The notes below the pieces were generated by a model. The model had not been told where the DNA came from and ran no database searches. It saw nothing but the letters and a program-made list of their open reading frames with translations. This document shows, one piece after another, positions 1 through 64,000 of a DNA stretch of 64,000 bases. Where the stretch lies: the NCBI GenBank assembly GCA_030731845.1, contig JANQTF010000186.1, forward strand, positions 27,713 to 91,712, read 5' to 3'. Position 1 is the first letter of the stretch, and each line of letters opens with the position of its first letter. Both the position numbers and the translations under genes were made by a program. The DNA comes from Bacteroidia bacterium (lineage in GTDB: Bacteria; Bacteroidota; Bacteroidia; J057).

Positions 1-1463
1 TGACCATTTACCTCACTGACCCAAGCGCAGTGGCTTGTGTGGATTCGGTAGCTGGGCTCACTGCCACCTGTGTCGTGACGCCTCCCGGATGCACAGTTGC
101 CATCGACACCGCCTCGGCAGCTTGTGTGACTGATACGACCTTCGCGATCACGGTTTCCTTTACAGGAGCTGGGCCTTATACGATTTCAGACAACAAGGGC
201 ACTGCGCCCCTCACTGGCCTCGCTGGCGGAACCTACACCTTTGGAACCTACGCTTCGAACACGGTGGTGACCATTTACCTCACTGACCCAAGCGCAGTGG
301 CTTGTGTGGATTCGGTAGCTGGCCTCACTGCCACCTGTGTTGTGATTCCAATCGTTTGTGGCGTTACCGTGGATACCCTCTATGCTGATTGCGCATCTGA
401 TACGAGCTTCACCATTTTCGTCCAATTCTCAGGAGTAGGCAGCAATTTCCAGATCAGCGATGATCAGGGCACCACGCCAATTGGGGGATTAACCGCAGGA
501 CTTTATTCCTTTGGAAACTACTTCAATTCCACTGAGGTGCTCATCACAGTCACCGACCTGACCCTGGTAGGATGCGATACGACAGTGGGTCCAGTGACAG
601 CTGATTGTACGCCTGTAGCAGTATGTGATCTGGCGGTAGATACCTCCTTCGCGACTTGTGTCAGTGATTCGACCTTCACGGTTTCGGTTCAAATCTCGGG
701 TTCGGGACAGTTCTATCAAGTGTTTGATAACCAGGGATCTGTTCCGTTTTTTCCAGCTAGTGCAGGTACCTATGTCTTTGGGCCATTCTTGAATGGAACA
801 CCCGTGACAGTATCGATATCAGACCTTGCGATATTCAATTGCTTTGAGTTTGTAGGGCCAATCACGGAGACCTGTGGTAGCGGAGGCTTCACCCTTCCAT
901 CGGCAGAGATCTGGGCAACAGCAGGGGAAGATTATATCAATGTAAGCTGGCAAGCAGTTCGTCCGTCTCTCATCAGTGGATTTTTCCTTCAGAGAAGTGT
1001 GGATCCAGAATTTGAATCAGATTGGCAGACCATTGCCTGGGTGCCAGTGAATCTTCCGATGCCATTGCCTGCTATTTTTGAGTATGCCGATCAGCAGGTT
1101 ACGGTGAATCTGGAATATTCCTACCGGGTTAAAATCATTCCTGCTTTGGGCGCTGAGATCATGTCAAACATAGCCAATGCGATGATCGATGTTCCAAGCG
1201 GCATTTGGGTTGGAGACTTTTACCCTAATCCGGTGATCAATAGCGAGATCAACTTCGGTGTTCGTGTCCCGGTAACAGGAGAAATGAAGTGGATGCTTTA
1301 TGATGCGACAGGTGCGCTTGTCTTGAGCAAGGTAGAAAAGGCCCTTGCTGGTCAGCAGATTTATACGCTTGAACTTCAGGGGCTCACGCCCGGATTCTAC
1401 TTCCTCCAGGTTTGGTATGAAGGGATGCTCATTCGATCCAAAAAGATTCTGATATTCAACTAA
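1..1463 (+). CDS. Repeat-rich T9SS-sorted surface protein (5' truncated)
   Basis: The reading frame is open at the left edge, so this is the C-terminal part of a larger secreted protein; the start lies outside the window. It shows tandem repeats of about 89 residues, each with conserved Cys pairs and a central TISDNxG / YxFGxY pattern like bacterial immunoglobulin-like or SprB-type adhesin repeats. The first copies are nearly identical at DNA level (period 267 bp, compare positions 1-90 with 268-357), and later copies are more diverged. An FN3-like segment follows, then a C-terminal type A T9SS sorting domain (FYPNPV near the domain start, ending in SKKILIFN). The family role would be a cell-surface adhesin or other exported repeat protein attached through the type IX system; the specific function is unknown. 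A strong hairpin follows the stop codon. Confidence 0.75.
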   Translation, partial: TIYLTDPSAVACVDSVAGLTATCVVTPPGCTVAIDTASAACVTDTTFAITVSFTGAGPYTISDNKGTAPLTGLAGGTYTFGTYASNTVVTIYLTDPSAVACVDSVAGLTATCVVIPIVCGVTVDTLYADCASDTSFTIFVQFSGVGSNFQISDDQGTTPIGGLTAGLYSFGNYFNSTEVLITVTDLTLVGCDTTVGPVTADCTPVAVCDLAVDTSFATCVSDSTFTVSVQISGSGQFYQVFDNQGSVPFFPASAGTYVFGPFLNGTPVTVSISDLAIFNCFEFVGPITETCGSGGFTLPSAEIWATAGEDYINVSWQAVRPSLISGFFLQRSVDPEFESDWQTIAWVPVNLPMPLPAIFEYADQQVTVNLEYSYRVKIIPALGAEIMSNIANAMIDVPSGIWVGDFYPNPVINSEINFGVRVPVTGEMKWMLYDATGALVLSKVEKALAGQQIYTLELQGLTPGFYFLQVWYEGMLIRSKKILIFN

Positions 1464-1483
1464 CCTCCATTAGTTGTCACCAT

Positions 1484-1520
1484 AAAAAAATCATCCCGAA
1501 CTATTCGGGATGATTTTTTT
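1484..1520. terminator. Bidirectional rho-independent terminator
   Basis: This is a perfect inverted repeat with 17-nt arms (1484-1500 and 1504-1520) and a 3-nt loop. It has A7 on the left and T7 on the right, so it can end transcription from both sides. It lies between two convergent genes, the surface protein on plus and the XRE regulator on minus. Confidence 0.9.
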
Positions 1521-1548
1521 TATGGCAATGTTGTTTGGGGCTGAAAAA

Positions 1549-3087
1549 TCAAAGCGTAGCCGGAAGCTGATCTTGTAGGGAGTGAAGCTGTCGAAGAATT
1601 AATTCCCGCTTCTCAGCCCTTGTGTGAACAGCCGGGGGGGCTGCGCGCTCTTTGCAGTCGCTCAGAGGGCATCGTTCGCAGGTTTCATTTACCTCTCTGG
1701 AGGTGATGCTGCCACTCTCTAGCCAGGATATCCTTTTTTTAGAGGCTGCATCCACCTGGATGCCGAGGGTCACAGAAATGTTGGTCTTAGAGCTGGGAGT
1801 ATTGGGTCTGCCAATGGTAATACAGAGATAATCACTTTTGGAATTGATGTAATTGGATCTTTGGGCCCGAGCCACAAGATGTTGCTCATCGCCTATTTTC
1901 CCATCACGCATATCTTGCAGCACGCCGATCGAGACCCAACGACGGCAATAGTGCTCATTTAAATCATTGCGATGGGGAGAATGTAGCCTGGATAGATGGA
2001 GTTCTTTTGTGATATGAAAATTGTCTTTGGCCTGATCAAGGTTGTCATTGAATCGAAGGAAAAAGAGGCTATCGATCCCGAAATACTTGGGCAAGAGACT
2101 GGTAAGCCGATGGAGAAACATCTCGGGAGTAGCGTGGTATTTGTTGATTAAGCCCAGGAATATGTCGGGTTCCCAATGCTTCCTTTCAAAAAAAGCATTG
2201 AGATCTGCGATCATCAACTGCCGATTGAGCATGAGTGCAACGGAGAAATAGGAGGCTTTGAAATTATTAAGGACCTCCTCAAAGGTATGCACCTGAAAGG
2301 CATTGGAGAGCGCCGGTCGGTCCTTCATGCCCAAATGGAGGTAGGCAAGCTCCTTGCCAAGTTGGAAGCACTGTTGCATCTCGGTGAGCTTGCTATTGAT
2401 GAGCAGTCGCTTTTGTTCTGGAAAAGCAATGGACCTAAAGTCATTCAGCTCCGGATATTGATCAATGGCAAGGCGGTCTATGCTGTATTGATAGTGATGA
2501 CATAAGACTTGCTCAAGAGCTGGTATGCTAATGGGAGGAACCACCTCAATCCCATACTTTTCGACAAAAGCATCCACTTCAACCTCAAGATCTTCGAAGT
2601 AGTTGTCGTGCATTTCCTGGTAAGACCGCAGCGCGGCAAAGTAGAAATTCTCTTGGGTCATCTCGTAGTTTCGGGCTACCTTGATGATGGTGGAGATGAA
2701 TGCATTGATTTTGGTCGGAGCATCCGAGATCAGATCGAGCAGGGTAGAAATCTCAAGCCCAAACATTTCCAAGGGAAGACTTTCCAGGATTCCGCTATTG
2801 AGCAATTCTGCAATGGGTGTGAGTTTTCTGCTCAGTTTTAAGGACACTAGCTGATCATAACTTACCCCAAGTGCCTCAGCTAAGGAGATGATTTTATCCG
2901 TTTTGGGATACTTTTTCCCTTTTTCAATCTCATTCAAATAGGATACCGACAGCCCCGATGATTTGGAAAGGTCAGCAAATGAAAGACCTTTCTGCTGCCG
3001 TAATTGCTTCAGTTTCAGACCAAAGATGAGTCGGATATTTTGCTTGTTGATCACGAATGAAATTATTGTCGCTGAATAATGGATCAC
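1549..3087 (-). CDS. XRE-family regulator with IrrE-like and DUF2083-like domains (ScfR/RamB-like)
   Basis: The 512-aa protein has an N-terminal helix-turn-helix (about residues 25-80; LKQLRQQKG, then YLNEIEKGKKYP). A central region resembles the ImmA/IrrE (DUF955) peptidase domain, and a C-terminal Cys-rich motif (CERCPLSDC, C-x2-C-x4-C) is typical of DUF2083. This order is that of short-chain fatty acyl-CoA regulators (RamB, PccR), which control glyoxylate, propionate or acetate metabolism in other phyla. The would-be HExxH metallopeptidase site reads GKELAYLHLG, lacking the first His, so peptidase activity is doubtful. No metabolic target gene is adjacent. The first ~20 residues look unstructured and the true start could be slightly downstream. 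Palindromic sites upstream (3110-3174 and 3253-3268) suggest autoregulation, which is inference. Confidence 0.8.
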   Translation of the reverse strand: MIHYSATIISFVINKQNIRLIFGLKLKQLRQQKGLSFADLSKSSGLSVSYLNEIEKGKKYPKTDKIISLAEALGVSYDQLVSLKLSRKLTPIAELLNSGILESLPLEMFGLEISTLLDLISDAPTKINAFISTIIKVARNYEMTQENFYFAALRSYQEMHDNYFEDLEVEVDAFVEKYGIEVVPPISIPALEQVLCHHYQYSIDRLAIDQYPELNDFRSIAFPEQKRLLINSKLTEMQQCFQLGKELAYLHLGMKDRPALSNAFQVHTFEEVLNNFKASYFSVALMLNRQLMIADLNAFFERKHWEPDIFLGLINKYHATPEMFLHRLTSLLPKYFGIDSLFFLRFNDNLDQAKDNFHITKELHLSRLHSPHRNDLNEHYCRRWVSIGVLQDMRDGKIGDEQHLVARAQRSNYINSKSDYLCITIGRPNTPSSKTNISVTLGIQVDAASKKRISWLESGSITSREVNETCERCPLSDCKERAAPPAVHTRAEKRELILRQLHSLQDQLPATL

Positions 3088-3109
3088 CTATCAGTTGGCT
3101 GTGTTTCCA

Positions 3110-3174
3110 GTCTTGTGTATTGGCTATCTTATTAAGGTACACAAATATTGCCCTTTAACTTGATGACACAAGAC
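3110..3174. promoter_or_regulatory. 9-bp inverted repeat upstream of the XRE regulator
   Basis: GTCTTGTGT (3110-3118) is matched by its reverse complement ACACAAGAC (3166-3174), 47 bp apart, just upstream of the XRE regulator start at 3087 on the minus strand. The placement fits an operator bound by a dimer of dimers with looping. Binding is an inference. Confidence 0.35.
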
Positions 3175-3252
3175 AAATATCCATGCGAAATAACGCCTAT
3201 GCAAACATTTTTGCCAATTGCGAATCCTCAGCAATGAGCGAAGCAAGAGTTA

Positions 3253-3268
3253 TTGCGAAAATTCGCAA
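3253..3268. promoter_or_regulatory. Palindrome TTGCGAA-AA-TTCGCAA
   Basis: This is a perfect 7-bp-arm palindrome with an AA centre, about 165 bp upstream of the XRE start. Related TGCGAA half sites occur nearby (about 3184 and 3219). RamB/PccR-type regulators are reported to bind TTTGC-containing palindromes, so this is a candidate operator. The match is only loose. Confidence 0.3.
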
Positions 3269-3339
3269 GGTGGTATGCGTTTCCTCAGGCAAGCATAATA
3301 CCGCGCTTGCGGGATCAGCTTCTCATCTTCTGTCTGATT

Positions 3340-3490
3340 CTCTGACCTCTATTTTCACCCCCAACCCCCTCACCAACTCACAAACCCGACGCACAGGGGG
3401 CTTCAAGATCCCGTCTTGCCTCTCAATCTCTCGCCTCTCAAGATCTCTCTTGTCTGACTCCTAACCGTCTGACATCTGACCTCTGTCTTC
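3340..3490 (-). repeat. Intergenic repeat element, inverted copy
   Basis: Positions 3354-3400, read on the minus strand, match 5631-5677 on the plus strand at 43 of 47 positions, all differences being transitions. The common core runs from CCCCCTG through GAGTTGG to GGGGGTGAA. The flanks share the GTCAGATGTCAG / GTCAGAC motifs of the 5463-5712 copies. The element lies just downstream of the outer-membrane barrel gene. No reading frame in it looks like a protein. Confidence 0.75.
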
Positions 3491-3492
3491 TC

Positions 3493-4674
3493 TCAAAAAC
3501 TCCACCGCATCCGAAAGAAGGCAGAACTTCCCCCATGCCCGTAGGGCTGACCAAAGGGCGACCAGAACAAGGACTGCAAGATGGCATCAAGGTCCCAGTT
3601 TTCTTTGATGGAATAGGTGAGGGTAGGGGCCAGCACAGTAAGTTGGTTGGTCGGGGAATAAATGACCGCTGCACTCAGACTAAACAGTGGACTAACGTTG
3701 CCAGAAGCATTTATGGCGTAGGCCCATTTCGCAGGAAACAGGTTTTTGGCGGAAGGTTGTCCTGTGAATAGCCCATTGTTGGCGGAAGCCCCGGCATTTT
3801 CACCGTTGGAGTTATAGAGCAGTGCAGCAGCTGCATACACGCCGTTTCCAAAGAGATAGTCAACCGTGATCGACCCCACGACAGAGCTGCTGCTATCGGA
3901 AGATGGCTCCATCGGAATGAAAACAGTTCCTTCGCCCTTGAAACCTGCCGAGCCAAGGTTTCCTTCCCATCCTGCGCCGAGGGCCGCATCGCCACGATAG
4001 TAGCCCGCCAGGGTTTGGATGTCGTAGCCTTTGAAATTGAATTTATACATCGCTGCACCGATAGAATTGGCGATGGTGTCATCAGGAGCGAAGGCGATCT
4101 CGGCCTTGGACAAAATGCCCGTGTAGTACTGCACACGCAGGGCATCGGTGCCGGGCCGTTCTTCATAGTCAAAATCCAGGAAGTTGAGCGCATTGAACAG
4201 GTCGTTGGGGTTCCATATCAGGTTGAGTCCCCAATTGATGCGCTGCCTGCCGAGTCGCACATCTACTTTCTCGGTGGCGTAGTTGACATACGCCCGGTCA
4301 AAAATGCTGTGCAGTACCACACCGCCCTCATCCACCCAGCGGATAGACAGATCCACCAGACCACTTTGTTGATCGATGCTCCTGCCATAGCCAGGTGTGA
4401 GTTTCACTTGTTCGCCATAAAACAACCGATTCCTCATTTCTGCTACCACCTTCCATTTTTCATTGGGGTAGTATGCGAGGTTGATCCGGTTATGGAAAAA
4501 GTTGTTGGTGATGGGCGAAAGAGGAATTGGCGATCCCGAATCATCAAAAAAATTGGTGATCTGCAGGAATTTGATGTATCCACCAACTTCCAACTTAGCG
4601 GGTTCAGGACTTTGAGCGCACATTAGCAATGGCGAGAGACAGCAAAGGAGCAGGGTAGTTTTTCGAATCATCAT
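3493..4674 (-). CDS. Outer-membrane beta-barrel protein of the Lol-like cluster
   Basis: The 393-aa protein begins with a signal peptide (MMIRKTTLLL...LMCAQ); this ATG at 4674 is preferred because upstream codons add an unlikely 25-residue leader. The mature part is rich in alternating beta strands and ends in FRMRWSF, a typical outer-membrane barrel C-terminus with terminal Phe. The segment DVRLGRQRINWG, then NPNDLFN and PGTDALR, recalls DUF1302-type and related porin-like barrels. It is the last gene of a minus-strand cluster behind an ABC ATPase, two FtsX permeases and a LolA-like protein, which suggests that it is the outer-membrane exit or acceptor of that system. The substrate is unknown. 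Confidence 0.7.
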   Translation of the reverse strand: MMIRKTTLLLCCLSPLLMCAQSPEPAKLEVGGYIKFLQITNFFDDSGSPIPLSPITNNFFHNRINLAYYPNEKWKVVAEMRNRLFYGEQVKLTPGYGRSIDQQSGLVDLSIRWVDEGGVVLHSIFDRAYVNYATEKVDVRLGRQRINWGLNLIWNPNDLFNALNFLDFDYEERPGTDALRVQYYTGILSKAEIAFAPDDTIANSIGAAMYKFNFKGYDIQTLAGYYRGDAALGAGWEGNLGSAGFKGEGTVFIPMEPSSDSSSSVVGSITVDYLFGNGVYAAAALLYNSNGENAGASANNGLFTGQPSAKNLFPAKWAYAINASGNVSPLFSLSAAVIYSPTNQLTVLAPTLTYSIKENWDLDAILQSLFWSPFGQPYGHGGSSAFFRMRWSF

Positions 4675-4756
4675 AACAAAGATATTGGAGTCAATATCCG
4701 GGCGCTGCCTCCAAAGTTGATAGAAACACTGCCTGAAAGTTTTGATCAAGAGTCAG

Positions 4757-5455
4757 TTACTCTGCGTTGGCACGATCTCTCGTTACATCCGATACAATTT
4801 TGCCATCCTCCAGCGTGATCACCCGCCGGGCACGGTCAATCACTCGCTGATCATGTGTGGAGAAAAGGAAGGTAATGTTCTCTTTTCTATTGAGTTCCAG
4901 CATAATATCAAGCAAGTTGGCAGTAGATGCGGAATCGAGGTTGGCAGTGGGCTCATCTGCGAGGATGAATTTAGGCTTTGGGGCCAATGCCCTCGCCACC
5001 GCAACCCGCTGTTGCTGTCCGCCAGACATTTGGTTGGGGCGCTTGGCCTGCAGCCCACCCAGGCCCACTGCCTCAAGAAGTTCCATCGTGCGTTTGTGTC
5101 GTTCTTCTTTGTTCCTCTTTTGAAGCAGCATGACGAATTCCACATTTTCCTGAGCCGTGAGAACTGGAATGAGATTGTATGACTGGAATACAAAACCAAT
5201 ATTCTGTAAGCGAAAATCAATCAGCTCATTTTTACTCAGGGAGGTAATATCGGTCCCCTCTACCTTGATATGTCCGCTTGTGGGACTATCCAGGCCACCG
5301 ATCATATTGAGCAAGGTCGTCTTGCCCGAGCCCGAGGGACCTACGATGGCTGTGAATTCTCCCTGTTCGATGCTCAAGGATACATTGTCAACTGCGTGGA
5401 CCTCAACTACGCCATCATAGGTTTTGCTGAGGGTTTGTATGTGAATAATGTTCAT
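4757..5455 (-). CDS. ABC transporter ATP-binding protein (LolD/MacB type)
   Basis: The 232-aa protein contains all ABC ATPase motifs: Walker A GPSGSGKTT (about residues 39-47), a Q-loop (GFVFQSYNL), the signature MSGGQQQR, Walker B FILADEPTAN and the H-loop STHD. Length and sequence fit the LolD/MacB/FtsE group, which powers FtsX-type permeases that extract lipoproteins or expel substrates from the inner membrane rather than import them. It lies between the permease gene upstream (7034-5766, separated by a 310-nt repeat-filled gap) and the barrel gene downstream (82 nt). Its partners are presumably the two adjacent FtsX permeases. Confidence 0.93.
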   Translation of the reverse strand: MNIIHIQTLSKTYDGVVEVHAVDNVSLSIEQGEFTAIVGPSGSGKTTLLNMIGGLDSPTSGHIKVEGTDITSLSKNELIDFRLQNIGFVFQSYNLIPVLTAQENVEFVMLLQKRNKEERHKRTMELLEAVGLGGLQAKRPNQMSGGQQQRVAVARALAPKPKFILADEPTANLDSASTANLLDIMLELNRKENITFLFSTHDQRVIDRARRVITLEDGKIVSDVTRDRANAE

Positions 5456-5462
5456 GATAAGT

Positions 5463-5712
5463 GGAGTTAGAATTGAGAAGTCAGATGGTCAGATGTCAGG
5501 TGTCAGACGGGAGAAGTGATCCCATAGCCCCCTGCGCGTCGGGCTTATGAGTTGGCGAGGGGGTTGGAGTTAGAATTGAGAAGTCAGATGGTCAGATGTC
5601 AGGTGTCAGACGGGAGAAGTGATCCCATAGCCCCCTGCGCGTCGGGCTTATGAGTTGGCGAGGGGGTTGGGGGTGAATTGAGAAGTCAGATGGTCAGGTG
5701 TCAGACGGGAGA
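5463..5712 (+). repeat. 103-bp tandem repeat in the ATPase-permease gap
   Basis: There are two full copies, essentially identical, at 5463-5565 and 5566-5668. A partial third follows at 5669-5712. Each unit joins a TCAGATGGTCAGATGTCAGG stretch to the GC-rich core starting CCCCCTGCGCGTCGGG and ending GAGGGGGTTGG. A related inverted copy lies at 3340-3490. The array is non-coding and sits inside a presumed operon. Confidence 0.9.
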
Positions 5713-5765
5713 TATCGAGAAGCGAGATGTTGAGATAGGGTTGAATCAGCCCGCTTCATGCTTTC

Positions 5766-7034
5766 TTAGATCGCTCGCACAGCTTCTGCGGGATTGAGTT
5801 TCAGGGCTCTCAGGGCTGGGTAAATGGCTGACAGCAAGGCAGTAATGACCACCATGATCACAATTTCCGTATAGTAGCCAGAAGGCAGGTCGGGATAGAC
5901 GATGGATGAAATGCCGTAGGAATCCATTCCCTTTTCGAATTGGGAGAGATCGATCCCCGCACGCCCGAAGTACTTGGTGAATCCCCAGCCTGCGAGAAGG
6001 CCGATGGGTGCTCCAATGAGGGTGAGCAGCACCGTTTCCATCATGATCATGGAGAATACCTTTGGCTTGGTCATGCCAATAGACATGAGCATACCCAGCT
6101 CTCGGGTTCGCTCCATCACTGCCATCAGCATGGTGTTGATGATGCCAAAAGCCAACGCGAGAAGAATGACGCCGATGAAAATTCTCATTGAGGAATCAAA
6201 AGAACTCGCCATGAACTCCAGCTCAGGAGCGAGTTTGCTCCAGGACTTTGCCTCCAGTTCAGGATGCGAGGCTGATATCGTTGCAATCACGGCATCGGTG
6301 TGTTGGATGTCATCCAGCATCACTGCGATTTCTTGAATGCCTCCGGGATTCCCCACCATTTGCTGAAGGTCCGAGGCCTTCACAAATACCTGAGACTTTT
6401 CCAGGTTCACATTTTGAGCCGTGTAAACGCCTGCAACCTTGAATTTAGAGCTTGTCATTTCGCCATTTATATCTTGAAATCTGATTACCAGATTTCTCCG
6501 GAAATTGAATGTCGGTGCCTGTGGACCTTCAGATACCATGACCGCAGAGGCGGTGTCTTCGATCACACCGAGGCTCCGGGCGAGTTCTTCGCCGATGATG
6601 GCGATGGGCCTACTGCTTTCAGGGAAGTATTCCCCTCCGATCATCCGATCCCGAAGGCCCGTCATGGCTGCTTCTTCCTCGGGATCTACTCCCCGGATTT
6701 GAACTCCAAAGTTGCCTTTGGTGCTTTCAAGCATTCCGTTTGCCAGGATTCTGCCCGAAGTTTTCACAACTCCTTTCAGAGTCATGATTTCTTGCTGAAT
6801 GTCGGTGTCAGGCAGGAAAAATTGCATCTCCTCACCGGCTTCATACCCCCTGGCATGAACCTGCAAATGAGAAGTTTGGGTTTGGATGACGTCGCGGGTG
6901 CGGCTTTCGCTGATGCCCCAGGAGAATGCCATCATGGCAATGCCAGACCACAGCCCCAGGGCTATTGCTGTCATCACGATGCCGCTTCTTACCGGGTGTC
7001 GCCATACATTTCGCCAGGCTATATTGAACAACAT
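5766..7034 (-). CDS. FtsX-like ABC permease (MacB/LolC-E type), first copy
   Basis: The 422-aa inner-membrane protein has an N-terminal membrane segment (about residues 17-40), a large periplasmic domain like the MacB core domain, and three C-terminal membrane helices (about 280-300, 330-355, 390-412). The cytoplasmic loop motif MERTRELGMLMSIGM is typical of FtsX permeases, and the C-terminus ALKLNPAEAVRAI is characteristic. Together with the neighbouring permease (8447-7233) and the LolD-like ATPase it would form a heteromeric LolCDE-like complex. Such complexes move lipoproteins or other lipidated cargo from the inner membrane. Both gaps around the gene carry low-complexity repeats. Confidence 0.88.
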   Translation of the reverse strand: MLFNIAWRNVWRHPVRSGIVMTAIALGLWSGIAMMAFSWGISESRTRDVIQTQTSHLQVHARGYEAGEEMQFFLPDTDIQQEIMTLKGVVKTSGRILANGMLESTKGNFGVQIRGVDPEEEAAMTGLRDRMIGGEYFPESSRPIAIIGEELARSLGVIEDTASAVMVSEGPQAPTFNFRRNLVIRFQDINGEMTSSKFKVAGVYTAQNVNLEKSQVFVKASDLQQMVGNPGGIQEIAVMLDDIQHTDAVIATISASHPELEAKSWSKLAPELEFMASSFDSSMRIFIGVILLALAFGIINTMLMAVMERTRELGMLMSIGMTKPKVFSMIMMETVLLTLIGAPIGLLAGWGFTKYFGRAGIDLSQFEKGMDSYGISSIVYPDLPSGYYTEIVIMVVITALLSAIYPALRALKLNPAEAVRAI

Positions 7035-7044
7035 GATAGGAGAG

Positions 7045-7150
7045 TTTTTTAGAGGTTGAGGGTTGAGAGTTTAGAGGTTGAGGGTTGAGGGTTGAGAGTT
7101 TAGAGGTTGAGGGTTTAGAGGTTGAGGGTTTAGAGGTTGAGATGAGGGAT
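7045..7150 (+). repeat. Short degenerate GAGGTTGA/GGGTTTA repeat between permease genes
   Basis: The words TTAGAGGTTGAGGG and GTTGAGAG(TTTAGAG) recur about every 7-14 nt across roughly 100 nt. The array is strongly purine-biased on the plus strand. It lies directly upstream of the first permease copy (start 7034) and within the 198-nt gap to the second. It has no spacers of constant size, so it is not a CRISPR array. Confidence 0.85.
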
Positions 7151-7232
7151 TAAAGGCCAGACAAGAGATTAGTTTGCTTGAGCGCATCAAATTCCTCATG
7201 CCCTTATACCTCCACCCTCATTCCTCTCCCAA

Positions 7233-8447
7233 TCAGACCCTCATGGCCTCCACGGGATTGATTTGAAAGATCTTCACAACTGGATAAATCGAGATGAGGA
7301 GGGTCATGCCCAGTACAATCAATCCCTGCTTAAAAATGAGGCTCGGGTTGATAGCAGTAGGGATGATTGGCTCGATGCCAAAGGCTGCATAGCCTTCAGC
7401 TGCGGCTCCAGTGATCACGATGGGGTTGTAGTGAAAGTATATCACGAGTGGGACAGAAATGGCCAATCCTACTAATACACCCAGCATTCCCATGAGAATC
7501 ATTTCCATAGACATGACTTGGCTGAGCAGGCCACGCTTCATGCCGAGTGCGGTGAGAACCCCAAATTCGTACTGACGCTCTTTGATCATCATGAGGGCGG
7601 TTCCAAATATCCCAAAGGCGATGATCAGGTAGAGAATGCCGGTGGTGAAATACCCACCCACACGGTCAGACTCGATGCTTTGCACCAGTTCGGGCATCAT
7701 TTCCCGCCAGTCCATAACCTCGTATTCATCCGGTAATTCACTTCTGAGCTGTTTTGTTACCGACTTTTCCGAGCCTGCCGAGGAGAGATTCAGCGCATAG
7801 GCAGTGAGCCTGTCAGGAGCTGCAAACATGTTTTGCGCCACGTCGAGGTTCACATAGGAGATTTGATTACTAAGCTCCTGAGAGCCAAACTTGAGCTTGG
7901 CACAGACTGGCAGGAGGGCACTTGCCATGACACCGTGATAGCCTTGGCCGAAGAGTACCAGCGAGTCTCCGATTTGGAGATTCAGCTTGTCTGCGAGGCC
8001 TTCGCCTACCATCACGGCTCGTTGGCCCGGAGCGAGGTAATGGCCTTCTACCACCTTGGCAGCAAGGTGGGTCAGACTATTTTCTTCTTCCGGTGAAATG
8101 CCGACAATCTGGGCAACCTGACTCGTTTTTTCGTGTGCTACCAGCAAAAAAGACTCCAGACGTGGCACTGTCGCACTCACGCGATCATCTTGATTGGCGG
8201 CTTTTGATATCAGGGGGAATGCCTCGAATGAGTTTTCAAGTGTCTTTTCTTCCCAATATCCTTTTTTGTGAATTTGAACATAGCCAGTATAGAACCCAAC
8301 CACGTTTTCAATCATTTTTTCATAGACGCCCTCTTGCAGCGATCGCATGAACACTGCCAACACCACGGCCAGGACCACCGATCCCGCTGTGATGAAGGTT
8401 CTGCGTCGGTTGCGCCATAGATTGCGCCACGCTAGCTTGAATACCAT
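7233..8447 (-). CDS. FtsX-like ABC permease, second copy
   Basis: The 404-aa protein has the same architecture as its neighbour: an N-terminal membrane segment (about 17-38), a periplasmic domain, three C-terminal membrane helices, the loop motif KERQYEFGVLTALGM and the C-terminal FQINPVEAMRV. The two permeases are clearly diverged, as LolC and LolE are, so the likely complex is a heterodimer with the ATPase at 5455-4757. The gene starts 46 nt below the LolA-like gene, consistent with cotranscription. A translocated substrate cannot be read from the sequence. Confidence 0.88.
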   Translation of the reverse strand: MVFKLAWRNLWRNRRRTFITAGSVVLAVVLAVFMRSLQEGVYEKMIENVVGFYTGYVQIHKKGYWEEKTLENSFEAFPLISKAANQDDRVSATVPRLESFLLVAHEKTSQVAQIVGISPEEENSLTHLAAKVVEGHYLAPGQRAVMVGEGLADKLNLQIGDSLVLFGQGYHGVMASALLPVCAKLKFGSQELSNQISYVNLDVAQNMFAAPDRLTAYALNLSSAGSEKSVTKQLRSELPDEYEVMDWREMMPELVQSIESDRVGGYFTTGILYLIIAFGIFGTALMMIKERQYEFGVLTALGMKRGLLSQVMSMEMILMGMLGVLVGLAISVPLVIYFHYNPIVITGAAAEGYAAFGIEPIIPTAINPSLIFKQGLIVLGMTLLISIYPVVKIFQINPVEAMRV

Positions 8448-8493
8448 GAAATTTGATCTTAATGGTAAATGGAAATGGAAACCTTAAGATGGC

Positions 8494-9243
8494 TTACCTG
8501 ACACGCTTCATGTTCTGAACAGAGAAAAACTCGTCGCTCAGGGGCACATCAAATTGTATGCTTGTGTATTCCAGCACGGTTTTGTGACCTTCCTCTTCCA
8601 TCGGGATCATCTCCATTTTTGTGGCAAAGGTGCGTCCCCCCATTTTTTTGATGGCTGAGGATTGCATCACATTGATGAGGAAACCGTCTTCGTCGTAGAA
8701 TTCGCTTCTGAGGGTCAGGAAATCGACTTTGTCTATCCAGGAATAAATTCTCCCCCAGACAATGGCCGCATCTTCATGTGGGATAAGTTCAATTTTCCAG
8801 CAGGCTCGGCCCTCGATGGTGGAGTCCTTGAGAATGCGATGGTCATAATCATCCACAATGGAGACATCCTGCACGAGATCGTTGTTGGTAAAGTCTGATC
8901 CCATCCACGACTGCGACATCATGGAGCGAGGCAGCTTGATGGTGCGTTCGATCCGAGGCACCCAGTTCCAGACTTCGTTGCTGCGCTTGAGGGTGGCAGT
9001 GCCTGCATCTCTTGCGGGGGCGGTCACAAGCATGAGGGCGTAATCGTCGCCCTTGCTCCAGCTTTTCATAGACATGGATCGTGTCCAGTCCGGTCGCACG
9101 ATGGTCATGGTCATCTCCGCTTGTGAGCTTTGAACGCCCCGGCGGATTTCCTCCGCTTTGCGGATGATGTCTTTGGCACTTTGCCCAAAGGCAGGCTGAA
9201 GGGCCATAAGCAGGGTGATTAGGAGATAGAGAGTTCGGTTCAT
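8494..9243 (-). CDS. LolA-like outer-membrane lipoprotein-sorting protein
   Basis: The 249-aa protein has a clear signal peptide (MNRTLYLLITLLMALQPAFGQ) and then a fold of the COG2834 type (LolA/LolB-like half barrel). Typical segments are AEMTMTIVRPDW, a WNWVPRIERTIKLP stretch and SQSWMGSDFTNNDLV. Members of this group carry hydrophobic or lipidated cargo through the periplasm and often sit beside FtsX- or RND-type pumps. Here it is followed by two FtsX permeases, an ABC ATPase and a barrel. It begins 48 nt after the TetR gene on the same strand. It is probably not the housekeeping LolA but a dedicated carrier, judging by context. Confidence 0.8.
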   Translation of the reverse strand: MNRTLYLLITLLMALQPAFGQSAKDIIRKAEEIRRGVQSSQAEMTMTIVRPDWTRSMSMKSWSKGDDYALMLVTAPARDAGTATLKRSNEVWNWVPRIERTIKLPRSMMSQSWMGSDFTNNDLVQDVSIVDDYDHRILKDSTIEGRACWKIELIPHEDAAIVWGRIYSWIDKVDFLTLRSEFYDEDGFLINVMQSSAIKKMGGRTFATKMEMIPMEEEGHKTVLEYTSIQFDVPLSDEFFSVQNMKRVR

Positions 9244-9291
9244 GACAATATGGATGAAAGAGGTTTGACTGAAAGGGAAACTAGAAGGGTG

Positions 9292-9870
9292 TCAGGTGCA
9301 GTATTCTTCGATGAGCTCCTGCTTGAGTCGTTCCAGCTGAAGACTGTTTCCAAGCACAGCTGTTTGCACGCCAAGCCCATCAAGGATGGCAGCGAGCATC
9401 CAGGCATGGCGCTCAGGGTATGGATGGCCTGCGATGGTGAGTTCCTCCTCAAGCATAGGAACCATCGCATTGTATTTGCCTGTGACAATGTCTGCCAGTT
9501 CCGGGAAGGCTTGAATTTGCAGAGCCAGGGCAGCCATCAGGCGGTTGTACTCGGCGTGTTCGCTTAGAAAGCGAAAGGTAAATTCTAGCATGGCGCGTAG
9601 GCGATCTTTGCCCGGCTGAGCCTGTTGGATCGTGCCCATCACCTCGGCACTTTTTTGAAGCCCATCAAGCACAATGGCGTGCATGAGGTCTTCTTTTTTC
9701 TCGAAATAATTGTAAATCAGGCCCTTGGCTACCCCGGCTTGTTGGGCAATCTGGTTGATGGAAGTGGCATGGAACCCCTGCCTGGCAAAGAGCTCGAAGG
9801 CCGCATCAAGGATTTTTGCCCTGCTGTTTTCGCGAATTTCTTCGAATTGTTTGGTTGATCTTGGGCTCAT
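9292..9870 (-). CDS. TetR/AcrR-family repressor
   Basis: The 192-aa protein has an N-terminal TetR DNA-binding domain (AKILDAAFELFARQGFHATSINQIAQQAGVAKG... YNYFEKKEDL, about residues 15-60) and a helical ligand-binding C-terminal part. The ATG at 9870 is preferred; the alternative start 10 codons upstream would lie within the operator. The perfect palindrome TGACCG-GT-CGGTCA lies 16-29 nt upstream of the start, so autorepression is likely. The gene heads the minus-strand cluster with the LolA-like carrier, FtsX pair, ATPase and barrel, which it probably controls in response to a hydrophobic ligand. Confidence 0.9.
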   Translation of the reverse strand: MSPRSTKQFEEIRENSRAKILDAAFELFARQGFHATSINQIAQQAGVAKGLIYNYFEKKEDLMHAIVLDGLQKSAEVMGTIQQAQPGKDRLRAMLEFTFRFLSEHAEYNRLMAALALQIQAFPELADIVTGKYNAMVPMLEEELTIAGHPYPERHAWMLAAILDGLGVQTAVLGNSLQLERLKQELIEEYCT

Positions 9871-9885
9871 GAAAATAATTATGAT

Positions 9886-9899
9886 TGACCGGTCGGTCA
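9886..9899. promoter_or_regulatory. TetR operator palindrome
   Basis: TGACCG-GT-CGGTCA is a perfect 6-bp-arm palindrome of the kind bound by many TetR/AcrR repressors. It lies 16 nt upstream of the tetR start at 9870 and 86 nt upstream of the divergent lipoprotein gene at 9985, so it could govern both directions. Confidence 0.7.
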
Positions 9900-9984
9900 T
9901 AGTTACGAACTTTTTTTAACAATTGTTATCAGGGGAGGGAAAAAATCCAAAAATCTCTTCCGCCAAAATTGCGTACTTTGGATC

Positions 9985-10566
9985 ATGCACTCGAGAAAGC
10001 TCCTTATTCGCACATGGTCGGCTATGGCACTCCTGCTGATGTTGTCCGGCTGCTTTCAAATCAGGCCGGTAGAGCCTCCGGGCAGTGCTACCTCAGATTG
10101 GATTTCCCCAACCGATTACTCAATTCTTCTCGACAATCTCAAGCGGGCAGTGAATCAGGGCAATGCGCAGAACTACCTGCGCTGTTTTCAGGTCGATTCC
10201 TTTCGCTTTTTCCCGGTTGCCCGGTTGTATAACGATAATGAGACCATCTGGGCCAATTGGTCGGCGCTTGATGAGCAGGGCTATCTTGATAATGTGCTTG
10301 CCAATTTGAGTGTGGCCAATAGCAACAATCTGGTATTGGCCCAAACCGATCTTCAAGATGTTACCTCTGATTCGCTGAGGTATGTGGGGGATTACAGTTT
10401 GCGGGTGAACCATACCGATACAAGCCTTACCACGCTCTTTGCGGGTCAATTGCAATTGCTCATCAAACGCAATACCTTCAATGAGTGGGAAATACACCGC
10501 TGGGCTGATATCGAAATTGAAAAAGACAGCAGTTGGAGTGAATTAAAACTGAGATATGTTCAATAG
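9985..10566 (+). CDS. Hypothetical lipoprotein (NTF2-like shape), first of a pair
   Basis: The 193-aa protein has a lipoprotein signal peptide with lipobox LSGC (Cys about residue 23). The mature part looks like a small alpha+beta domain: a helix (DNLKRAVNQGNAQNYLRCF) followed by several beta strands ending in NEWEIHRWADIEIEKDSSW. The neighbouring product at 10556-11077 shows the same order (helix with an N..LY/YL..F pattern, then strands ending W.A...W.DDS), so the two are probably diverged paralogues with an NTF2/SnoaL-like fold. It overlaps the next gene by 11 nt, indicating one operon. The function is not recognised. Confidence 0.6.
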   Translation: MHSRKLLIRTWSAMALLLMLSGCFQIRPVEPPGSATSDWISPTDYSILLDNLKRAVNQGNAQNYLRCFQVDSFRFFPVARLYNDNETIWANWSALDEQGYLDNVLANLSVANSNNLVLAQTDLQDVTSDSLRYVGDYSLRVNHTDTSLTTLFAGQLQLLIKRNTFNEWEIHRWADIEIEKDSSWSELKLRYVQ

Positions 10567-11077
10567 GATTCGAACATGGTTGCTGGCTACGGCTGTGCTG
10601 CTTCTGCTTTCCAGTAGCGCTTGCAATCCTTTTGCTCCGCAGTATGACCCCGAAGGATTGGCAAATGTGAACCTCCTGGGAGATCCTACCAATGTGGAAG
10701 GGTTTTTCCTGCTGTTCAAAAATGCCTATGAGCTTCGCGATACCACGCTGTATGGTCGCCTGTTTACCCGCGATTTTGAATTTGCCTATTACGATCCTGA
10801 CCTTGGACAAGACATCAAATGGGATCGTGACACAGAGTTGTCTATCTCCAACAACCTGTTTCGCTCGGTGAATCAGATTACCCTTGATTGGAATTATTAT
10901 TCTCAGCTCGATACCACGGCCACGGAGGCCTCGGTGATCCGCAATTTTAATCTGATGATTGAGCAGGATGCTCAGAATGTATTTTCAGGATCTGGCCGTG
11001 CACGCCTGAGACTGCGGAGAAACGCTGTAGGGGAGGCCTGGCAAGCATATTTTTGGTTTGATGATTCTGATTTTTGA
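10556..11077 (+). CDS. Hypothetical lipoprotein, second of a pair
   Basis: The 173-aa protein has a signal peptide with lipobox SSAC (Cys about residue 23) and a mature alpha+beta domain. It starts inside the end of the preceding gene (11-nt overlap) and runs into the PAP2 gene downstream with no gap. The helix LFKNAYELRDTTLYGRLFTRDFEF and the closing strands resemble an NTF2-like fold and the preceding protein. Tight coupling to a membrane phosphatase suggests an envelope role, but no specific activity can be claimed. Confidence 0.6.
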   Translation: MFNRIRTWLLATAVLLLLSSSACNPFAPQYDPEGLANVNLLGDPTNVEGFFLLFKNAYELRDTTLYGRLFTRDFEFAYYDPDLGQDIKWDRDTELSISNNLFRSVNQITLDWNYYSQLDTTATEASVIRNFNLMIEQDAQNVFSGSGRARLRLRRNAVGEAWQAYFWFDDSDF

Positions 11078-11091
11078 GCAGATTTACCCCT

Positions 11092-11835
11092 ATGTTTCGT
11101 CTGCTACCTTCACAAGCCCACCCATTCCAGGCTGCATGGAGAAGCTATCTCCTGGCCATCGGACCAGCCATCCTGCTCTTGTCTGTCCTTCAACTGCTCG
11201 TGGGGTATCAGGGGAGCTTTCTCTTGCTCCATCATTCCTGGGGACCGTTCTGGGATCTGGTAATGCCGCACCTGACCCATCTGGCAGATGGTGCCCTGGT
11301 AACTGGTGTCCTGATGCTCTTGTTTGCCAAAAAAGAGACCCCGCTGATGACGGCGCTATTCCTCGCCATTCTTCTGGTTGGAATCATTGTGATGGCGCTC
11401 AAGCAAGGGGTGTTTCCCGATTGGAACCGACCCGCAGGGGTGTTTGAAGAGGGGCAAGTGAGGGAATTATCGCTCGGAAAAGAACGGATGTTTAGCTTTC
11501 CCTCTGGTCATAGCGCTGCCGCGGCTTGCCTGGGCTGGTTCATCGCGGGATTGGGGCGCAGAGTTTGGTGGGGGATCCTTGTAGGAGGCACCACCTGCTT
11601 TCTCGCGTTCACGCGTGTATATCTTGGCGTTCACTTTCCGGGCGACCTGCTCGCAGGGCTTTTGCTGGGCAGTGTCATCGCCTTTGCCAGCGTTTGGGTG
11701 TCAGGATGGTGGTGGAACAACCTTGAAGCTGCTTCCCCAAGGTCAAAACATGGCTGGCGGATTGCTGTAGGGACCATGGGCGCGCTCCTGATCATCATCT
11801 CGATAGTGAATTTACTCACGAGATATTATCTTTGA
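11092..11835 (+). CDS. PAP2-family membrane phosphatase, first copy
   Basis: The 247-aa polytopic membrane protein carries the three PAP2 phosphatase signatures: KQGVFPDWNRP (KX6RP), FPSGHSAA (PSGH) and TRVYLGVHFPGD (SRX5HX3D, here with Thr in place of Ser). Family members remove phosphate from lipid substrates such as undecaprenyl pyrophosphate, phosphatidic acid or lipid A. The ATG at 11092 was chosen; an in-frame TTG at 11074 overlapping the previous stop codon is possible. The final A of its TGA stop is the first base of the next gene's ATG, so two PAP2 proteins are translationally coupled. Confidence 0.88.
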   Translation: MFRLLPSQAHPFQAAWRSYLLAIGPAILLLSVLQLLVGYQGSFLLLHHSWGPFWDLVMPHLTHLADGALVTGVLMLLFAKKETPLMTALFLAILLVGIIVMALKQGVFPDWNRPAGVFEEGQVRELSLGKERMFSFPSGHSAAAACLGWFIAGLGRRVWWGILVGGTTCFLAFTRVYLGVHFPGDLLAGLLLGSVIAFASVWVSGWWWNNLEAASPRSKHGWRIAVGTMGALLIIISIVNLLTRYYL

Positions 11836-12410
11836 TGATGCTCGAAACCCTCAATCAATGGGACATTACCTTATTTGAGATCCTCAATGGCATTCATGCC
11901 GATTGGGCAGATCCCTTGATGCAGGCACTGAGCTCGCGGGGCTTGTGGGTTCCTGGATATATGGCTATTGCCTGGTATCTTTTTCGATCGAAGGGATGGA
12001 AAGACTTGTTACTATTTGGCATCATGACCGGGCTGATGGTCGTATTGGCCGATCAGATAGCCTCGGGCATCATCAAACCATGGGCACAGCGTTTTCGCCC
12101 CTGTCAACTCGAAGCTGGGCTCGATTTTGTAGTCCACACAGTTGAGGGAAAATGTGGTGGAAAATATGGGTTTGTTTCTTCCCACGCCGCCAATTTTTTC
12201 ACCATGGCAACCCTGTTTTCTCTGCGAATTCCCAATAAGCCCTGGCCTTGGGTATTTTTTCTTCTGGCCTGTATAGCTGGCTATAGCAGAATTTATTTGG
12301 GCGTTCATTACCCCGGTGATGTGCTTGTGGGAGCTATGGTCGGATTGTGCTGCGCCTCGATAGGGTGGGGCATATACCGGAAGATGCAGCATATTGTTGG
12401 GCTAACATAA
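11835..12410 (+). CDS. PAP2-family membrane phosphatase, second copy
   Basis: The 191-aa membrane protein has all PAP2 motifs: KPWAQRFRP, VSSHAANFF (SH in place of the usual PSGH) and SRIYLGVHYPGD. Its size and the SSHAANFF variant are common among Bacteroidota undecaprenyl-pyrophosphate or lipid A phosphatases. The start at 11835 shares one base with the preceding stop. A convergent terminator hairpin lies 4 nt after the stop. The substrate difference from the first copy cannot be told from sequence. Confidence 0.88.
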   Translation: MMLETLNQWDITLFEILNGIHADWADPLMQALSSRGLWVPGYMAIAWYLFRSKGWKDLLLFGIMTGLMVVLADQIASGIIKPWAQRFRPCQLEAGLDFVVHTVEGKCGGKYGFVSSHAANFFTMATLFSLRIPNKPWPWVFFLLACIAGYSRIYLGVHYPGDVLVGAMVGLCCASIGWGIYRKMQHIVGLT

Positions 12411-12413
12411 TCG

Positions 12414-12446
12414 AGTCCTCCTTGCTGTCTGGCAGCAAGGAGGACT
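12414..12446. terminator. Convergent hairpin terminator
   Basis: A perfect 14-bp stem (12414-12427 with 12433-12446) with a 5-nt loop lies between the convergent PAP2 gene and the secreted-protein gene. There is no long T-run, so release may be less efficient than at 1484-1520. Confidence 0.65.
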
Positions 12447-12451
12447 GTTGA

Positions 12452-12955
12452 TCATGGTGCTGTGAGTTGTGCTACAAAAGACTCAGTCTGCATGCGCGGA
12501 CCATGGCGCCGACTCGTCACCTTCAGGGTGCAGGTATATTTTTCTGTGGTTTTGTCTCGTGCGAGAATGAATTCCACCACCTTGTCGTAGGTGACGGCGA
12601 CAAAGTGATCGGCATTTTCGATGTCGTCGATCTGTTTTGTGTCAAAATCAAGCAGCCCGAGATATGTTTTGCAAGTTTCTGCAACATGCTCAGCCAGTTC
12701 TTTGGTGTCAAAAACCCGTTCATCTTCGATAGAAAACAGGATTCCCTCGTGAAATCTATATTTGATTTCCTGATGGGAATAGACTTTTCGAATCCACAAA
12801 TCGGGACTATCGCCCAGGGCGGGTTTGAGATAGGCACGAGATTCGATAATCTCTCGCACCGCATTGGAATCCGAGCCTATTCCTACGAAAAAGGCTGATT
12901 GGGCGAAAGAAGAAGCACTAAGGAGGAGAAGAGCGAAGGTGTAAATTTGCCTCAT
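12452..12955 (-). CDS. Hypothetical secreted protein
   Basis: The 167-aa product has a signal peptide (MRQIYTFALLLLSASSFAQ) and a mature domain of about 148 residues with no family recognised. It contains one Cys (CKTYLGLLDFD) and a conserved-looking central region (KVYSHQEIKYRFHEGILFSIEDERVFD) with alternating strands. The ATG at 12955 was chosen; another Met lies two codons upstream. It is a single gene convergent to the PAP2 operon and divergent from pyrG. It is probably periplasmic or secreted. Confidence 0.6.
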   Translation of the reverse strand: MRQIYTFALLLLSASSFAQSAFFVGIGSDSNAVREIIESRAYLKPALGDSPDLWIRKVYSHQEIKYRFHEGILFSIEDERVFDTKELAEHVAETCKTYLGLLDFDTKQIDDIENADHFVAVTYDKVVEFILARDKTTEKYTCTLKVTSRRHGPRMQTESFVAQLTAP

Positions 12956-13093
12956 ATGCAAGGTTGGATAGGCGTTGTGAATGCAAGTAGTGATATATTG
13001 GAATATACACGAATTGGAAATTATCTAATTTCTTACAAAAGAAAATCATGAGGAATGCTTTCCATTTGGTTTCAAATTCTGGATAAACTGAAG

Positions 13094-13101
13094 TAGCTTT
13101 G
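13094..13101 (+). promoter_or_regulatory. Candidate -7 box (TAGCTTTG) of pyrG
   Basis: TAGCTTTG fits the Bacteroidota sigma-A -7 consensus TAnnTTTG and lies 22 nt before the pyrG ATG. A TTTC at 13069-13072 is suitably spaced for a weak -33 element. Transcription would start about 15 nt upstream of the ATG. Confidence 0.5.
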
Positions 13102-13122
13102 CGCCTTATATTCAAGGCGATC

Positions 13123-14775
13123 ATGGCGGATACTCCCAAGTATATTTTTGTTACAGGTGGTGTAACATCATCCCTCGGAAAAGGGATTCTTGCTGCTTCT
13201 CTGGCTAAGCTGTTGCAGCTCAGAGGCTACAATACCATCATCCAAAAGTTTGACCCCTACATCAACGTAGATCCCGGCACGCTCAATCCCTATGAGCATG
13301 GCGAGTGTTACGTGACCGATGATGGCGCGGAAACAGACCTGGATCTCGGACATTATGAGCGCTTTCTCAACGTGCCTACCTCTCAATCCAACAACGTGAC
13401 CACCGGTCGGATCTACGAAACTGTGATCCAAAGAGAGAGAAAAGGGGAGTATTTCGGAAAAACGGTGCAGGTGATCCCTCATATTACTGATGAGATCAAG
13501 CGTCGTTTTATGCTCATCAATGAGAACAGCACCTTCGATATCATCATCACCGAGATAGGAGGAACAGTCGGCGACATTGAGTCTCTGCCTTATATTGAGG
13601 CACTCAGGCAGTTTCGCTATGACTATGGTCCCGAAAATTGCCTGGTGATTCACCTCACCCTGCTTCCTTATCTGGCAGCCGCTGGCGAACTCAAGACCAA
13701 GCCTACCCAGCACTCCGTGAAGCTTCTGCTACAGTCTGGTATCCAGCCAGATATCCTGGTGTGTCGCTCTGAACACAAAATCCCAGCAGATGTGCGCCAA
13801 AAAGTAGCCCGCTTTTGCAATGTTCGTCTGGAGGAGGTGATCGAAAACCTGAATGCTTCCACGATCTATGAAGTGCCTTTTTTGTTGAAAAAGGAAAACC
13901 TCGACACAGTTGTGCTCAAAAAGCTGGACTTGAAGCCCAAGCAGGAGCCTGATATGACGGTCTGGAAAAAATTCGTTTCACGCCTCAAAAACCCCTCGGA
14001 TGAAATCACCATTGGCCTTGTGGGCAAATACGTGGAGTTGCACGACTCCTACCTCTCCATTGCCGAATCACTGAAAATAGCTGGAGCTGAAAACGAGCTC
14101 GATGTTCATATCGACTGGATTCACTCCGAAGACCTCAACCCCGAAAACCGCGATCGGCTCTTAGGTCATCTCGATGGCATTCTGGTTGCGCCTGGATTTG
14201 GCGAGCGTGGCGTAGATGGCAAGATCCTCGCTGTGCAATACGCGAGAGAGAAGAAAGTGCCCTTCTTCGGAATTTGCCTCGGCATGCAAATGGCCGTGGT
14301 AGAGTTTGCCCGTAATGTGATGGCATGGCCTGAGGCCAACTCCACGGAGTTTAATCCTAAGACCGATCATCCTGTGATCGATCTTATGGCTGCGCAGCAG
14401 CAGGTGCATCAGCTTGGTGGCACTATGAGATTGGGTTCGTATGAGTGCACAGTGAAAAGAAACACACTCGCACACAATGCCTATCAGGTGACACGTGTGT
14501 ATGAGCGCCATCGTCACCGCTGGGAGTTGAATAATGAATTTCGGAAGCAAATGGAGCGCAAAGGTCTCATCATGAGCGGATGCAATCCCGACAATGATTT
14601 GGTTGAGATTATTGAACTCAAAGACCATCCATTTTTTCTTGGCACCCAATTTCACCCCGAATACAAAAGTACGGTCGAGAGCCCGCATCCCTTGTTTTTG
14701 GCTTTCGTAAATGCAGCCCAGTTGCGCCATTCGGATGTATCTCAGGAAACTGTGCTACCTGAGGCCAATGGCTAA
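13123..14775 (+). CDS. pyrG: CTP synthase
   Basis: The 550-aa enzyme converts UTP to CTP with ATP and glutamine. The N-terminal synthase domain starts with KYIFVTGGVTSSLGKGILAASLAKLL (P-loop-like) and includes the Mg/UTP-binding DPYINVDPGTLNP and GGTVGDIESLPYIEA segments. The C-terminal glutamine amidotransferase domain has the nucleophile Cys385 in FFGICLGMQMAV and the His/Glu pair in TQFHPEYKS. Length is normal for the family. The start MADTPKY at 13123 fits family N-termini; an upstream in-frame start would add 8 atypical residues. It is followed by yidC on the same strand, a common order in Bacteroidota. Confidence 0.97.
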   Translation: MADTPKYIFVTGGVTSSLGKGILAASLAKLLQLRGYNTIIQKFDPYINVDPGTLNPYEHGECYVTDDGAETDLDLGHYERFLNVPTSQSNNVTTGRIYETVIQRERKGEYFGKTVQVIPHITDEIKRRFMLINENSTFDIIITEIGGTVGDIESLPYIEALRQFRYDYGPENCLVIHLTLLPYLAAAGELKTKPTQHSVKLLLQSGIQPDILVCRSEHKIPADVRQKVARFCNVRLEEVIENLNASTIYEVPFLLKKENLDTVVLKKLDLKPKQEPDMTVWKKFVSRLKNPSDEITIGLVGKYVELHDSYLSIAESLKIAGAENELDVHIDWIHSEDLNPENRDRLLGHLDGILVAPGFGERGVDGKILAVQYAREKKVPFFGICLGMQMAVVEFARNVMAWPEANSTEFNPKTDHPVIDLMAAQQQVHQLGGTMRLGSYECTVKRNTLAHNAYQVTRVYERHRHRWELNNEFRKQMERKGLIMSGCNPDNDLVEIIELKDHPFFLGTQFHPEYKSTVESPHPLFLAFVNAAQLRHSDVSQETVLPEANG

Positions 14776-14798
14776 GGGTAGATTTCAAGAATTGTCCG

Positions 14799-14806
14799 TA
14801 CCTTTG
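14799..14806 (+). promoter_or_regulatory. Candidate -7 box (TACCTTTG) of yidC
   Basis: TACCTTTG is an exact match to the Bacteroidota -7 consensus TAnnTTTG. It lies in the pyrG-yidC gap and gives a leader of about 90 nt before the yidC ATG. No clear -33 TTTG was seen at the usual distance. Confidence 0.5.
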
Positions 14807-14902
14807 CGCCTCGATTTACTGGTAATCATTCGCCATGTTTTTTGTAAGGATCCCGGCTTTGTGCCGACCTACAGTAAAATTTAGATTAGAAGAACCCATC
14901 TC

Positions 14903-16846
14903 ATGGATAGAAACGCCATCACCGGCATAGTTCTCATTACAGTACTGACGCTGGTGTATTTTACTTTTTTCGCTCCCAAGCCGGAGGATTTAAAGCCCAA
15001 GTCAGCCACTACCTCTACGATTGATTCTGTTGACCCAACAGGAGCAACTGTAGATGAGAATGGGATGCCTGCGGTCATCACTGAGGGGATGGACCGAACT
15101 GCCAAGGACTCGGTGGAGACAGTGCGAAAGATGCGCACCTACTCGGATTTTTATCTCGCTACCGAAGGTGAGGAAAAAACCATCACGGTTTCCACTGAGA
15201 AACTCACCGTGAACCTCAACACCCTTGGGGGAGCTATTTCTTCCGCTTTCCTCAATGAATATCAGACCTACGACTCGCTGCCACTCCCGGTGATTGCCAA
15301 TCACCCCAACAATGAGATGTACTTCCAATTCTACTTTGAAGGGGCTGAAGGAAAGACCATCAAAAGCTCAGACTTGTATTTTCAGCCAGAAGGAGCTGGA
15401 GATATGTTGACTGTGGAGGGGAGCGATTCTCTTGTAGTGAAAATGGTGGCCAGAATTGATGCGAATCAGTATATCGAACAGCGATATACCTTCCGGGGGG
15501 ATGCCTATGACCTTGGCTATGACATCATCTTCCACGGTATCGAAGATCGTCTCGGTAAGTATGCTTCCTATGAGTATAACTGGACTTCCTACCTGCCTAA
15601 AACAGAGTTGTCGATTAAAAACCTTCGGGCCAAAACAACTGTAGCCTATAAGTTGGGTGATTCTGTAGAGAAATTTACCACCTCTGATGACCCTGAAGAG
15701 CAAGAATTAAAGGTGCCTGTGGACTGGATTTCCTACAAAAGCCAGTTTTTCTCAGCAATCATGATTCCTGAGAAGCCCTTTAACTCTGCTAATATCTCTA
15801 TGCGGACCACCGCTACCGAGGATGTGAATCGCGTGATGGCCTCCAACGTGAAAGTGAATTGGGAACGCTCAGAAAACATTGTTTCTGCTTTTGATCTCTA
15901 TCTCGGCCCCAACGAATACTACACCCTCCATAGCTACGACAAGCAGCTCGAAAAGGAAATGGACCTTGGTTGGTGGATTATTTCCTATATCAACATCGGA
16001 ACCACCTATATCTTCAAGTTCCTCGAAGGCTTTGTGCCCAACTATGGATTGATCATCATCATTCTTGCAATCATTATCCGCACACTCATCCTCCCGATGA
16101 CTTTCAAAAGCTATGTCTCCATGGCTAAAATGCGGGTCCTGAACTCTAGTTCGGAGATGAAGTCTTTGGACGAGAAATTTAAGGATGATGCACAGAAACT
16201 TCAGATGGCGAAAATGTCTATCTACAAGGAGATGGGCGTGAGTCCACTCGGAGGCTGCTTGCCGATGTTGTTTTCCTATCCCTTCCTGATTTCTTTGTTC
16301 TACTTCTTTCCGCAGTCTGTAGAGCTTCGTCAGCAATCATTTTTATGGGCAAATGACCTTTCTACCTACGACTCGATCGTCAGTTGGTCGGCCAATATAC
16401 CATTGATCAGCAGTGTGTATGGTAATCACATCAGCCTGTTTACCCTGTTGATGGCGATTTCTACTTTCTTCTACACCTGGTATCAGCAGAAGTCGCAACC
16501 CGCTCAGTCCAACCCTGCCCTGAAATACATCGCCTACATCCTGCCTGTATTCCTCATGGTGTTTTTGAACAACTATGCAGCAGGTCTTTCTTTGTATTAC
16601 CTGGCTTCCAATATCTTGTCGATCACCCAAAACGCCGTCATTCGTCAGTTTATCGATGATGAAAAACTGCTCGCCGAAATGCGTGATTCACAGAAAAAAG
16701 GGAAAAAAGGAGCAAAAGCCGGTGGAGGTGGCGGCGGACGACTAGGAAAGTGGGTCGCTGATCAGCAGAAGAAGCAAGAGTCTATGATGAAAGACAGGCA
16801 AAGTTCTCAGGCTAAGAATCGTCAAGGCCGGAGAAATTCAAAATAA
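14903..16846 (+). CDS. yidC: Membrane protein insertase YidC
   Basis: The 647-aa inner-membrane insertase inserts and folds membrane proteins alone or with SecYEG. It has an N-terminal anchor helix (MDRNAITGIVLITVLTLVYFTFFAP), a large periplasmic domain (about 60-365), then the conserved C-terminal core (WWIISYINIGTTYIFKFLEGFVPNYGLIIIILAIIIRTLILPMTFKSY with the hydrophilic-groove Arg). The motif MGVSPLGGCLPMLFSYPFLISLFYFF is typical. The tail is basic and Gly/Lys/Gln-rich (KKGKKGAKAGGGGGG), which may aid ribosome contact. Length is usual for Bacteroidota. It is preceded by pyrG and followed by a strong hairpin. Confidence 0.97.
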   Translation: MDRNAITGIVLITVLTLVYFTFFAPKPEDLKPKSATTSTIDSVDPTGATVDENGMPAVITEGMDRTAKDSVETVRKMRTYSDFYLATEGEEKTITVSTEKLTVNLNTLGGAISSAFLNEYQTYDSLPLPVIANHPNNEMYFQFYFEGAEGKTIKSSDLYFQPEGAGDMLTVEGSDSLVVKMVARIDANQYIEQRYTFRGDAYDLGYDIIFHGIEDRLGKYASYEYNWTSYLPKTELSIKNLRAKTTVAYKLGDSVEKFTTSDDPEEQELKVPVDWISYKSQFFSAIMIPEKPFNSANISMRTTATEDVNRVMASNVKVNWERSENIVSAFDLYLGPNEYYTLHSYDKQLEKEMDLGWWIISYINIGTTYIFKFLEGFVPNYGLIIIILAIIIRTLILPMTFKSYVSMAKMRVLNSSSEMKSLDEKFKDDAQKLQMAKMSIYKEMGVSPLGGCLPMLFSYPFLISLFYFFPQSVELRQQSFLWANDLSTYDSIVSWSANIPLISSVYGNHISLFTLLMAISTFFYTWYQQKSQPAQSNPALKYIAYILPVFLMVFLNNYAAGLSLYYLASNILSITQNAVIRQFIDDEKLLAEMRDSQKKGKKGAKAGGGGGGRLGKWVADQQKKQESMMKDRQSSQAKNRQGRRNSK

Positions 16847-16870
16847 GAAGGCTTGCCTCTCCATAGAAAG

Positions 16871-16902
16871 AAGAAGCGTGAACCCTGTGGTTCACGCTTC
16901 TT
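16871..16902 (+). terminator. Hairpin terminator after yidC
   Basis: A perfect 14-bp stem (16871-16884 with 16889-16902) with a CTGT loop ends in TTCTTT, 24 nt after the yidC stop codon. Confidence 0.75.
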
Positions 16903-17093
16903 TGCGTTGATGCAAATAGGATTCATCACTTTTGTCAGGATTTCCAGCTTGGGCTGTCGGGTGCTTTCCTCGATTGTTAGCCATATCCAATCAATTAATA
17001 CCAAAACAGCCACGATCCTCAAAAAGCTACCACCATACAATTACTTTTTTCTACCTTTTGATTGTGAATGCAACACAGACAAAAATATGGGAT

Positions 17094-19499
17094 GTGACAA
17101 ATAGAATCGCCAGGAAGCTCGGCAGAGGGATCCTCAAGAGAAAATGGCTTTGGTCTTTTCTCCTACTCGTCCTTTTGGTCTGGAGTTTTTGTCTTCCCGC
17201 CGAATTATTCAAAGATCCTTATTCCACCATCTTGCTGGCTAGCAAAGGCGAATTGCTTGGTGGGAGGATCGCGCCAGATGGCCAATGGCGCTTTCCGCTG
17301 CAAGACACAGTGCCTGATAAATTCGCACAGTGCATCACCACTTTCGAAGACAAGCGATTTTATGGCCATCTCGGCGTTGATCCAATCGCTTTTGGCAGGG
17401 CCATGTGGCTCAATATGTCCCACGGAGAAATTCTGAGTGGTGGAAGTACGATCACCATGCAGGTCATTCGGCTTGCCAGAAAAGGAAAATCGAGAACCGT
17501 CTGGGAGAAAGCAATCGAAATGGTGTGGGCAACCCGGCTTGAATGGAGATATTCCAAATCGGAAATCCTGGCTTTGTATGCCGCTCACGCTCCTTTTGGA
17601 GGCAATATCGTGGGGCTCGAAGCAGCCTCCTGGAAGTACATGGGCCGATCACCTCACCAATTGTCCTGGGCCGAATCTGCCACCCTGGCTGTTTTGCCCA
17701 ATGCCCCCGGACTCATCCACCCCGGAAAAAACAGAGCGCTTCTTGAAAAAAAACGCAACCGACTCCTCGTGATGTTGCTTCAGGAAGGAAGAATTGATTC
17801 CACAGAGCTGGAACTGGGAATGGCCGAACCTCTCCCTGATAAGCCATTGCCCATTCCCAACCTCGCACCTCACTTATTAGAAAGAGCCCGAAAACAACTC
17901 GGAGAAATTCGGGTGGCCTCGACCATTGATCTGAATTTGCAGATTCGAACCGCTAATATACTAGAGCAACACCATGCCCGACTTCGGCAAAATGACATTC
18001 ACAATGCAGCCATTCTCGTGGCGGATATCGAAACGGGATCTGTGCTGGCATATCTGGGAAATACACCAGGAACCTCAGCAGCCGAAGGCCATGCAGTCGA
18101 TATCGTCACCGCAGCACGATCGAGTGGCAGTATCCTCAAGCCGCTGCTCTATGCAGCGATGCTGCATGACGGTGAATTGCTTCCCAAGACGCTTGTCGCC
18201 GATATCCCAAGTTATTACGGCAGTTTTGTCCCAAGTAATTTTGACCGAAAACATCACGGTGCTGTTCAGGCCGATGAGGCCCTGGCGCGGTCATTGAATA
18301 TTCCCGCCGTGAGAATGCTACATCAGCACGGTGTCCCGAGATTTGCAGAAGAACTGAAGAGCTATGGGATCAATACCTTATTTCGGCCAGCAGATGATTA
18401 TGGTTTGAGTCTGATATTGGGAGGAGCGGAAGTAACACTCTGGGACCTTGCAGGTATGTATGCAAGCATGGGAAGGATGCTGGATCTATACGGACCTTAT
18501 AATGGTCGATATGAGAAGGAGCCTTTTCAGCCGCTTTCCTATCAGCAATCGGAGAAGAGGAGTCGGGTGCCAGAGGAGTCGAGAGATCAGCTTGTGAAGA
18601 CAGCGGCGCTCTCTGCCGGCAGCATCTGGCACACCTTTGAAGCTATGCAGGAGGTGGCGCGGCCGGGAGACGAAGCTGGCTGGCGACATTTTGGGTCTTC
18701 GCAACGTGTAGCTTGGAAAACAGGTACTTCCTTTGGTTTTCGCGATGCGTGGGCGATAGGAGTGATTCCAGGATATGTAGTAGCAGTGTGGGTAGGAAAT
18801 GCGGATGGAGAGGGGCGGCCCGGACTTATTGGCGCGGAAGCTGCTGCACCCATCATGTTTGATGTGGTAAACGGACTTGAGAGAGCGCAATCCTGGTTTC
18901 GAATGCCCTACGATGATCTCCGTGAAGTAGAAATTTGTGCTCAAAGCGGGCACAGGGCGGGGGAGTACTGCACAGATCGCGATAGCGCATGGATTCAAAC
19001 AGAAGGTGCACAGACAAATCTTTGCCCATATCATCAACTGATTTGGTTGAGCAAAGACAGGAGTCATCGTGTCCATAGTGATTGCGAATCGATAGGTGAG
19101 ATGATTGGGGAGAAAATGTTTGTGCTCCCGCCTGCACAAGAGGCCTACTACCAACAGGAGCATCCGGAGTACCGACCCATTCCGGGCTGGAGGGCAGATT
19201 GTCTCCACGACATTCCAGTGAAGGAGAGCCCGCTTTCTCTGTTGTATCCCACCCCTCAGGCTCGTATCTACCTCCCTACGGAACTCGACGGTACGCAGGG
19301 AGCCCTTGTATTGGAAGCCAAGCACCGACGGTCAGGGAGTCGGGTATTCTGGCATGTCGATGAATCGTATCTGGGAGAAACCAATGGCATTCATCAGCAA
19401 GTGATTCGCCCCGGTGCAGGAAGACATCTGCTTTCTATTGTGGATGAAGAAGGTAATCGTATCGAATGTGAATTCGAAATCATAGCCGAGGAGAAATAG
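17094..19499 (+). CDS. pbpC: Penicillin-binding protein 1C (transglycosylase/transpeptidase)
   Basis: This bifunctional peptidoglycan synthase is about 801 aa from the chosen GTG at 17094. One membrane anchor (WLWSFLLLVLLVWSFCLP) is followed by a GT51 transglycosylase domain with Glu85 in FEDKRFYGH and the GGSTITMQ motif. The transpeptidase domain has SILK (nucleophile Ser346), SLN and KTG at about 542. A C-terminal BiPBP_C-like domain closes the protein. The long frame starts earlier at 16932, but that adds a leader with no family likeness and crosses a TACCTTTT promoter-like box (17052-17059), so a start at 17094 is favoured; GTG 17064 is another option. The usual alpha-2-macroglobulin partner is not adjacent. 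Confidence 0.93.
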   Translation: MTNRIARKLGRGILKRKWLWSFLLLVLLVWSFCLPAELFKDPYSTILLASKGELLGGRIAPDGQWRFPLQDTVPDKFAQCITTFEDKRFYGHLGVDPIAFGRAMWLNMSHGEILSGGSTITMQVIRLARKGKSRTVWEKAIEMVWATRLEWRYSKSEILALYAAHAPFGGNIVGLEAASWKYMGRSPHQLSWAESATLAVLPNAPGLIHPGKNRALLEKKRNRLLVMLLQEGRIDSTELELGMAEPLPDKPLPIPNLAPHLLERARKQLGEIRVASTIDLNLQIRTANILEQHHARLRQNDIHNAAILVADIETGSVLAYLGNTPGTSAAEGHAVDIVTAARSSGSILKPLLYAAMLHDGELLPKTLVADIPSYYGSFVPSNFDRKHHGAVQADEALARSLNIPAVRMLHQHGVPRFAEELKSYGINTLFRPADDYGLSLILGGAEVTLWDLAGMYASMGRMLDLYGPYNGRYEKEPFQPLSYQQSEKRSRVPEESRDQLVKTAALSAGSIWHTFEAMQEVARPGDEAGWRHFGSSQRVAWKTGTSFGFRDAWAIGVIPGYVVAVWVGNADGEGRPGLIGAEAAAPIMFDVVNGLERAQSWFRMPYDDLREVEICAQSGHRAGEYCTDRDSAWIQTEGAQTNLCPYHQLIWLSKDRSHRVHSDCESIGEMIGEKMFVLPPAQEAYYQQEHPEYRPIPGWRADCLHDIPVKESPLSLLYPTPQARIYLPTELDGTQGALVLEAKHRRSGSRVFWHVDESYLGETNGIHQQVIRPGAGRHLLSIVDEEGNRIECEFEIIAEEK

Positions 19500-20249
19500 G
19501 GCTGCGTAGTTGACAAAACTATTGTCGAGGTTTTGTAAGGATTTTCCTTCAGTAACACCAATATTATATGTAAGGAAATGACTGGAAATGTGATATTTTT
19601 TATAAGGTTTTCCCGCTTTCTGGATGGGATGTCTTCAGGAGGAGCAATTGGTAGAGCTAGATGATGATGATGATCCTGGAATCTACTGTGTGGGCAATAA
19701 TTAGGGTGGATATGATATAACATGTTGAAAATGAGATTAATAGTGAAGAAATGCCATCCACTCAAATGGGCAGGCTGTTTCTAATCATAGAGAATTAGTT
19801 TTGTCATGCAGGATTTTTGTTCAAGTTTCGTATCATAGGATTTAAGACCCCCAGTACTCGAAAGTCTTCATGTTAAATGTTGGAGGTTTCGGCGTATCGA
19901 ATGGAATTTTCCAAAGAAAGGCTGCTACTTTGAAATGAAAGGATTTGGGGATTCATGACACATGACCCACATCTTTTACATGTTGAATTGGGGGTAACAT
20001 ACTTCAACATGCGTTCCTGTCAGCCTAGAATCTGACGTTGATTACCGTTCCTGTTCTGCCTTCCCGACGGAAGTGCGTTTGGCTCCCCTTACTTATACAG
20101 GTAGGAAAAGGGAAGATATTTAAGAGGTTGCTCACCTTTGCCAAACCATTTTCTTTTCGGGAAGGTTTTTCTTTTTGAAATAATTGGTAAAGTGCCTTAC
20201 AAAGTCGCACTTTTGCGAGCAAGTAGATTTCCTTCACTTTGCTCTGTTT
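19500..20249. other. 750-nt intergenic region without a convincing gene
   Basis: The region is AT-rich and lies between pbpC and the NRDE gene. The only reading frame of note is a 26-codon one at 19624-19704 (plus strand), which starts MGC, has a run of five Asp codons and ends CVGNN. No RNA gene, repeat or clear promoter box was recognised. Confidence 0.5.
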
Positions 20250-21017
20250 ATGTGTTTAATTGTATTTGGCCACAGATCCGTTCCAGGATACCAATTGGTG
20301 CTAGCAGCCAACCGAGACGAATTTCTCGCAAGACCCACGGCCAAGCTAGGTTGGTGGGAGGATGATCCCAATATTCTCGCAGGTCGCGATCTCAATGGTG
20401 GTGGCACATGGCTTGGCGTGAATAAGCGCGGTCAGTGGGCCGCTCTCACCAATTATCGCGACATGGCTACTACCAAAGCGGTAGCTCCCTCGCGAGGGGA
20501 TTTGCCAATTATCTTCCTGAAAGAAAATCTAACGGTGTTATATGGTTTGGAGCGGGTTGCCCCCGCGATGGACGCCTATAATGGGTTTAATCTCTTGATG
20601 GGAAATATTGGAGAGATTGGTTATCTCTCCAATATGGCTGATTCACCCCAACCGCAGATCCTCTCGGAGGGATTCTATGGACTGAGCAATCACTTGCTCA
20701 ATACGCCTTGGACAAAGGTGACCAATACCCTGGCTACCTTCACTGAAATCGTGAAAGACGGCAGCATTGACGAGGCTGCGCTGTTTGCCATGCTGGGGGA
20801 TCAGAGACTGGCTCCCGACGATGAGTTGCCAGAAACAGGGATAGGCTACGAAATGGAAAAACTCCTTTCCGCAGCCTACATCACCGTAGATTCCCGGCAG
20901 TATGGCACAAGGGTGAGAACCCTGCTCACTATCCGAGACGATGGCTTGGTAAACATGGTAGAGTGGGGGAGAGGGGAGCCTGAACCCGGCGTCAGATTCT
21001 CCTTTATCGCGTCATGA
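20250..21017 (+). CDS. NRDE family protein (TANGO2-like)
   Basis: The 255-aa protein begins MCLIVFGHRSVPGYQLVLAANRDEF, the hallmark N-terminus with Cys2 and the NRDE motif. It continues with AGRDLNGGGTWLGVNKRGQWAALTNYR and the late segment YGTRVRTLLTIRDDG. The family (PF05742, T10-like/TANGO2) is found from bacteria to humans. Cys2 suggests an Ntn-hydrolase fold, and haem handling has been proposed for some members. The ATG at 20250 was chosen because Cys must be residue 2. It stands alone on the plus strand after a long gap, with no evident operon partner. Confidence 0.9.
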   Translation: MCLIVFGHRSVPGYQLVLAANRDEFLARPTAKLGWWEDDPNILAGRDLNGGGTWLGVNKRGQWAALTNYRDMATTKAVAPSRGDLPIIFLKENLTVLYGLERVAPAMDAYNGFNLLMGNIGEIGYLSNMADSPQPQILSEGFYGLSNHLLNTPWTKVTNTLATFTEIVKDGSIDEAALFAMLGDQRLAPDDELPETGIGYEMEKLLSAAYITVDSRQYGTRVRTLLTIRDDGLVNMVEWGRGEPEPGVRFSFIAS

Positions 21018-21086
21018 TTCTAAGGCATTCTTTTGATCTTCCACAATTGCCAACTAGCTTCATAGGTAATTGTAAAACAAGACCCT

Positions 21087-22118
21087 ATGAACCCCCTTCG
21101 TAAAACCATTGCAACCCTTTGGGTACTCCTTTGTGCACATTTGATTTTTGCACAATCCCCGCTTTTTTCCGATGACAGCAAGCTGACCCTCACAATTGAG
21201 GGCGATCTGACTTCCTGTATCAATGATCGTGGTGACGAGCGCGAATACCATCCTATTTCTATTACATGGCATCAGCCCAATGGCGACTCCACTGTGATTG
21301 ACATGCAGGCCAAGGTACGCGGAAACTTTCGCCGACAAAAAAGTACCTGCCAATTTCCCCCGCTCCGACTCAAGATGGCAGAGGAAAAAGTGATCGGAAC
21401 CGTATTCGAAGGCCAGAAGAAGCTCAAGTTGGTGACGCATTGTCGTGGCAAAAATCAGGCATTTGAGCAGAAACTTTTCCAGGAATACCTGGTGTACAAA
21501 AGCTACAACCTGCTCACAGATCAGAGCTTTCGCGTGCGATTGGTGGAGATCACCTATGTGAACACAGGGAAGAAGCCTTATACAGAGATCCATCATGGGT
21601 TTTTAATTGAGGATGATGAAGACCTTGCCGAGAGAGTAGGAGGGAGGTTGATGGAGAATGGTACTGTACACCCGATGCAGGCAGATCAGGTTTCGGCAAA
21701 TCGGGTCGCGCTCTTCATGTTCATGATTGGCAATACAGACTGGTCTATACCCAATCGGCACAATATTGAGTTGGTGCAGCCAAGCCCGGGCACGCCACCG
21801 TTGGTTATTCCTTATGATTTCGATTGGTCTGGTGTTGTCGATGCTCCCTATGCAGAACCCAACCCGATGCTGGGACTCAACAGTGTGAAAGACCGACTAT
21901 TCCGGGGTTTTTGTCGCCCGGAGGAAAGTTGGGCGCCCGTGTATGAGGCATTCCTGGCTCAAAAAGAAGCCATTCTTGCGTTGTATTCAGAATCGACCTG
22001 TCTGGAAAATGCAGAGAAGCAGCGCGCCATTCGCTACCTCGAAGACTTTTATGTCATTATTGAGGATCCTCGAAAGCGCAAGATGCAGATAACCGACATG
22101 TGCAGGACTGACAAGTGA
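21087..22118 (+). CDS. Secreted CotH-like protein kinase
   Basis: The 343-aa protein has a signal peptide (MNPLRKTIATLWVLLCAHLIFAQ). Its body follows the CotH kinase pattern: KVRGNFRRQKSTCQFPPLRL, KLKLVTHCRGKN, KSYNLLTDQSFRVRLVEITY, HHGFLIEDDEDLAERVG, GNTDWSIPNRHNIEL and a DFD-type site in VIPYDFDWSGVVDAPYA. CotH enzymes are atypical kinases that phosphorylate secreted proteins. The remote match is by eye, so the call is moderate. It lies 19 nt upstream of a small secreted NTF2-like protein, probably in the same operon. Whether the exported protein finds ATP in the periplasm is an open question. Confidence 0.6.
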   Translation: MNPLRKTIATLWVLLCAHLIFAQSPLFSDDSKLTLTIEGDLTSCINDRGDEREYHPISITWHQPNGDSTVIDMQAKVRGNFRRQKSTCQFPPLRLKMAEEKVIGTVFEGQKKLKLVTHCRGKNQAFEQKLFQEYLVYKSYNLLTDQSFRVRLVEITYVNTGKKPYTEIHHGFLIEDDEDLAERVGGRLMENGTVHPMQADQVSANRVALFMFMIGNTDWSIPNRHNIELVQPSPGTPPLVIPYDFDWSGVVDAPYAEPNPMLGLNSVKDRLFRGFCRPEESWAPVYEAFLAQKEAILALYSESTCLENAEKQRAIRYLEDFYVIIEDPRKRKMQITDMCRTDK

Positions 22119-22137
22119 AATAAAATCTAACGATGTT

Positions 22138-22599
22138 ATGAATGTTTCTTGTAAAATTACCTTTTCAGTCATGCTATTCATGCTGATAGGGTGGGGGACC
22201 CTGACTGCCCAGTCAGGTAATTCCGACGAAGAAGTGCAACATGCAGTCGAAGCATTCTTCCGTGGAATGCAAACGGCAGACTCAGGCTTGGTAGCGCAGA
22301 TAATGCCCCCTTCGTGCATCATGCATACTGTCGCAGAGCGCGTAGATGGGGTAGAGGTGGTAATTGGAAACCGAGATCAATTTGTGAAGGTGATTGCAAG
22401 CCCGCCCGCAGAATTAGAGGAAAGAATCAATGGCCTCACCATACACCGCGACGGTCCGATGGCAACAGCGTGGATGGAGTACACCTTTTATCTTGATGGC
22501 AAGGCGCATCACTGTGGCGTGAATAACATGGTGCTCGCTTTGCTTGAGGGGAGTTGGCAGATCATCTACGTCTCAGATACAAGGAGACCATGTAAATAA
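22138..22599 (+). CDS. Secreted NTF2/SnoaL-like protein
   Basis: The 153-aa product has a signal peptide (MNVSCKITFSVMLFMLIGWGTLTAQ) and a mature part with the NTF2-like pattern: helix EEVQHAVEAFFRGMQTADSGLVAQIM, then strands including GPMATAWMEYTFYLDGKAHHCGVNNMVLALLEGSWQIIYVSDTRRP. The closing W.I..VSDTR segment is typical of DUF4440/lumazine-binding-like secreted proteins of Bacteroidota. It follows the CotH-like gene by 19 nt. Ligand or catalytic activity is unknown. Confidence 0.75.
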   Translation: MNVSCKITFSVMLFMLIGWGTLTAQSGNSDEEVQHAVEAFFRGMQTADSGLVAQIMPPSCIMHTVAERVDGVEVVIGNRDQFVKVIASPPAELEERINGLTIHRDGPMATAWMEYTFYLDGKAHHCGVNNMVLALLEGSWQIIYVSDTRRPCK

Positions 22600-23451
22600 T
22601 AGATGATATAATATCTAACACCGTTATATTGTCAGCTTCATTGAGACAATCGTTTCATTTAGATATAATACCGAAGTCAATCCTACAGGTTGTTTACGCT
22701 GACTGTCCACACGTCCCTGTTTCCTTCCAAAAAGGGACGTGTGGGGTGGTGTATGCCCGGGTTAAGGGGGATATTAAAAAGTATTCATCCAAACTCGCTT
22801 TAGGGAAGATCGACAATTCACCATTTCCGCCCAAAGTCATAGTCGCCAGGGATTTGAGATTTTGCAATCCATTTCTTGTTAAAAGCCCATGCGCATTGCG
22901 TCAATCCCCTTTTCCGATTCGGCTACTTGATCTTCCTCGTAGTTAAATTTCACAGCAGGTTTATCGCATGAATCGATTGCCGATAGAGTGGTGCAGTTCC
23001 TTGGCCCATTCTGCGCTACGAGCACCTTCCAGCGAGGCTTGGGTAGCACAAAACGTAAAATTTACCTGATGCTGCCATATCTTAACTGGTGAATTGCATT
23101 GGCTATTTTTGTTTATTTTTTCGTATTATCTAGTTTGAAAATAATATAGAAGTTCACAAAATGGTTCTTCTCGGTGAATCATAAACGGCTGGCATCTTCT
23201 TTTTGTATGATTCCTTTCATGTCCTATTTGCCCCATAAGTGCTGTATTTGGCTGTATTATCGGCAAAGATGTGAAGCTGACTACTGAATGTCAGGATTTA
23301 TTTCACATCCCAATAATGTGTAAGTCTTCCATAAAGCTCCATGAATACAATTTCGATATATAGGACTTACTTGTGGTTGTTTAATTCGTCTGTCAGAATA
23401 AAATACTGAATAGAGATAGTCGAATGAAACCCAGTAAAATATCCTAAGGCA
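22600..23451. other. 850-nt intergenic region, possibly with degraded coding remnants
   Basis: The region separates the NTF2-like gene from the caspase gene. It contains a 12-bp inverted repeat (22707-22718 with 22733-22744). A minus-strand open stretch (about 23115 to 22961) reads like a protein C-terminus (...ARSAEWAKELHHSIGNRFMR) but has no plausible start and no recognised family. The rest is AT-rich. No intact gene could be supported. Confidence 0.4.
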
Positions 23452-25191
23452 ATGAAAAAACACATTCGTCTCATTTTCTCGCTCTCCTTGCTTGCTTTCG
23501 CTTTTGCCCCAGCCTTCTTGATGGCTCAACACTATCGAGGAATGCCGCCCATTCCTCAAGAGCTCGTCATCGACGAATCATTCGACTCCCCGAGCTATGC
23601 CTCATGGAATACATGGACACATAGCGAAGCCCAGATTTCCACGGAAGGGGGCAAGTACATCCTTACGGCGAGTTACAATAGTGAACTGGAGCATTGGCTC
23701 GATTTGCCGCTTTCAGCCAGCGAAGACTATGAGCTTGATTTGAGCATTGCTTTGCGAAATAACGGCTCGGCATTGAGTAATTCATACGGATTCATCTTCG
23801 GCATGACCAACGACGGCACTCGTCTTGCCTTTACCATGGGGAGCGAAGGGCAGTATTCCGTACAAGAGCTGGATTCTCGTGGAGATGCTTTTGTGTGGCA
23901 GTACGATCACGCGCCAGAATTAATCCCTTATCGATTCCAGCAGTTTGTTGTGAGAAAAGTAGGAGATCAGGTGTCATTCATGGTAGATGGAAATCATATC
24001 TATGATTGGCACTATGAAGGAATATCTGGCGCGAGGGTAGGGATGATGCTGAGCAAGGGCGCCTCCGTCATGGTAGATCACCTCCGCGTCATGAAGCTTG
24101 CTGGCCCGGCAATACCGGATAGAGCGCCTACCGATATCCTCCTCACCGACCCCAATGTTGTCTGGGAAAATGGATTTGGACATTTTTCTACCGATATGAA
24201 GTCCTTGCAATTGCACGGCAAGATCACAGAAAGAGAAGATTGGATGGCCTTGTGGATCAACGAGCAGTTTGTGCCGATCAAGGTTGATGGCTCATTCAGT
24301 TCCGATCTCACACTACTCACTGGCTCCAATGCCATTGGGATCAAGCTTTTGCTACCCAATGGTACGCAGCTTAAGCGCCAACTCAACGTTCAATATTTTG
24401 AACCATTGCCAGTGCCCAAACCACTGCCACAAGTGAGCATTGGAGAAGAGTATCAGGGCGGCACGGCGGCCCTTTCAGGAACAGGTCGCAACTTTCTCGT
24501 GCTCATCGGGGTCAACCAATATGACTACTGGAACGACCTTCACAATGCGGTGAAAGACTGCGAAGACGTAGCCAAAACCCTCGTGGATCATTATCAGTTT
24601 GAAGCAAATTACGTCATTCGTCTTTATAATGATGAAGCCAGCAGGGTAGGGATTCTTGAAACCATGGAATGGCTACAAGATGAGCTGTTAGCAGAAGATA
24701 ATCTGCTCCTTTACTATGCTGGTCATGGATACTATGATGAGCAAGATAAACTCGGGTATTGGGTGCCGAATGATGCCCGGATGGAAAAAGTGCCCGATTA
24801 TATCCCCAACTCCACGATTCATGATTACCTCGGCACCATTGACTGTATGCACACCCTCCTGATCGCTGATGCTTGTTTTTCTGGCTCCCTATTGAGCAGC
24901 ACAAGAGGTAATTACAATGTGCAGCAGCGCAGCCGATGGGTATTTGCTTCTGGCGGAGAATATGAGCGCGTTTTTGATGGTGCCCCGGGAGAAAATAGCC
25001 CATTTGCAGAAGAAATGATCTCCTATCTGATGGACAACAAATACCGCAGCTTTTTTGCCAGCGAAATGATCGAGGCGGTTTCTTCGGAAGTAACAGATCG
25101 CGTGAAGCAGCACCCAATTGGAAGCCCTCTTCTCAATGTGGGAGATCGGGGAGGCGTATTTCCTTTTGTTCCGAAGACTTCTTTTCATTAG
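23452..25191 (+). CDS. Secreted caspase-like (C14) protease with lectin-like domain
   Basis: The 579-aa protein starts with a signal peptide (KKHIRLIFSLSLLAFAFAPAFLMAQ). Residues about 35-220 look like a LamG/concanavalin-type jelly roll (DESFDSPSYASWNTW, YGFIFGMTNDG, VDHLRVMKL). A short beta domain (about 245-325, LHGKITEREDWMALWINEQ) follows. The C-terminal caspase domain (about 345-579) starts NFLVLIGVNQYDYW and has His425 in YYAGHGYYD and Cys475 in IADACFSGSL, the complete catalytic dyad. Caspase-fold peptidases of bacteria (orthocaspases) usually cut after Arg or Lys. Export and fusion to a lectin-like domain suggest action on envelope or extracellular targets. No T9SS domain is visible. 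Confidence 0.88.
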   Translation: MKKHIRLIFSLSLLAFAFAPAFLMAQHYRGMPPIPQELVIDESFDSPSYASWNTWTHSEAQISTEGGKYILTASYNSELEHWLDLPLSASEDYELDLSIALRNNGSALSNSYGFIFGMTNDGTRLAFTMGSEGQYSVQELDSRGDAFVWQYDHAPELIPYRFQQFVVRKVGDQVSFMVDGNHIYDWHYEGISGARVGMMLSKGASVMVDHLRVMKLAGPAIPDRAPTDILLTDPNVVWENGFGHFSTDMKSLQLHGKITEREDWMALWINEQFVPIKVDGSFSSDLTLLTGSNAIGIKLLLPNGTQLKRQLNVQYFEPLPVPKPLPQVSIGEEYQGGTAALSGTGRNFLVLIGVNQYDYWNDLHNAVKDCEDVAKTLVDHYQFEANYVIRLYNDEASRVGILETMEWLQDELLAEDNLLLYYAGHGYYDEQDKLGYWVPNDARMEKVPDYIPNSTIHDYLGTIDCMHTLLIADACFSGSLLSSTRGNYNVQQRSRWVFASGGEYERVFDGAPGENSPFAEEMISYLMDNKYRSFFASEMIEAVSSEVTDRVKQHPIGSPLLNVGDRGGVFPFVPKTSFH

Positions 25192-25262
25192 AAATACCTG
25201 ATCCAATTAGCCAGAATTAGATATAGATATTCATAGCTTTAATGTTTGCCTGTCAAGGATCC

Positions 25263-25286
25263 GAGCGAGGGAGAAATCCCTCGCTC
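25263..25286 (+). terminator. Hairpin terminator after the caspase gene
   Basis: The arms GAGCGAGGGA (25263-25272) and TCCCTCGCTC (25277-25286) enclose a GAAA loop, with a TTTTT run about 6 nt downstream. It lies 71 nt after the caspase stop codon. Confidence 0.7.
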
Positions 25287-25313
25287 ACTGGTTTTTCCCC
25301 AGACCCAACGCAA

Positions 25314-25341
25314 AAAGCCCGGACCAAATGGCCCGGGCTTT
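25314..25341 (-). terminator. Rho-independent terminator of the DUF4397 gene
   Basis: AAAGCCCGG (25314-25322) pairs with CCGGGCTTT (25333-25341). Read on the minus strand, the stem is followed by TTTTTG. It lies about 30 nt past the end of the minus-strand DUF4397 gene. Confidence 0.75.
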
Positions 25342-25370
25342 CATGAAAGAGAGGATGAAAGCAAGATCTC

Positions 25371-28292
25371 TTATTTCGTAATCAGCAGTTTTTTGACTGC
25401 GTAAACGCCGTCCATCTCGGCCACGATGGTGTAAGTACCACTCACGAGTGACTCTACAGACAATTCAGTTTCATTGGTCCCGATGGTCACCACGAGTGAT
25501 TCGCGTAGCACCTCACGGCCCTGAATATCCAGAATCCGGACAAATGCCTCGCCTGGCTTTTCAGTGGTGATATCCATGGTGACAAAATCTGTTGCTGGAT
25601 TGGGATAGATAGAAATCAGACTCAAATCCAATTCGAAATCTTCCAGAGAAGTGGTCACACCCAGTGCAAAAGTAGTCCCGTCAGCCAAGGCAGCCCAAAG
25701 GCCAAAGTCTGGGTTGCCAGCCAATGTACCAGAGGCAAACACGGTGATGGCACTTCCTTCCAGTCCGGTGAGATCGGTGCTATAAGCAGCAAGCAAGTTG
25801 GTGCTGTCTTTCTCTGGAGCTACGATAAGGCGGATAGCAGCCGCTGGCGGATTCACATATCCTTGGAACTCTGAATACTTGATGTCGTTGGCTACGACGC
25901 CTACTCCTTCCAGGGTCACGTCCACACCAGGGGCATCAGTAGCACCGTGGTGCACCAACACATCGATATTGGCAGGATCAGCTGCAACTTCTCTTGCACC
26001 TGCATAAGGAAGTAACTCAAAAGGAGTTGTGGCATTGCCTACAATTCCGCTCGCTACCACAATGTAGGTTTCTGCGTTGGTCAGCGTGAGCGCAACATCA
26101 TAGATCGCATCAGAAACGGAAGTCGAATTATCGGGCGCTACGGAGATGGTAATGGCCTCCTCTGCTGGCGCAAAGATGAACGGAGTTGCGGTACGATACG
26201 CAAAATTATCCAACAAAAGGGTAGAACCCAGATACACATCCACAGTTGGTGAAGCAGCGTTGTGAATCACCTGAAGGCGAGCCACTGGAGATGAGGGGAA
26301 TTCTACCACAGTTCCGTCTGGAAGGGCAGCAAAAAGACCGAAAGCGGGCTCTCCAGCAGCTGGCGCCAGGAATCCTGAAGCGAAAACAGTAGCTGCGCCT
26401 CCGGCCAGGCCGTTGAGGTCAGCGTTGAATGTACCGGCAATGGTGGTCGAGTCATTGGCCAGTGTCACATCAAGGTAATACTGATCGTCTGGCACACCGA
26501 TGTAGCCGGTGATGTCGCCATAGCTGGCATCGTTTACCAGTTTGACTACGCCTCTGGCAAATACATCGACCGCTGGAGCATCAGTAGCACCGTGCACCAC
26601 TGCAAACTCTACCAAAGTAGGATCGGAAGATTCTTCCCTGGCCATGGCGTTGATGTTAAGGGTAAATGGCGTGGTAGCATTACCTACCACTCCGCTGGCA
26701 AGGATCACATAGGTTCCTGCATTGTCGAGGGTGGCTTTGAAGCCTACGAGGGTATCAGCCACAGAGGTGGAGTTGGCAAGGGCAATACCGATGGTGATTT
26801 CCTGATCGGCAGGCGCAAAGATAAACGGCGTAGCAGTGCGATACACGAAGTCATCGAGCAAAAGGGTGGAGCCCAAATACACGTCCACGGTTGGAGAAGC
26901 AGAGTTGTGAATCACTTGAACACGAGCCACAGGCGAAGATGGGAACTCTAAAACGGTCCCATCAGGAAGGGCCGCAAAAAGACCGAAAGCGGGTTCTCCA
27001 GCAGCTGGCGCCAGGAATCCGGAAGCAAATACAGTTGCTGCGCCTCCAGCAGCGCCACTGAGGTCAGCGTTGAACGTACCAGCAATGGTGGTCGAGTCAT
27101 TCGCCAAGGTCACATCAAGGTAGTACTGAGCAGCGGGTACACCAATGTAGCCAGTGATATCGCCATAGCTTGCATCATTTACCAGTTTGGTTACGCCTCT
27201 GGCAAATACATCAACCGCAGGGGCATCAGTTGCGCCGTGCACCACAGCAAACTCTACCAAAGCTGGATCGGAAGAAGCTTCGCGAGCCATGGCGTTGATG
27301 TTGAGGGTAAATGGCGTAGTAGCATTACCTACAACTCCGCTGGCAAGGATCACATAGGTTCCTGCATTGTCGAGGGTGGCTTTGAAGCCTACGAGGGTGT
27401 CATTGACAGAAGTGGAGTTGGCAAGCGCAATACCGATGGTGATTTCCTGCCCAGCAGGTGCAAAGATGAATGGAGTAGCAGTGCGATATGCAAAGTTATC
27501 GAGCAACAGGGTAGAACCCAGGTACACATCCACAGTAGGGGAGGCAGAGTTGTGAATCACTTGAACACGAGCAACTTGAGTTGCAGGGAATTCCACCACA
27601 GTTCCATTAGGAAGGGCAGCAAAAATGCCAAAAGCTGGCTCTCCTGGCCCGGGTGAAAGCAGACCTGATGCGAAGACAACGGCTGCGCCTCCGGCAAGGC
27701 CAGAAAGATTTGCATCAAATGTTCCGACGATCGTCGAAGGCGTGTTGGCTGGTGTAACATCGAGGTAGTACTGCGCAGCAGGCACGCTGATCACGCCAGT
27801 CACATCGCCATAGGATGCGTTTGACACAATCTGGGCTACCGTTCTGGCGATTACGTCCACTGCAGGAGCATCGGTACTTCCGTGAACCACGCGAAACTCC
27901 ACATTTCCAGGCGTAACGGAAGCTTCCTGATACCCATTCTGAAGGTTGAGGGTAAAAGGCGTCGTAGCATTTCCTACAATTCCGCTGGCAATTGCCACGT
28001 AGGTTTCATTCTGCATCAAGGTAACCGGAAAATTCACAAGCGTGTCATTCACCGATGTGCTTGTACTCAAGGCAACGCCGATGTTAACCGGAACGCCAGC
28101 AGGCACATCGATAAAGGGAGTTGCTGTGCGATACACAAAATCGTCGAGCAAGAGTGCACCATTGACGTACACATCGACGGTGGGACTGGGAGAATTGTGA
28201 ATTACCTGTAAACGGGCCATCTGAGCCTGCACAGATCCAAAACCGAGGAGACAAAACATCCCCAGGGCTAATGGTAGCATTAGCTTTCTCAT
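25371..28292 (-). CDS. Four-unit DUF4397 surface protein with T9SS sorting domain
   Basis: The 973-aa protein has a signal peptide (MRKLMLPLALGMFCLLGFGSVQAQ), four tandem units of about 215 aa and a C-terminal T9SS type A sorting domain (ISIYPNPATDFV ... YAVKKLLITK). Each unit starts ARLQVIHNSxSPTVDVYL and contains YRTATPFI and VVHGATDAPAVDV, the DUF4397 pattern, with each unit apparently holding two half repeats. At DNA level the units repeat with a 645-bp period; 26336-26590 and 26981-27235 are nearly identical, pointing to recent duplication or gene conversion. The function of DUF4397 is unknown. It is presumably a cell-surface or matrix protein. It is a single gene between hairpins. Confidence 0.88.
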   Translation of the reverse strand: MRKLMLPLALGMFCLLGFGSVQAQMARLQVIHNSPSPTVDVYVNGALLLDDFVYRTATPFIDVPAGVPVNIGVALSTSTSVNDTLVNFPVTLMQNETYVAIASGIVGNATTPFTLNLQNGYQEASVTPGNVEFRVVHGSTDAPAVDVIARTVAQIVSNASYGDVTGVISVPAAQYYLDVTPANTPSTIVGTFDANLSGLAGGAAVVFASGLLSPGPGEPAFGIFAALPNGTVVEFPATQVARVQVIHNSASPTVDVYLGSTLLLDNFAYRTATPFIFAPAGQEITIGIALANSTSVNDTLVGFKATLDNAGTYVILASGVVGNATTPFTLNINAMAREASSDPALVEFAVVHGATDAPAVDVFARGVTKLVNDASYGDITGYIGVPAAQYYLDVTLANDSTTIAGTFNADLSGAAGGAATVFASGFLAPAAGEPAFGLFAALPDGTVLEFPSSPVARVQVIHNSASPTVDVYLGSTLLLDDFVYRTATPFIFAPADQEITIGIALANSTSVADTLVGFKATLDNAGTYVILASGVVGNATTPFTLNINAMAREESSDPTLVEFAVVHGATDAPAVDVFARGVVKLVNDASYGDITGYIGVPDDQYYLDVTLANDSTTIAGTFNADLNGLAGGAATVFASGFLAPAAGEPAFGLFAALPDGTVVEFPSSPVARLQVIHNAASPTVDVYLGSTLLLDNFAYRTATPFIFAPAEEAITISVAPDNSTSVSDAIYDVALTLTNAETYIVVASGIVGNATTPFELLPYAGAREVAADPANIDVLVHHGATDAPGVDVTLEGVGVVANDIKYSEFQGYVNPPAAAIRLIVAPEKDSTNLLAAYSTDLTGLEGSAITVFASGTLAGNPDFGLWAALADGTTFALGVTTSLEDFELDLSLISIYPNPATDFVTMDITTEKPGEAFVRILDIQGREVLRESLVVTIGTNETELSVESLVSGTYTIVAEMDGVYAVKKLLITK

Positions 28293-28355
28293 GAAAAGTA
28301 AATTAGTGTAAAGTTTGTATAAGGATAATTGGTGTTGATAAGGATCAAAAGAGCG

Positions 28356-28371
28356 TGATCCCCGGGGATCA
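28356..28371. promoter_or_regulatory. 16-bp perfect palindrome upstream of the DUF4397 gene
   Basis: TGATCCCCGGGGATCA is a perfect 16-bp palindrome centred about 72 nt upstream of the DUF4397 start (28292, minus strand). The position suits an operator. The absence of a loop and of a T-run argues against a terminator. The binding factor is unknown. Confidence 0.35.
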
Positions 28372-28414
28372 TATTTTCTACATCAATGGATTGCTCCAAT
28401 GACTGGATGATGAC

Positions 28415-28451
28415 AAAAAATAGCCGGAGGAATTTGGCAAAGCCCCCGGCT
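28415..28451 (-). terminator. Rho-independent terminator of the dockerin-like protein gene
   Basis: Read on the minus strand, AGCCGGGGG pairs with CCTCCGGCT (one mismatch) and is followed by TATTTTTT. It occupies 28422-28451 with the T-run at 28415-28420, about 95 nt past the stop codon of the upstream gene. Confidence 0.65.
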
Positions 28452-28546
28452 GGGGTGTGCATTGCTTACATGCACAGCTTGGCTTGAGAACACACATCAA
28501 GAAAAGAACGAACCTAAACCACATACATGAAGAGGGGTGATACGCC

Positions 28547-29863
28547 CTACTTCAATACTATTCTCCAGGGTACCTGCCGACCATCATTGTCTTCAAGCGA
28601 CAACATGTATTGGCCTCGCGGGAACGCGCTGGTATCAATTGTCGTGTCAAGAGCAGAAATCACCTCTGTATAAACTGTCCTTCCCAACATGTCACACAGT
28701 GAAACACGGGTGTTTGCTTGTGGTGAAAAGCCCGACAATCCTGAAATCGTGATTTGTGATGTTGCAGGATTGGGATAGACTTTCCATTCACGTTCTCTAT
28801 CGGGAAAAGAAGGTTCATTACTCAAGGATATTCCCACTTGTGAGGAACCTGGATTTACTTGAATCGCGGCTCCGTTTTTATCTGTCATAGACACATGAGA
28901 GATGTTAAAATTCACCATCTCAATGCCATTATTTTTGCCAGCAATATCATCTACCGTGACGATGATAGAGGCAATTTGTCCGGCACCAAAGCGCACTTGT
29001 TGATTGGTTCTCGTGATGCCGATATCTACCTGTGAAGCATTGTAAAAATCCCGATGCAGCCCGATCATATCGACGCCGATGTCGCCCAACCAACTTTGGT
29101 CAAATACTACTTTCAAGGAGCCGGAGTCGAACAGCAGGGCATCATATTCTACGGTAAAGGCAATCCCATATACAGAATCAGCCGGATTGAATGTAGTGCC
29201 GAGCATGATCGCTGCAACAATGGTATCCCCTGGATTGAAATTAGTAGAGGGAAAATCTACATACAAAGGCACGCCGACACCGCCTCCGCTTGTGCTCACG
29301 CCAGGCATGGTCTGTGGCACGAGATAGTTGTGAAGAATTCCGACCAGATCGTTTTCATTCACAACCCCATTGCCATCTGTATCACTGTGAACATAGTTCA
29401 CGCCAGAAGCGCTGCTGGCACTCCACAAGTCCGCTGGTTGTGCTGTCCATTGGAGATGTGCATTGGGGCGTTGCGGCCCTGTGTGGCCAAAGCTGAGACC
29501 CAAAGGCAGAATATCGGCGTTGTTGGCAATTCCGTCACCATTTGCATCGCCAGGCCATACACAAGCCGCATGACCATGTATCCAAACACTGTCAATGGTG
29601 GCAGAATTCGCATGGTCTGTTACAATCACCCAGACATATTCACCGCCATTGACAGGCACATACCACAGATCATTGCCGGTCGATCCGTCGCTCCACGTAT
29701 AAGAGTAGGGGGCAAGGCCTCCCAGCACATTAACGGATAGGAGCATTGGCTCAAATGCACATACGTGTAGGGAGTCCTGACCCAAATCAGCTGTAATTGC
29801 CTGCCCTAACAAATGGGCAGGAGCCAGTAAGAGAGTTATCAGGAAGTAATAAAATTTGAGCAT
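28547..29863 (-). CDS. T9SS secreted protein with dockerin-like and cohesin-like segments
   Basis: The 438-aa protein has a signal peptide (MLKFYYFLITLLLAPAHLLGQ); this ATG at 29863 was chosen over one 26 codons upstream. Residues about 25-100 form a PKD/Ig-like domain (PYSYTWSDGSTG). Two calcium-loop motifs follow, DANGDGIANNADIL and DTDGNGVVNENDLV, as in dockerin type I. Next comes a beta region (FNPGDTIVAAIMLG ... YGIAFTVEYDALLFD) like a cohesin domain, and the protein ends in a T9SS sorting domain (KVYPNPATSQITI ... WRIVLK). The function is unknown; it may be a calcium-stabilised surface protein. It has its own terminator and appears monocistronic. Confidence 0.75.
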   Translation of the reverse strand: MLKFYYFLITLLLAPAHLLGQAITADLGQDSLHVCAFEPMLLSVNVLGGLAPYSYTWSDGSTGNDLWYVPVNGGEYVWVIVTDHANSATIDSVWIHGHAACVWPGDANGDGIANNADILPLGLSFGHTGPQRPNAHLQWTAQPADLWSASSASGVNYVHSDTDGNGVVNENDLVGILHNYLVPQTMPGVSTSGGGVGVPLYVDFPSTNFNPGDTIVAAIMLGTTFNPADSVYGIAFTVEYDALLFDSGSLKVVFDQSWLGDIGVDMIGLHRDFYNASQVDIGITRTNQQVRFGAGQIASIIVTVDDIAGKNNGIEMVNFNISHVSMTDKNGAAIQVNPGSSQVGISLSNEPSFPDREREWKVYPNPATSQITISGLSGFSPQANTRVSLCDMLGRTVYTEVISALDTTIDTSAFPRGQYMLSLEDNDGRQVPWRIVLK

Positions 29864-30052
29864 GATGGCTAGTAGGTGTGTTGTGTGTTCGGTCTTATTA
29901 ATCGACAAAATGCATGATTTGTTTGGCGGTTTTTCAAACACAATTCCTTCTTTCTGGTTTTGTTTTGGTGGAAGAACTTATTTAAAGAGTTGTTTTACAG
30001 TCAATTAAGTGATTGATAAAAATTTATTTCTGCTTAACATGACTATTTGTCT

Positions 30053-31513
30053 ATGCAACAATCAAAGTTAATAAGGCTACTTTCTTCATTGTCTGCCGCT
30101 GAAGCGAGGCGATTTGAGAGCTTCGTGCAGTCGCCCTACCACAACACACTTGATAAGGCGGTAGCTTTGGTTCAATATCTGCTTGCCTTTTATCCTGATT
30201 TTAGTAGCCCTGCATTGGAGGCAGAACTTATTTCAGAACGAATTTTTGGAAGCAGCGCCGAATCTCTTCAACCCTTACATGATTTGTCTTCACATCTCAC
30301 CCGCTTACTCGAGCAGTTTTGGGCCATTGAGCAGATAAAATCCAACCCCAAAGAGCTACAATACCAACTATCAGAGGCGCTGCTCAGCCCTGAGCGTATG
30401 TGGCATCACAACAAAATCTGGGAAAAGGGGCGAAAAACCGGCGAGCCAGAGGAGAAAGATGCAGGCTATTGGCTGCGTGAATACAAATACTGGGAGCAGG
30501 GAATGCGGCAAGCCCAACAGCTCAAGAAGCGACAAACCAAGGACTTTCTCGATAGTCGCTTAGAAATGACTATGGCATCGCTAGATCGTTTTTACCTCAT
30601 TCAGAAACTTGTTCTGTGCTGCGAAGCCATCAACCGCAGCAAGATCCTCAATACAGAGTTTGCACCGGAGCTACTTCAAGAAGTATCGCATTATCTCACA
30701 AGCAGCAAGAGCGAGCTCTCGCAAGTGCCTTTGATTCAGTTGTACTTTCAGGTACTTACTCTTCTTCAGGCGGCCAATGATGAAGAATATCGCAAGCTGT
30801 TGGATTTGCTTGTTATTCATCAGGATCACATTTCTCGGAACACAGGATTTGCTCTCTACACCTATGCCCAAAACCATTGTATTCGCCAAATCAACCAAGG
30901 CAGGTCGGCATTTTTAGATGAGCTATTTCTCCTGTATAAGACCTTGCTTCAGCGAGCTTACCTGCTGGAAGAAGACGGGAGCCTGGCTCACTGGCACTAC
31001 AAAAACATCACCACAGTAGCGCTCAGACTCAAGGAGTTTGATTGGGTCTCGATATTTTTGGAAGAATATCGAGACAAGCTCTCCGCAGAGCTTCGGGAAT
31101 CCGTGTACACCTATAACCTTGCCGCTTTGCACTATGAGCAAGGCGCATATAAATCAGCGCTGAAACTACTCCAACAAACGGATTTCACCGACGTGTACTA
31201 TGCGCTCAGCGCCAAATCCATGTTGCTCAAAATTTATTATGAGCTCGAAGATGAAGAGGCCCTTGGCTATGCTATTCAGGCATTTGATGTGTATCTGAGG
31301 CGAAATCAAGAAATTTCCAAGGACCATTTCCTGATCCATAAAAACTTGCTGCGTTTTACCAAAAAGATCCATCGCTTTCGCATTCGCTATGCGTCCTTAT
31401 CGGCGTCAGAGCAAAAGAGCAGGGCAGCGAAATTGGAGGCAGAACTAAACTCTGCCTCATCTGTGGCCAATTTATCCTGGCTTCAAGCCAAGTTGGCAGA
31501 CATAAGCAGTTAA
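30053..31513 (+). CDS. Large helical protein of unknown function
   Basis: The 486-aa product is almost entirely alpha-helical, with no signal peptide or membrane segment, so it is cytoplasmic. It begins QQSKLIRLLSSLSAAEARRFESFVQSPYHN, and the pattern of paired helices in the second half (YNLAALHYEQGAYKSALKLLQQTDF) resembles TPR repeats. Proteins with this start (LSxxExxRFxxFVxSPxxN) occur widely in Saprospiria-type genomes, but I know of no function. The ATG at 30053 was preferred over a TTG two codons upstream. Its end overlaps by 3 nt the convergent trehalose enzyme gene. Confidence 0.6.
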   Translation: MQQSKLIRLLSSLSAAEARRFESFVQSPYHNTLDKAVALVQYLLAFYPDFSSPALEAELISERIFGSSAESLQPLHDLSSHLTRLLEQFWAIEQIKSNPKELQYQLSEALLSPERMWHHNKIWEKGRKTGEPEEKDAGYWLREYKYWEQGMRQAQQLKKRQTKDFLDSRLEMTMASLDRFYLIQKLVLCCEAINRSKILNTEFAPELLQEVSHYLTSSKSELSQVPLIQLYFQVLTLLQAANDEEYRKLLDLLVIHQDHISRNTGFALYTYAQNHCIRQINQGRSAFLDELFLLYKTLLQRAYLLEEDGSLAHWHYKNITTVALRLKEFDWVSIFLEEYRDKLSAELRESVYTYNLAALHYEQGAYKSALKLLQQTDFTDVYYALSAKSMLLKIYYELEDEEALGYAIQAFDVYLRRNQEISKDHFLIHKNLLRFTKKIHRFRIRYASLSASEQKSRAAKLEAELNSASSVANLSWLQAKLADISS

Positions 31514-33687
31514 GACGCTGCAATCTGATCTATCAATTCGCGGGCTTCCTCCACAGAGCGAACTTTGTATTTGGCGGCGGTTTTGTTGAGCCCAACCTTG
31601 ATGGTGTAGGCGTGTTCAGGCATAGCATTGAAGGTGTCTTCGTCGGTGTGGTCATCGCCGATGGCCATGATAAAGTCCCATTCCTGCCTGTTGAGCCACA
31701 ATCCGGCGGCTTTGCCTTTGTCCACGCCTGCATTGCGGACTTCTACCACTTTGTTGCCCTCAAGGACTTGCAGGTTGTGATTGGCGGTGAGATAAATCAG
31801 CTCATCCCGAATTTCCCGCACACGATTGGCACCGAGCTCATTATCGATGCGGCGGTAGTGCCATGCGAGGGTGTAGTCTTTTTCTTCGATAAATGAGCCA
31901 GGGGTCCGTTCCACGAGGTTTTCAAGAATGGGTTTTACGGTCGATTTCCAGTTGGCCACCACGTTGGAGTTCAGTTGCCATTCGCCTTTCTTCCAAATCC
32001 ATGCGCCATGCTCAGACACCATTTCTATGCCCACATCACCAAACCAACTTCCCAGGGTATATCGATCCCTGCCGCTGATAATAACCACAGAAGTATTCTT
32101 ATGTGCATTCAGTTTTTGGATAGACGCGATCAAGCCCGGGTCAGGGGAAGCCTGCTCTGGCACGGGGTGAAAGCCCACCAAAGTGCCGTCATAGTCGAGC
32201 AATAGGAGCCGGGATTTGGCTTGTTGATAGTCGAGGAGCAGTTGTTTGCGGGTGCTATCAGATAAAACTTTTGTCTGTCTGTCTTCTTGAATTCTTTTGG
32301 TCTCCATTTGTTGATGAATAAAATTATTGGCCCAATGCTTTACGTTGTAGCGTTTGAGCTTGCGTTGCATTTCGCGTAGTCTGGTAGTTTGTTCTTCTAC
32401 CGGCATATCGAGTGCCTGCACAAGAGCCGCCACGATCTCCGCGTTGTCATTGGGGTTGATGATGAGGGCTTCCTGCAGCTCACTGGCAGCGCCAGCCATT
32501 TCGCTCAGAATGAGAACACCTATGGGATTATCTTCTTTAGAAGCGACAAATTCTTTTGCCACGAGGTTCATGCCATCGCGTAGCGGCGTGATCAGGGCAA
32601 TAGCGGCACATCGGTACAGGGTGCAAAGGCTGTCAAAAGAAAAGGATCTGTAGTAATACCGAATGGGCACCCAGTCAAAGGTTCCATATTCACCGTTGAT
32701 TCGGCCTACAAGCGTGTCGATTTCCTCCTTCAGGGTTTGATATTGATCCACACCCGCGCGCGAGGGCACCACCACCAATACCAATGAAACATCGCGCGCA
32801 TAATCCGGGTATTTTTTGAGGAAAGATTCATAAGCCCTGATTCTTTCCGGAATCCCCTTGGAGTAGTCTAATCTATCGATAGAAATGATGATCCGGCGGC
32901 GTTGACTATAATCCTTGATGAACTGAACCTCTTCGTTCTCATTTTCGGGATGAATGGGGTGTGCGTATTTATCATAGTCAATCCCCATGGGAAAGGCATC
33001 CACAGAGACGGCTCTGCCCGCGATGTTGATTTTGCCAAAATCATGTTCATACCCCAAGATTCGGTAGCTGGCACTCAGAAAATGCCGCATATACCCAAAG
33101 GTATGAAACCCGATTTGGTCGGCGCCGAGCACCCCTTCGAGCAACTGACGGCGCCAGGGCAATGTGCGAAAAAGCTCATAGGAGGGAAACGGGATATGCA
33201 GGAAAAAACCGATAGAAAGTCCGGGGAATCGCTTGCGGAGCAAGCCCGGCACGAGCATCAACTGATAGTCATGCACCCACACCAGGTCATCCTCCTCCAC
33301 AACCTCAGCGATGATCGCGGCAAATTTTTCATTTACTGAGACATAACTATCCCAATATTGCTCATTATATCGGGTGTACTGAGTAAAGTAGTGAAAATGG
33401 GGCCAGATTGTCTTATTGCTAAAGCCTTCATAGTAGTCTTCCAGCTCTTGTAAAGATAAAAAGACAGGCACCATACCATCTTTTTTAAACTGTTGGGTGA
33501 TTAGTTTTCTTTCGCCCTCATCGTCCACCGCTCTTCCCGGCCAGCCAATCCAAATTCTTTCTTTATCAGATTCTAATGAATTAAGCCCCGTAGCAAGACC
33601 GCCTGCGCTGGGATGATATATCAATTCTCCTTCTTTTCTCCCGATCGTGATTGGCAATCGATTTGAAACAATGATGATTCTACCCAT
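31510..33687 (-). CDS. Bifunctional trehalose-6-phosphate synthase/phosphatase
   Basis: The 725-aa fusion makes trehalose from UDP-glucose and glucose-6-phosphate in two steps. The N-terminal GT20 synthase (OtsA-like, residues about 1-470) starts GRIIIVSNRLPITIG and has WVHDYQLMLVPGLLR, GFFLHIPFPSYELF and a late RDGMNLVAKEF. The C-terminal HAD phosphatase (OtsB-like, about 490-725) has LLLDYDGTLVGFHP and the late Asp motif GDDHTDEDTFNA. The fusion is common in Bacteroidota. The start MGRIIIV at 33687 fits the family; 12 extra upstream codons are unlikely. Trehalose suggests protection from osmotic or desiccation stress. There is no operon partner. Confidence 0.95.
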   Translation of the reverse strand: MGRIIIVSNRLPITIGRKEGELIYHPSAGGLATGLNSLESDKERIWIGWPGRAVDDEGERKLITQQFKKDGMVPVFLSLQELEDYYEGFSNKTIWPHFHYFTQYTRYNEQYWDSYVSVNEKFAAIIAEVVEEDDLVWVHDYQLMLVPGLLRKRFPGLSIGFFLHIPFPSYELFRTLPWRRQLLEGVLGADQIGFHTFGYMRHFLSASYRILGYEHDFGKINIAGRAVSVDAFPMGIDYDKYAHPIHPENENEEVQFIKDYSQRRRIIISIDRLDYSKGIPERIRAYESFLKKYPDYARDVSLVLVVVPSRAGVDQYQTLKEEIDTLVGRINGEYGTFDWVPIRYYYRSFSFDSLCTLYRCAAIALITPLRDGMNLVAKEFVASKEDNPIGVLILSEMAGAASELQEALIINPNDNAEIVAALVQALDMPVEEQTTRLREMQRKLKRYNVKHWANNFIHQQMETKRIQEDRQTKVLSDSTRKQLLLDYQQAKSRLLLLDYDGTLVGFHPVPEQASPDPGLIASIQKLNAHKNTSVVIISGRDRYTLGSWFGDVGIEMVSEHGAWIWKKGEWQLNSNVVANWKSTVKPILENLVERTPGSFIEEKDYTLAWHYRRIDNELGANRVREIRDELIYLTANHNLQVLEGNKVVEVRNAGVDKGKAAGLWLNRQEWDFIMAIGDDHTDEDTFNAMPEHAYTIKVGLNKTAAKYKVRSVEEARELIDQIAAS

Positions 33688-33844
33688 ATCGTTAAAGGTC
33701 GCATTCTCATGACTTGATTGCAAAAAATATCTTAATTCGTGGTTCTATCGCCAGAAAAGAATCAAGAGACCTGGGCGGATGAATGACGTTCCTATATAAA
33801 TGCTTAGTTTTAGCTCCGAAACTGTGACAGGGATACATTTACCT

Positions 33845-35185
33845 ATGAACATTCATTTTATCGCTATCGGCGGCAGCGTAATGCACAGCCTGGCTCTTGC
33901 CCTGGTAGAAAATGGCCACAGCATATCAGGATCAGATGACCATATCTACGATCCCGCCAAAGGCAAACTTGCTGCCGCAGGTATTTTACCTGAACTTGAA
34001 GGGTGGCACCCTGACCGGATTCATGACAAGCTTGATGCAGTCATCCTCGGTATGCATGCCTTTACAGATAACCCCGAGCTCGCTCGCGCTCGAGAGCTTA
34101 ATATCCCCGTCTATTCCTTTCCCGAATTTATCTATGAGCAGTCGCGCAACAAGCAGCGCATCGTGATTGCCGGTAGCTATGGCAAATCTACCGTGACCTC
34201 CATGGTCATGCATGTGCTCCACGCACTCGAAAGGAAGTTTGACTACCTCGTAGGCGCTGCCGTTGCTGGGTTTTCCAACTCTGTGCGAATCAGCGATGAT
34301 GCCCCCATTATCCTGATTGAAGGAGATGAATATTTCGCCTCCAGAATCGATCAGCGCCCCAAATTTCTCCTGTATCAAGCTCACATTTGCCTCATCAATG
34401 GCATTGCCTGGGACCATATCAATGTGTTTCCGAGTGAAGAAGGGTATGTGGAGCAATTTGCTGATCTCATCAAGAGCCTTGGTAAAGCCGCCGATATCAT
34501 CGTCAATGAAGATGATGATCGCCTGATGAAATTGGTAAAAACCTACGAAAAACCAGATACGCACTATGTGCATCCCTTTAGCTGTCCGAGCTATCGGGTA
34601 AAAGATGGGGTATTTCAGGTGAAAATCGATGGAGAACGCACGGATGTGACGGTCTTTGGTAAGCACAACATGTCCAACATCGCCGCTGCATGGGAAATTT
34701 GCCAGCTGTTGGCCGTGTCTCCTGAAGAGTTTAGAAAGCACATCGCAACCTTTAAAGGTGCTGGTATTCGCCTGCAAACATTACGCAATGAACCCGGCCA
34801 TGTCGTGATTCGCGACTATGCTCATGCACCCGAGAAAGTGTTGGCCTCTGTGCATGCCACCCGCGAAAAATATCCCAAAGCAAAGCTGCTTGCCTGCTTT
34901 GAGCTGCATACTTTTTCCAGCCTTAATCCAGATTTTCTGCCCAGATATAAAGGTGCGTTGAATCAGGCAGACGAAATGATTGTCTTTGTGGATAAAGATG
35001 TCTGGGAGCGCAGGCGCATGGAGCCACTTACCGAGCCTACCATTCGTGCTGCTTTTGCTAATAAAAAGCTGCGCTTCCTTTCCTCTCGCGAAGAGCTCCA
35101 AACCACCATCGCAGATCTCAAGCCGGAGGTGTTGCTCATGATGTCTTCCGGGAGTTTTTCAGAACTTGATCTAGGAAGCCTTTAG
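33845..35185 (+). CDS. mpl: UDP-N-acetylmuramate:tripeptide ligase (murein recycling)
   Basis: The 446-aa ligase of the Mur family attaches the recycled tripeptide L-Ala-gamma-D-Glu-meso-Dap to UDP-MurNAc. It has the N-terminal Rossmann segment NIHFIAIGGSVMHSLALAL, the ATP site IVIAGSYGKSTVTSM, the central EGDEY / FLLYQAHICLINGIAWDHINVF region and the C-terminal domain (IRDYAHAPEKVLASV). The short substrate-specific insertions of MurC are absent and the N-terminus fits Mpl, though MurC-like ligases are close relatives. The start MNIHF at 33845 is preferred over an upstream in-frame one. It is probably cotranscribed with none of its neighbours (84-nt gap to the next gene). Confidence 0.88.
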   Translation: MNIHFIAIGGSVMHSLALALVENGHSISGSDDHIYDPAKGKLAAAGILPELEGWHPDRIHDKLDAVILGMHAFTDNPELARARELNIPVYSFPEFIYEQSRNKQRIVIAGSYGKSTVTSMVMHVLHALERKFDYLVGAAVAGFSNSVRISDDAPIILIEGDEYFASRIDQRPKFLLYQAHICLINGIAWDHINVFPSEEGYVEQFADLIKSLGKAADIIVNEDDDRLMKLVKTYEKPDTHYVHPFSCPSYRVKDGVFQVKIDGERTDVTVFGKHNMSNIAAAWEICQLLAVSPEEFRKHIATFKGAGIRLQTLRNEPGHVVIRDYAHAPEKVLASVHATREKYPKAKLLACFELHTFSSLNPDFLPRYKGALNQADEMIVFVDKDVWERRRMEPLTEPTIRAAFANKKLRFLSSREELQTTIADLKPEVLLMMSSGSFSELDLGSL

Positions 35186-35269
35186 CTTGCACAGGGCTTG
35201 CTTTTTGGTACCAACGCAACTAAATGTTTTGATTGGCTGTTTAACCCCATGTTATTTAACTCATTATTT

Positions 35270-35629
35270 ATGAAAACCACGACTCGCATTTTTCTAGTCT
35301 ATTGCCTGTTGGCTATTTCAGGCGCGACCTTGCGTGCGCAAGACGCCTTGCCCAAGATCGTTGAGACCTCTTTCAAAGTATCTGGCGTCTGTGGAGAATG
35401 CAAAGAGCGTATTGAAACGACTCTGGATACCAAAGGCGTAAAATTCGCCTCCTGGAATCAAGATACACAGATGTTGACCCTCGCGTTTCAGCCTAAAAAA
35501 ATCACAGAAGAAAAGATTCATAATTTGCTGACAGAAGCTGGCCATGCCACCGAAAAAGCCGAAGCCAACCCTGTGGCCTACCAAAATCTACCTGGTTGCT
35601 GCCAGTATGAATCTGTGGCTCCTCACTGA
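35270..35629 (+). CDS. Periplasmic heavy-metal-associated (HMA) domain protein
   Basis: The 119-aa product has a signal peptide (MKTTTRIFLVYCLLAISGATLRAQ) and one HMA domain: FKVSGVCGECKERIETTL holds the CxxC metal site (CGEC), and the rest follows the ferredoxin-like fold (KGVKFASWNQDTQMLTLAF, KITEEKIHNLLTEAGHATE). A second Cys pair (GCCQYE) near the C-terminus is unusual and may also bind metal. It lies 41 nt upstream of a TonB-dependent receptor with its own CC motif, a pairing often seen in Bacteroidota. A role in copper or other soft-metal capture is inferred. Confidence 0.85.
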   Translation: MKTTTRIFLVYCLLAISGATLRAQDALPKIVETSFKVSGVCGECKERIETTLDTKGVKFASWNQDTQMLTLAFQPKKITEEKIHNLLTEAGHATEKAEANPVAYQNLPGCCQYESVAPH

Positions 35630-35670
35630 TGCGGTTTCCTATTTTGTACTGATTCCTTTCTTTCATCGCC

Positions 35671-37917
35671 ATGCGCAGCAAGCTGCTTTTGTTTGTCGGT
35701 TGTTTTTTTCTTCCAGCAGTTGCCCTTGCACAGGTGCAGGGCAGGGTAGTGGCACTCGGTGAAAGCGGGGAGGTGAGGCCCCTTCCTCAAGCCCGCCTGC
35801 ACTGGCTGGAAACCAATCGCGGCACCCTGACCGACTCTCTGGGCGTTTTCCAGTTGCTAGCAGAAACCCCGAAAGATCAACGCCTTGTGGTGCAAGCCCA
35901 AGGATTTATCTCCGATACCATTTTCCTCGAAACGCCCCTTCCCTTCCTCGAAATTACCTTGCGAAGTGAGTACAAACTCGAAGATCAGGTGATTGTCGCT
36001 AAGGGAAAATCTTCTCATATCTCCTCCATTGCAGCACAGCAGACCGAACTCCTCACCGAAAAGGAGCTATTCAAAGCGGCTTGTTGCAACCTATCCGAAA
36101 GTTTTGAGACCAACCCTTCGGTTGACGTCTCCTTTACTGATGCTGTTACAGGTGTAAGGCAGATCGAATTACTCGGACTGTCGAGCAAATACACCTTGCT
36201 GAGCCAGGAAAATATGCCAGCCATCCGGGGGCTAGCCTCTAATATGGGGTTGAGCCTCGTGCCAGGGCCTTGGGTACAGGGAATTCAAATCAGCAAAGGG
36301 GCTGGATCTGTAGTGAATGGCTTTGAAAGCATGACCGGACAGATCAACTATGAGCTAAAAAAGCCATGGGACAAAGAATGGCTCTATCTGAATGGATACC
36401 AGAATGTGCAAGGACGCAGTGAGCTCAATCTCGACTATTTCCGTACTGGCACAAAAGGGTGGGGGCAGGGCTTGCTAGCACATGCCAATATGCGACCCCG
36501 AGCCATGGACAACAATGGCGATGGATTTCTTGATCAGCCCATTGGGCGGCAGGGAAATGTAGTGTATCGACTCATGAAGGCCGATCAGCTCGGTTGGTCA
36601 GGGCAGTTCAATGCCAGGGCAGTGTGGGACGAGCAGCGCTCAGGGGAGGATCCCCATCTTCATGAAGGACACGTTGGCTATCGGGTATATGAAGCTGATC
36701 TTCGCACCAGAAGACTGGAAAGCTGGGGCAAGCTTGGCTACATTTTTCCCAAGAAGCCTTACCAAAGCGTTGGTTTCCAGGCATCTGTTTCAGATCATCA
36801 GATCGAGGCGTTATTTGGCGAAAGGAACTACGATGGGTCTCAGCAGTCCGGATATGCGAATGCCATTTTTCAAAGCATTCTGGGATCAACCAACCATGTG
36901 ATCAAAACTGGAACGAGCGTACAGGTGGATCATGTGAATGAAGCAATCTTAGATACTGCCTTTGCACGGCTGGAAATTGTACCCGGTATTTTTGGGGAAT
37001 ATACATGGGAAAATCTGAAGCGATTCACAATCGTAGCTGGCATCAGGGCAGACTGGAGCAGCCTCTTTGGGCTCTTTGTTAGTCCGAGATTCAATGCCAG
37101 ATATAGCTTCGACGAGCGTACTACGCTTCGCGTAGCGTTGGGGCGCGGGCAGCGAACTGCCTCCCTCATCGCCGAGAACATGGGCATGCTCGCTACGAGC
37201 AGGCAACTCATTTTCTCTGGGAATAACCCCCTAAGTCCAGCCTTTGGGTTTAGCCCCGAAGTAGCCTGGAATGTTGGGGCTCACCTATCACGTACTTTCC
37301 GCCTCGACTATCGGGAAGGCTCCATTAATCTTGATGCGTATCGCACCATATTCACCCGACAGGTGCTCCTGGATTGGGACCAAGATCCACAAGAGGTCAA
37401 TTTTTATCAATCAATGGGGGCATCTTTTGCCAACTCGCTGCAATTGGAAGTGCAGTATGAACTCGCCAGAAGGCTTGATGTAAAAATCGCTTACCGCTAC
37501 ACGGATGTGCGGGCCACCTACCTCGAAGAAGGTCTGCGACAAATTCCCCTCGTGCCACAGCATCGCGCTTTGGCGAACGTCGCCTACGAAACCAAAACCG
37601 GATGGGCATTTGACCTGACAGCCAATTTCCAAGGAAAGAAAAGGATTCCGGACACAGATGAGAATCCGGAGCGATACCAGCTTCTTTCTACGTCTCCTTC
37701 ATTTATTCTCATCAATAGCCAGATTACTAAGGAAATAGGAAAGAAGTGGAACGTGTATGTTGGAGCTGAAAACCTGACGAACTACCGACAACTTCGCCCC
37801 ATCATTGCGGCTGAAGATCCTTTCGGTGCCTATTTTGATGCAGCACAAGTATGGGGCCCAATCATGGGAACCAACGTGTACGCTGGGTTTAGAATGAAAT
37901 TAGAAAATAAGAAATAG
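35671..37917 (+). CDS. TonB-dependent receptor (metal-linked type)
   Basis: The 748-aa outer-membrane receptor has a signal peptide, an N-terminal carboxypeptidase-regulatory-like domain (about 25-95), a plug domain (about 115-230: KAACCNLSESFETNPSVDVSF, RQIELLGLSSKYTLL, PGPWVQGIQISKGAGSV) and a 22-strand-type barrel. The conserved CC in the plug is characteristic of receptors encoded beside HMA proteins. The DGFLDQPIGRQGN loop is Asp-rich. It imports a ligand through the outer membrane using TonB energy; the neighbouring HMA protein suggests a metal such as copper. It is the second gene of the operon. Confidence 0.88.
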   Translation: MRSKLLLFVGCFFLPAVALAQVQGRVVALGESGEVRPLPQARLHWLETNRGTLTDSLGVFQLLAETPKDQRLVVQAQGFISDTIFLETPLPFLEITLRSEYKLEDQVIVAKGKSSHISSIAAQQTELLTEKELFKAACCNLSESFETNPSVDVSFTDAVTGVRQIELLGLSSKYTLLSQENMPAIRGLASNMGLSLVPGPWVQGIQISKGAGSVVNGFESMTGQINYELKKPWDKEWLYLNGYQNVQGRSELNLDYFRTGTKGWGQGLLAHANMRPRAMDNNGDGFLDQPIGRQGNVVYRLMKADQLGWSGQFNARAVWDEQRSGEDPHLHEGHVGYRVYEADLRTRRLESWGKLGYIFPKKPYQSVGFQASVSDHQIEALFGERNYDGSQQSGYANAIFQSILGSTNHVIKTGTSVQVDHVNEAILDTAFARLEIVPGIFGEYTWENLKRFTIVAGIRADWSSLFGLFVSPRFNARYSFDERTTLRVALGRGQRTASLIAENMGMLATSRQLIFSGNNPLSPAFGFSPEVAWNVGAHLSRTFRLDYREGSINLDAYRTIFTRQVLLDWDQDPQEVNFYQSMGASFANSLQLEVQYELARRLDVKIAYRYTDVRATYLEEGLRQIPLVPQHRALANVAYETKTGWAFDLTANFQGKKRIPDTDENPERYQLLSTSPSFILINSQITKEIGKKWNVYVGAENLTNYRQLRPIIAAEDPFGAYFDAAQVWGPIMGTNVYAGFRMKLENKK

Positions 37918-38171
37918 GGAAGAATGTGATTTGTATTGTTCTTTTTGTTTTGAAAATCGAATATATCCTATATTGATTATCCCAGTTAATTACATTTCAT
38001 AAAATACCATTAACGCAAAGGAATGTCTAGGTCGCTCACAATGAGTGACTAGTGGCTAGTTTTTTCGTCAATTCCGAGAGACAAATGGTCAAATTGCAAC
38101 ATCCAATTTCCCAAGATTACATCTCTCTATTTTTGAAAAACTACCAGTATCTGATTATGGGTCATTTTACA

Positions 38172-40886
38172 ATGAAGACTGTTGTTGCGACAGTAATGTT
38201 CTTACTTATGGCTGCCTCCACATTTGCAGCCAATTATTATGTGGATGCTACCAATGGAAATGACGGATTCAGCGGAACATCCCTTGGTCAGGCATTCAAA
38301 ACCATTTCAAGAATGGATGCGCAGGCGCTGCAACCCGGGGATAATATTTACTTCTTAAATGGAACCTATGAGCGCTCCGGTCAAAAACTCATGATTATTT
38401 CTGAGTCGGGCACGGCTTCAAACTGGATCACCCTCCAAAACTATCCTGGGCATAGCCCCATCCTAAAGTTCAACTCCTGGACCGGTATTGAGCTGGTCAA
38501 TGGCGCTTCTTATATTGCATTTAAGGGGCTGAAAATTCAGGGGGCAAGGACCTCTGTCACCCTTGCAAACGCCCTCAATCAACCTGGAAGTTGCGCGCAA
38601 GGCCAGGCTGGCAATGCTCAAGGGATCTACAACGGTACGGGAATTCTCGCCGTAGGACCCAACCTCAGCTGGTCTGATCCCAGTACCACTGGCAACGAAG
38701 TGCCACACCACATTCTCGTCGAAAACTGCGAGGTTTTTGATTGTACCAGTGCTGGGATTGCTTTCCAACAAGCTGATTATGTAACCATCAGAGGTTGTCA
38801 GGTTTATAACAATTGCTGGTACACCATTTATGGCACAAGCGGAATCAATCTATACCAGCTCATCAACACCGATGGAACCACCGGGATTCACAACGTGATT
38901 TCTGGAAACCATGTGTACAGCAACCAATTGCTTGTCCCCCAAATTCCTGTCTGTCAGTTTTATGACGGCAACGGAATTATCGTGGATGACTTCAAGCATA
39001 CCCAAACGTTTCAGTACAAAAACCCTTCGATCACCTTCCCTTCCTACACTGGTAAGACCCTGATTACCAATAATGTCACCGCTGACAATGGTGGAAGCGG
39101 ACTTCACTTTTACCTGAGTGATTATTGCTATGTGTACAACAACACCGTGGTGAACAACGCCACCCAAAACGGTGGGGGAAATGGCAATGGAGACTTCCGC
39201 ATCGGTACCTGCGATCATTTTGACATCCAAAACAATGTTTTCATTGGAACAAAGGTTCACCACGTCACCGGAACCAACACCGATATCACTTACGCCAATA
39301 ACTACGAATCTGGAGGGAACATCAATGCTACCATTGGTGGGGCTTCTTGCCCGAGCTGTCTCAGTACAGGCATGACCTTCGACAACATGGACAACGGCTC
39401 TGCTGAGCCTTACAAAACCTCTGCCAATAGCTCTGTGATCGATCAGGGAGTGACAATTGCCGATGTGGTAGATGACTACCTCGGAAATGCCCGGAGTGAA
39501 GGCCTGGGCTATGAAATGGGCGCCTACGAAGTTGCGTTCACGGGCGCTTGCATTAATAACACCGACCTTCCCGCCAAGATAGAAGCTGAATCTTTTTCTA
39601 CCATGTCTGGTGTTTCTACCGAAACCACTTCAGACATCGGCGGTGGGCAGAATGTAAGCTTCATCGACCTGGGTGATTACATGGAATACCTCATTGAGGT
39701 GGCCGCAGATACTTCCTTTTTGGTAGAATTCAGAATAGCGGGTGCAGGCACTGGCATCAAAACCATTGAGCTGTTCTCCGACGGGACCACACTTGGCACA
39801 CTTGAATTTGCTGCAACCAATGGCTGGCAGACATGGACCACCGTTTCGAAAGTCATCGCTTTGACTGCTGGTTGCCATACTCTCAGGGTTCAGGCCAATA
39901 CATCTGGATTCAATTTCAACTGGCTTAATTTCAGCTACTATGATCCTACCGCATGTGTAGGAGGAACTACGCTTCCTGCATTGATTGAAGCAGAAGACTA
40001 TTCCTCCATGCTGGGGGTACAAAACGGCAGTACGACTGATGTCGGGGGAGGATCCAATGTAGGCTTTGTCGATGCAGGTGATTATCTCAACTATAAGATT
40101 TCAGTGCCTACAGCAGGCACCTACACCTTAGATCTAAGGGTAGCCGCAGTTGGTACAAGCACCAAAACCATCGATATTCAATCAGACGGTAACACCATTC
40201 AAACCGTTAGTTTTCCCGCCACTGGCGGCTGGCAAACCTGGAGCACCGTGTCAACAACCATTCCTTTGAATGCTGGTTGTCAGACACTTACCCTTCTCAT
40301 GAACTCAACAGGCCTTAACATCAACTGGCTTGACCTGGATCTGGTTGGAGTAACTTTCCCTGTGGAATTGGTCGATTTCTCTGCCGAAGTATTAGGAAAT
40401 ATTGTCCAGATTGATTGGATCACTGCAACCGAAATCAACAACGATTACTTTGTCATTGAGCGCTCTTCAGATGCCGTAATCTGGAGCAAGCAATCAAGGA
40501 TAGAAGGAGCTGGCAACACCAGAAAAGAAACATACTATTCTGATATGGACCACAGCCCGCTTCCCGGCATTTCGTTTTATCGCCTTGCTCAGTATGACAT
40601 TGATGGAACTGTGTCGTATTCAGAAACCAAATCCGTGAGGCTGGAAAGCAACCTTTTCTCGGCAATCTTAAAGGCTTACCCCAACCCAACGACCGGATTG
40701 ATCACAGTCAGTGGCGATGAGATGGCGGGCGTCATGGTTTTTGATATCGTCGGGAGAGAGGTGAGTGTTTTGGTTACCCAAAAGAATCGGCAGGAAACAG
40801 AAGTGGATCTTGACCTCAGGACCCTTGAGCCAGGAATCTATTTCATTCGCTCCGAACATGGTAGTGTGATGGTTCAAAAGCAATAA
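38172..40886 (+). CDS. Beta-helix surface protein with two CBM6 modules and T9SS domain
   Basis: The 904-aa protein has a signal peptide (MKTVVATVMFLLMAASTFA); ATG 38172 was chosen, with 38157 an alternative and the frame opening at 38052 less likely. Residues about 20-455 form a right-handed parallel beta-helix (YYVDATNGNDG, repeated IxxNxV turns) of the pectate-lyase or chondroitinase type. Two CBM6-like modules follow (each starting LPA.IEAE.., with GWQTW and SGFNFNW/TGLNINW), then a segment VELVDFSAEVLGNIVQIDW, and a T9SS domain (KAYPNPTTGLITV ... MVQKQ). This points to a cell-surface polysaccharide lyase or binding protein. The substrate cannot be told. It is outside the minus-strand utilisation locus and convergent to it. 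Confidence 0.85.
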   Translation: MKTVVATVMFLLMAASTFAANYYVDATNGNDGFSGTSLGQAFKTISRMDAQALQPGDNIYFLNGTYERSGQKLMIISESGTASNWITLQNYPGHSPILKFNSWTGIELVNGASYIAFKGLKIQGARTSVTLANALNQPGSCAQGQAGNAQGIYNGTGILAVGPNLSWSDPSTTGNEVPHHILVENCEVFDCTSAGIAFQQADYVTIRGCQVYNNCWYTIYGTSGINLYQLINTDGTTGIHNVISGNHVYSNQLLVPQIPVCQFYDGNGIIVDDFKHTQTFQYKNPSITFPSYTGKTLITNNVTADNGGSGLHFYLSDYCYVYNNTVVNNATQNGGGNGNGDFRIGTCDHFDIQNNVFIGTKVHHVTGTNTDITYANNYESGGNINATIGGASCPSCLSTGMTFDNMDNGSAEPYKTSANSSVIDQGVTIADVVDDYLGNARSEGLGYEMGAYEVAFTGACINNTDLPAKIEAESFSTMSGVSTETTSDIGGGQNVSFIDLGDYMEYLIEVAADTSFLVEFRIAGAGTGIKTIELFSDGTTLGTLEFAATNGWQTWTTVSKVIALTAGCHTLRVQANTSGFNFNWLNFSYYDPTACVGGTTLPALIEAEDYSSMLGVQNGSTTDVGGGSNVGFVDAGDYLNYKISVPTAGTYTLDLRVAAVGTSTKTIDIQSDGNTIQTVSFPATGGWQTWSTVSTTIPLNAGCQTLTLLMNSTGLNINWLDLDLVGVTFPVELVDFSAEVLGNIVQIDWITATEINNDYFVIERSSDAVIWSKQSRIEGAGNTRKETYYSDMDHSPLPGISFYRLAQYDIDGTVSYSETKSVRLESNLFSAILKAYPNPTTGLITVSGDEMAGVMVFDIVGREVSVLVTQKNRQETEVDLDLRTLEPGIYFIRSEHGSVMVQKQ

Positions 40887-40903
40887 TTTTCTGCAAAAAC
40901 CTG

Positions 40904-40947
40904 AAACGAAGAAGGCCACTCCAGTATTGGGGTGGCCTTCTTCGTTT
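40904..40947 (+). terminator. Rho-independent terminator of the beta-helix gene
   Basis: AAACGAAGAAGGCCAC (40904-40919) pairs with GTGGCCTTCTTCGTTT (40932-40947). It is followed by TT and lies 17 nt after the stop codon. Confidence 0.8.
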
Positions 40948-41009
40948 TTGTCAATCACCTCTTCTAAAGGATTTCACATCCAAAAGCGCCTTAACCACCC
41001 CCAAAAAAT

Positions 41010-41048
41010 ACGCCTCACAAGTTGCCCGCTTGGCTACTTGTGAGGCGT
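41010..41048 (-). terminator. Rho-independent terminator at the end of the susCD locus
   Basis: ACGCCTCACAAGT (41010-41022) is perfectly complementary to 41036-41048. On the minus strand the stem is followed by ATTTTTT. It lies 20 nt after the SusD stop codon and marks the end of the locus. Confidence 0.8.
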
Positions 41049-41067
41049 GACTTTTTACTGCCTTTTC

Positions 41068-42540
41068 TTAGTATCCGCTATTCTGACCCAGCAGACCTCC
41101 ACTGAGGTCAATTTCTGCCTGGGGAATGGGGAAGAGATCATGTTTACCATCAATGAATGGCTTGCCAACTGCCCGCATGACTTCCCCTGCGCGCTGTTGG
41201 CGCTGGAGATCAAACCAGCGATGTTGCTCAAGCGCAAGCTCAGAGCGGCGCTCCCGCCAGATTCTGCTTCTCAATTCAGCCTGATCGGTGATCGTGATAT
41301 CAGGAAGAATAAAGGGGTTGTTTCTCCTCGCCCTTGCCCGAACCTGATTCAGGTACTGAAGTGCTTCGGTAGATTTGCCGTTTTCGTTGAGCACCTCAGC
41401 AGCCATGAGCAGCACGTCGGCATAGCGAAGGAGTCGAATGTTGCCCGGGCCATTGCCGTTTCCGCCTGTATGCTCAGGAACCCAGGCTTTCTGGTTGTAG
41501 CGCTCGTTGAGAATATCAGTATTGTCCTGCACCACTTCGCTGCCATCGGGGAGAACTTCCCCCACGTAGAGGATGGTAGCTTCTCGGCGTGGGTCGCCAG
41601 TCTCAAATGAAGTCACGAGGTCGTCAGAGGGTCGATTGAACCCCCAGCCCAGATTCGGGTCTCCTCTCACGCCTTGCACTTCATTGTACTGGCTTCCACC
41701 GCCACCTGTCTCCAAAGCCACCGTGAAAACTTCGAAGATAGATTCCGTGGAGTTTTCTCCCTCAGGCATAAAGATGGTGTTGAAATTCGGGAGTAGAGCA
41801 TAGTTGGCAGAAGCAATCACCTCCATCAGCAAGGGCTCGGCAAGGGCGTATTCACCTCTTGTGAGATACACCTTGGCCAGCAAAGCCTGTGCGGCCCCTT
41901 TGGTGGCCCGGCCTTGATCCTCAGCAAGTTGAGCTGATCGAAGTGGCAACACAGCTGCAGCTTCGCTAAGGTCAGCAATGATGAGGGCATATACCTCTGA
42001 GGCGGGCTTTCTTTCCTGTTTGTATTCATCAGGATTCAGGGGCCGATCAATAAGGGGAATGTCTCCAAACCAGCGCACAAGGTTGAAATAGAAATGTGCC
42101 CGCAGAAACTTAGCCTCTGCAATCAACCGGGCTTGAAGTGTTGGCTCAATTTCTTCCATCAGGGGCACTTCGCTCAACACGAGATTGGCTCGATAAATTC
42201 CCTGATAATAGCCTCCCCACACACCAAGAAAGGCTATGTTGCCTGGATCAAAGCTGAAATTGTCCACTTCCAGCAGGAAGTTGGCGTCGGTAACTGTGCT
42301 GCCCTTATCTGAGTCGTCCGACACGATATCGGTCAGGCCGATGTAGCTAAACACGTGCACATTCCAGTCGCGCAGATGGTTGTAAATGGCATTAACAGCC
42401 CAAACGGCTTGCTCTTCTGTTTGAAAGAAATTGTCTGAGGTGAGCTGACCCAGGGGTTTCTTTTCCAAAAACCCCTCACAACCAGATAGCAGAAGGATGA
42501 CCGCTACCATGAGACTTTTGTAGAGATGGAAATTTTTCAT
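41068..42540 (-). CDS. SusD/RagB-family glycan-binding lipoprotein
   Basis: The 490-aa outer-membrane lipoprotein has lipobox LLLSGCEGF (Cys about residue 21) and begins its mature part FLEKKPLGQLTSDNFFQTEEQAVWAVNAIYNHLRDW, the SusD signature. The C-terminus EIDLSGGLLGQNSGY also fits the family, where the closing Q..GY motif is conserved. SusD caps the SusC channel and binds oligosaccharide. The start at 42540 is preferred over one 18 codons upstream that overlaps susC. It lies 23 nt downstream of susC and is the last gene of the locus. The likely ligand is the product of the GH144 enzymes upstream. Confidence 0.95.
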   Translation of the reverse strand: MKNFHLYKSLMVAVILLLSGCEGFLEKKPLGQLTSDNFFQTEEQAVWAVNAIYNHLRDWNVHVFSYIGLTDIVSDDSDKGSTVTDANFLLEVDNFSFDPGNIAFLGVWGGYYQGIYRANLVLSEVPLMEEIEPTLQARLIAEAKFLRAHFYFNLVRWFGDIPLIDRPLNPDEYKQERKPASEVYALIIADLSEAAAVLPLRSAQLAEDQGRATKGAAQALLAKVYLTRGEYALAEPLLMEVIASANYALLPNFNTIFMPEGENSTESIFEVFTVALETGGGGSQYNEVQGVRGDPNLGWGFNRPSDDLVTSFETGDPRREATILYVGEVLPDGSEVVQDNTDILNERYNQKAWVPEHTGGNGNGPGNIRLLRYADVLLMAAEVLNENGKSTEALQYLNQVRARARRNNPFILPDITITDQAELRSRIWRERRSELALEQHRWFDLQRQQRAGEVMRAVGKPFIDGKHDLFPIPQAEIDLSGGLLGQNSGY

Positions 42541-42563
42541 GATAATTTTTTGTCTTGTCAACA

Positions 42564-45545
42564 TTAGAAACTTAGGTTGATGCCACCGGTCCATATTTTG
42601 GAAATGGGATAAACGCCACTGTCAATGCCCACAGCAATCACAGATCCACTCGTAATCTCTGGGGTATAACCAGAATACTGCTGCCAGGTGAATAAGTTTG
42701 TTCCACTCACATATAGTTGAACCTGGCTCATGTTGATCGCTGATAACCAGCTCCTTGGTAGATCATAGCTCAATAATACAGTGCGGATTCTGGTGAAAGC
42801 TGCGTTTTCCAGAAAACGCTCTGAAGGCTCGTAGTTGTGGCCACCGTTGGTGATGCGAGGCTCTGTGTTGGACGTTCCTTCACCATTCCACCGATCGAGA
42901 TAGGAAGCCTCAAAGTTGGGTGTTCCAAAGCGGGCCATCTTCTTGGAGTTGATGACGTAGTTTCCACGCTGTCCATAAAGAGACACCACCAACGAAAGTC
43001 CCTTGTAGCCCAGAGACAAGTCGCCGCTATAGATCAGCGTTGGTACGGGACTGCCGAGGTAGGTCCTGTCTGCGGTTGTGATCACCCCATCTTCGTTTAC
43101 ATCGACAAATTTCAGATCGCCGGGCTTCTCAATGCCCCGATTGGGAGAATTGTCAATCTCCTCCTGCGTCTGAAACACGCCCTCCACTTTGTAACCATAA
43201 AAAGCACCAATGGGCAAGCCGGGAACCGTACGTGTGCCCAGCAAGCCGCCTACGCCAAGACCTCCACCGAAGATCTCTTCGTTTCCTTCTCCGAGCTCCA
43301 GCACTTCGTTGTGCACGGTGGATGCCATAGCCTTAAAGGAATAATCAAAATCTCCGACCTCGTCGCGCCAGGCGAGACTCATATCAAAGCCCCGGTTTTG
43401 CACTTTAGCTGCATTGATCACGGGGTTGTTCGCAGCTCCCACATAAGCCGGAATAGGCACATTCACCAGAATGTCATTGGTCACTCGGTTGTAGTAATCA
43501 ACCTCAGCGGTAAAGCGATCGTTGAGCAAGCCTATTTCCAGGCCGATATCGGTTTGGCTTGTTTCTTCCCAGCGAATGTCAGGATTGGCGAGGGTAATAA
43601 TGGATGCCCCAGTGTTGAGAGACTCTGTAGGGCCAAACACGGCATTGAGGTTAGAGGTAACCACGGGCCTTCCGGCATAGGCACCAATTTTGTCGTTGCC
43701 TATTTGTCCCCAGCTTGCTCTTAGTTTCAGGCGGTTGATATCCTTCATCCCCTTCATGAAGGCTTCTTCGGCGATGTTCCAGCCAAATGCAAAGGAAGGG
43801 AAGTAACCGAATCGCTGATTGGCCCCAAATCTTGAGCTTCCGTCAGCGCGAAAGCTGGCAGTGAATAGATAGCGATCCATCAGCGAATAGTTCGCACGAG
43901 CCAAATAAGAGGCCATGGACCAGGAAAACGCACTATTATAGTTGGTCTGTCCTTCTATTTCTCCTGCATTCAAAAAGAAGAACTCCTCTGTCTCCGCAGG
44001 AAAGTTGATCCTGGAGCCTCCAAGATTCTCAAAATCAAAGGTTTGGGCGGTCACACCTCCCAAAACGGTGAGTCGTTGGTTGGTCCACTCTTTCTGGTAG
44101 GTGAGGGTATTTTCCCAAAGGATATTCTGCGAGCGGTCAATTCCTGCGTTAAGACGACTCTGTTGATTTTGCTGAATAGGAGAAACGAAAAATACCGGGG
44201 TAAAATCTTTGAAAAATCCTGCATCCACATCAATCCCAAGATTGGTGCGAAACCTGAAGTCCTTCAGAAAGGTGACGTCGGCAAACACATTGCCCACAGC
44301 CCGATAATTGAAAGACTGATTGTTGTTGTAGAAAATGGATGCCTCTGGGTTGCCAACAGGCGCCCTGAGTGTAGTATTGGAGAAATTCCCTAAGGTATCG
44401 AACGGGGCAATGGTGGGATCGCCTCGATAGGCATTGCTAAGGATGCCGGGCGTACCGATGTTTCGCGAATAAATCAGCGCCACATTGTGCCCTACATTCA
44501 CAGCTTTGTTGATCTGGTAGGTATTGTTGATCCGAAGGGTCATTCGGTCATAAGATCCGTTGCGGATAATTCCCTGCTGGCTAAAATAATCACCAGATAC
44601 GCGGTACGACATTTTGTCGCTAGCGCCCGAAGCGGCTACCTGATAATTCCGCATCGGAGCCTGCTGGAAAATCACGTCTTGCCAATCTGTGCCTTCTCCA
44701 TAAATACTGGGATCGGCAAACACTGGAGGACGACCCTCGTTTGCCGAAAGCTCGTTAGAGAGTTCAGCATATTCCCGCGCATTGGTCAGGTCAATCTTCC
44801 GCACCACTTCTTGAAAGCCCTCATAAGCATTGACTGTGACAGTGCTCTTACCTTGAACGCCGGCCTTGGTGGTGATGATGATCACACCGTTGGCGCCACG
44901 GGAGCCATAAATAGCCGTGGCGGAGGCATCCTTAAGCACTTCAAATGAGCCAATGTCGTTGGGGTTGAGAAAGCTGATGTCATCGAGTAGCATGCCATCC
45001 ACCACGAAGAGGGGAGAAGCATCGCCGAGGGTTCCTACCCCGCGGATGCGGATCACAGCTCCGGCACCCGGCGCACCGGAGGAGGGCGTCACTTGCACGC
45101 CAGCTGCTTTTCCTTGTAAAATCTGGGCAACCGATGCATTGGGAACACGGGCAAGTTCTTCAGCATTCACACTCGTAACCGATCCTGTCACATCGCTTTT
45201 TCGTTGCACGCCATAGCCCACCACGACATATTCGTTGAGGGTATATTCGTCTGGGGGCAGCGTCACATTCACTACGCTGCGACCCGCTACTTTCACGCTC
45301 ATGTCCTTAAAGCCAAAGAAACTTACCAGAAGGCTATCGTTTGGCGTGGGTAGGTTCAGGGTATAAGACCCGTTTTCGTCGGTAAAAATGCCGGTCGTGG
45401 TGCCGATTACCAGCACCGTGGCGCCTTCCAAAGCGGTGCCTTCTTCATCATAGACGGTTCCTGTTACCCGATGCTGGGCAATCAGGAAGGTGCTACTACC
45501 AACCAAAGTCAGCAACAGCAGGGTTTGTATCAGTTTTCGTTTCAT
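42564..45545 (-). CDS. SusC/RagA-family TonB-dependent oligosaccharide importer
   Basis: The 993-aa outer-membrane protein has a signal peptide (MKRKLIQTLLLLTLVGSSTFLIAQ), a CarboxypepD-like domain (HRVTGTVYDEEGTALEGATVLV, about 25-100), the SusC linker EYTLNEYVVVGYGVQRKSDVTGSV, a plug (RIRGVGTLGDASPLFVVDG and AIYGSRGANGVIIITTK) and a large barrel. It imports oligosaccharides with the SusD lipoprotein encoded 23 nt downstream. It follows the GH3 gene by 36 nt. This order, enzymes first and SusCD last, differs from the classical Sus locus. Confidence 0.97.
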   Translation of the reverse strand: MKRKLIQTLLLLTLVGSSTFLIAQHRVTGTVYDEEGTALEGATVLVIGTTTGIFTDENGSYTLNLPTPNDSLLVSFFGFKDMSVKVAGRSVVNVTLPPDEYTLNEYVVVGYGVQRKSDVTGSVTSVNAEELARVPNASVAQILQGKAAGVQVTPSSGAPGAGAVIRIRGVGTLGDASPLFVVDGMLLDDISFLNPNDIGSFEVLKDASATAIYGSRGANGVIIITTKAGVQGKSTVTVNAYEGFQEVVRKIDLTNAREYAELSNELSANEGRPPVFADPSIYGEGTDWQDVIFQQAPMRNYQVAASGASDKMSYRVSGDYFSQQGIIRNGSYDRMTLRINNTYQINKAVNVGHNVALIYSRNIGTPGILSNAYRGDPTIAPFDTLGNFSNTTLRAPVGNPEASIFYNNNQSFNYRAVGNVFADVTFLKDFRFRTNLGIDVDAGFFKDFTPVFFVSPIQQNQQSRLNAGIDRSQNILWENTLTYQKEWTNQRLTVLGGVTAQTFDFENLGGSRINFPAETEEFFFLNAGEIEGQTNYNSAFSWSMASYLARANYSLMDRYLFTASFRADGSSRFGANQRFGYFPSFAFGWNIAEEAFMKGMKDINRLKLRASWGQIGNDKIGAYAGRPVVTSNLNAVFGPTESLNTGASIITLANPDIRWEETSQTDIGLEIGLLNDRFTAEVDYYNRVTNDILVNVPIPAYVGAANNPVINAAKVQNRGFDMSLAWRDEVGDFDYSFKAMASTVHNEVLELGEGNEEIFGGGLGVGGLLGTRTVPGLPIGAFYGYKVEGVFQTQEEIDNSPNRGIEKPGDLKFVDVNEDGVITTADRTYLGSPVPTLIYSGDLSLGYKGLSLVVSLYGQRGNYVINSKKMARFGTPNFEASYLDRWNGEGTSNTEPRITNGGHNYEPSERFLENAAFTRIRTVLLSYDLPRSWLSAINMSQVQLYVSGTNLFTWQQYSGYTPEITSGSVIAVGIDSGVYPISKIWTGGINLSF

Positions 45546-45581
45546 CTCAAGGGTATTGGGTTGATGAATAAATTGGGGATG

Positions 45582-47789
45582 CTAATCTGTAAGTTTGATT
45601 GTAGCAGTTTGCACATCCCGTGAGTTTGGCCCTAGCTGGATTTCAAAATCTCCAGGCTCAGCCTTCCATGTCATGTCGCGTGTGTAAAAAGCAAGGTCAT
45701 TGACTCCGATCTCAAACTCTACCTGCTGGGTAGCACCCGGCGCTAGTGTCACTTGCTGAAATCCTTTCAGCTCTTTCAAAGGCCTTGTCACGCTTCCTAC
45801 GAGGTCGTGAACGTAGAGCTGCACCGTTTCGGTGGTAGCAACATCGCCAGTGTTGGTCACACGAATCGATATTTTCACCGTCTCAGATGCCGAAAATTCC
45901 GTTTTGCTCAGCACGGGTTTTCCGTAGGTAATCTCGGCGTAGGACAACCCAAATCCGAAGGGAAAAAGGGGCGTATTCTCCACGTCGAGATATTTGCTCG
46001 TATATTTGTTGTTGGCATCAAAGGGCCTGCCCGTATTTTTGGCATTGTAGAAAATCGGCACCTGACCAACGCTTCTGGGAAAGGTAATAGGGAGTCTGCC
46101 AGAAGGATTGGCTTCGCCCATAAGCACCTCCACGATGGCTGGCCCGCCCATGGTGCCGGGAAACCAGGCTTCCAGAATGGCATCGCAATGCGCTACCTCC
46201 CAGCTGAGGTCGAGTGGGCGACCATTCATCAATACCAGAACGAGGGGTTTTCCCGTTGCTTCAAGTGCCGAGATCAGTGCGCGCTGAGGGCCCGGCAGGG
46301 TAATGTCGGAGCGACTTGCTGCCTCTCCGCTCATGTATCCAGATTCTCCCACAAAAGCCACGATTATATCTGCCTGCTCGGCTGCCACCACTGCCTCAGA
46401 GATTCGAGACTCATCCTCCCCAGAAGTTTCACAACCTTTAGCGTAATACACATCCGCACCAATTGCTCTGAACGCCATTAGCGGTGTGATCACATCGTCG
46501 GCCCGACCATCGCCAAACCAGTTGCCAAGCATCTCTGCTTTGTTGTCGGCTAACGGGCCTACCACAGCAATACTTTTTGAGGCAGAAATAGGTAGGGCTC
46601 CTCGCTCATTTTTGAGCAGGACCAGAGATTTGATGCTTGATTCCAACGCTACATTGAGGTGAGCTTGAGAAAATACTTCTTCCGCTTCCCGTTCTTTGCT
46701 TCCATATCGATATGGGTCATCGAACAAACCGAGTTCATACTTCAATGCGAGAATGTATCGCACCGACTGGTCCACCGTTTCTACTGAAACCAATCCTTCC
46801 TTCACCTGCTTAGCAAGGTAATCGTAGTAAACGGCTCCTTGCATATCCATGTCAACCCCTGCATTCACGGCGAGTGTGGCAGCTTCGGCATTGTTAGCCA
46901 CGATGCCATGTGGCACCATCTCGTTGATAGAAGTATAATCGGTGACGACCATTCCTTGAAAGCCCCATTCTTTTCGGAGAATGTCCTGAAGGAGGTAGGA
47001 GTTGCCACTGCATGGCACAGCATCCACATCGTTGAAGGCGGTCATGAAGCTATACACTCCGGCATCCTTGGCAGCTTTGAAGGGTGGGAGATATATTTCT
47101 CTCAACGTTCTGTCAGAAATATCTACGGTATTGTAGTCTCGACCCGCCTGGGCTGCTCCGTAGGCTGCATAGTGTTTCACACAAGCAAGGATTGTGTTTT
47201 CATCCCCTATGTTTTGTCCTTGAAAGCCACGCACACGAGCTGCCGAGATGAGGGAGCCAAGATAGGTGTCTTCCCCTGCACCTTCGGCCACACGGCCCCA
47301 TCGAGGGTCGCGGGCTATGTCCACCATCGGGGCAAAGGTCCAGTTGAGACCCGCAGCGGAGGCTTCAACGGCGGCAATCCGCGCTGTTTGCTCGATCCCT
47401 TGGAGGTCCCAGGAGGCAGATTCTCCCAGCGGAATTGGGAAAATGGTGCGATAGCCATGAACGACATCGTAGCCAAAAAGGAGCGGAATCCCTAGGCGGG
47501 TTTCCTCCACGGCCATCTTTTGCAGTTGATGGTTGTATTCACTTGTGTGAGCATTGAAAATAGCTCCCACCTTGCCGGCGAGGATGTCATCTCTGTATCC
47601 AGGTCTCAGGGTAGGTCCTGTCACCACCCAATCACTCGTGAAGAGGGTCATCTGACCCACTTTCTCGTCCAGGGTCATCTGCCCGAGCAAGGAATCGGCC
47701 CTGGCCCAGGCCCGATCTGAGAGTTGCTGCGCTGAAAGGGAGGACAAGAGCAACAAGATAGAGAAGCTGAGTAGTAGTTTTTTTATCAT
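45582..47789 (-). CDS. Periplasmic GH3 beta-glucosidase (BglX-like)
   Basis: The 735-aa enzyme has a signal peptide (MIKKLLLSFSILLLLSSLSAQ). The GH3 TIM-barrel domain (about 35-365: TLDEKVGQMTLFTSDW, IPLLFGYDVVHGYRTIFP, WTFAPMVDIARDPRWGRVAEGAGED, VKHYAAYGAAQAGRDYN) has the nucleophile Asp in VVTDYTSINEM. The alpha/beta sandwich domain holds the GESGYMSGEAASRSDITLPG segment with the probable acid/base Glu. A C-terminal FN3-like domain closes it. GH3 enzymes release glucose from the non-reducing end of beta-glucan oligosaccharides. It starts 7 nt after the GH144 lipoprotein gene and lies 36 nt before susC. Confidence 0.92.
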   Translation of the reverse strand: MIKKLLLSFSILLLLSSLSAQQLSDRAWARADSLLGQMTLDEKVGQMTLFTSDWVVTGPTLRPGYRDDILAGKVGAIFNAHTSEYNHQLQKMAVEETRLGIPLLFGYDVVHGYRTIFPIPLGESASWDLQGIEQTARIAAVEASAAGLNWTFAPMVDIARDPRWGRVAEGAGEDTYLGSLISAARVRGFQGQNIGDENTILACVKHYAAYGAAQAGRDYNTVDISDRTLREIYLPPFKAAKDAGVYSFMTAFNDVDAVPCSGNSYLLQDILRKEWGFQGMVVTDYTSINEMVPHGIVANNAEAATLAVNAGVDMDMQGAVYYDYLAKQVKEGLVSVETVDQSVRYILALKYELGLFDDPYRYGSKEREAEEVFSQAHLNVALESSIKSLVLLKNERGALPISASKSIAVVGPLADNKAEMLGNWFGDGRADDVITPLMAFRAIGADVYYAKGCETSGEDESRISEAVVAAEQADIIVAFVGESGYMSGEAASRSDITLPGPQRALISALEATGKPLVLVLMNGRPLDLSWEVAHCDAILEAWFPGTMGGPAIVEVLMGEANPSGRLPITFPRSVGQVPIFYNAKNTGRPFDANNKYTSKYLDVENTPLFPFGFGLSYAEITYGKPVLSKTEFSASETVKISIRVTNTGDVATTETVQLYVHDLVGSVTRPLKELKGFQQVTLAPGATQQVEFEIGVNDLAFYTRDMTWKAEPGDFEIQLGPNSRDVQTATIKLTD

Positions 47790-47796
47790 CAGTCGG

Positions 47797-49161
47797 TTAA
47801 TTACGTTCTTGTAGCCACCCACCAGTAAAGCCTGCTTTACGCAGTCCATTTACCAAATAAGGGTTCTTTTTCATCAGGTTCCAGATCAATTCTGAGTCAT
47901 GGTTTTCTGCCATAATGAGGATCGGGCCCTGATCGATTCCCAGATATTCAAAATCGAACCATTGACCCGGAAAGGAGAGGTTAAAGGCATCCTTGAATCC
48001 AAATTCGCCCACCAATTGATCGTGGTGAGTATTCCACATATAAGCCAGTGTTTGGATACAGGTGTCGGGCAAGAATGGAATGGAACCACCCACAGCTGTG
48101 GGTGTCAGCGTGCCATCATCGCGAATTTCCTGTGCGGAAACACCTCTTGCCATGTAGCCTGTGAAGTTCACTTCACGTCCGCCGATCATGGCCTTAGTGC
48201 CATGGCCGGGTCCGTCGCAAGCGCTCAATCCCCACTGTAGGTGGGAATAGCCCGTGAATCCAGCCGGATTGCGAATGGCATAATCCTGATTGGCCAGCGT
48301 GGCAAGACGAGAGTTCTGGAAATAATCGGAGCCCTTTTCTCGCATATACGCGTCCTGTATTCCCCGAAAATCAACAAACATGTGACTGTATTGATGGCCA
48401 AATAAGGGGGCGAAATTCAGGTGTGGCTCATAGAAATCTTCCCATTCATAGGTCTTGCACCACATAGCCCAGGAACTATCTGCAATGGGGTGGGTAGGAG
48501 ACCCTAAGGCCATGAGCAGCAGCACCATGGCTTCGTTGTAGCCTTTCCACCTGGCTGGGATAAAGCCCTTTTCAGGGTGCCAACCCATGCTCATGTAGCC
48601 ATCTTCCTGCATAGCCCAATCCCATTCTACCCGAAGGTAGAGACTGTCGGCCAAGGCACGGATCGCCTGCTCTTGTTCATTATCCTGATCAAAATAACTT
48701 TGAACAGATAAAACGCCAGCCATTAGCAGGCCTGTATCGATGGTAGAAAGTTCTACCTCTTTGAATCTTTGGGCATGATCCATGGTGAGGAAATGGTAGA
48801 AAAATCCACGGTATCCACTCACTCCGCTTGGTTCAGGGCCCTGTCTCATGTTCCAAAGAGCATGAAGAGTAGCCTCTACTCGGGTAGCGGCTTCCTTTCG
48901 GGTGATGTATCCATTTTCTACCCCTACAAGGTAGCTACTCAGTCCAAAGCCTGTGGCAGCTACGCTGGAAAATGGTCGTGTGGGGTATCTGTCCGGTATT
49001 TGAAAATATTGACTATCGGCTGTTTGCCAAAAAAACTGAAAGGTCCTTTCTTTCAATTTTGGTAATGAAAAGTCGTCTGAAGCATCGGCATTTTGGGATT
49101 CTGCGCATCCGATAAGGATCGGTAACAGAAGCCCAAAAAGGAAGTAGAAGATCGGTCGCAT
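47797..49161 (-). CDS. GH144-type (PF10091) glucanase lipoprotein
   Basis: The 454-aa protein has lipobox LIGCAES (Cys about 19) and a single glucoamylase-like (PF10091) alpha/alpha-barrel. Typical segments are LKERTFQFFWQTADSQ, SSVAATGFGLSSYLVGVENGYITRKEA, ELSTIDTGLLMAGVLSVQSYF, GWHPEKGFIPARWKGYNEAMVLLLMALGS and YLGIDQGPILIMAENH. PF10091 includes CAZy family GH144, known for beta-1,2-glucanases and sophorose-releasing exo-enzymes. Where its secreted paralogue has GGDLVETAF, this protein reads STIDTGLLM, so a Glu there is absent. The lipoprotein signal suggests outer-membrane anchoring. It lies downstream of the five-module binding protein and 7 nt upstream of GH3. Confidence 0.8.
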   Translation of the reverse strand: MRPIFYFLFGLLLPILIGCAESQNADASDDFSLPKLKERTFQFFWQTADSQYFQIPDRYPTRPFSSVAATGFGLSSYLVGVENGYITRKEAATRVEATLHALWNMRQGPEPSGVSGYRGFFYHFLTMDHAQRFKEVELSTIDTGLLMAGVLSVQSYFDQDNEQEQAIRALADSLYLRVEWDWAMQEDGYMSMGWHPEKGFIPARWKGYNEAMVLLLMALGSPTHPIADSSWAMWCKTYEWEDFYEPHLNFAPLFGHQYSHMFVDFRGIQDAYMREKGSDYFQNSRLATLANQDYAIRNPAGFTGYSHLQWGLSACDGPGHGTKAMIGGREVNFTGYMARGVSAQEIRDDGTLTPTAVGGSIPFLPDTCIQTLAYMWNTHHDQLVGEFGFKDAFNLSFPGQWFDFEYLGIDQGPILIMAENHDSELIWNLMKKNPYLVNGLRKAGFTGGWLQERN

Positions 49162-49183
49162 GACTTGTGATTGTAAAAGAGTA

Positions 49184-49209
49184 GGGGAGGAGCCACTATG
49201 CTCCTCCCC
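49184..49209 (-). terminator. Intercistronic hairpin in the glucan locus
   Basis: GGGGAGGAG (49184-49192) pairs with CTCCTCCCC (49201-49209) around an 8-nt loop. It lies 10 nt after the stop codon of the five-module protein gene on the minus strand. With no good T-run downstream, it may stabilise the upstream message or attenuate rather than fully terminate. Confidence 0.5.
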
Positions 49210-49218
49210 AAGATGAGA

Positions 49219-51909
49219 TTACTCCTTAATGACTTTGGTGCGAGACACAAGACGGTCTCCATCAAATCCTGAAAGGAAGTACACACCGGCGCTCAGGCCA
49301 GAGAGGTCAAGCTCCGTAACCGATTGACGGGGCAGGTTTTCTACCAGCACGGTTTGTCCCATGAGGCTGGTAAGGCGCAGTTGGGTCATGTTGGCACTGC
49401 TCTCTACGCGCAGAGTTCCTGTGGTTGGGTTCGGGAACACAACGAGGTTGGTGATCACGGGCTGGTCAAAGAGTCCAGTTGTTCCACAAATTCCATCGGC
49501 AATGACGATGTCGTCAAAGTAGTATTCGGTGGTTACTGCTGGAACATTGGCAATATCGAGGATCAAAGTGATACGATCGTAGAAAGCGTCGTCTGGTACA
49601 ATTCCGCTGAAATCGAAGGTGAGTTCCTGCCATTGGTTTGGCGTGGTAAACTCTGCCGAGATATCGCCGGAGCCGGGTGCGCCGTTTCTTGGGCGTTCCA
49701 ATTTCATGACCATGGTGGCAGCATGGTCGGACCATACTTTCATGCGGATGGTTTTGTTGCCATTAGGAAGAGAAATGGGAGCCTCTACGTCGGTGTACAT
49801 CCCTGCAAATACAAGCCCATCGCTGGATTCAATAAAAATGCCTACACTGTCGCTGGAGTTGATACCAGTTTTATCTGGGTTTTCAATGACTTGAAACACG
49901 GTGTTCTCCAGGGTTCCGTTGGCAAAATATCTCCAGCCTTTGAGGGTGAAATCTGGATTTTCAAAGGTGGCTACACAAGCCGTGTAGGGAGCTCTGGACA
50001 GCCTGATGTCGTCGATGTAATAGATATCCTGTTGGCTTGGTTGAACCCCGGCATTGAAGAAAATCACGATTTTCTGGTGGTTTTCCCCTGCCTGACCACT
50101 GAAATCCACTGCATATTGCACCCACTGATTGGCAGTGGTAACGGTTTGGTCAATTTCAACCGGCAGGGAGGTTCCGCCTTCGAGTTTGAATTTCAATGGC
50201 ACCAAGCCAGGTGACCAGATCTTGATGAGAAGCTGATTGTACAGAGACAAATCAATCGGCGCGCCAAAATCAATCACCAAGGCAGACCACTGATCGAGTG
50301 GATCGGTATATTCTCCCACTTTCGCACTTGAATTGACCGGAGAAATATCAGGATTATTGATGGCAGCGAGATTGTTGGCACCAGCGCCATAGGTCGCTTG
50401 TCGCTGACACTCAAAGTCATCGAGGAAGTTGGGAATCAATACTGTGCCTGCGCATGGATCAACGGTAGAACCTGTCTGCACAAGATTGTCAAACAGGTAG
50501 GTACCCGATCCTGCTGCGCCAGGATCAAATAGCAAGTTGATGCCGTTGAAATCAGTGATGCCGTTGAAGTTGGCAAAATCAAAAGACAGGGTTTCCCAGG
50601 CACCAGAGCCTGCGAAAGATACGTTAACCTCTTTGTTGCCCTGGGTAGGGCTGCTGAGTTGCATGGTGAGACTGCTCGCTCCAGTTGGAGGAAATACCTG
50701 GATGTTGATCTGCGTTTCTGTGGATAGATCAAGTGCAGCTGAAAGGGTGCCGGTCAATGTGGACAAGCTAGAAGATCCTTTCACGTAAGAGCCTACATTG
50801 GGGCTGTTATTGTCTGCATTTGAGTTTGGGTTGACAACTACAGTGAGGGTGCCGTGCACAGCATTGTTGCCACCAAGTGGCTCCCAAAACATTTTGGTGG
50901 GATCGAAATCTTCCAGCACCATGCCAGAAGGGGTCTCCTCACGGGTAATGTCATCGAGGTAATACACGTCATTGGCACCAGCCTGAACGCCGGCATTCAT
51001 GAAGATCGCTAGTCGCTTATGATTGGCCGCTGCCTGACTGGAACAATCGACCGAAATCTCGACCCACTGATTCGTCACCGTGATGGGGGTAAATACTTCG
51101 AATGGAGCAGAAAGACCACCTTCCAGCTTCAGGAGCACATCGCCTGCTATTGGAGCCCATACCTTGATTTTGTAGGTATTGAGTGTGCTGAGATCAATGG
51201 GGCTATTGTAGTCGATGGCAAGGGCAGACCACTGATCTTCTGGATCGGTGTATTTACCAACGTTGGCACTGGTGTTGATCCCTGACGCGTCAGGATTGGC
51301 GATCCTTTCCAATCGGAGGTATCCGCCGCCATAGCTGGCATTGCGCTGACACTCAAAGTCGTCGATGATGGTAACATCGGGAACCGTTCCTGCACAAGGG
51401 CCAGCAGGGTAGGCAATAATGTTGTCGAAGAGGTAGGTGTCGCCGCTTGTGGTCACGCCCGGATCAAAAAACAAAATAATCCTATTGTAGTCAGTGGCGC
51501 CTGAGGCTCCGGAAAAATCAAACGTGTAGTCGATCCACGCATTGGTGACGGCAATATTTTGGAGTCGCTCAATGCCGCCGGATGGCCCTTCGAGCTTCAT
51601 CAGAATTTGGGTAGCCACAGGGGAGTTAATCATGATGTGAAACTCATTGTTCACACTCAAATCCATCGGGGCTGCCAATTCGGTCAGAAACAGGCTAAAA
51701 GCGTGAGCATTGCTCTTGGTATAAGAGCCTACGCTGTCGCTTGGGTTCGCGACAGAAGAGTCGGGGTTGGCAAAAACCCCGTCAAAGGTACCATTAAGGG
51801 CATTCCATGTCTGCATGGCACCCGATTCGAAGTCTTCATAGACAACCTGCCCAAAGGCGGTTCCCCAGAGACCACATGCGAGGAGTAACGTAGTCCAGAT
51901 TCGCAACAT
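49219..51909 (-). CDS. Five-module carbohydrate-binding T9SS surface protein
   Basis: The 896-aa protein has a signal peptide (MLRIWTTLLLACGLWGTAFGQ), then five modules of about 150-165 aa. Each starts with a (D)FE/DF-type motif (VYEDFESG, IDDFECQR, LEDFDP, LDDFECQR, VATFENPD), carries an SVGxYT(K/D) segment and ends in a YxxDDI/YLFDNI strand, like galactose-binding beta-sandwich CBMs. Modules 1 and 3 resemble each other, as do 2 and 4. A T9SS sorting domain closes it (VVFPNPTTGTLRV ... SRTKVIKE). No catalytic domain is seen. It probably serves as a surface glycan-binding protein holding the polymer for the secreted GH144 enzyme encoded just upstream. Confidence 0.8.
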   Translation of the reverse strand: MLRIWTTLLLACGLWGTAFGQVVYEDFESGAMQTWNALNGTFDGVFANPDSSVANPSDSVGSYTKSNAHAFSLFLTELAAPMDLSVNNEFHIMINSPVATQILMKLEGPSGGIERLQNIAVTNAWIDYTFDFSGASGATDYNRIILFFDPGVTTSGDTYLFDNIIAYPAGPCAGTVPDVTIIDDFECQRNASYGGGYLRLERIANPDASGINTSANVGKYTDPEDQWSALAIDYNSPIDLSTLNTYKIKVWAPIAGDVLLKLEGGLSAPFEVFTPITVTNQWVEISVDCSSQAAANHKRLAIFMNAGVQAGANDVYYLDDITREETPSGMVLEDFDPTKMFWEPLGGNNAVHGTLTVVVNPNSNADNNSPNVGSYVKGSSSLSTLTGTLSAALDLSTETQINIQVFPPTGASSLTMQLSSPTQGNKEVNVSFAGSGAWETLSFDFANFNGITDFNGINLLFDPGAAGSGTYLFDNLVQTGSTVDPCAGTVLIPNFLDDFECQRQATYGAGANNLAAINNPDISPVNSSAKVGEYTDPLDQWSALVIDFGAPIDLSLYNQLLIKIWSPGLVPLKFKLEGGTSLPVEIDQTVTTANQWVQYAVDFSGQAGENHQKIVIFFNAGVQPSQQDIYYIDDIRLSRAPYTACVATFENPDFTLKGWRYFANGTLENTVFQVIENPDKTGINSSDSVGIFIESSDGLVFAGMYTDVEAPISLPNGNKTIRMKVWSDHAATMVMKLERPRNGAPGSGDISAEFTTPNQWQELTFDFSGIVPDDAFYDRITLILDIANVPAVTTEYYFDDIVIADGICGTTGLFDQPVITNLVVFPNPTTGTLRVESSANMTQLRLTSLMGQTVLVENLPRQSVTELDLSGLSAGVYFLSGFDGDRLVSRTKVIKE

Positions 51910-51938
51910 GATTTTGAATTGTTTTGGTTTGGTAACGA

Positions 51939-54344
51939 TTAACGAGTGAATACGACAGGCTGACTGTGTAGCGTCTGCCCATCTTGAAGGATACGTAGGT
52001 AGTAGATGCCAGCAGGCAGGGGGGGAAGGTTCACCTTCGATTCTCCTACCTGATTTTGCTGGGTGGTTTCCTCAAAAATCATTCTTCCTTCTCCAGTAAA
52101 AAGGCAAACCTGAAGCTCGCGGAATGAAGCCGATGACTGAATGGTCAAAGCCCCTTCACTTACTGGATTCGGACTCACAGCCCACCTGGTTTTCTCTATG
52201 TCAGAGGCGATCCCTGTAATGGCGGTGCTATCAGCCGCAAAGCCAATGGCATCCAAGGCAGGTTGAATCTCGGGATTCGACATGAATAGCTCCCAGAACA
52301 GGCCGCTGCGATAATTTTCAATCATCACAATGATCGGCCCCTGATCAATGGCCAGATAGGAGTCAGCCACCCAATTTTCAGACACATTAAAGGCGTCATA
52401 GAATCCCATGGGACCCCAGAGTTCTTCTCCGTGTTCGCGGTAAAAATGCTTGAGCGCAGCAATGGATTCTTTGGGCGTATAAGGCATGGAGCTAATGGCC
52501 GCCGTGGGGGCAATGGTACCATTGTCTCGGCTGAGAGAAGGCTCGTGGGCCAGATATCCGACCAGTGGGTCGTCGCTAGCGGTGAGCCCCCAGCAATCTT
52601 CGCCATAGCCAGCATGGTTTTTGGGATTGGCGATGCACCACGCCCGGTTGATCAGAGTTTGGTGGGCATTTCTCACGAAATAGTTGGTGTAAGCGTCCCG
52701 AATGCCTCTTGGATCAAAGCCCAGATAAGAATAGTGAGAAAAGAACAACGGACCTCCGTTGCCCGGTCCCACGTCGAGCTTGTAGCCATAATAGGTTTGG
52801 CCATTGGTATAATTACTTCCTGCCCAGCCGTTGGGATAGAGGCTGGCGGGCACAGCATGGGTATTGGAGGCAATCCCGAGCAAATACACGATGTGGGCTT
52901 CGTTGAAGCCGCGAAGCGCAAAGTTCATCGCCCAGGCAAAGTTTGGAGACCAATGCCAATACATTACCTGCTGCGTGAGTCGGCGATACCAGTTCCATTC
53001 CACGCCGTTCCACAGCGTGGTGATCCTGTCGCGGAGTAGGGTTTCGTTTGGCGTGGCCTGATCAAAATATTGCCTCACAGACAGTAACCCCTGAACCATA
53101 AATGCGGTCTCGACCAGGTCGCCACCATCATCCTGTGCGCTGAATGGGATGACATTTCCTGTGTTCCCATTGAGCCAATGTGACCAGGCACCATGAAACC
53201 GATCTGCATTTTGAAGGAATTCTGTGATCTTGAGGAGCCTGGCCAATCCTTCTTCGCGGGTGATGTAGCCGCGCTCAATCCCAGCTACGATGGCCATTAC
53301 GCCAAATCCACTTCCGCCAATTGTTACCGTGTTGCCAGAGCTATTGCGCTCTCTTGCCAGACCCGAAACCGGATGGGCAAAATCCCAGAAGTAGCGAAAG
53401 GTGGCCTCCTGCACCATGTCCAGAAATTCATCATCTGTCATGATATTCCCCGACACGCTAACTGATGCAGATGGAGCAGATTCATCTCCGCCAAAGCCTA
53501 CTGACCGCAGGTGATAGAGCCTGGAAATACCGCTTCCGGGATCTCCCCAGAAGTCCATCGTCATGCTGTCGTTTTGTGAAATATACTTGGCAAACTGAAA
53601 GCTCTGCCCATTGTCCTCCGAAAAATACAAGTGATACCCATCCAGATTGTTGGCGCTGATGAGATTCCAGTGAAATTCGCCGTGGCGTTCATATCCCTTG
53701 CCAGAAAAACCAGTTGGAATCACGGGTGATCCGCTAGAAGCGGGAACGGTCTTTACTTCATCAACCAGGAGGGTGTGATCTGTCTGGTCAGCACTGTCCT
53801 GACTGAAGATGATGGCTTTTATTTGAGTGAATTGAATGTTGGTTTGAGCAGGATCATTGGTGAATACCGTCAAAGGAATGCTGATCCGGTGCCATTGAGC
53901 GGCGGGAATGTCGTCAGTGAGGGTTTTGAGCGAATACTTCAGGGTCTTGGTGGCGCCGGGCGCGCCCTCCATAGAGATTTTGGGCAGGCGTGACTTGCTC
54001 AAGCCTGTGGCAGAATACACCCAAAAAGAAAGAGAATCACTTTGGGTAATGTCTAGAAATGGAAAGCCAGGCGCAATGACAAGCGCATCCCAATTGCCGC
54101 CGGGTTTGGAGTTCCAGGTAAATGAAAGGGCATTTTTGCCACGGTAGGAGTTTGCTGTCACCGGTATTTTATCTCCCGAGGGACCAGTCCGAGTAAAGGT
54201 GCTGCTCCCTGAGAGAAAGGCAAGACCAGTATCGTAGTATTCGCTATCTGGGCTATCAGCAAAAAAAGTCACCACCTGTGCAGGCAGATCAGAAGGGACA
54301 AATAACAAACCAATCAAAATGAAGATGGTAGATCGAAGTAGCAT
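51939..54344 (-). CDS. T9SS-secreted GH144-type (PF10091) glucanase
   Basis: The 801-aa protein has a signal peptide (MLLRSTIFILIGLLFVPSDLPAQ); ATG 54344 was preferred over a much longer leader. Residues about 25-205 form a CBM11/30-like sandwich (NWDALVIAPGFPFLDI, HTLLVDEVKTVPASSG), followed by an FN3 domain. The glucoamylase-like catalytic domain (about 305-700) has TFRYFWDFAHPVSGLARER, GGSGFGVMAIVAGIERGYI, DDGGDLVETAFMVQGLLSVRQYF, GFNEAHIVYLLGIAS and YLAIDQGPIIVMIENY. A T9SS domain ends the protein. The D-x2-E in GGDLVE matches what I recall as essential acids of the characterised GH144 endo-beta-1,2-glucanase. This is probably the surface depolymerase of the locus. Confidence 0.82.
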   Translation of the reverse strand: MLLRSTIFILIGLLFVPSDLPAQVVTFFADSPDSEYYDTGLAFLSGSSTFTRTGPSGDKIPVTANSYRGKNALSFTWNSKPGGNWDALVIAPGFPFLDITQSDSLSFWVYSATGLSKSRLPKISMEGAPGATKTLKYSLKTLTDDIPAAQWHRISIPLTVFTNDPAQTNIQFTQIKAIIFSQDSADQTDHTLLVDEVKTVPASSGSPVIPTGFSGKGYERHGEFHWNLISANNLDGYHLYFSEDNGQSFQFAKYISQNDSMTMDFWGDPGSGISRLYHLRSVGFGGDESAPSASVSVSGNIMTDDEFLDMVQEATFRYFWDFAHPVSGLARERNSSGNTVTIGGSGFGVMAIVAGIERGYITREEGLARLLKITEFLQNADRFHGAWSHWLNGNTGNVIPFSAQDDGGDLVETAFMVQGLLSVRQYFDQATPNETLLRDRITTLWNGVEWNWYRRLTQQVMYWHWSPNFAWAMNFALRGFNEAHIVYLLGIASNTHAVPASLYPNGWAGSNYTNGQTYYGYKLDVGPGNGGPLFFSHYSYLGFDPRGIRDAYTNYFVRNAHQTLINRAWCIANPKNHAGYGEDCWGLTASDDPLVGYLAHEPSLSRDNGTIAPTAAISSMPYTPKESIAALKHFYREHGEELWGPMGFYDAFNVSENWVADSYLAIDQGPIIVMIENYRSGLFWELFMSNPEIQPALDAIGFAADSTAITGIASDIEKTRWAVSPNPVSEGALTIQSSASFRELQVCLFTGEGRMIFEETTQQNQVGESKVNLPPLPAGIYYLRILQDGQTLHSQPVVFTR

Positions 54345-54572
54345 GTGTAGTAGTTTCTCTGTGTAACATCGTTTCAAGTAAGAAAGTACGGCGCTGATAT
54401 GCACTATTTTCCACCTCATCATTACCTCATCAATGCCATATTTTAAAACGAATAACTCAGCGTTTGGGTAGCCCAAATGATATTAATCACCTGAAAATCA
54501 GCAAAGTGATTTCTAATTCTCTCATAAGCAGGAAAATAGCCATGTTCATGACAACCATGAAGAGCTTCGCTA

Positions 54573-57350
54573 TTAATATTTCAACAAGAGGTCGATAAGT
54601 TGCTCATGCGCGTGCAAATCCAGCTTCAGGCGAAGCCGATATCGCTTGTTTTCTACACTTCTCAGGGAGATGTGGAGCAAAGGGGCAATCTCTTTGGAGC
54701 TGAGATTCATGCGCAGATATGCCGCAAGCCGGAGATCGCCGGAGGTGAGGCTGGGGAAATCATGCTTGAGTCGCTGAAAAAAGCTCTGGTGCACACGGGT
54801 GAAGTGATATTCAAATGCTTCCCAGTCTTTTTCACTGGACAATTGCGAATTGAGCTGTAGCAGCATTTGTCTCAACTTCTGTTTATGATCGGCTTCTTTG
54901 CTCTTTTGAAGGGATTTGAGGTCCTGCCTTAATTCCAGTAAAATTTCATTCTTCCGCACCAAATTCATCGTGATTCCTGCCAATTCTTGATTTTGCTCTT
55001 CAATACTTTGTTCGAGCTGAAGGTTCTTGATCTCGATCTCCCGGGCATGACGGGCTCTGTCTTGCTCAATTTGCTTCTTTCGCCACCTTCGCTCCAGTTG
55101 GCTCTGATACCATCGTGTAGCGACTATGAGCAGACTTCCACCGATAACGAAGAAGAGGAAGATGGCCCAGTCCTGCGCAAACCATGGTTCTTCTTTGATT
55201 ACTTGCAGGCTGAGCGTTGTGCCATCTTCCTTTCGCTCAATCTCAATCCCATACGCACCAGACGGTATGATGGGCAAGCGGATGCTAGCCTCCCCGGACC
55301 AGTCTGACCAATTGGATTGAATCCCAGGGATGCGAAACCGGTAATGAAGGTCTTGTGGATGAAAGCCAGAGGCAATTGATATGATCAGTCCCTGATCATC
55401 CACCACCAATCGCACTTCGCCGCCAGGGAAGGGTAGGGGAGCCAGGCGTGTGTCTTCTTTCCCTATGATTTCGATTCCTGAGAAAAACATGGGGTTCCAT
55501 GACAGGGAATCTGACGTGTTTGCGTTCAGAACGAGAAAGCCCTGCGACAAGCCAATGAGCCAATTTCCGTCTTCAAATCTGTAAATCCCGGGATCTGTCG
55601 GCATATCTGATACAGCAAAGGAATGGGCCATACCCTGCCCAAAAAAATCAACGGATTGATGCTCAATCCCCACATACTCGTTTTCGAAGCGCTCTATCCT
55701 ACGCAGCTTCGCCGTCAGAGGAATGCCATTCCATTGATCGACCTTCTCGAATTTGTCGCCATCCTCATTCAACTGAAACCAGCCGGAGTCAGATTTGACC
55801 AGGATGTTGCTGTCGGCTTGCACCATGACCAACCTGTTCAGATCCTGAAGGCCCCAGTCAGGCTCGGAGGAATGCAAAGACAAAAGGGTTAACTCATCTG
55901 GTGCCATCGAGGCTTTCATCAGGCCCCGATACGGGTGTACTCCCCAGATATTTCCCTGTCGATCCTTGCAGAGATCGCGAATCGGACTGTTGATTCCACT
56001 GATCTTGCTTACCCTGATCTGCTCATCGACCACAGAGAACTGAACCAGTCCTGTGTAGGTGCCCTGGATCCAGGTCTCATCATGATTTCCAGCAATCCAG
56101 GACCAGCCACCTGTGATGTCACTGATTTTTCGAATCCTATCGCCTATCACCTGAAAAGTCCCCGCATTGTGACCGCATAGCAATTGGCCAGCTATGTTTT
56201 TTAGACTCCATACCTGCCCTTGCGTGCCAGGCACAAACTCAAAAGCTGCGCTTTCGGGCCCATCGGGCCATGATCGTGAAAATAACCCGTGATTGGTTCC
56301 GATATACAGCCTTCCTTGGTCCTCAATCGCACAATACACGATTCCCAATTCGCCACTTTGGTCTTCAAATTTTCTGACAGGAGAGGGAAAATCAAGATAA
56401 GCTATGCCTTGATCGAGCCCTGCCCACACACCTCCGCGCTTGTCGGAGCTCAATGACAACACCGTATTGTCTGCGAGTCCGGTGTGTCGGTAAATGTGCT
56501 CCAGAACGCTTCCCTGCTTATCTATCAGATAAATGCCACCTGAAATGGTGCCAATGCAAATGCCCTCTGGCACAAGTTCCATCTTGTTTACTTGATCTCT
56601 GCTCAACAAAGGCAGAATCTCCTGAAAAACGGGCTGAAGAACGCCGTTTGAATACATCCAGAGCCCGTTTCTGTCAGTCGCAATGAGCAGGCTGTTTGGG
56701 CTGTATTCAACAATTCCCACTACGGTGGCTTCTGCAAGTGCTTCGGTCCCAGCAAGGATCCGAAACCCCATGCGGGGATCAAACTCCGCCAGTCCCTGCG
56801 AGAGCACTTGCAGAAAAAACTTATCCAAACATCGGTAGGTGAACATGATCCCCGATGAAAATGGGGATTGAAAAATGCTGATCGAATCCTGTTGGGAGAG
56901 GTAAATGGTGGAAAAAGACTGGAACAACACGCCATCTTCCCAAGACTCAATGTGCCATATTTCTTCATTTTTCACCAAAGGGAAGGACAAATCCTGACTC
57001 AGTGAATGGAACTCATAGCTTCCTGTTGAGGATGGCTGCCAGTAGCCAAACTCTCCATAACCGCCTCCATAGACTCGGTCTCCAACTGCCTTTACAGCCC
57101 TCACGCGATGATTTCCCGGCAAGGGAAAGATGCGCCAGTGCTCCCCGTCAAAGGTCAACATTCCATCAGAATTGCCAACTACCACGCCGCGCGAGGTCAC
57201 GTCGATCGACCAATTTTGCGGGGCTGCCAGGTAGGTTTGCTCAGCAATGTTGAGAATAGATGGGCTGAGCTGCGCCTGTGCACCCAGATACATCAGGCAC
57301 AGGAGTGACAGAGGAAATAACTTAGGGAATAGCAAAGGCGACATAGGCAT
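54573..57350 (-). CDS. SusR-like transmembrane regulator: beta-propeller sensor with LuxR-type HTH
   Basis: The protein is about 925 aa. After a signal/anchor (MPMSPLLFPKLFPLSLLCLMYLGAQAQ), about 600 residues form two-component-regulator propeller repeats (SRGVVVGNSDGMLTFDGEHWRIFPLPG, KRGGVWAGLDQGIAYLD). A Y_Y_Y-like domain (HYRFRIPGIQSNWSDWSG) follows, then one membrane helix (IFLFFVIGGSLLIVATRWY), a coiled coil, and a C-terminal LuxR-type HTH (LTSGDLRLAAYLRMNLSSKEIAPLLHISLRSVENKRYRLRLKL). There is no kinase or receiver domain. The periplasmic propeller probably senses oligosaccharide and the inner part binds DNA directly, like SusR. Start 57350 (or 57344) overlaps the dehydrogenase gene by about 29 nt, indicating cotranscription. 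The 228-nt gap after it may hold the target promoter. Confidence 0.85.
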   Translation of the reverse strand: MPMSPLLFPKLFPLSLLCLMYLGAQAQLSPSILNIAEQTYLAAPQNWSIDVTSRGVVVGNSDGMLTFDGEHWRIFPLPGNHRVRAVKAVGDRVYGGGYGEFGYWQPSSTGSYEFHSLSQDLSFPLVKNEEIWHIESWEDGVLFQSFSTIYLSQQDSISIFQSPFSSGIMFTYRCLDKFFLQVLSQGLAEFDPRMGFRILAGTEALAEATVVGIVEYSPNSLLIATDRNGLWMYSNGVLQPVFQEILPLLSRDQVNKMELVPEGICIGTISGGIYLIDKQGSVLEHIYRHTGLADNTVLSLSSDKRGGVWAGLDQGIAYLDFPSPVRKFEDQSGELGIVYCAIEDQGRLYIGTNHGLFSRSWPDGPESAAFEFVPGTQGQVWSLKNIAGQLLCGHNAGTFQVIGDRIRKISDITGGWSWIAGNHDETWIQGTYTGLVQFSVVDEQIRVSKISGINSPIRDLCKDRQGNIWGVHPYRGLMKASMAPDELTLLSLHSSEPDWGLQDLNRLVMVQADSNILVKSDSGWFQLNEDGDKFEKVDQWNGIPLTAKLRRIERFENEYVGIEHQSVDFFGQGMAHSFAVSDMPTDPGIYRFEDGNWLIGLSQGFLVLNANTSDSLSWNPMFFSGIEIIGKEDTRLAPLPFPGGEVRLVVDDQGLIISIASGFHPQDLHYRFRIPGIQSNWSDWSGEASIRLPIIPSGAYGIEIERKEDGTTLSLQVIKEEPWFAQDWAIFLFFVIGGSLLIVATRWYQSQLERRWRKKQIEQDRARHAREIEIKNLQLEQSIEEQNQELAGITMNLVRKNEILLELRQDLKSLQKSKEADHKQKLRQMLLQLNSQLSSEKDWEAFEYHFTRVHQSFFQRLKHDFPSLTSGDLRLAAYLRMNLSSKEIAPLLHISLRSVENKRYRLRLKLDLHAHEQLIDLLLKY

Positions 57351-59409
57351 CTCCGGATTTCGTCCCCATTTTACCTCCTCCGCAGGCAACAATCAAATAT
57401 TGCTTGCCATTTGCCTCATACATGGCCGGGGTGGCATATCCACCTGCTGGCAAATTGGCCTCCCATAATAGATCTCCTGTGGCCGTAGAAAAGGCCCTGA
57501 TTTTCTCATCTTTGGTGGCAGCAATAAACGTCAGGCCTGAAGCAGTTACCAGTGGGCCGCCGTAGTTTTCGGTGCCGGTAACCGGGATTCCTTTGGCCAC
57601 CAATTCAGGATATTCTCCCAACGGAATCTGCCATTTGATTTCGCCAGCATTCAAATCAATCGCGGTCAGAAGACCCCATGGAGGAGAAATGGCAGGATAC
57701 CCGGCTTTGTCGAGAAAGCGCTTGTATCCTGATGAAACATAGGCCGATGTCGGATCACCCTTCCCTGGCTGATCCTCAGAAGGGAGGCCAAGGAGAAAAC
57801 GAGACACCTCGGCTTTGTCGGATTCACTGAGATAGGCAAAAGAAGGCATACTGCCTTTGCCAGATTCTAGTAGTGCCTGCAAACCGGGCAGCTCATAGCG
57901 GCTCTCCAGCCCAAGCAAGGATGGAATAGTTCCCATAAATTCGCCTCCGCTGCGATCAGCGCCATGACAACTCGCACAATTGGTTAAATATACCTGATTA
58001 CCGGGATGATTGGCCGCAGTCGATACCATGTTCAAGGTCCACGCCATCTGTGAACTATTAACCACCATCAGCCCCTTCCATGGGTCATAAGCAGCGCCTC
58101 CCCATTCCCCGCCGCCATCATAGCCCGGAAAAACAAGGGTTCCCTCCATGCTTGGTGGCTCAAAAATGCTGTGCTGACGCAGGCGAGCCAATACTTTTGC
58201 CAATGAGTCCTTGCCTTCGGCTCGTTCGTGAATGCCTTCCACACGCTGCCGCGAGAAGGGTGGGGGAGAGCTCGGCAGTGGTTGAGTGGGCCAGGATGCC
58301 TCACCTGGCATGGTGGACGCTGCCACGGGTATTTCATTGATCGGATAAATTGGTTCTCCCGTTTCCCGGTGGAAAATAAATACATGGCCTGTTTTTGTGA
58401 TCTGTGCTACCGCAGGAATGTCTTTTTCACCCCGCTGGATCGTGATGAGATTGGGGGGAGCTGGCAAATCTCGGTCGAGTAAATCATGGTGCACAAACTG
58501 GAAGTGCCATTTTAATTGACCAGTGGCAGCATCAAGGGCAAGCAGGCAATTGGCATATAAGTTTGCGCCGGGCCTGTCGGCCCCGTAGAAATCATAGGAT
58601 GCCGACCCCGTAGGCACAAATACCAGTCCTCTGTCATGATCTACCGTCATGCCTGCCCAGGCATTGGCGCCGCCACTGGTTTTCCAGGCTTGCTCAGGCC
58701 AGGTGTCGTAGCCAGGTTCGCCCGGTTCGGGAATGGTGTGGAAAATCCAGGTCATATCGCCGCTTTGAATGTCATAAGCGCGAATATGCCCCGGAGCAGC
58801 CCCCGCACCCTCAGAGACCCTGCAACCAATAATCAGCTGATTGCCATAAACAGCGCCGGGTGAATTGGCTACCACAAAAGCATTTTCAGCCCCCTCACGG
58901 AGGCCAATTCTCAGATCAATCTTGCCCTCTTTCCCAAAATCGGAGATGCTTTTTCCTGTCTCTGCGAACATTGCAAATAGATATGGGCCATTGGAAACAA
59001 AAATTCTATCACCGTTAGGAGATCGGGCATACACAAGCCCACGATTCACGCCCATGCCAGGAGAAGGCACATCGTCGGGATTCATGCTGGCGGATGGGGA
59101 GCTGCGCCATATTTCTACGCCGGTGACTCCATCAAGGCAGACAACATCGAGCGTGGCCGTAGTGGCGAATATTTTCCCATTGATAATCAATGGATTACAC
59201 TGGATTTGGGTGTGTTTTCCTGCATCGCCAGCCTTGTAAACCCACGCTGGTACGAGTTTCGAAATGTTCTCAGTTGTGATTTGCGATAGGGTAGTGGCAT
59301 GGTTGCTTCCTGGCCCCAAGGCTACCGGCCATGATTTGTCGGCATAGAGCGGTGTTTCAGAAGGTGTGCTACAGGATAATATGCACAGCAGAGGCAGAAG
59401 TATTCTCAT
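57322..59409 (-). CDS. PQQ-dependent dehydrogenase with embedded cytochrome c
   Basis: The 695-aa protein has a lipoprotein signal (LLCILSCSTP). It has quinoprotein eight-blade propeller features such as SWPVALGPGSNHATTLSQIT, TLDVVCLDGVTGVEIWRSSP, GLVFVPTGSASYDFYG and NLITIQRGEKDIPAVAQITKTGHVFIF. A cytochrome c segment with CASCH (about residue 480) and axial Met candidates (GTIPSLLGL / MPSFAYLS) is inserted between late blades. The closing blade has GTENYGGPLVTASGLTFI and YGANG-like MYEANGKQYLIVACGG. The pattern fits soluble or lipid-anchored sugar dehydrogenases (glucose-type). Glucose freed by the GH3/GH144 enzymes would be a plausible substrate. It is first in the minus-strand locus and overlaps the regulator. 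Confidence 0.85.
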   Translation of the reverse strand: MRILLPLLCILSCSTPSETPLYADKSWPVALGPGSNHATTLSQITTENISKLVPAWVYKAGDAGKHTQIQCNPLIINGKIFATTATLDVVCLDGVTGVEIWRSSPSASMNPDDVPSPGMGVNRGLVYARSPNGDRIFVSNGPYLFAMFAETGKSISDFGKEGKIDLRIGLREGAENAFVVANSPGAVYGNQLIIGCRVSEGAGAAPGHIRAYDIQSGDMTWIFHTIPEPGEPGYDTWPEQAWKTSGGANAWAGMTVDHDRGLVFVPTGSASYDFYGADRPGANLYANCLLALDAATGQLKWHFQFVHHDLLDRDLPAPPNLITIQRGEKDIPAVAQITKTGHVFIFHRETGEPIYPINEIPVAASTMPGEASWPTQPLPSSPPPFSRQRVEGIHERAEGKDSLAKVLARLRQHSIFEPPSMEGTLVFPGYDGGGEWGGAAYDPWKGLMVVNSSQMAWTLNMVSTAANHPGNQVYLTNCASCHGADRSGGEFMGTIPSLLGLESRYELPGLQALLESGKGSMPSFAYLSESDKAEVSRFLLGLPSEDQPGKGDPTSAYVSSGYKRFLDKAGYPAISPPWGLLTAIDLNAGEIKWQIPLGEYPELVAKGIPVTGTENYGGPLVTASGLTFIAATKDEKIRAFSTATGDLLWEANLPAGGYATPAMYEANGKQYLIVACGGGKMGTKSGDAYVAFAIP

Positions 59410-59663
59410 CGTGATTCCTTTTTTCTACGGGAATATAAGATGATGTTTTGTGATGATCATCCTTTAACTTCCGGGTTATCCACACGCAGTTGAGCGGTAT
59501 CTAGAAGCCCCTAAGAAGAAAGGATACACAAGAAAGGATGTTACAAAAAGGAATGGTTGTGAAATACTTTACCAAGCTGGTTAACATAATATAAATTATG
59601 TAACAAATGTGAATTTTGCTTTGGTGGAGTCGCTATCGTCTGTATCTTAGTCTTTTTAAGGAA

Positions 59664-60710
59664 ATGAGAAAGAAAGAGAACACTCTATCGGCAAAGGCCT
59701 CAGTGGGAGTATTGATTGCATATTGGCTCTCGCTTGGGTTTTTTGCTGCTGCCGGAACAGCGATGTTTTATACGGCCTTTGATGGCCCTCATGCTCCTCT
59801 TTTCCATATTGTAGTAGCGTGCCTGTGCTGGAGTTTTACTTTATTAGGCATCATCGCCGCGGGGTTTACCGAGACCTGGACAATTAAAGACAATGAATTG
59901 CATATTTCGATCCCTCTTAAAAAGGAGCCCAAGATCATCCCATTTGAAGAAATTCTGAGCTATGCCGAGATCAAAAACGCCAAGAATGGACAAAAGGATC
60001 TTTCTTTGTTTACGGAAAATAAAAAATACCACCTTTCATTAAGTCTTTACGTGATACCTGAGGACTTCCGCGCTGCAATCACCAAAGGGAAAACAGAAGA
60101 TGTTGAGTATGAAGCGCGATTAACAAGAGCATTTTTCAAGTATTTAGGCTTGCTTTTGCTTCTTCTTGGGATATACGTCATATCTGGATTGAACGACTTG
60201 GATCAACAAGCTTTAAAAGAATTTGATCCAGGTGATTACCTGAAGGTAATCGGCACACTATCTCAGCCTTTGGAAGTAGAGAAGTATCGAGAAGGGAAAC
60301 ATGGACCTAGTACAAATAGGAAAATTGTCTTTCCCCTCTCTGAATACGAAGGAATCGTCTTCGAAATTCCAGATAGGCTGATGAATTACACATTTGTCCC
60401 CCAATTGGTCAATAACGCTTCTCCGGGGGATTCTGTGGAGATTTTTGTAACTGAATCTCTTGATTCGATAGTGTTTCGATCTTCACAAGGATCATTATGG
60501 CAGAGGTGGACAACCTCCAAACATCTGTTTGTTCATGGGTTTAGATCCAAAGGGAACGAGTATTTATCTATCAGGAGTAGTTTCTTGGAACAAAGAAATC
60601 AAGCAAAAGAGGGAAAACAAATAAGGTTAGTCATTGGAATTGTATGTATCATTTTGGGAATCGGTTTGGCCATTTGGGGGCTTAGACCTATACCCAAACA
60701 AAAAAAATAA
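59664..60710 (+). CDS. Hypothetical membrane protein
   Basis: The 348-aa product has four predicted membrane helices: two N-terminal (VGVLIAYWLSLGFFAAAGTAMFY, VVACLCWSFTLLGIIAAGF), one central (YLGLLLLLLGIYVISGL) and one C-terminal (VIGIVCIILGIGLAIWGLRPI). Between the first pair and the central helix is a PH-like segment (ETWTIKDNELHISIPLKKEPKIIPFEEILSYAEIKN). After the central helix is an exposed beta domain of about 140 residues. A SD-like AAGGAA precedes ATG 59664; a TTG 16 codons upstream is less likely. No family was recognised. It is divergent from the dehydrogenase gene and ends at a terminator. Confidence 0.6.
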   Translation: MRKKENTLSAKASVGVLIAYWLSLGFFAAAGTAMFYTAFDGPHAPLFHIVVACLCWSFTLLGIIAAGFTETWTIKDNELHISIPLKKEPKIIPFEEILSYAEIKNAKNGQKDLSLFTENKKYHLSLSLYVIPEDFRAAITKGKTEDVEYEARLTRAFFKYLGLLLLLLGIYVISGLNDLDQQALKEFDPGDYLKVIGTLSQPLEVEKYREGKHGPSTNRKIVFPLSEYEGIVFEIPDRLMNYTFVPQLVNNASPGDSVEIFVTESLDSIVFRSSQGSLWQRWTTSKHLFVHGFRSKGNEYLSIRSSFLEQRNQAKEGKQIRLVIGIVCIILGIGLAIWGLRPIPKQKK

Positions 60711-60734
60711 GGCCCGCTTTTGCAGGCCCTTTTT
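60711..60734. terminator. Bidirectional terminator
   Basis: GGCCCGC (60711-60717) and GCAGGCC (60722-60728) around TTTT form a 7-bp stem with a single C-A mismatch (a G-U wobble on the minus strand). The stem is flanked by A8 on the left and CTTTTTT on the right. It lies between two convergent genes, at once after the stop of the plus-strand one. Confidence 0.75.
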
Positions 60735-60755
60735 TATTGTTTTCGTCTTTGCTGT

Positions 60756-61199
60756 TTATCGGCGAATCAACAGCAGGTCACGTTGTAGGTAGCTGCCGTC
60801 AGTGGTGGCAAAGAACACCACGAAGAGTCCTTCCGGGATATCGCGCAGATCCACAATATGCTCAATGGTTTCGGTGAGAGCAATGGAACTTTCATAAAAC
60901 ATCTCGCCTGTCTCCGCATAATAAATTGTCACGGCCAGGCAATCATCGCAAGGCTCTCCACGATAGGTTCCAGCAATGACGGTAAATTGGTCTGCTGGAT
61001 TGGGATATAGCGAATAGAGAACGAGATCCTCGCTTATTTTCTCAGATTGAGTTTTGGGGACCATGCCGATGACAGTTTGGCTTTGCGCTGGTTTGAGATC
61101 GATTCGCTCTCCGGCAGCTGAGCTTCGCTGAGCAGAAAGATTGCTACAAAACAAGGTGAGGAAGAGCGTGGTAAAGGTAAAGCAGATGAGTTTTTTCAT
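60756..61199 (-). CDS. Small secreted protein with T9SS-like C-terminal domain
   Basis: The 147-aa protein consists of a signal peptide (MKKLICFTFTTLFLTLFCSNLSAQ), about 35 linker residues and a C-terminal domain with the type A sorting pattern (LVLYSLYPNPADQFTVIAG ... LRDIPEGLFVVFFATTDGSYLQRDLLLIRR). Nothing else is present, so it is an almost bare sorting domain, with a Cys pair (PCDDC) within it. Such stand-alone domains are seen in Bacteroidota and might be remnants or short surface peptides. It is single, with a terminator on each side. Confidence 0.65.
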   Translation of the reverse strand: MKKLICFTFTTLFLTLFCSNLSAQRSSAAGERIDLKPAQSQTVIGMVPKTQSEKISEDLVLYSLYPNPADQFTVIAGTYRGEPCDDCLAVTIYYAETGEMFYESSIALTETIEHIVDLRDIPEGLFVVFFATTDGSYLQRDLLLIRR

Positions 61200-61281
61200 G
61201 TAAATGGTGATTGATTTCCTGAAACAAATTTCAATAATTTGTATTATTTAAAAAATAGAATATCGTAGGTTTTCTAACAAT

Positions 61282-61309
61282 AAAAAAAAGAGCGACCTCT
61301 CGGCCGCTC
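61282..61309 (-). terminator. Rho-independent terminator of the HPt gene
   Basis: On the minus strand GAGCGGCC pairs with GGTCGCTC (one G-U) around GAGA, followed by T8. It occupies 61290-61309 with the T-run at 61282-61289, about 20 nt past the HPt stop codon. Confidence 0.85.
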
Positions 61310-61330
61310 CTCAGTGCTTAATCTATGATT

Positions 61331-61699
61331 TTACAACGAAGCAAGCTCCGTTTTCCAGGATTCGAATGCTTGTGCCACTTTTTCACCTTCTTTTTTAGCT
61401 GATTCCCAAAGGGCAGGAACTCCACTGATGTCCCCTACCCTTCCTGCATGTTCGATTTCCTTCAAGATACTTGCCATGGCAAGCGCGCCAATTTGGGCAA
61501 AGGCAGACTTGAGCGCATGGGCTGCATTTCGGACACCATTGCTATCCTGTGTTGCCAGGGAAGCCTCCAATTCTTCGATATACATCGGATTGGTTTCAAT
61601 AAGCGTGTCAATCAGATCAATGATTTCGTCATGCTCCCCATCCATCAGGTCCATTAATTGCTCCCTGGTTTCTGAGTCGAGGTATTCAAAGGTAATCAT
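61331..61699 (-). CDS. Orphan HPt phosphotransfer protein
   Basis: The 122-aa protein is a single histidine phosphotransfer (HPt) four-helix domain. The phosphorylated His lies in RNAAHALKSAFAQIGALAMA, the family signature, and the flanking helices are acidic (LMDLMDGEHDEIIDLIDTLIE). HPt proteins relay phosphate between receiver domains in phosphorelays. No histidine kinase or receiver gene lies nearby, so its partners are encoded elsewhere. It is monocistronic with a strong terminator. Length matches stand-alone HPt proteins. Confidence 0.9.
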   Translation of the reverse strand: MITFEYLDSETREQLMDLMDGEHDEIIDLIDTLIETNPMYIEELEASLATQDSNGVRNAAHALKSAFAQIGALAMASILKEIEHAGRVGDISGVPALWESAKKEGEKVAQAFESWKTELASL

Positions 61700-61834
61700 G
61701 CGGGGTTTTCGTTTGATGCGATAATAAGGCTAATCAAGCGATCAATTCCCCGATTTTCAACAACACTTCGCATGAATTCTATCAAAGGATGTTTTTTTCA
61801 CGAAACACTCTGGTAGCTTTCTTGTTTTACGCTC

Positions 61835-62290
61835 ATGATACAGAATCCGATAGACCCAGATAAAGTTACCGACTCGCCTTCTACCCTCCCCTACGCACAT
61901 CATGCAGGAAGCGCCTTGATTAAACCCATAGATAAGGGCAAGGTGAAAGGAAGGGCGCTGAGAGCCATGGAAGAACAGACCCACATGCAGATGGATCAGA
62001 TCAGGCAGCAGATCGAGCTCCTGGCCAAACAAGCAAGAGCCTTACAAGACCGGGTGGAAATTTCGGAACAGATTTATCAGGCGGAGGTAAATTTTGAGCC
62101 CCTGATTGGACACACCTATCATCTTTATCTTAAGAAAGATGGAGAGTGGACCCTCTCCATGATCGGCCCCGAAGATTGGGGGCGATCCTTCAGGCATGAG
62201 GCTTTTCTGGCCACGGTGAAGCTCTTGGCCGACCATACTTGGGACATCCTCGCCAAAGGCGATCATTTCCATTCTGAGGGCACAAGTTGA
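61835..62290 (+). CDS. DUF2452 family protein
   Basis: The 151-aa protein carries the DUF2452 pattern: NPIDPDKVTDSPSTLPYAHHAGSALIKPIDKGKVKGRALRAMEEQTHMQMDQIRQQIELLAKQA, then FEPLIGHTYHLYLKKDGEWTLSMIGPEDWG. It is cytoplasmic, with a helical first half and a short beta second half. The function of the family is unknown. Its last 28 nt overlap the end of the convergent gene on the minus strand, which is uncommon but has no sign of error, since both frames look intact. Confidence 0.85.
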   Translation: MIQNPIDPDKVTDSPSTLPYAHHAGSALIKPIDKGKVKGRALRAMEEQTHMQMDQIRQQIELLAKQARALQDRVEISEQIYQAEVNFEPLIGHTYHLYLKKDGEWTLSMIGPEDWGRSFRHEAFLATVKLLADHTWDILAKGDHFHSEGTS

Positions 62291-63003
62291 GGATCAGTCA
62301 CCTCATTGAGCCATAAGACCAAGGTTTTGAAACCACCAGCATCCACATACTTTTTGAATGCACTTTGAGAAGGGCTTGCGTAATAAAATGGTTGATAATC
62401 AGCGGTTTCTTCTGTCTGTTTGACATCAAAATAAGTGGAAACACCCTCTTCCTCCCCATAATCCAAAAACCAGACAAGAATGTCTTCGTTGCGTATTTGC
62501 TCCACTACCAGCGAAGTCCAGTAGTATTTCCCGCCCTTCTTTTCGCGTAAGTTCAAGACCGACCAAGGCCCTGTTGACTTAAAAATAACCGAGTCGGACA
62601 ATCCGAATTTTTCAATTTCGGTTACCTCATAATATATGTATTCTCCCTTGAGAATACCAGAAACAGGGACACCCATCAAGGTGACAGCTACACTATCGCC
62701 ATCGCTGAGGGTAGCAAGATCGGAGGGGAGGCGGTTGGGATCGGCATCAATGTCATAGGGCATTGAATCTACCCGATGAGAATATGTCTGAACCTCCCGG
62801 TTGGTGACTCGGACAAATTTCTGCTCAGATGAACCAGGATCTTCTGTGTCAAGCGCACGAAAAACCCCCCGAATCTGATCGGGAAATTGGTCAGAGGCAA
62901 CGATTCCTTGGGGCTGCGCTTCTGTAAAAAGCACCTCTTTACAAGAGAAGGATGCCATGCTCATACTGAGCAGAGCGATTGTAAGAATGGCAGTGGATTT
63001 CAT
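62263..63003 (-). CDS. Hypothetical lipoprotein
   Basis: The 246-aa protein has a signal with lipobox ASFSC (Cys about residue 21). The mature part is mostly beta-rich, with segments DGDSVAVTLMGVPVSGILKGEYIYYEVTEIEKFGLSDSVIFKSTGPWSVLNLREKKGGKYYWTSLVVEQIRNEDILVWFLD and a C-terminal FKTLVLWLNEVTDPQLVPSEWK. No family was recognised. It overlaps the convergent DUF2452 gene by 28 nt at its 3' end. It starts 43 nt after the peptidase gene on the same strand, so it may be cotranscribed with that peptidase. Confidence 0.6.
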   Translation of the reverse strand: MKSTAILTIALLSMSMASFSCKEVLFTEAQPQGIVASDQFPDQIRGVFRALDTEDPGSSEQKFVRVTNREVQTYSHRVDSMPYDIDADPNRLPSDLATLSDGDSVAVTLMGVPVSGILKGEYIYYEVTEIEKFGLSDSVIFKSTGPWSVLNLREKKGGKYYWTSLVVEQIRNEDILVWFLDYGEEEGVSTYFDVKQTEETADYQPFYYASPSQSAFKKYVDAGGFKTLVLWLNEVTDPQLVPSEWK

Positions 63004-63046
63004 AGCTACGAGAATAAAATGCTTTGGCTTTCTGTAAATATGTCGA

Positions 63047-64000
63047 TTAATCTAACAGATAGCTATGAAAAAGCGCATTGATCAGTAGCTTTTGAGAGCC
63101 GTACCAATAGGCCCTGAAGGCAGGATCATCGGCCATCGCGATGAGGTTGCCACGCCCAACTTTCACTACGGTAACTGCTGGGCTTTCTGCTAGTCTTTCC
63201 ATGTTTTCTGAGGATAAATACCCACTTGCTATTGGGCTTGCAGTGTACCTGACCGGGTGTCCATACGGATAATGATCTCCTGCCAGGAAATAAGAGGCGT
63301 TTTTGAAAACCGGCAATGTATTTCGACTGAATCCAAATCCTAGGGGGTGCGTGGTGTCGATAATGGTGTTGCAAATCAGGCCTCCCACTACCTGTGCCCC
63401 GTCTCTGTCATCTTTTTCACCATAAGGCAAGGGTGTGCTATGGCGGTTGGGAGGGGCGTTTTGCAGCTGAATATCTGCCCATGATTGAGTGGAAAGCCAT
63501 CTCACAGCTCCTTTCATCGCGACGAGGGTTCCTCCCTCCCGCATCCAATCTGCGATTTGTTCTGCAGGGAGGTTGCTGTAATTTCCATTGGCCATGACGA
63601 GATGCGTAAATTTGGATAGGTCAGCCCTGCGAAAATCATCAATATCCACCAACGTAACGGGATATTCAAATCGCTCATCCAGAAGATGCCAGATCTCGCC
63701 GGCATCATAAGATGAGACACCGTCGCCTACCAACAAGAGAATCTTTGGCAAAACCACAGGCCGGATAGCCGGACTGCCCAGGTCAATGCCTTGATTGAGC
63801 CCCTTGCTAATAGGCAAAATATCAATCCCATAGCGAGCGGCTCCTTCGTCGAGAAGCTCTCTGATCCGAATTTTCTCCTCTTGATTGACAGGGAATGAAA
63901 CCACAATGGACCCGGGTTCGAGAATGTCTCCAGTTGAAAGCAGCATGCGCTCAGTGATTGCTCTTGGCATGGCGCCAGCCTTCACCAAATCATGAACGAG
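63047..64000 (-). CDS. C-terminal part of an M14-type zinc carboxypeptidase (5' truncated)
   Basis: The frame is open to the right edge, so the gene starts outside the window. About 317 residues are visible. The region LPKILLLVGDGVSSYDAGEIWHLLDERFEYPVTLVDIDDFRRADLSKFTHLVMANGNY is a glutamine-amidotransferase-like fold. It is found as the C-terminal domain of large secreted Bacteroidota M14 metallocarboxypeptidases, ending with FRAYWYGSQKLLINALF. The catalytic zinc-site part is not in the window, so the M14 call rests on the C-terminal domain alone. It is followed by the lipoprotein gene. Confidence 0.65.
   Translation of the reverse strand, partial: LVHDLVKAGAMPRAITERMLLSTGDILEPGSIVVSFPVNQEEKIRIRELLDEGAARYGIDILPISKGLNQGIDLGSPAIRPVVLPKILLLVGDGVSSYDAGEIWHLLDERFEYPVTLVDIDDFRRADLSKFTHLVMANGNYSNLPAEQIADWMREGGTLVAMKGAVRWLSTQSWADIQLQNAPPNRHSTPLPYGEKDDRDGAQVVGGLICNTIIDTTHPLGFGFSRNTLPVFKNASYFLAGDHYPYGHPVRYTASPIASGYLSSENMERLAESPAVTVVKVGRGNLIAMADDPAFRAYWYGSQKLLINALFHSYLLD

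Follow-up and report, generated by a model that had tools for sequence, protein, structure and literature searches.

A 64,000-nucleotide stretch of DNA from a Bacteroidia bacterium (the window) carries at positions 41068-59409, on the minus strand, what is very probably a polysaccharide utilisation locus (PUL) for beta-1,2-glucan in an environmental Bacteroidota bacterium. The evidence consists of the families to which the proteins belong, their catalytic residues and secretion signals, and the conservation of synteny; the roles of the proteins were inferred from these. A sequence-only reading of the same DNA had proposed beta-1,2-glucan as the probable target; the GH144 clades, their catalytic residues and the recurrence of GH3 in related loci support that proposal.

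Gene content of the locus

Translation together with Pfam and NCBIfam searches recovered all eight ORFs, in agreement with the coordinates and domain calls first given for eight minus-strand genes in a row. SusC lies adjacent to SusD and is accompanied by glycosidases and a regulator, as in a SusCD-type polysaccharide utilisation locus. Several of the listed ORF starts are likely too early; reading of the signal peptides pointed to likelier starts at 54344 for P0006, 47789 for P0003, 42540 for P0001 and 57350 or 57344 for P0007.

The regulator P0007 (54573-57392, minus strand; PF07494) occupies an orthologous position in relatives. It combines a periplasmic Reg_prop propeller, one transmembrane helix, a coiled coil and a LuxR-type helix-turn-helix, the last matching GerE at residues 178-222 of the searched fragment with 21.3 bits, below the Pfam cut-off of 23.5. 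A regulator is present as claimed, but its earlier description as "SusR-like" is a functional analogy; the features found in it were Reg_prop and a weak LuxR-type helix-turn-helix.

At the other end of the locus, the calls of GH3, SusC and SusD were borne out. P0003 (45582-47849, minus strand) has a signal peptide and the N- and C-terminal domains of a GH3 beta-glucosidase, and scored 830 bits against the BglX model NF011678 (cut-off 666). The SusC TonB-dependent transporter P0002 (42564-45545, minus strand) matched TIGR04056 with 855.6 bits (cut-off 368), and the SusD-like lipoprotein P0001 (41068-42594, minus strand), whose lipobox ends at Cys39, matched PF07980 (120 bits) and PF14322 (97 bits). 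P0003 is homologous by sequence to BT_3567 and its VTDYT motif aligns with the same motif there, yet its specificity cannot be read from the sequence. The nearest solved structures were, in order, JMB19063, 9URF and BT_3567 (5XXL); the closer kinship to JMB19063 than to BT_3567 is a counterpoint to beta-1,2-glucan, as is the kinship of the P0005 modules to a laminarin-binding CBM.

Two GH144 enzymes

P0004 (47797-49161, minus strand) and P0006 (51939-54476, minus strand) matched PF10091 with 255 and 258 bits, respectively (cut-off 27). We looked for a grouping of these domains outside GH144, which would contradict the sequence-only reading; PDB matches, tree and residues placed them inside it. 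PDB searches with both enzymes returned solely GH144-type structures (5GZH/5GZK, 5Z06, 4GL3, 4QT9, 3EU8 and 8XUL), and no match was obtained to the structures of GH162, GH189, GH192 and GH194 that PMC12102758 names. In the tree, P0006 fell with CpSGL and BDI_3064 and P0004 with XcSGL, with a support of 100 for the split. P0004 was 49% identical to XcSGL (8XUL; E 7e-128), an enzyme active on beta-1,2-glucan (PMC12102758).

The reference positions in CpSGL are the general acid E211, the proposed base E142, the clan-defining F268 and Y330, and D400. The alignment showed the corresponding residues to be conserved in P0004 (acid E210, base candidate D142, F254, Y336 and D410) and in P0006 (acid E526, base candidate E456, F578, Y641 and D711). 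Both proteins therefore have the sequence similarity, the general acid Glu and the Phe and Tyr of GH144 (clan GH-S). The proposed-base position is acidic in both, being Asp in P0004, as in XcSGL, and Glu in P0006. Judged on these features, both enzymes are within GH144 as experimentally defined, and since each of the two clades represented has a biochemically characterised member, beta-1,2-glucan hydrolysis is predicted.

The two enzymes differ in localisation, and the claim that one is T9SS-secreted and the other a lipoprotein held up: P0006 ends in a T9SS tail (Por_Secre_tail) and P0004 has the lipobox LIGC, ending at Cys19. P0006 consists of an N-terminal beta-sandwich, an Fn3-like domain, the GH144 barrel and this tail, and in the PDB search it aligned with BDI_3064 across residues 105-744. 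An AlphaFold2 model of P0006 was set aside (pLDDT 61, from a 10-sequence alignment). BDI_3064-like exo action was considered for P0006. The sophorose-releasing exo subgroup is marked by grouping with BDI_3064 and by an active-site substitution, and P0006 showed neither: the tree partner of BDI_3064 was a Gemmatimonadota sequence, and P0006 has Asp at the position of CpSGL D400, where BDI_3064 has Asn. Given its differences from BDI_3064, endo action of P0006 seems at least as likely as exo action.

Neither OpgG/MdoG nor a third PF10091 gene was found in the same genome, which therefore does not appear to make beta-1,2-glucan by known routes. This fits a presumed scavenging of the polymer.

In the proposed mechanism, T9SS-exported P0006 would cut extracellular linear or cyclic beta-1,2-glucan, while P0005, exported likewise, would hold the polymer at the cell surface. 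The lipoprotein P0004 would shorten the polymer further, SusC/SusD would bring the oligosaccharides in, and periplasmic P0003 would release glucose from them. P0007 would sense released oligosaccharides in the periplasm and switch the operon on.

Tandem-module protein and intercistronic hairpin

P0005 (49219-51909, minus strand) is a T9SS-secreted putative binding protein. The five modules and the T9SS tail previously described were both found: CBM4/9-like modules (PF02018) start at residues 25, 183, 333, 497 and 648. AlphaFold2 predicted beta-sandwich strands all along the protein (mean pLDDT 83.7). Across the genomes of relatives, the number of tandem beta-sandwich modules in the binding protein varies between 5, 6 and 7. 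Module 5 matched 8QX6 by phmmer (E 2e-9), and a fold search with a single module gave a target TM of 0.70 to the same structure at 29% identity. A search with the whole protein was disregarded, as multi-domain beta-sandwich proteins dominated it with TM-scores below 0.2. The structure library labels 8QX6 "Novel laminarin-binding CBM X584"; our literature search found no paper mentioning it. Given this kinship, P0005 is no more than a candidate beta-1,2-glucan-binding protein, put forward for its co-occurrence with GH144 loci.

A predicted hairpin with a 10-bp stem, 8 pairs of which are G-C, lies at the junction of the P0005 and P0004 genes (49184-49209, minus strand). In most relatives a strong hairpin likewise follows the binding-protein gene (median z -3.8 at this junction), whereas other junctions have none (median z about 0). 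Its position is conserved while its sequence changes, and locus L155 of the same genome provides one more case of the design. Rfam returned nothing on the window at gathering thresholds; sub-threshold hits at the hairpin were at chance level and on the opposite strand, and were rejected. Generic sigma-70 scans were near background and were not taken as promoter evidence. In E. coli, the malE-malF intercistronic stem-loop stands directly after a binding-protein gene within a sugar-uptake operon; the hairpin described here has the same placement and an unrelated sequence. It probably sets a higher level of surface protein than of importer, as a partial terminator or a 3' stabilising stem. A broader proposal is tentative and somewhat more likely to fail than to hold: that the 5-7 modules form a dedicated beta-1,2-glucan surface array with a new CBM specificity, produced in excess over the importer by way of the position-conserved hairpin, and that this is general in the loci of the lineage.

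Related loci

We surveyed 81 homologous loci, counting gene presence within the flank examined. GH144a was present in 45 loci, SusC/D in 48 and GH3 in 36; GH144a, GH144b and SusC/D occurred together in 37. The contiguous block of GH144a, binding protein and GH144b, in that order, was seen in 23 of the 81, mostly in Saprospiria-type genomes. SusC/SusD in last place had been called unusual, but the recurring order in the survey makes it the norm for the lineage. GH3 was the only recurrent extra glycosidase. The 25 families listed from the surveyed loci did not include GH16, GH17, GH35, GH2 or GH43, no beta-1,3-glucan or galactan enzyme recurred in the loci, and a single-batch scan of 61 other genes returned one GH97. 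One relative has a sodium:solute symporter between GH144b and GH3, a placement that fits a monosaccharide end product. Two Lewinella loci (L034 and L077) have a sulfatase with a CSPSR motif in the GH3 slot, and the natural substrate may therefore be decorated in some hosts.

Alternative readings

These sulfatases would also suit a different beta-1,2-linked glycan. The target could then be, for instance, a beta-1,2-galactan, a mixed polymer or a sulfated one, and the GH144 enzymes would work on a related backbone. A precedent comes from Bacteroides xylanisolvens, where the GH144 gene Bxy_22790 adjoins a GH35 beta-1,2-galactosidase inactive on beta-1,2-gluco-oligosaccharides (PMC11739564). The extra glycosidase of our locus is, however, a GH3 of the BglX beta-glucosidase type, GH35 and GH2 are missing from the recurring families, and the catalytic and subsite residues of P0004 and P0006 match those of glucan enzymes; we consider such a substrate distinctly unlikely. 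The resemblance of module 5 to a laminarin-binding CBM could point to laminarin or another beta-1,3-glucan, but GH16- or GH17-type laminarinases, which mark a laminarin PUL, and other laminarinase families were neither present in the window locus nor listed as recurrent in relatives. XcSGL was inactive on the other beta-glucans tried, CM-cellulose, barley beta-glucan and other glucans being reported as N.D. (PMC12102758). The module family is also not tied to one ligand, because the genome has a second PUL where related modules occur beside a CBM48-type domain. A beta-1,3-glucan target is thus extremely improbable, and beta-1,2-glucan is retained as the predicted substrate.

The remaining gene encodes P0008 (57322-59409, minus strand), a PQQ-type dehydrogenase lipoprotein (PF01011, 576 bits) with a cytochrome c domain (PF13442) and the heme motif CASCH at residue 478. 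The sequence-only reading had counted this quinoprotein as a member of the locus. It could be a functional part that oxidises glucose released in the periplasm: the listed genes of P0008 and the regulator overlap by 71 nt, or by about 20-30 nt if P0007 begins at its likelier start, and PQQ-type genes lie near GH144b in L080, L102 and L111. Against this, no relative with enough flank to tell had a P0008 homologue upstream of the regulator, homologues did not adjoin the locus in the flanks examined, and the match to the glucose dehydrogenase subfamily (432 bits) was far under the cut-off of 833. A role in the pathway is unlikely; the gene is there as described, but outside the conserved unit, and P0008 is a neighbour, the one gene not belonging.

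Relation to known systems

The SGL cluster of B. thetaiotaomicron likewise contains a GH144-type enzyme and the GH3 BT_3567, which acts on beta-1,2-gluco-oligosaccharides and beta-1,2-glucan (PMC8861115; PMC11842490). In an outline comparison with that cluster, the present locus pairs two GH144 clades, has one T9SS-secreted GH144 enzyme, and carries a T9SS-secreted tandem-module protein between its two GH144 genes. P0004 shares its clade and all catalytic positions with XcSGL (XCC2207), but is a lipoprotein in a SusCD locus and has no counterpart of the C-terminal extension of XcSGL, which is described as disordered. P0006 shares its N-terminal domain and GH144 arrangement with BDI_3064 (5Z06), which releases sophorose from non-reducing ends; it differs in its T9SS tail and in having no counterpart of the BDI_3064 insertion that precedes the conserved YTNG segment. 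CpSGL (5GZH/5GZK), the founding GH144 endo-beta-1,2-glucanase, belongs to the same clade as P0006 with all catalytic positions shared, but has neither the N-terminal domains nor the T9SS tail. The 8QX6 CBM X584 is a related beta-sandwich crystallised as a single domain, in contrast to the P0005-type arrays of 5-7 modules. Among the papers listed in literature searches, none joined GH144 with Saprospiria, and we found no description of a secreted beta-1,2-glucan system with a long binding-module array.

The strategy is known, and the secreted version with a long module array is a conserved variant of it. Beta-1,2-glucan is a rare polymer made by other bacteria; in many species, beta-1,2-glucans of the cyclic and osmoregulated periplasmic kinds serve as factors in symbiosis and virulence, and their environmental fate is little known. 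If the reading is true, secreted and strongly conserved uptake across Saprospiria-type Bacteroidota, with related layouts elsewhere in Bacteroidota, would name consumers of these glucans, and the matched enzymes and candidate binding module would be tools for detecting beta-1,2-glucan.

Assignment of the two PF10091 proteins

Several beta-1,2-glucan families are united in one structural clan (PMC12102758), and PF10091 alone is therefore insufficient to assign a protein to GH144. We compared both PF10091 proteins of the locus, the lipoprotein GH144b (P0004) and the T9SS-secreted GH144a (P0006), with solved structures. The top PDB match of P0004 was XcSGL (8XUL; E 7e-128), with CpSGL-type entries next, and P0006 matched BDI_3064, 4GL3 and CpSGL-type entries (E 1e-142 to 1e-163). 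The PDB searches returned no match to 6IMU, 8WY1, 8XUJ or 8XUK, solved members of GH162, GH189, GH192 and GH194 (PMC12102758). In an unrooted GH144 tree of 134 rows, built by a single quick method, a branch with support 100 separated P0006, CpSGL, BDI_3064, 4GL3 and 4QT9 from P0004 and XcSGL. CpSGL residues E211, E142, F268, Y330 and D400 aligned with E210, D142, F254, Y336 and D410 in P0004 and with E526, E456, F578, Y641 and D711 in P0006, using the reference sequences printed in the PDB search alignments; the XcSGL row has Q at the acid position because the crystallised protein bears an E-to-Q mutation there. Grouping outside GH144, raised as a danger in the sequence-only reading, was not seen: PDB matches and tree place both proteins in GH144, as far as sequence can say.

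P0006 has the same N-terminal domains as BDI_3064, which releases sophorose, but retains Asp where BDI_3064 has Asn. The tree partner of BDI_3064 was a Gemmatimonadota protein, not P0006, and the N-terminal sandwich was wholly missing from Lewinella orthologues of P0006. We lean towards endo action for P0006.

Organization and conservation of the locus

Eight minus-strand genes (59409-41068) encode, in order, a quinoprotein dehydrogenase, regulator, GH144a, binding protein, GH144b, GH3, SusC and SusD; Pfam and NCBIfam gave the same domain calls as the initial reading. The genes were tightly packed, with gaps between listed ORFs of -71 to 96 nt; negative gaps became smaller or disappeared with signal-peptide-based starts, which were our own choice. 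Adjoining the locus on the plus strand (35671-40886), a TonB-dependent receptor gene precedes one for a T9SS-secreted protein with a beta-helix and two CBM6-like domains, possibly a second glycan-related pair. A fused trehalose-6-phosphate synthase/phosphatase is encoded at 31510-33723 (minus strand).

The nearest named relatives point to a Saprospiria-type source genome. In its own family, the regulator-GH144a-binding protein and binding protein-GH144b-(GH3)-SusC-SusD blocks were both found again on contigs of other genera. The GH144b alignment was scanned against one genome per species, and the best 80 matches plus one added locus (L113) were surveyed. In these 81 loci, where counts are skewed toward close relatives by the choice of best matches and many contigs are cut, GH144a, binding protein and GH144b were contiguous in 23 (12 also with the regulator in front), GH144b-(GH3)-SusC occurred in 36, and GH144a, GH144b and SusC/D occurred together in 37. 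GH144a stood at the end in three loci (L033, L038, L043), and other Bacteroidota showed the order regulator-GH144b-SusC-SusD-concanavalin/Ig-type protein-GH144a-GH3. Within this lineage, the gene order previously called unusual is the norm. A 7TMR-DISM signalling gene lay between GH144b and SusC in L046 (11417-13333), with similar-sized genes at that position in L068 and L069; in L057 a sodium:solute symporter gene (10127-11803) lay between GH144b and GH3.

The quinoprotein gene, which overlaps the regulator gene, had been counted within the system. None of the relatives with enough flank to judge carried it upstream of the regulator, and no homologue in the window's family stood beside the locus within the flanks examined. 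It probably does not belong to the system. Quinoprotein genes may be loosely associated with GH144b loci, since PQQ-type dehydrogenase genes lay within a few kilobases of GH144b in three loci, two from Gemmatimonadota and one from Larkinella (L102, L111, L080).

Substrate and binding protein

GH3 was the sole recurrent additional glycosidase in the surveyed loci among the 25 commonest families listed for neighbouring genes, which included none of GH16, GH17, GH35, GH2 or GH43; 61 neighbouring genes scanned as one batch held one GH97. Cyclic-glucan synthases carry PF10091; by this test the window's genome (94% completeness) encodes none, and it has no OpgG. XcSGL, a GH144 assignee, is a hydrolase of beta-1,2-glucan for which no activity was seen on the other glucans reported (PMC12102758). 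In Bacteroides xylanisolvens a GH144 gene adjoins a beta-1,2-galactosidase gene (PMC11739564), a caution on substrate. In two Lewinella loci, sulfatase genes (L034:11274-12920; L077:11206-12909) with an intact CSPSR motif and 65% mutual identity occupy the GH144b-SusC interval, the position of GH3 elsewhere, hinting that some Lewinella use a sulfated substrate.

P0005, the binding protein, carries five modules (starting at residues 25, 183, 333, 497 and 648; pairwise identity 21-53%) and a T9SS tail. By a profile derived from these modules, orthologues contain five, six or seven of them, with the additional ones N-terminal. Two Bacteroidales GH144 loci (L063, L072) encode a two-module relative, with a T9SS tail in L063. 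The closest solved structure was a laminarin-binding CBM (8QX6), and related modules accompany a CBM48-like domain in a second PUL of the same genome (L155); the module family is thus not tied to one ligand. Context predicts that P0005 binds beta-1,2-glucan.

A hairpin downstream of the binding-protein gene

The 57 nt that separate the binding-protein gene from GH144b contain an intercistronic hairpin (49184-49209, minus strand) with a 10-bp stem, 8 of them GC. Across 33 such junctions, from non-independent relatives and including two non-orthologous Bacteroidales junctions, the 90 nt downstream gave a median folding z of -3.8 (30 shuffles each), against -0.25 to 0.03 after Reg, GH144a, GH144b, GH3 and SusC. 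Perfect stems 10 bp or longer followed the binding-protein gene at 17 of the 33 junctions, those other genes at 14 of 213, and SusD, the usual operon end, at 11 of 46. Most relatives had the hairpin at a constant position, with stem sequence varying freely between loci. In L155 (contig C247), which comprises regulator, T9SS binding protein, SusC and SusD, a very strong, large stem (5416-5545) occupies the equivalent place between binding-protein gene and SusC. A separate transcription unit starting at GH144b was weighed against read-through. T-runs followed several stems. The window stem lies about 22 nt from the GH144b start, probably too short for a full promoter, so read-through with attenuation or stabilisation appears likelier than a separate unit.

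In kind, the locus is very probably an ordinary SusCD locus for beta-1,2-glucan. It is a well-conserved variant, of which we found no description, and its testable extras are the modular binding array and the position-conserved intercistronic hairpin.
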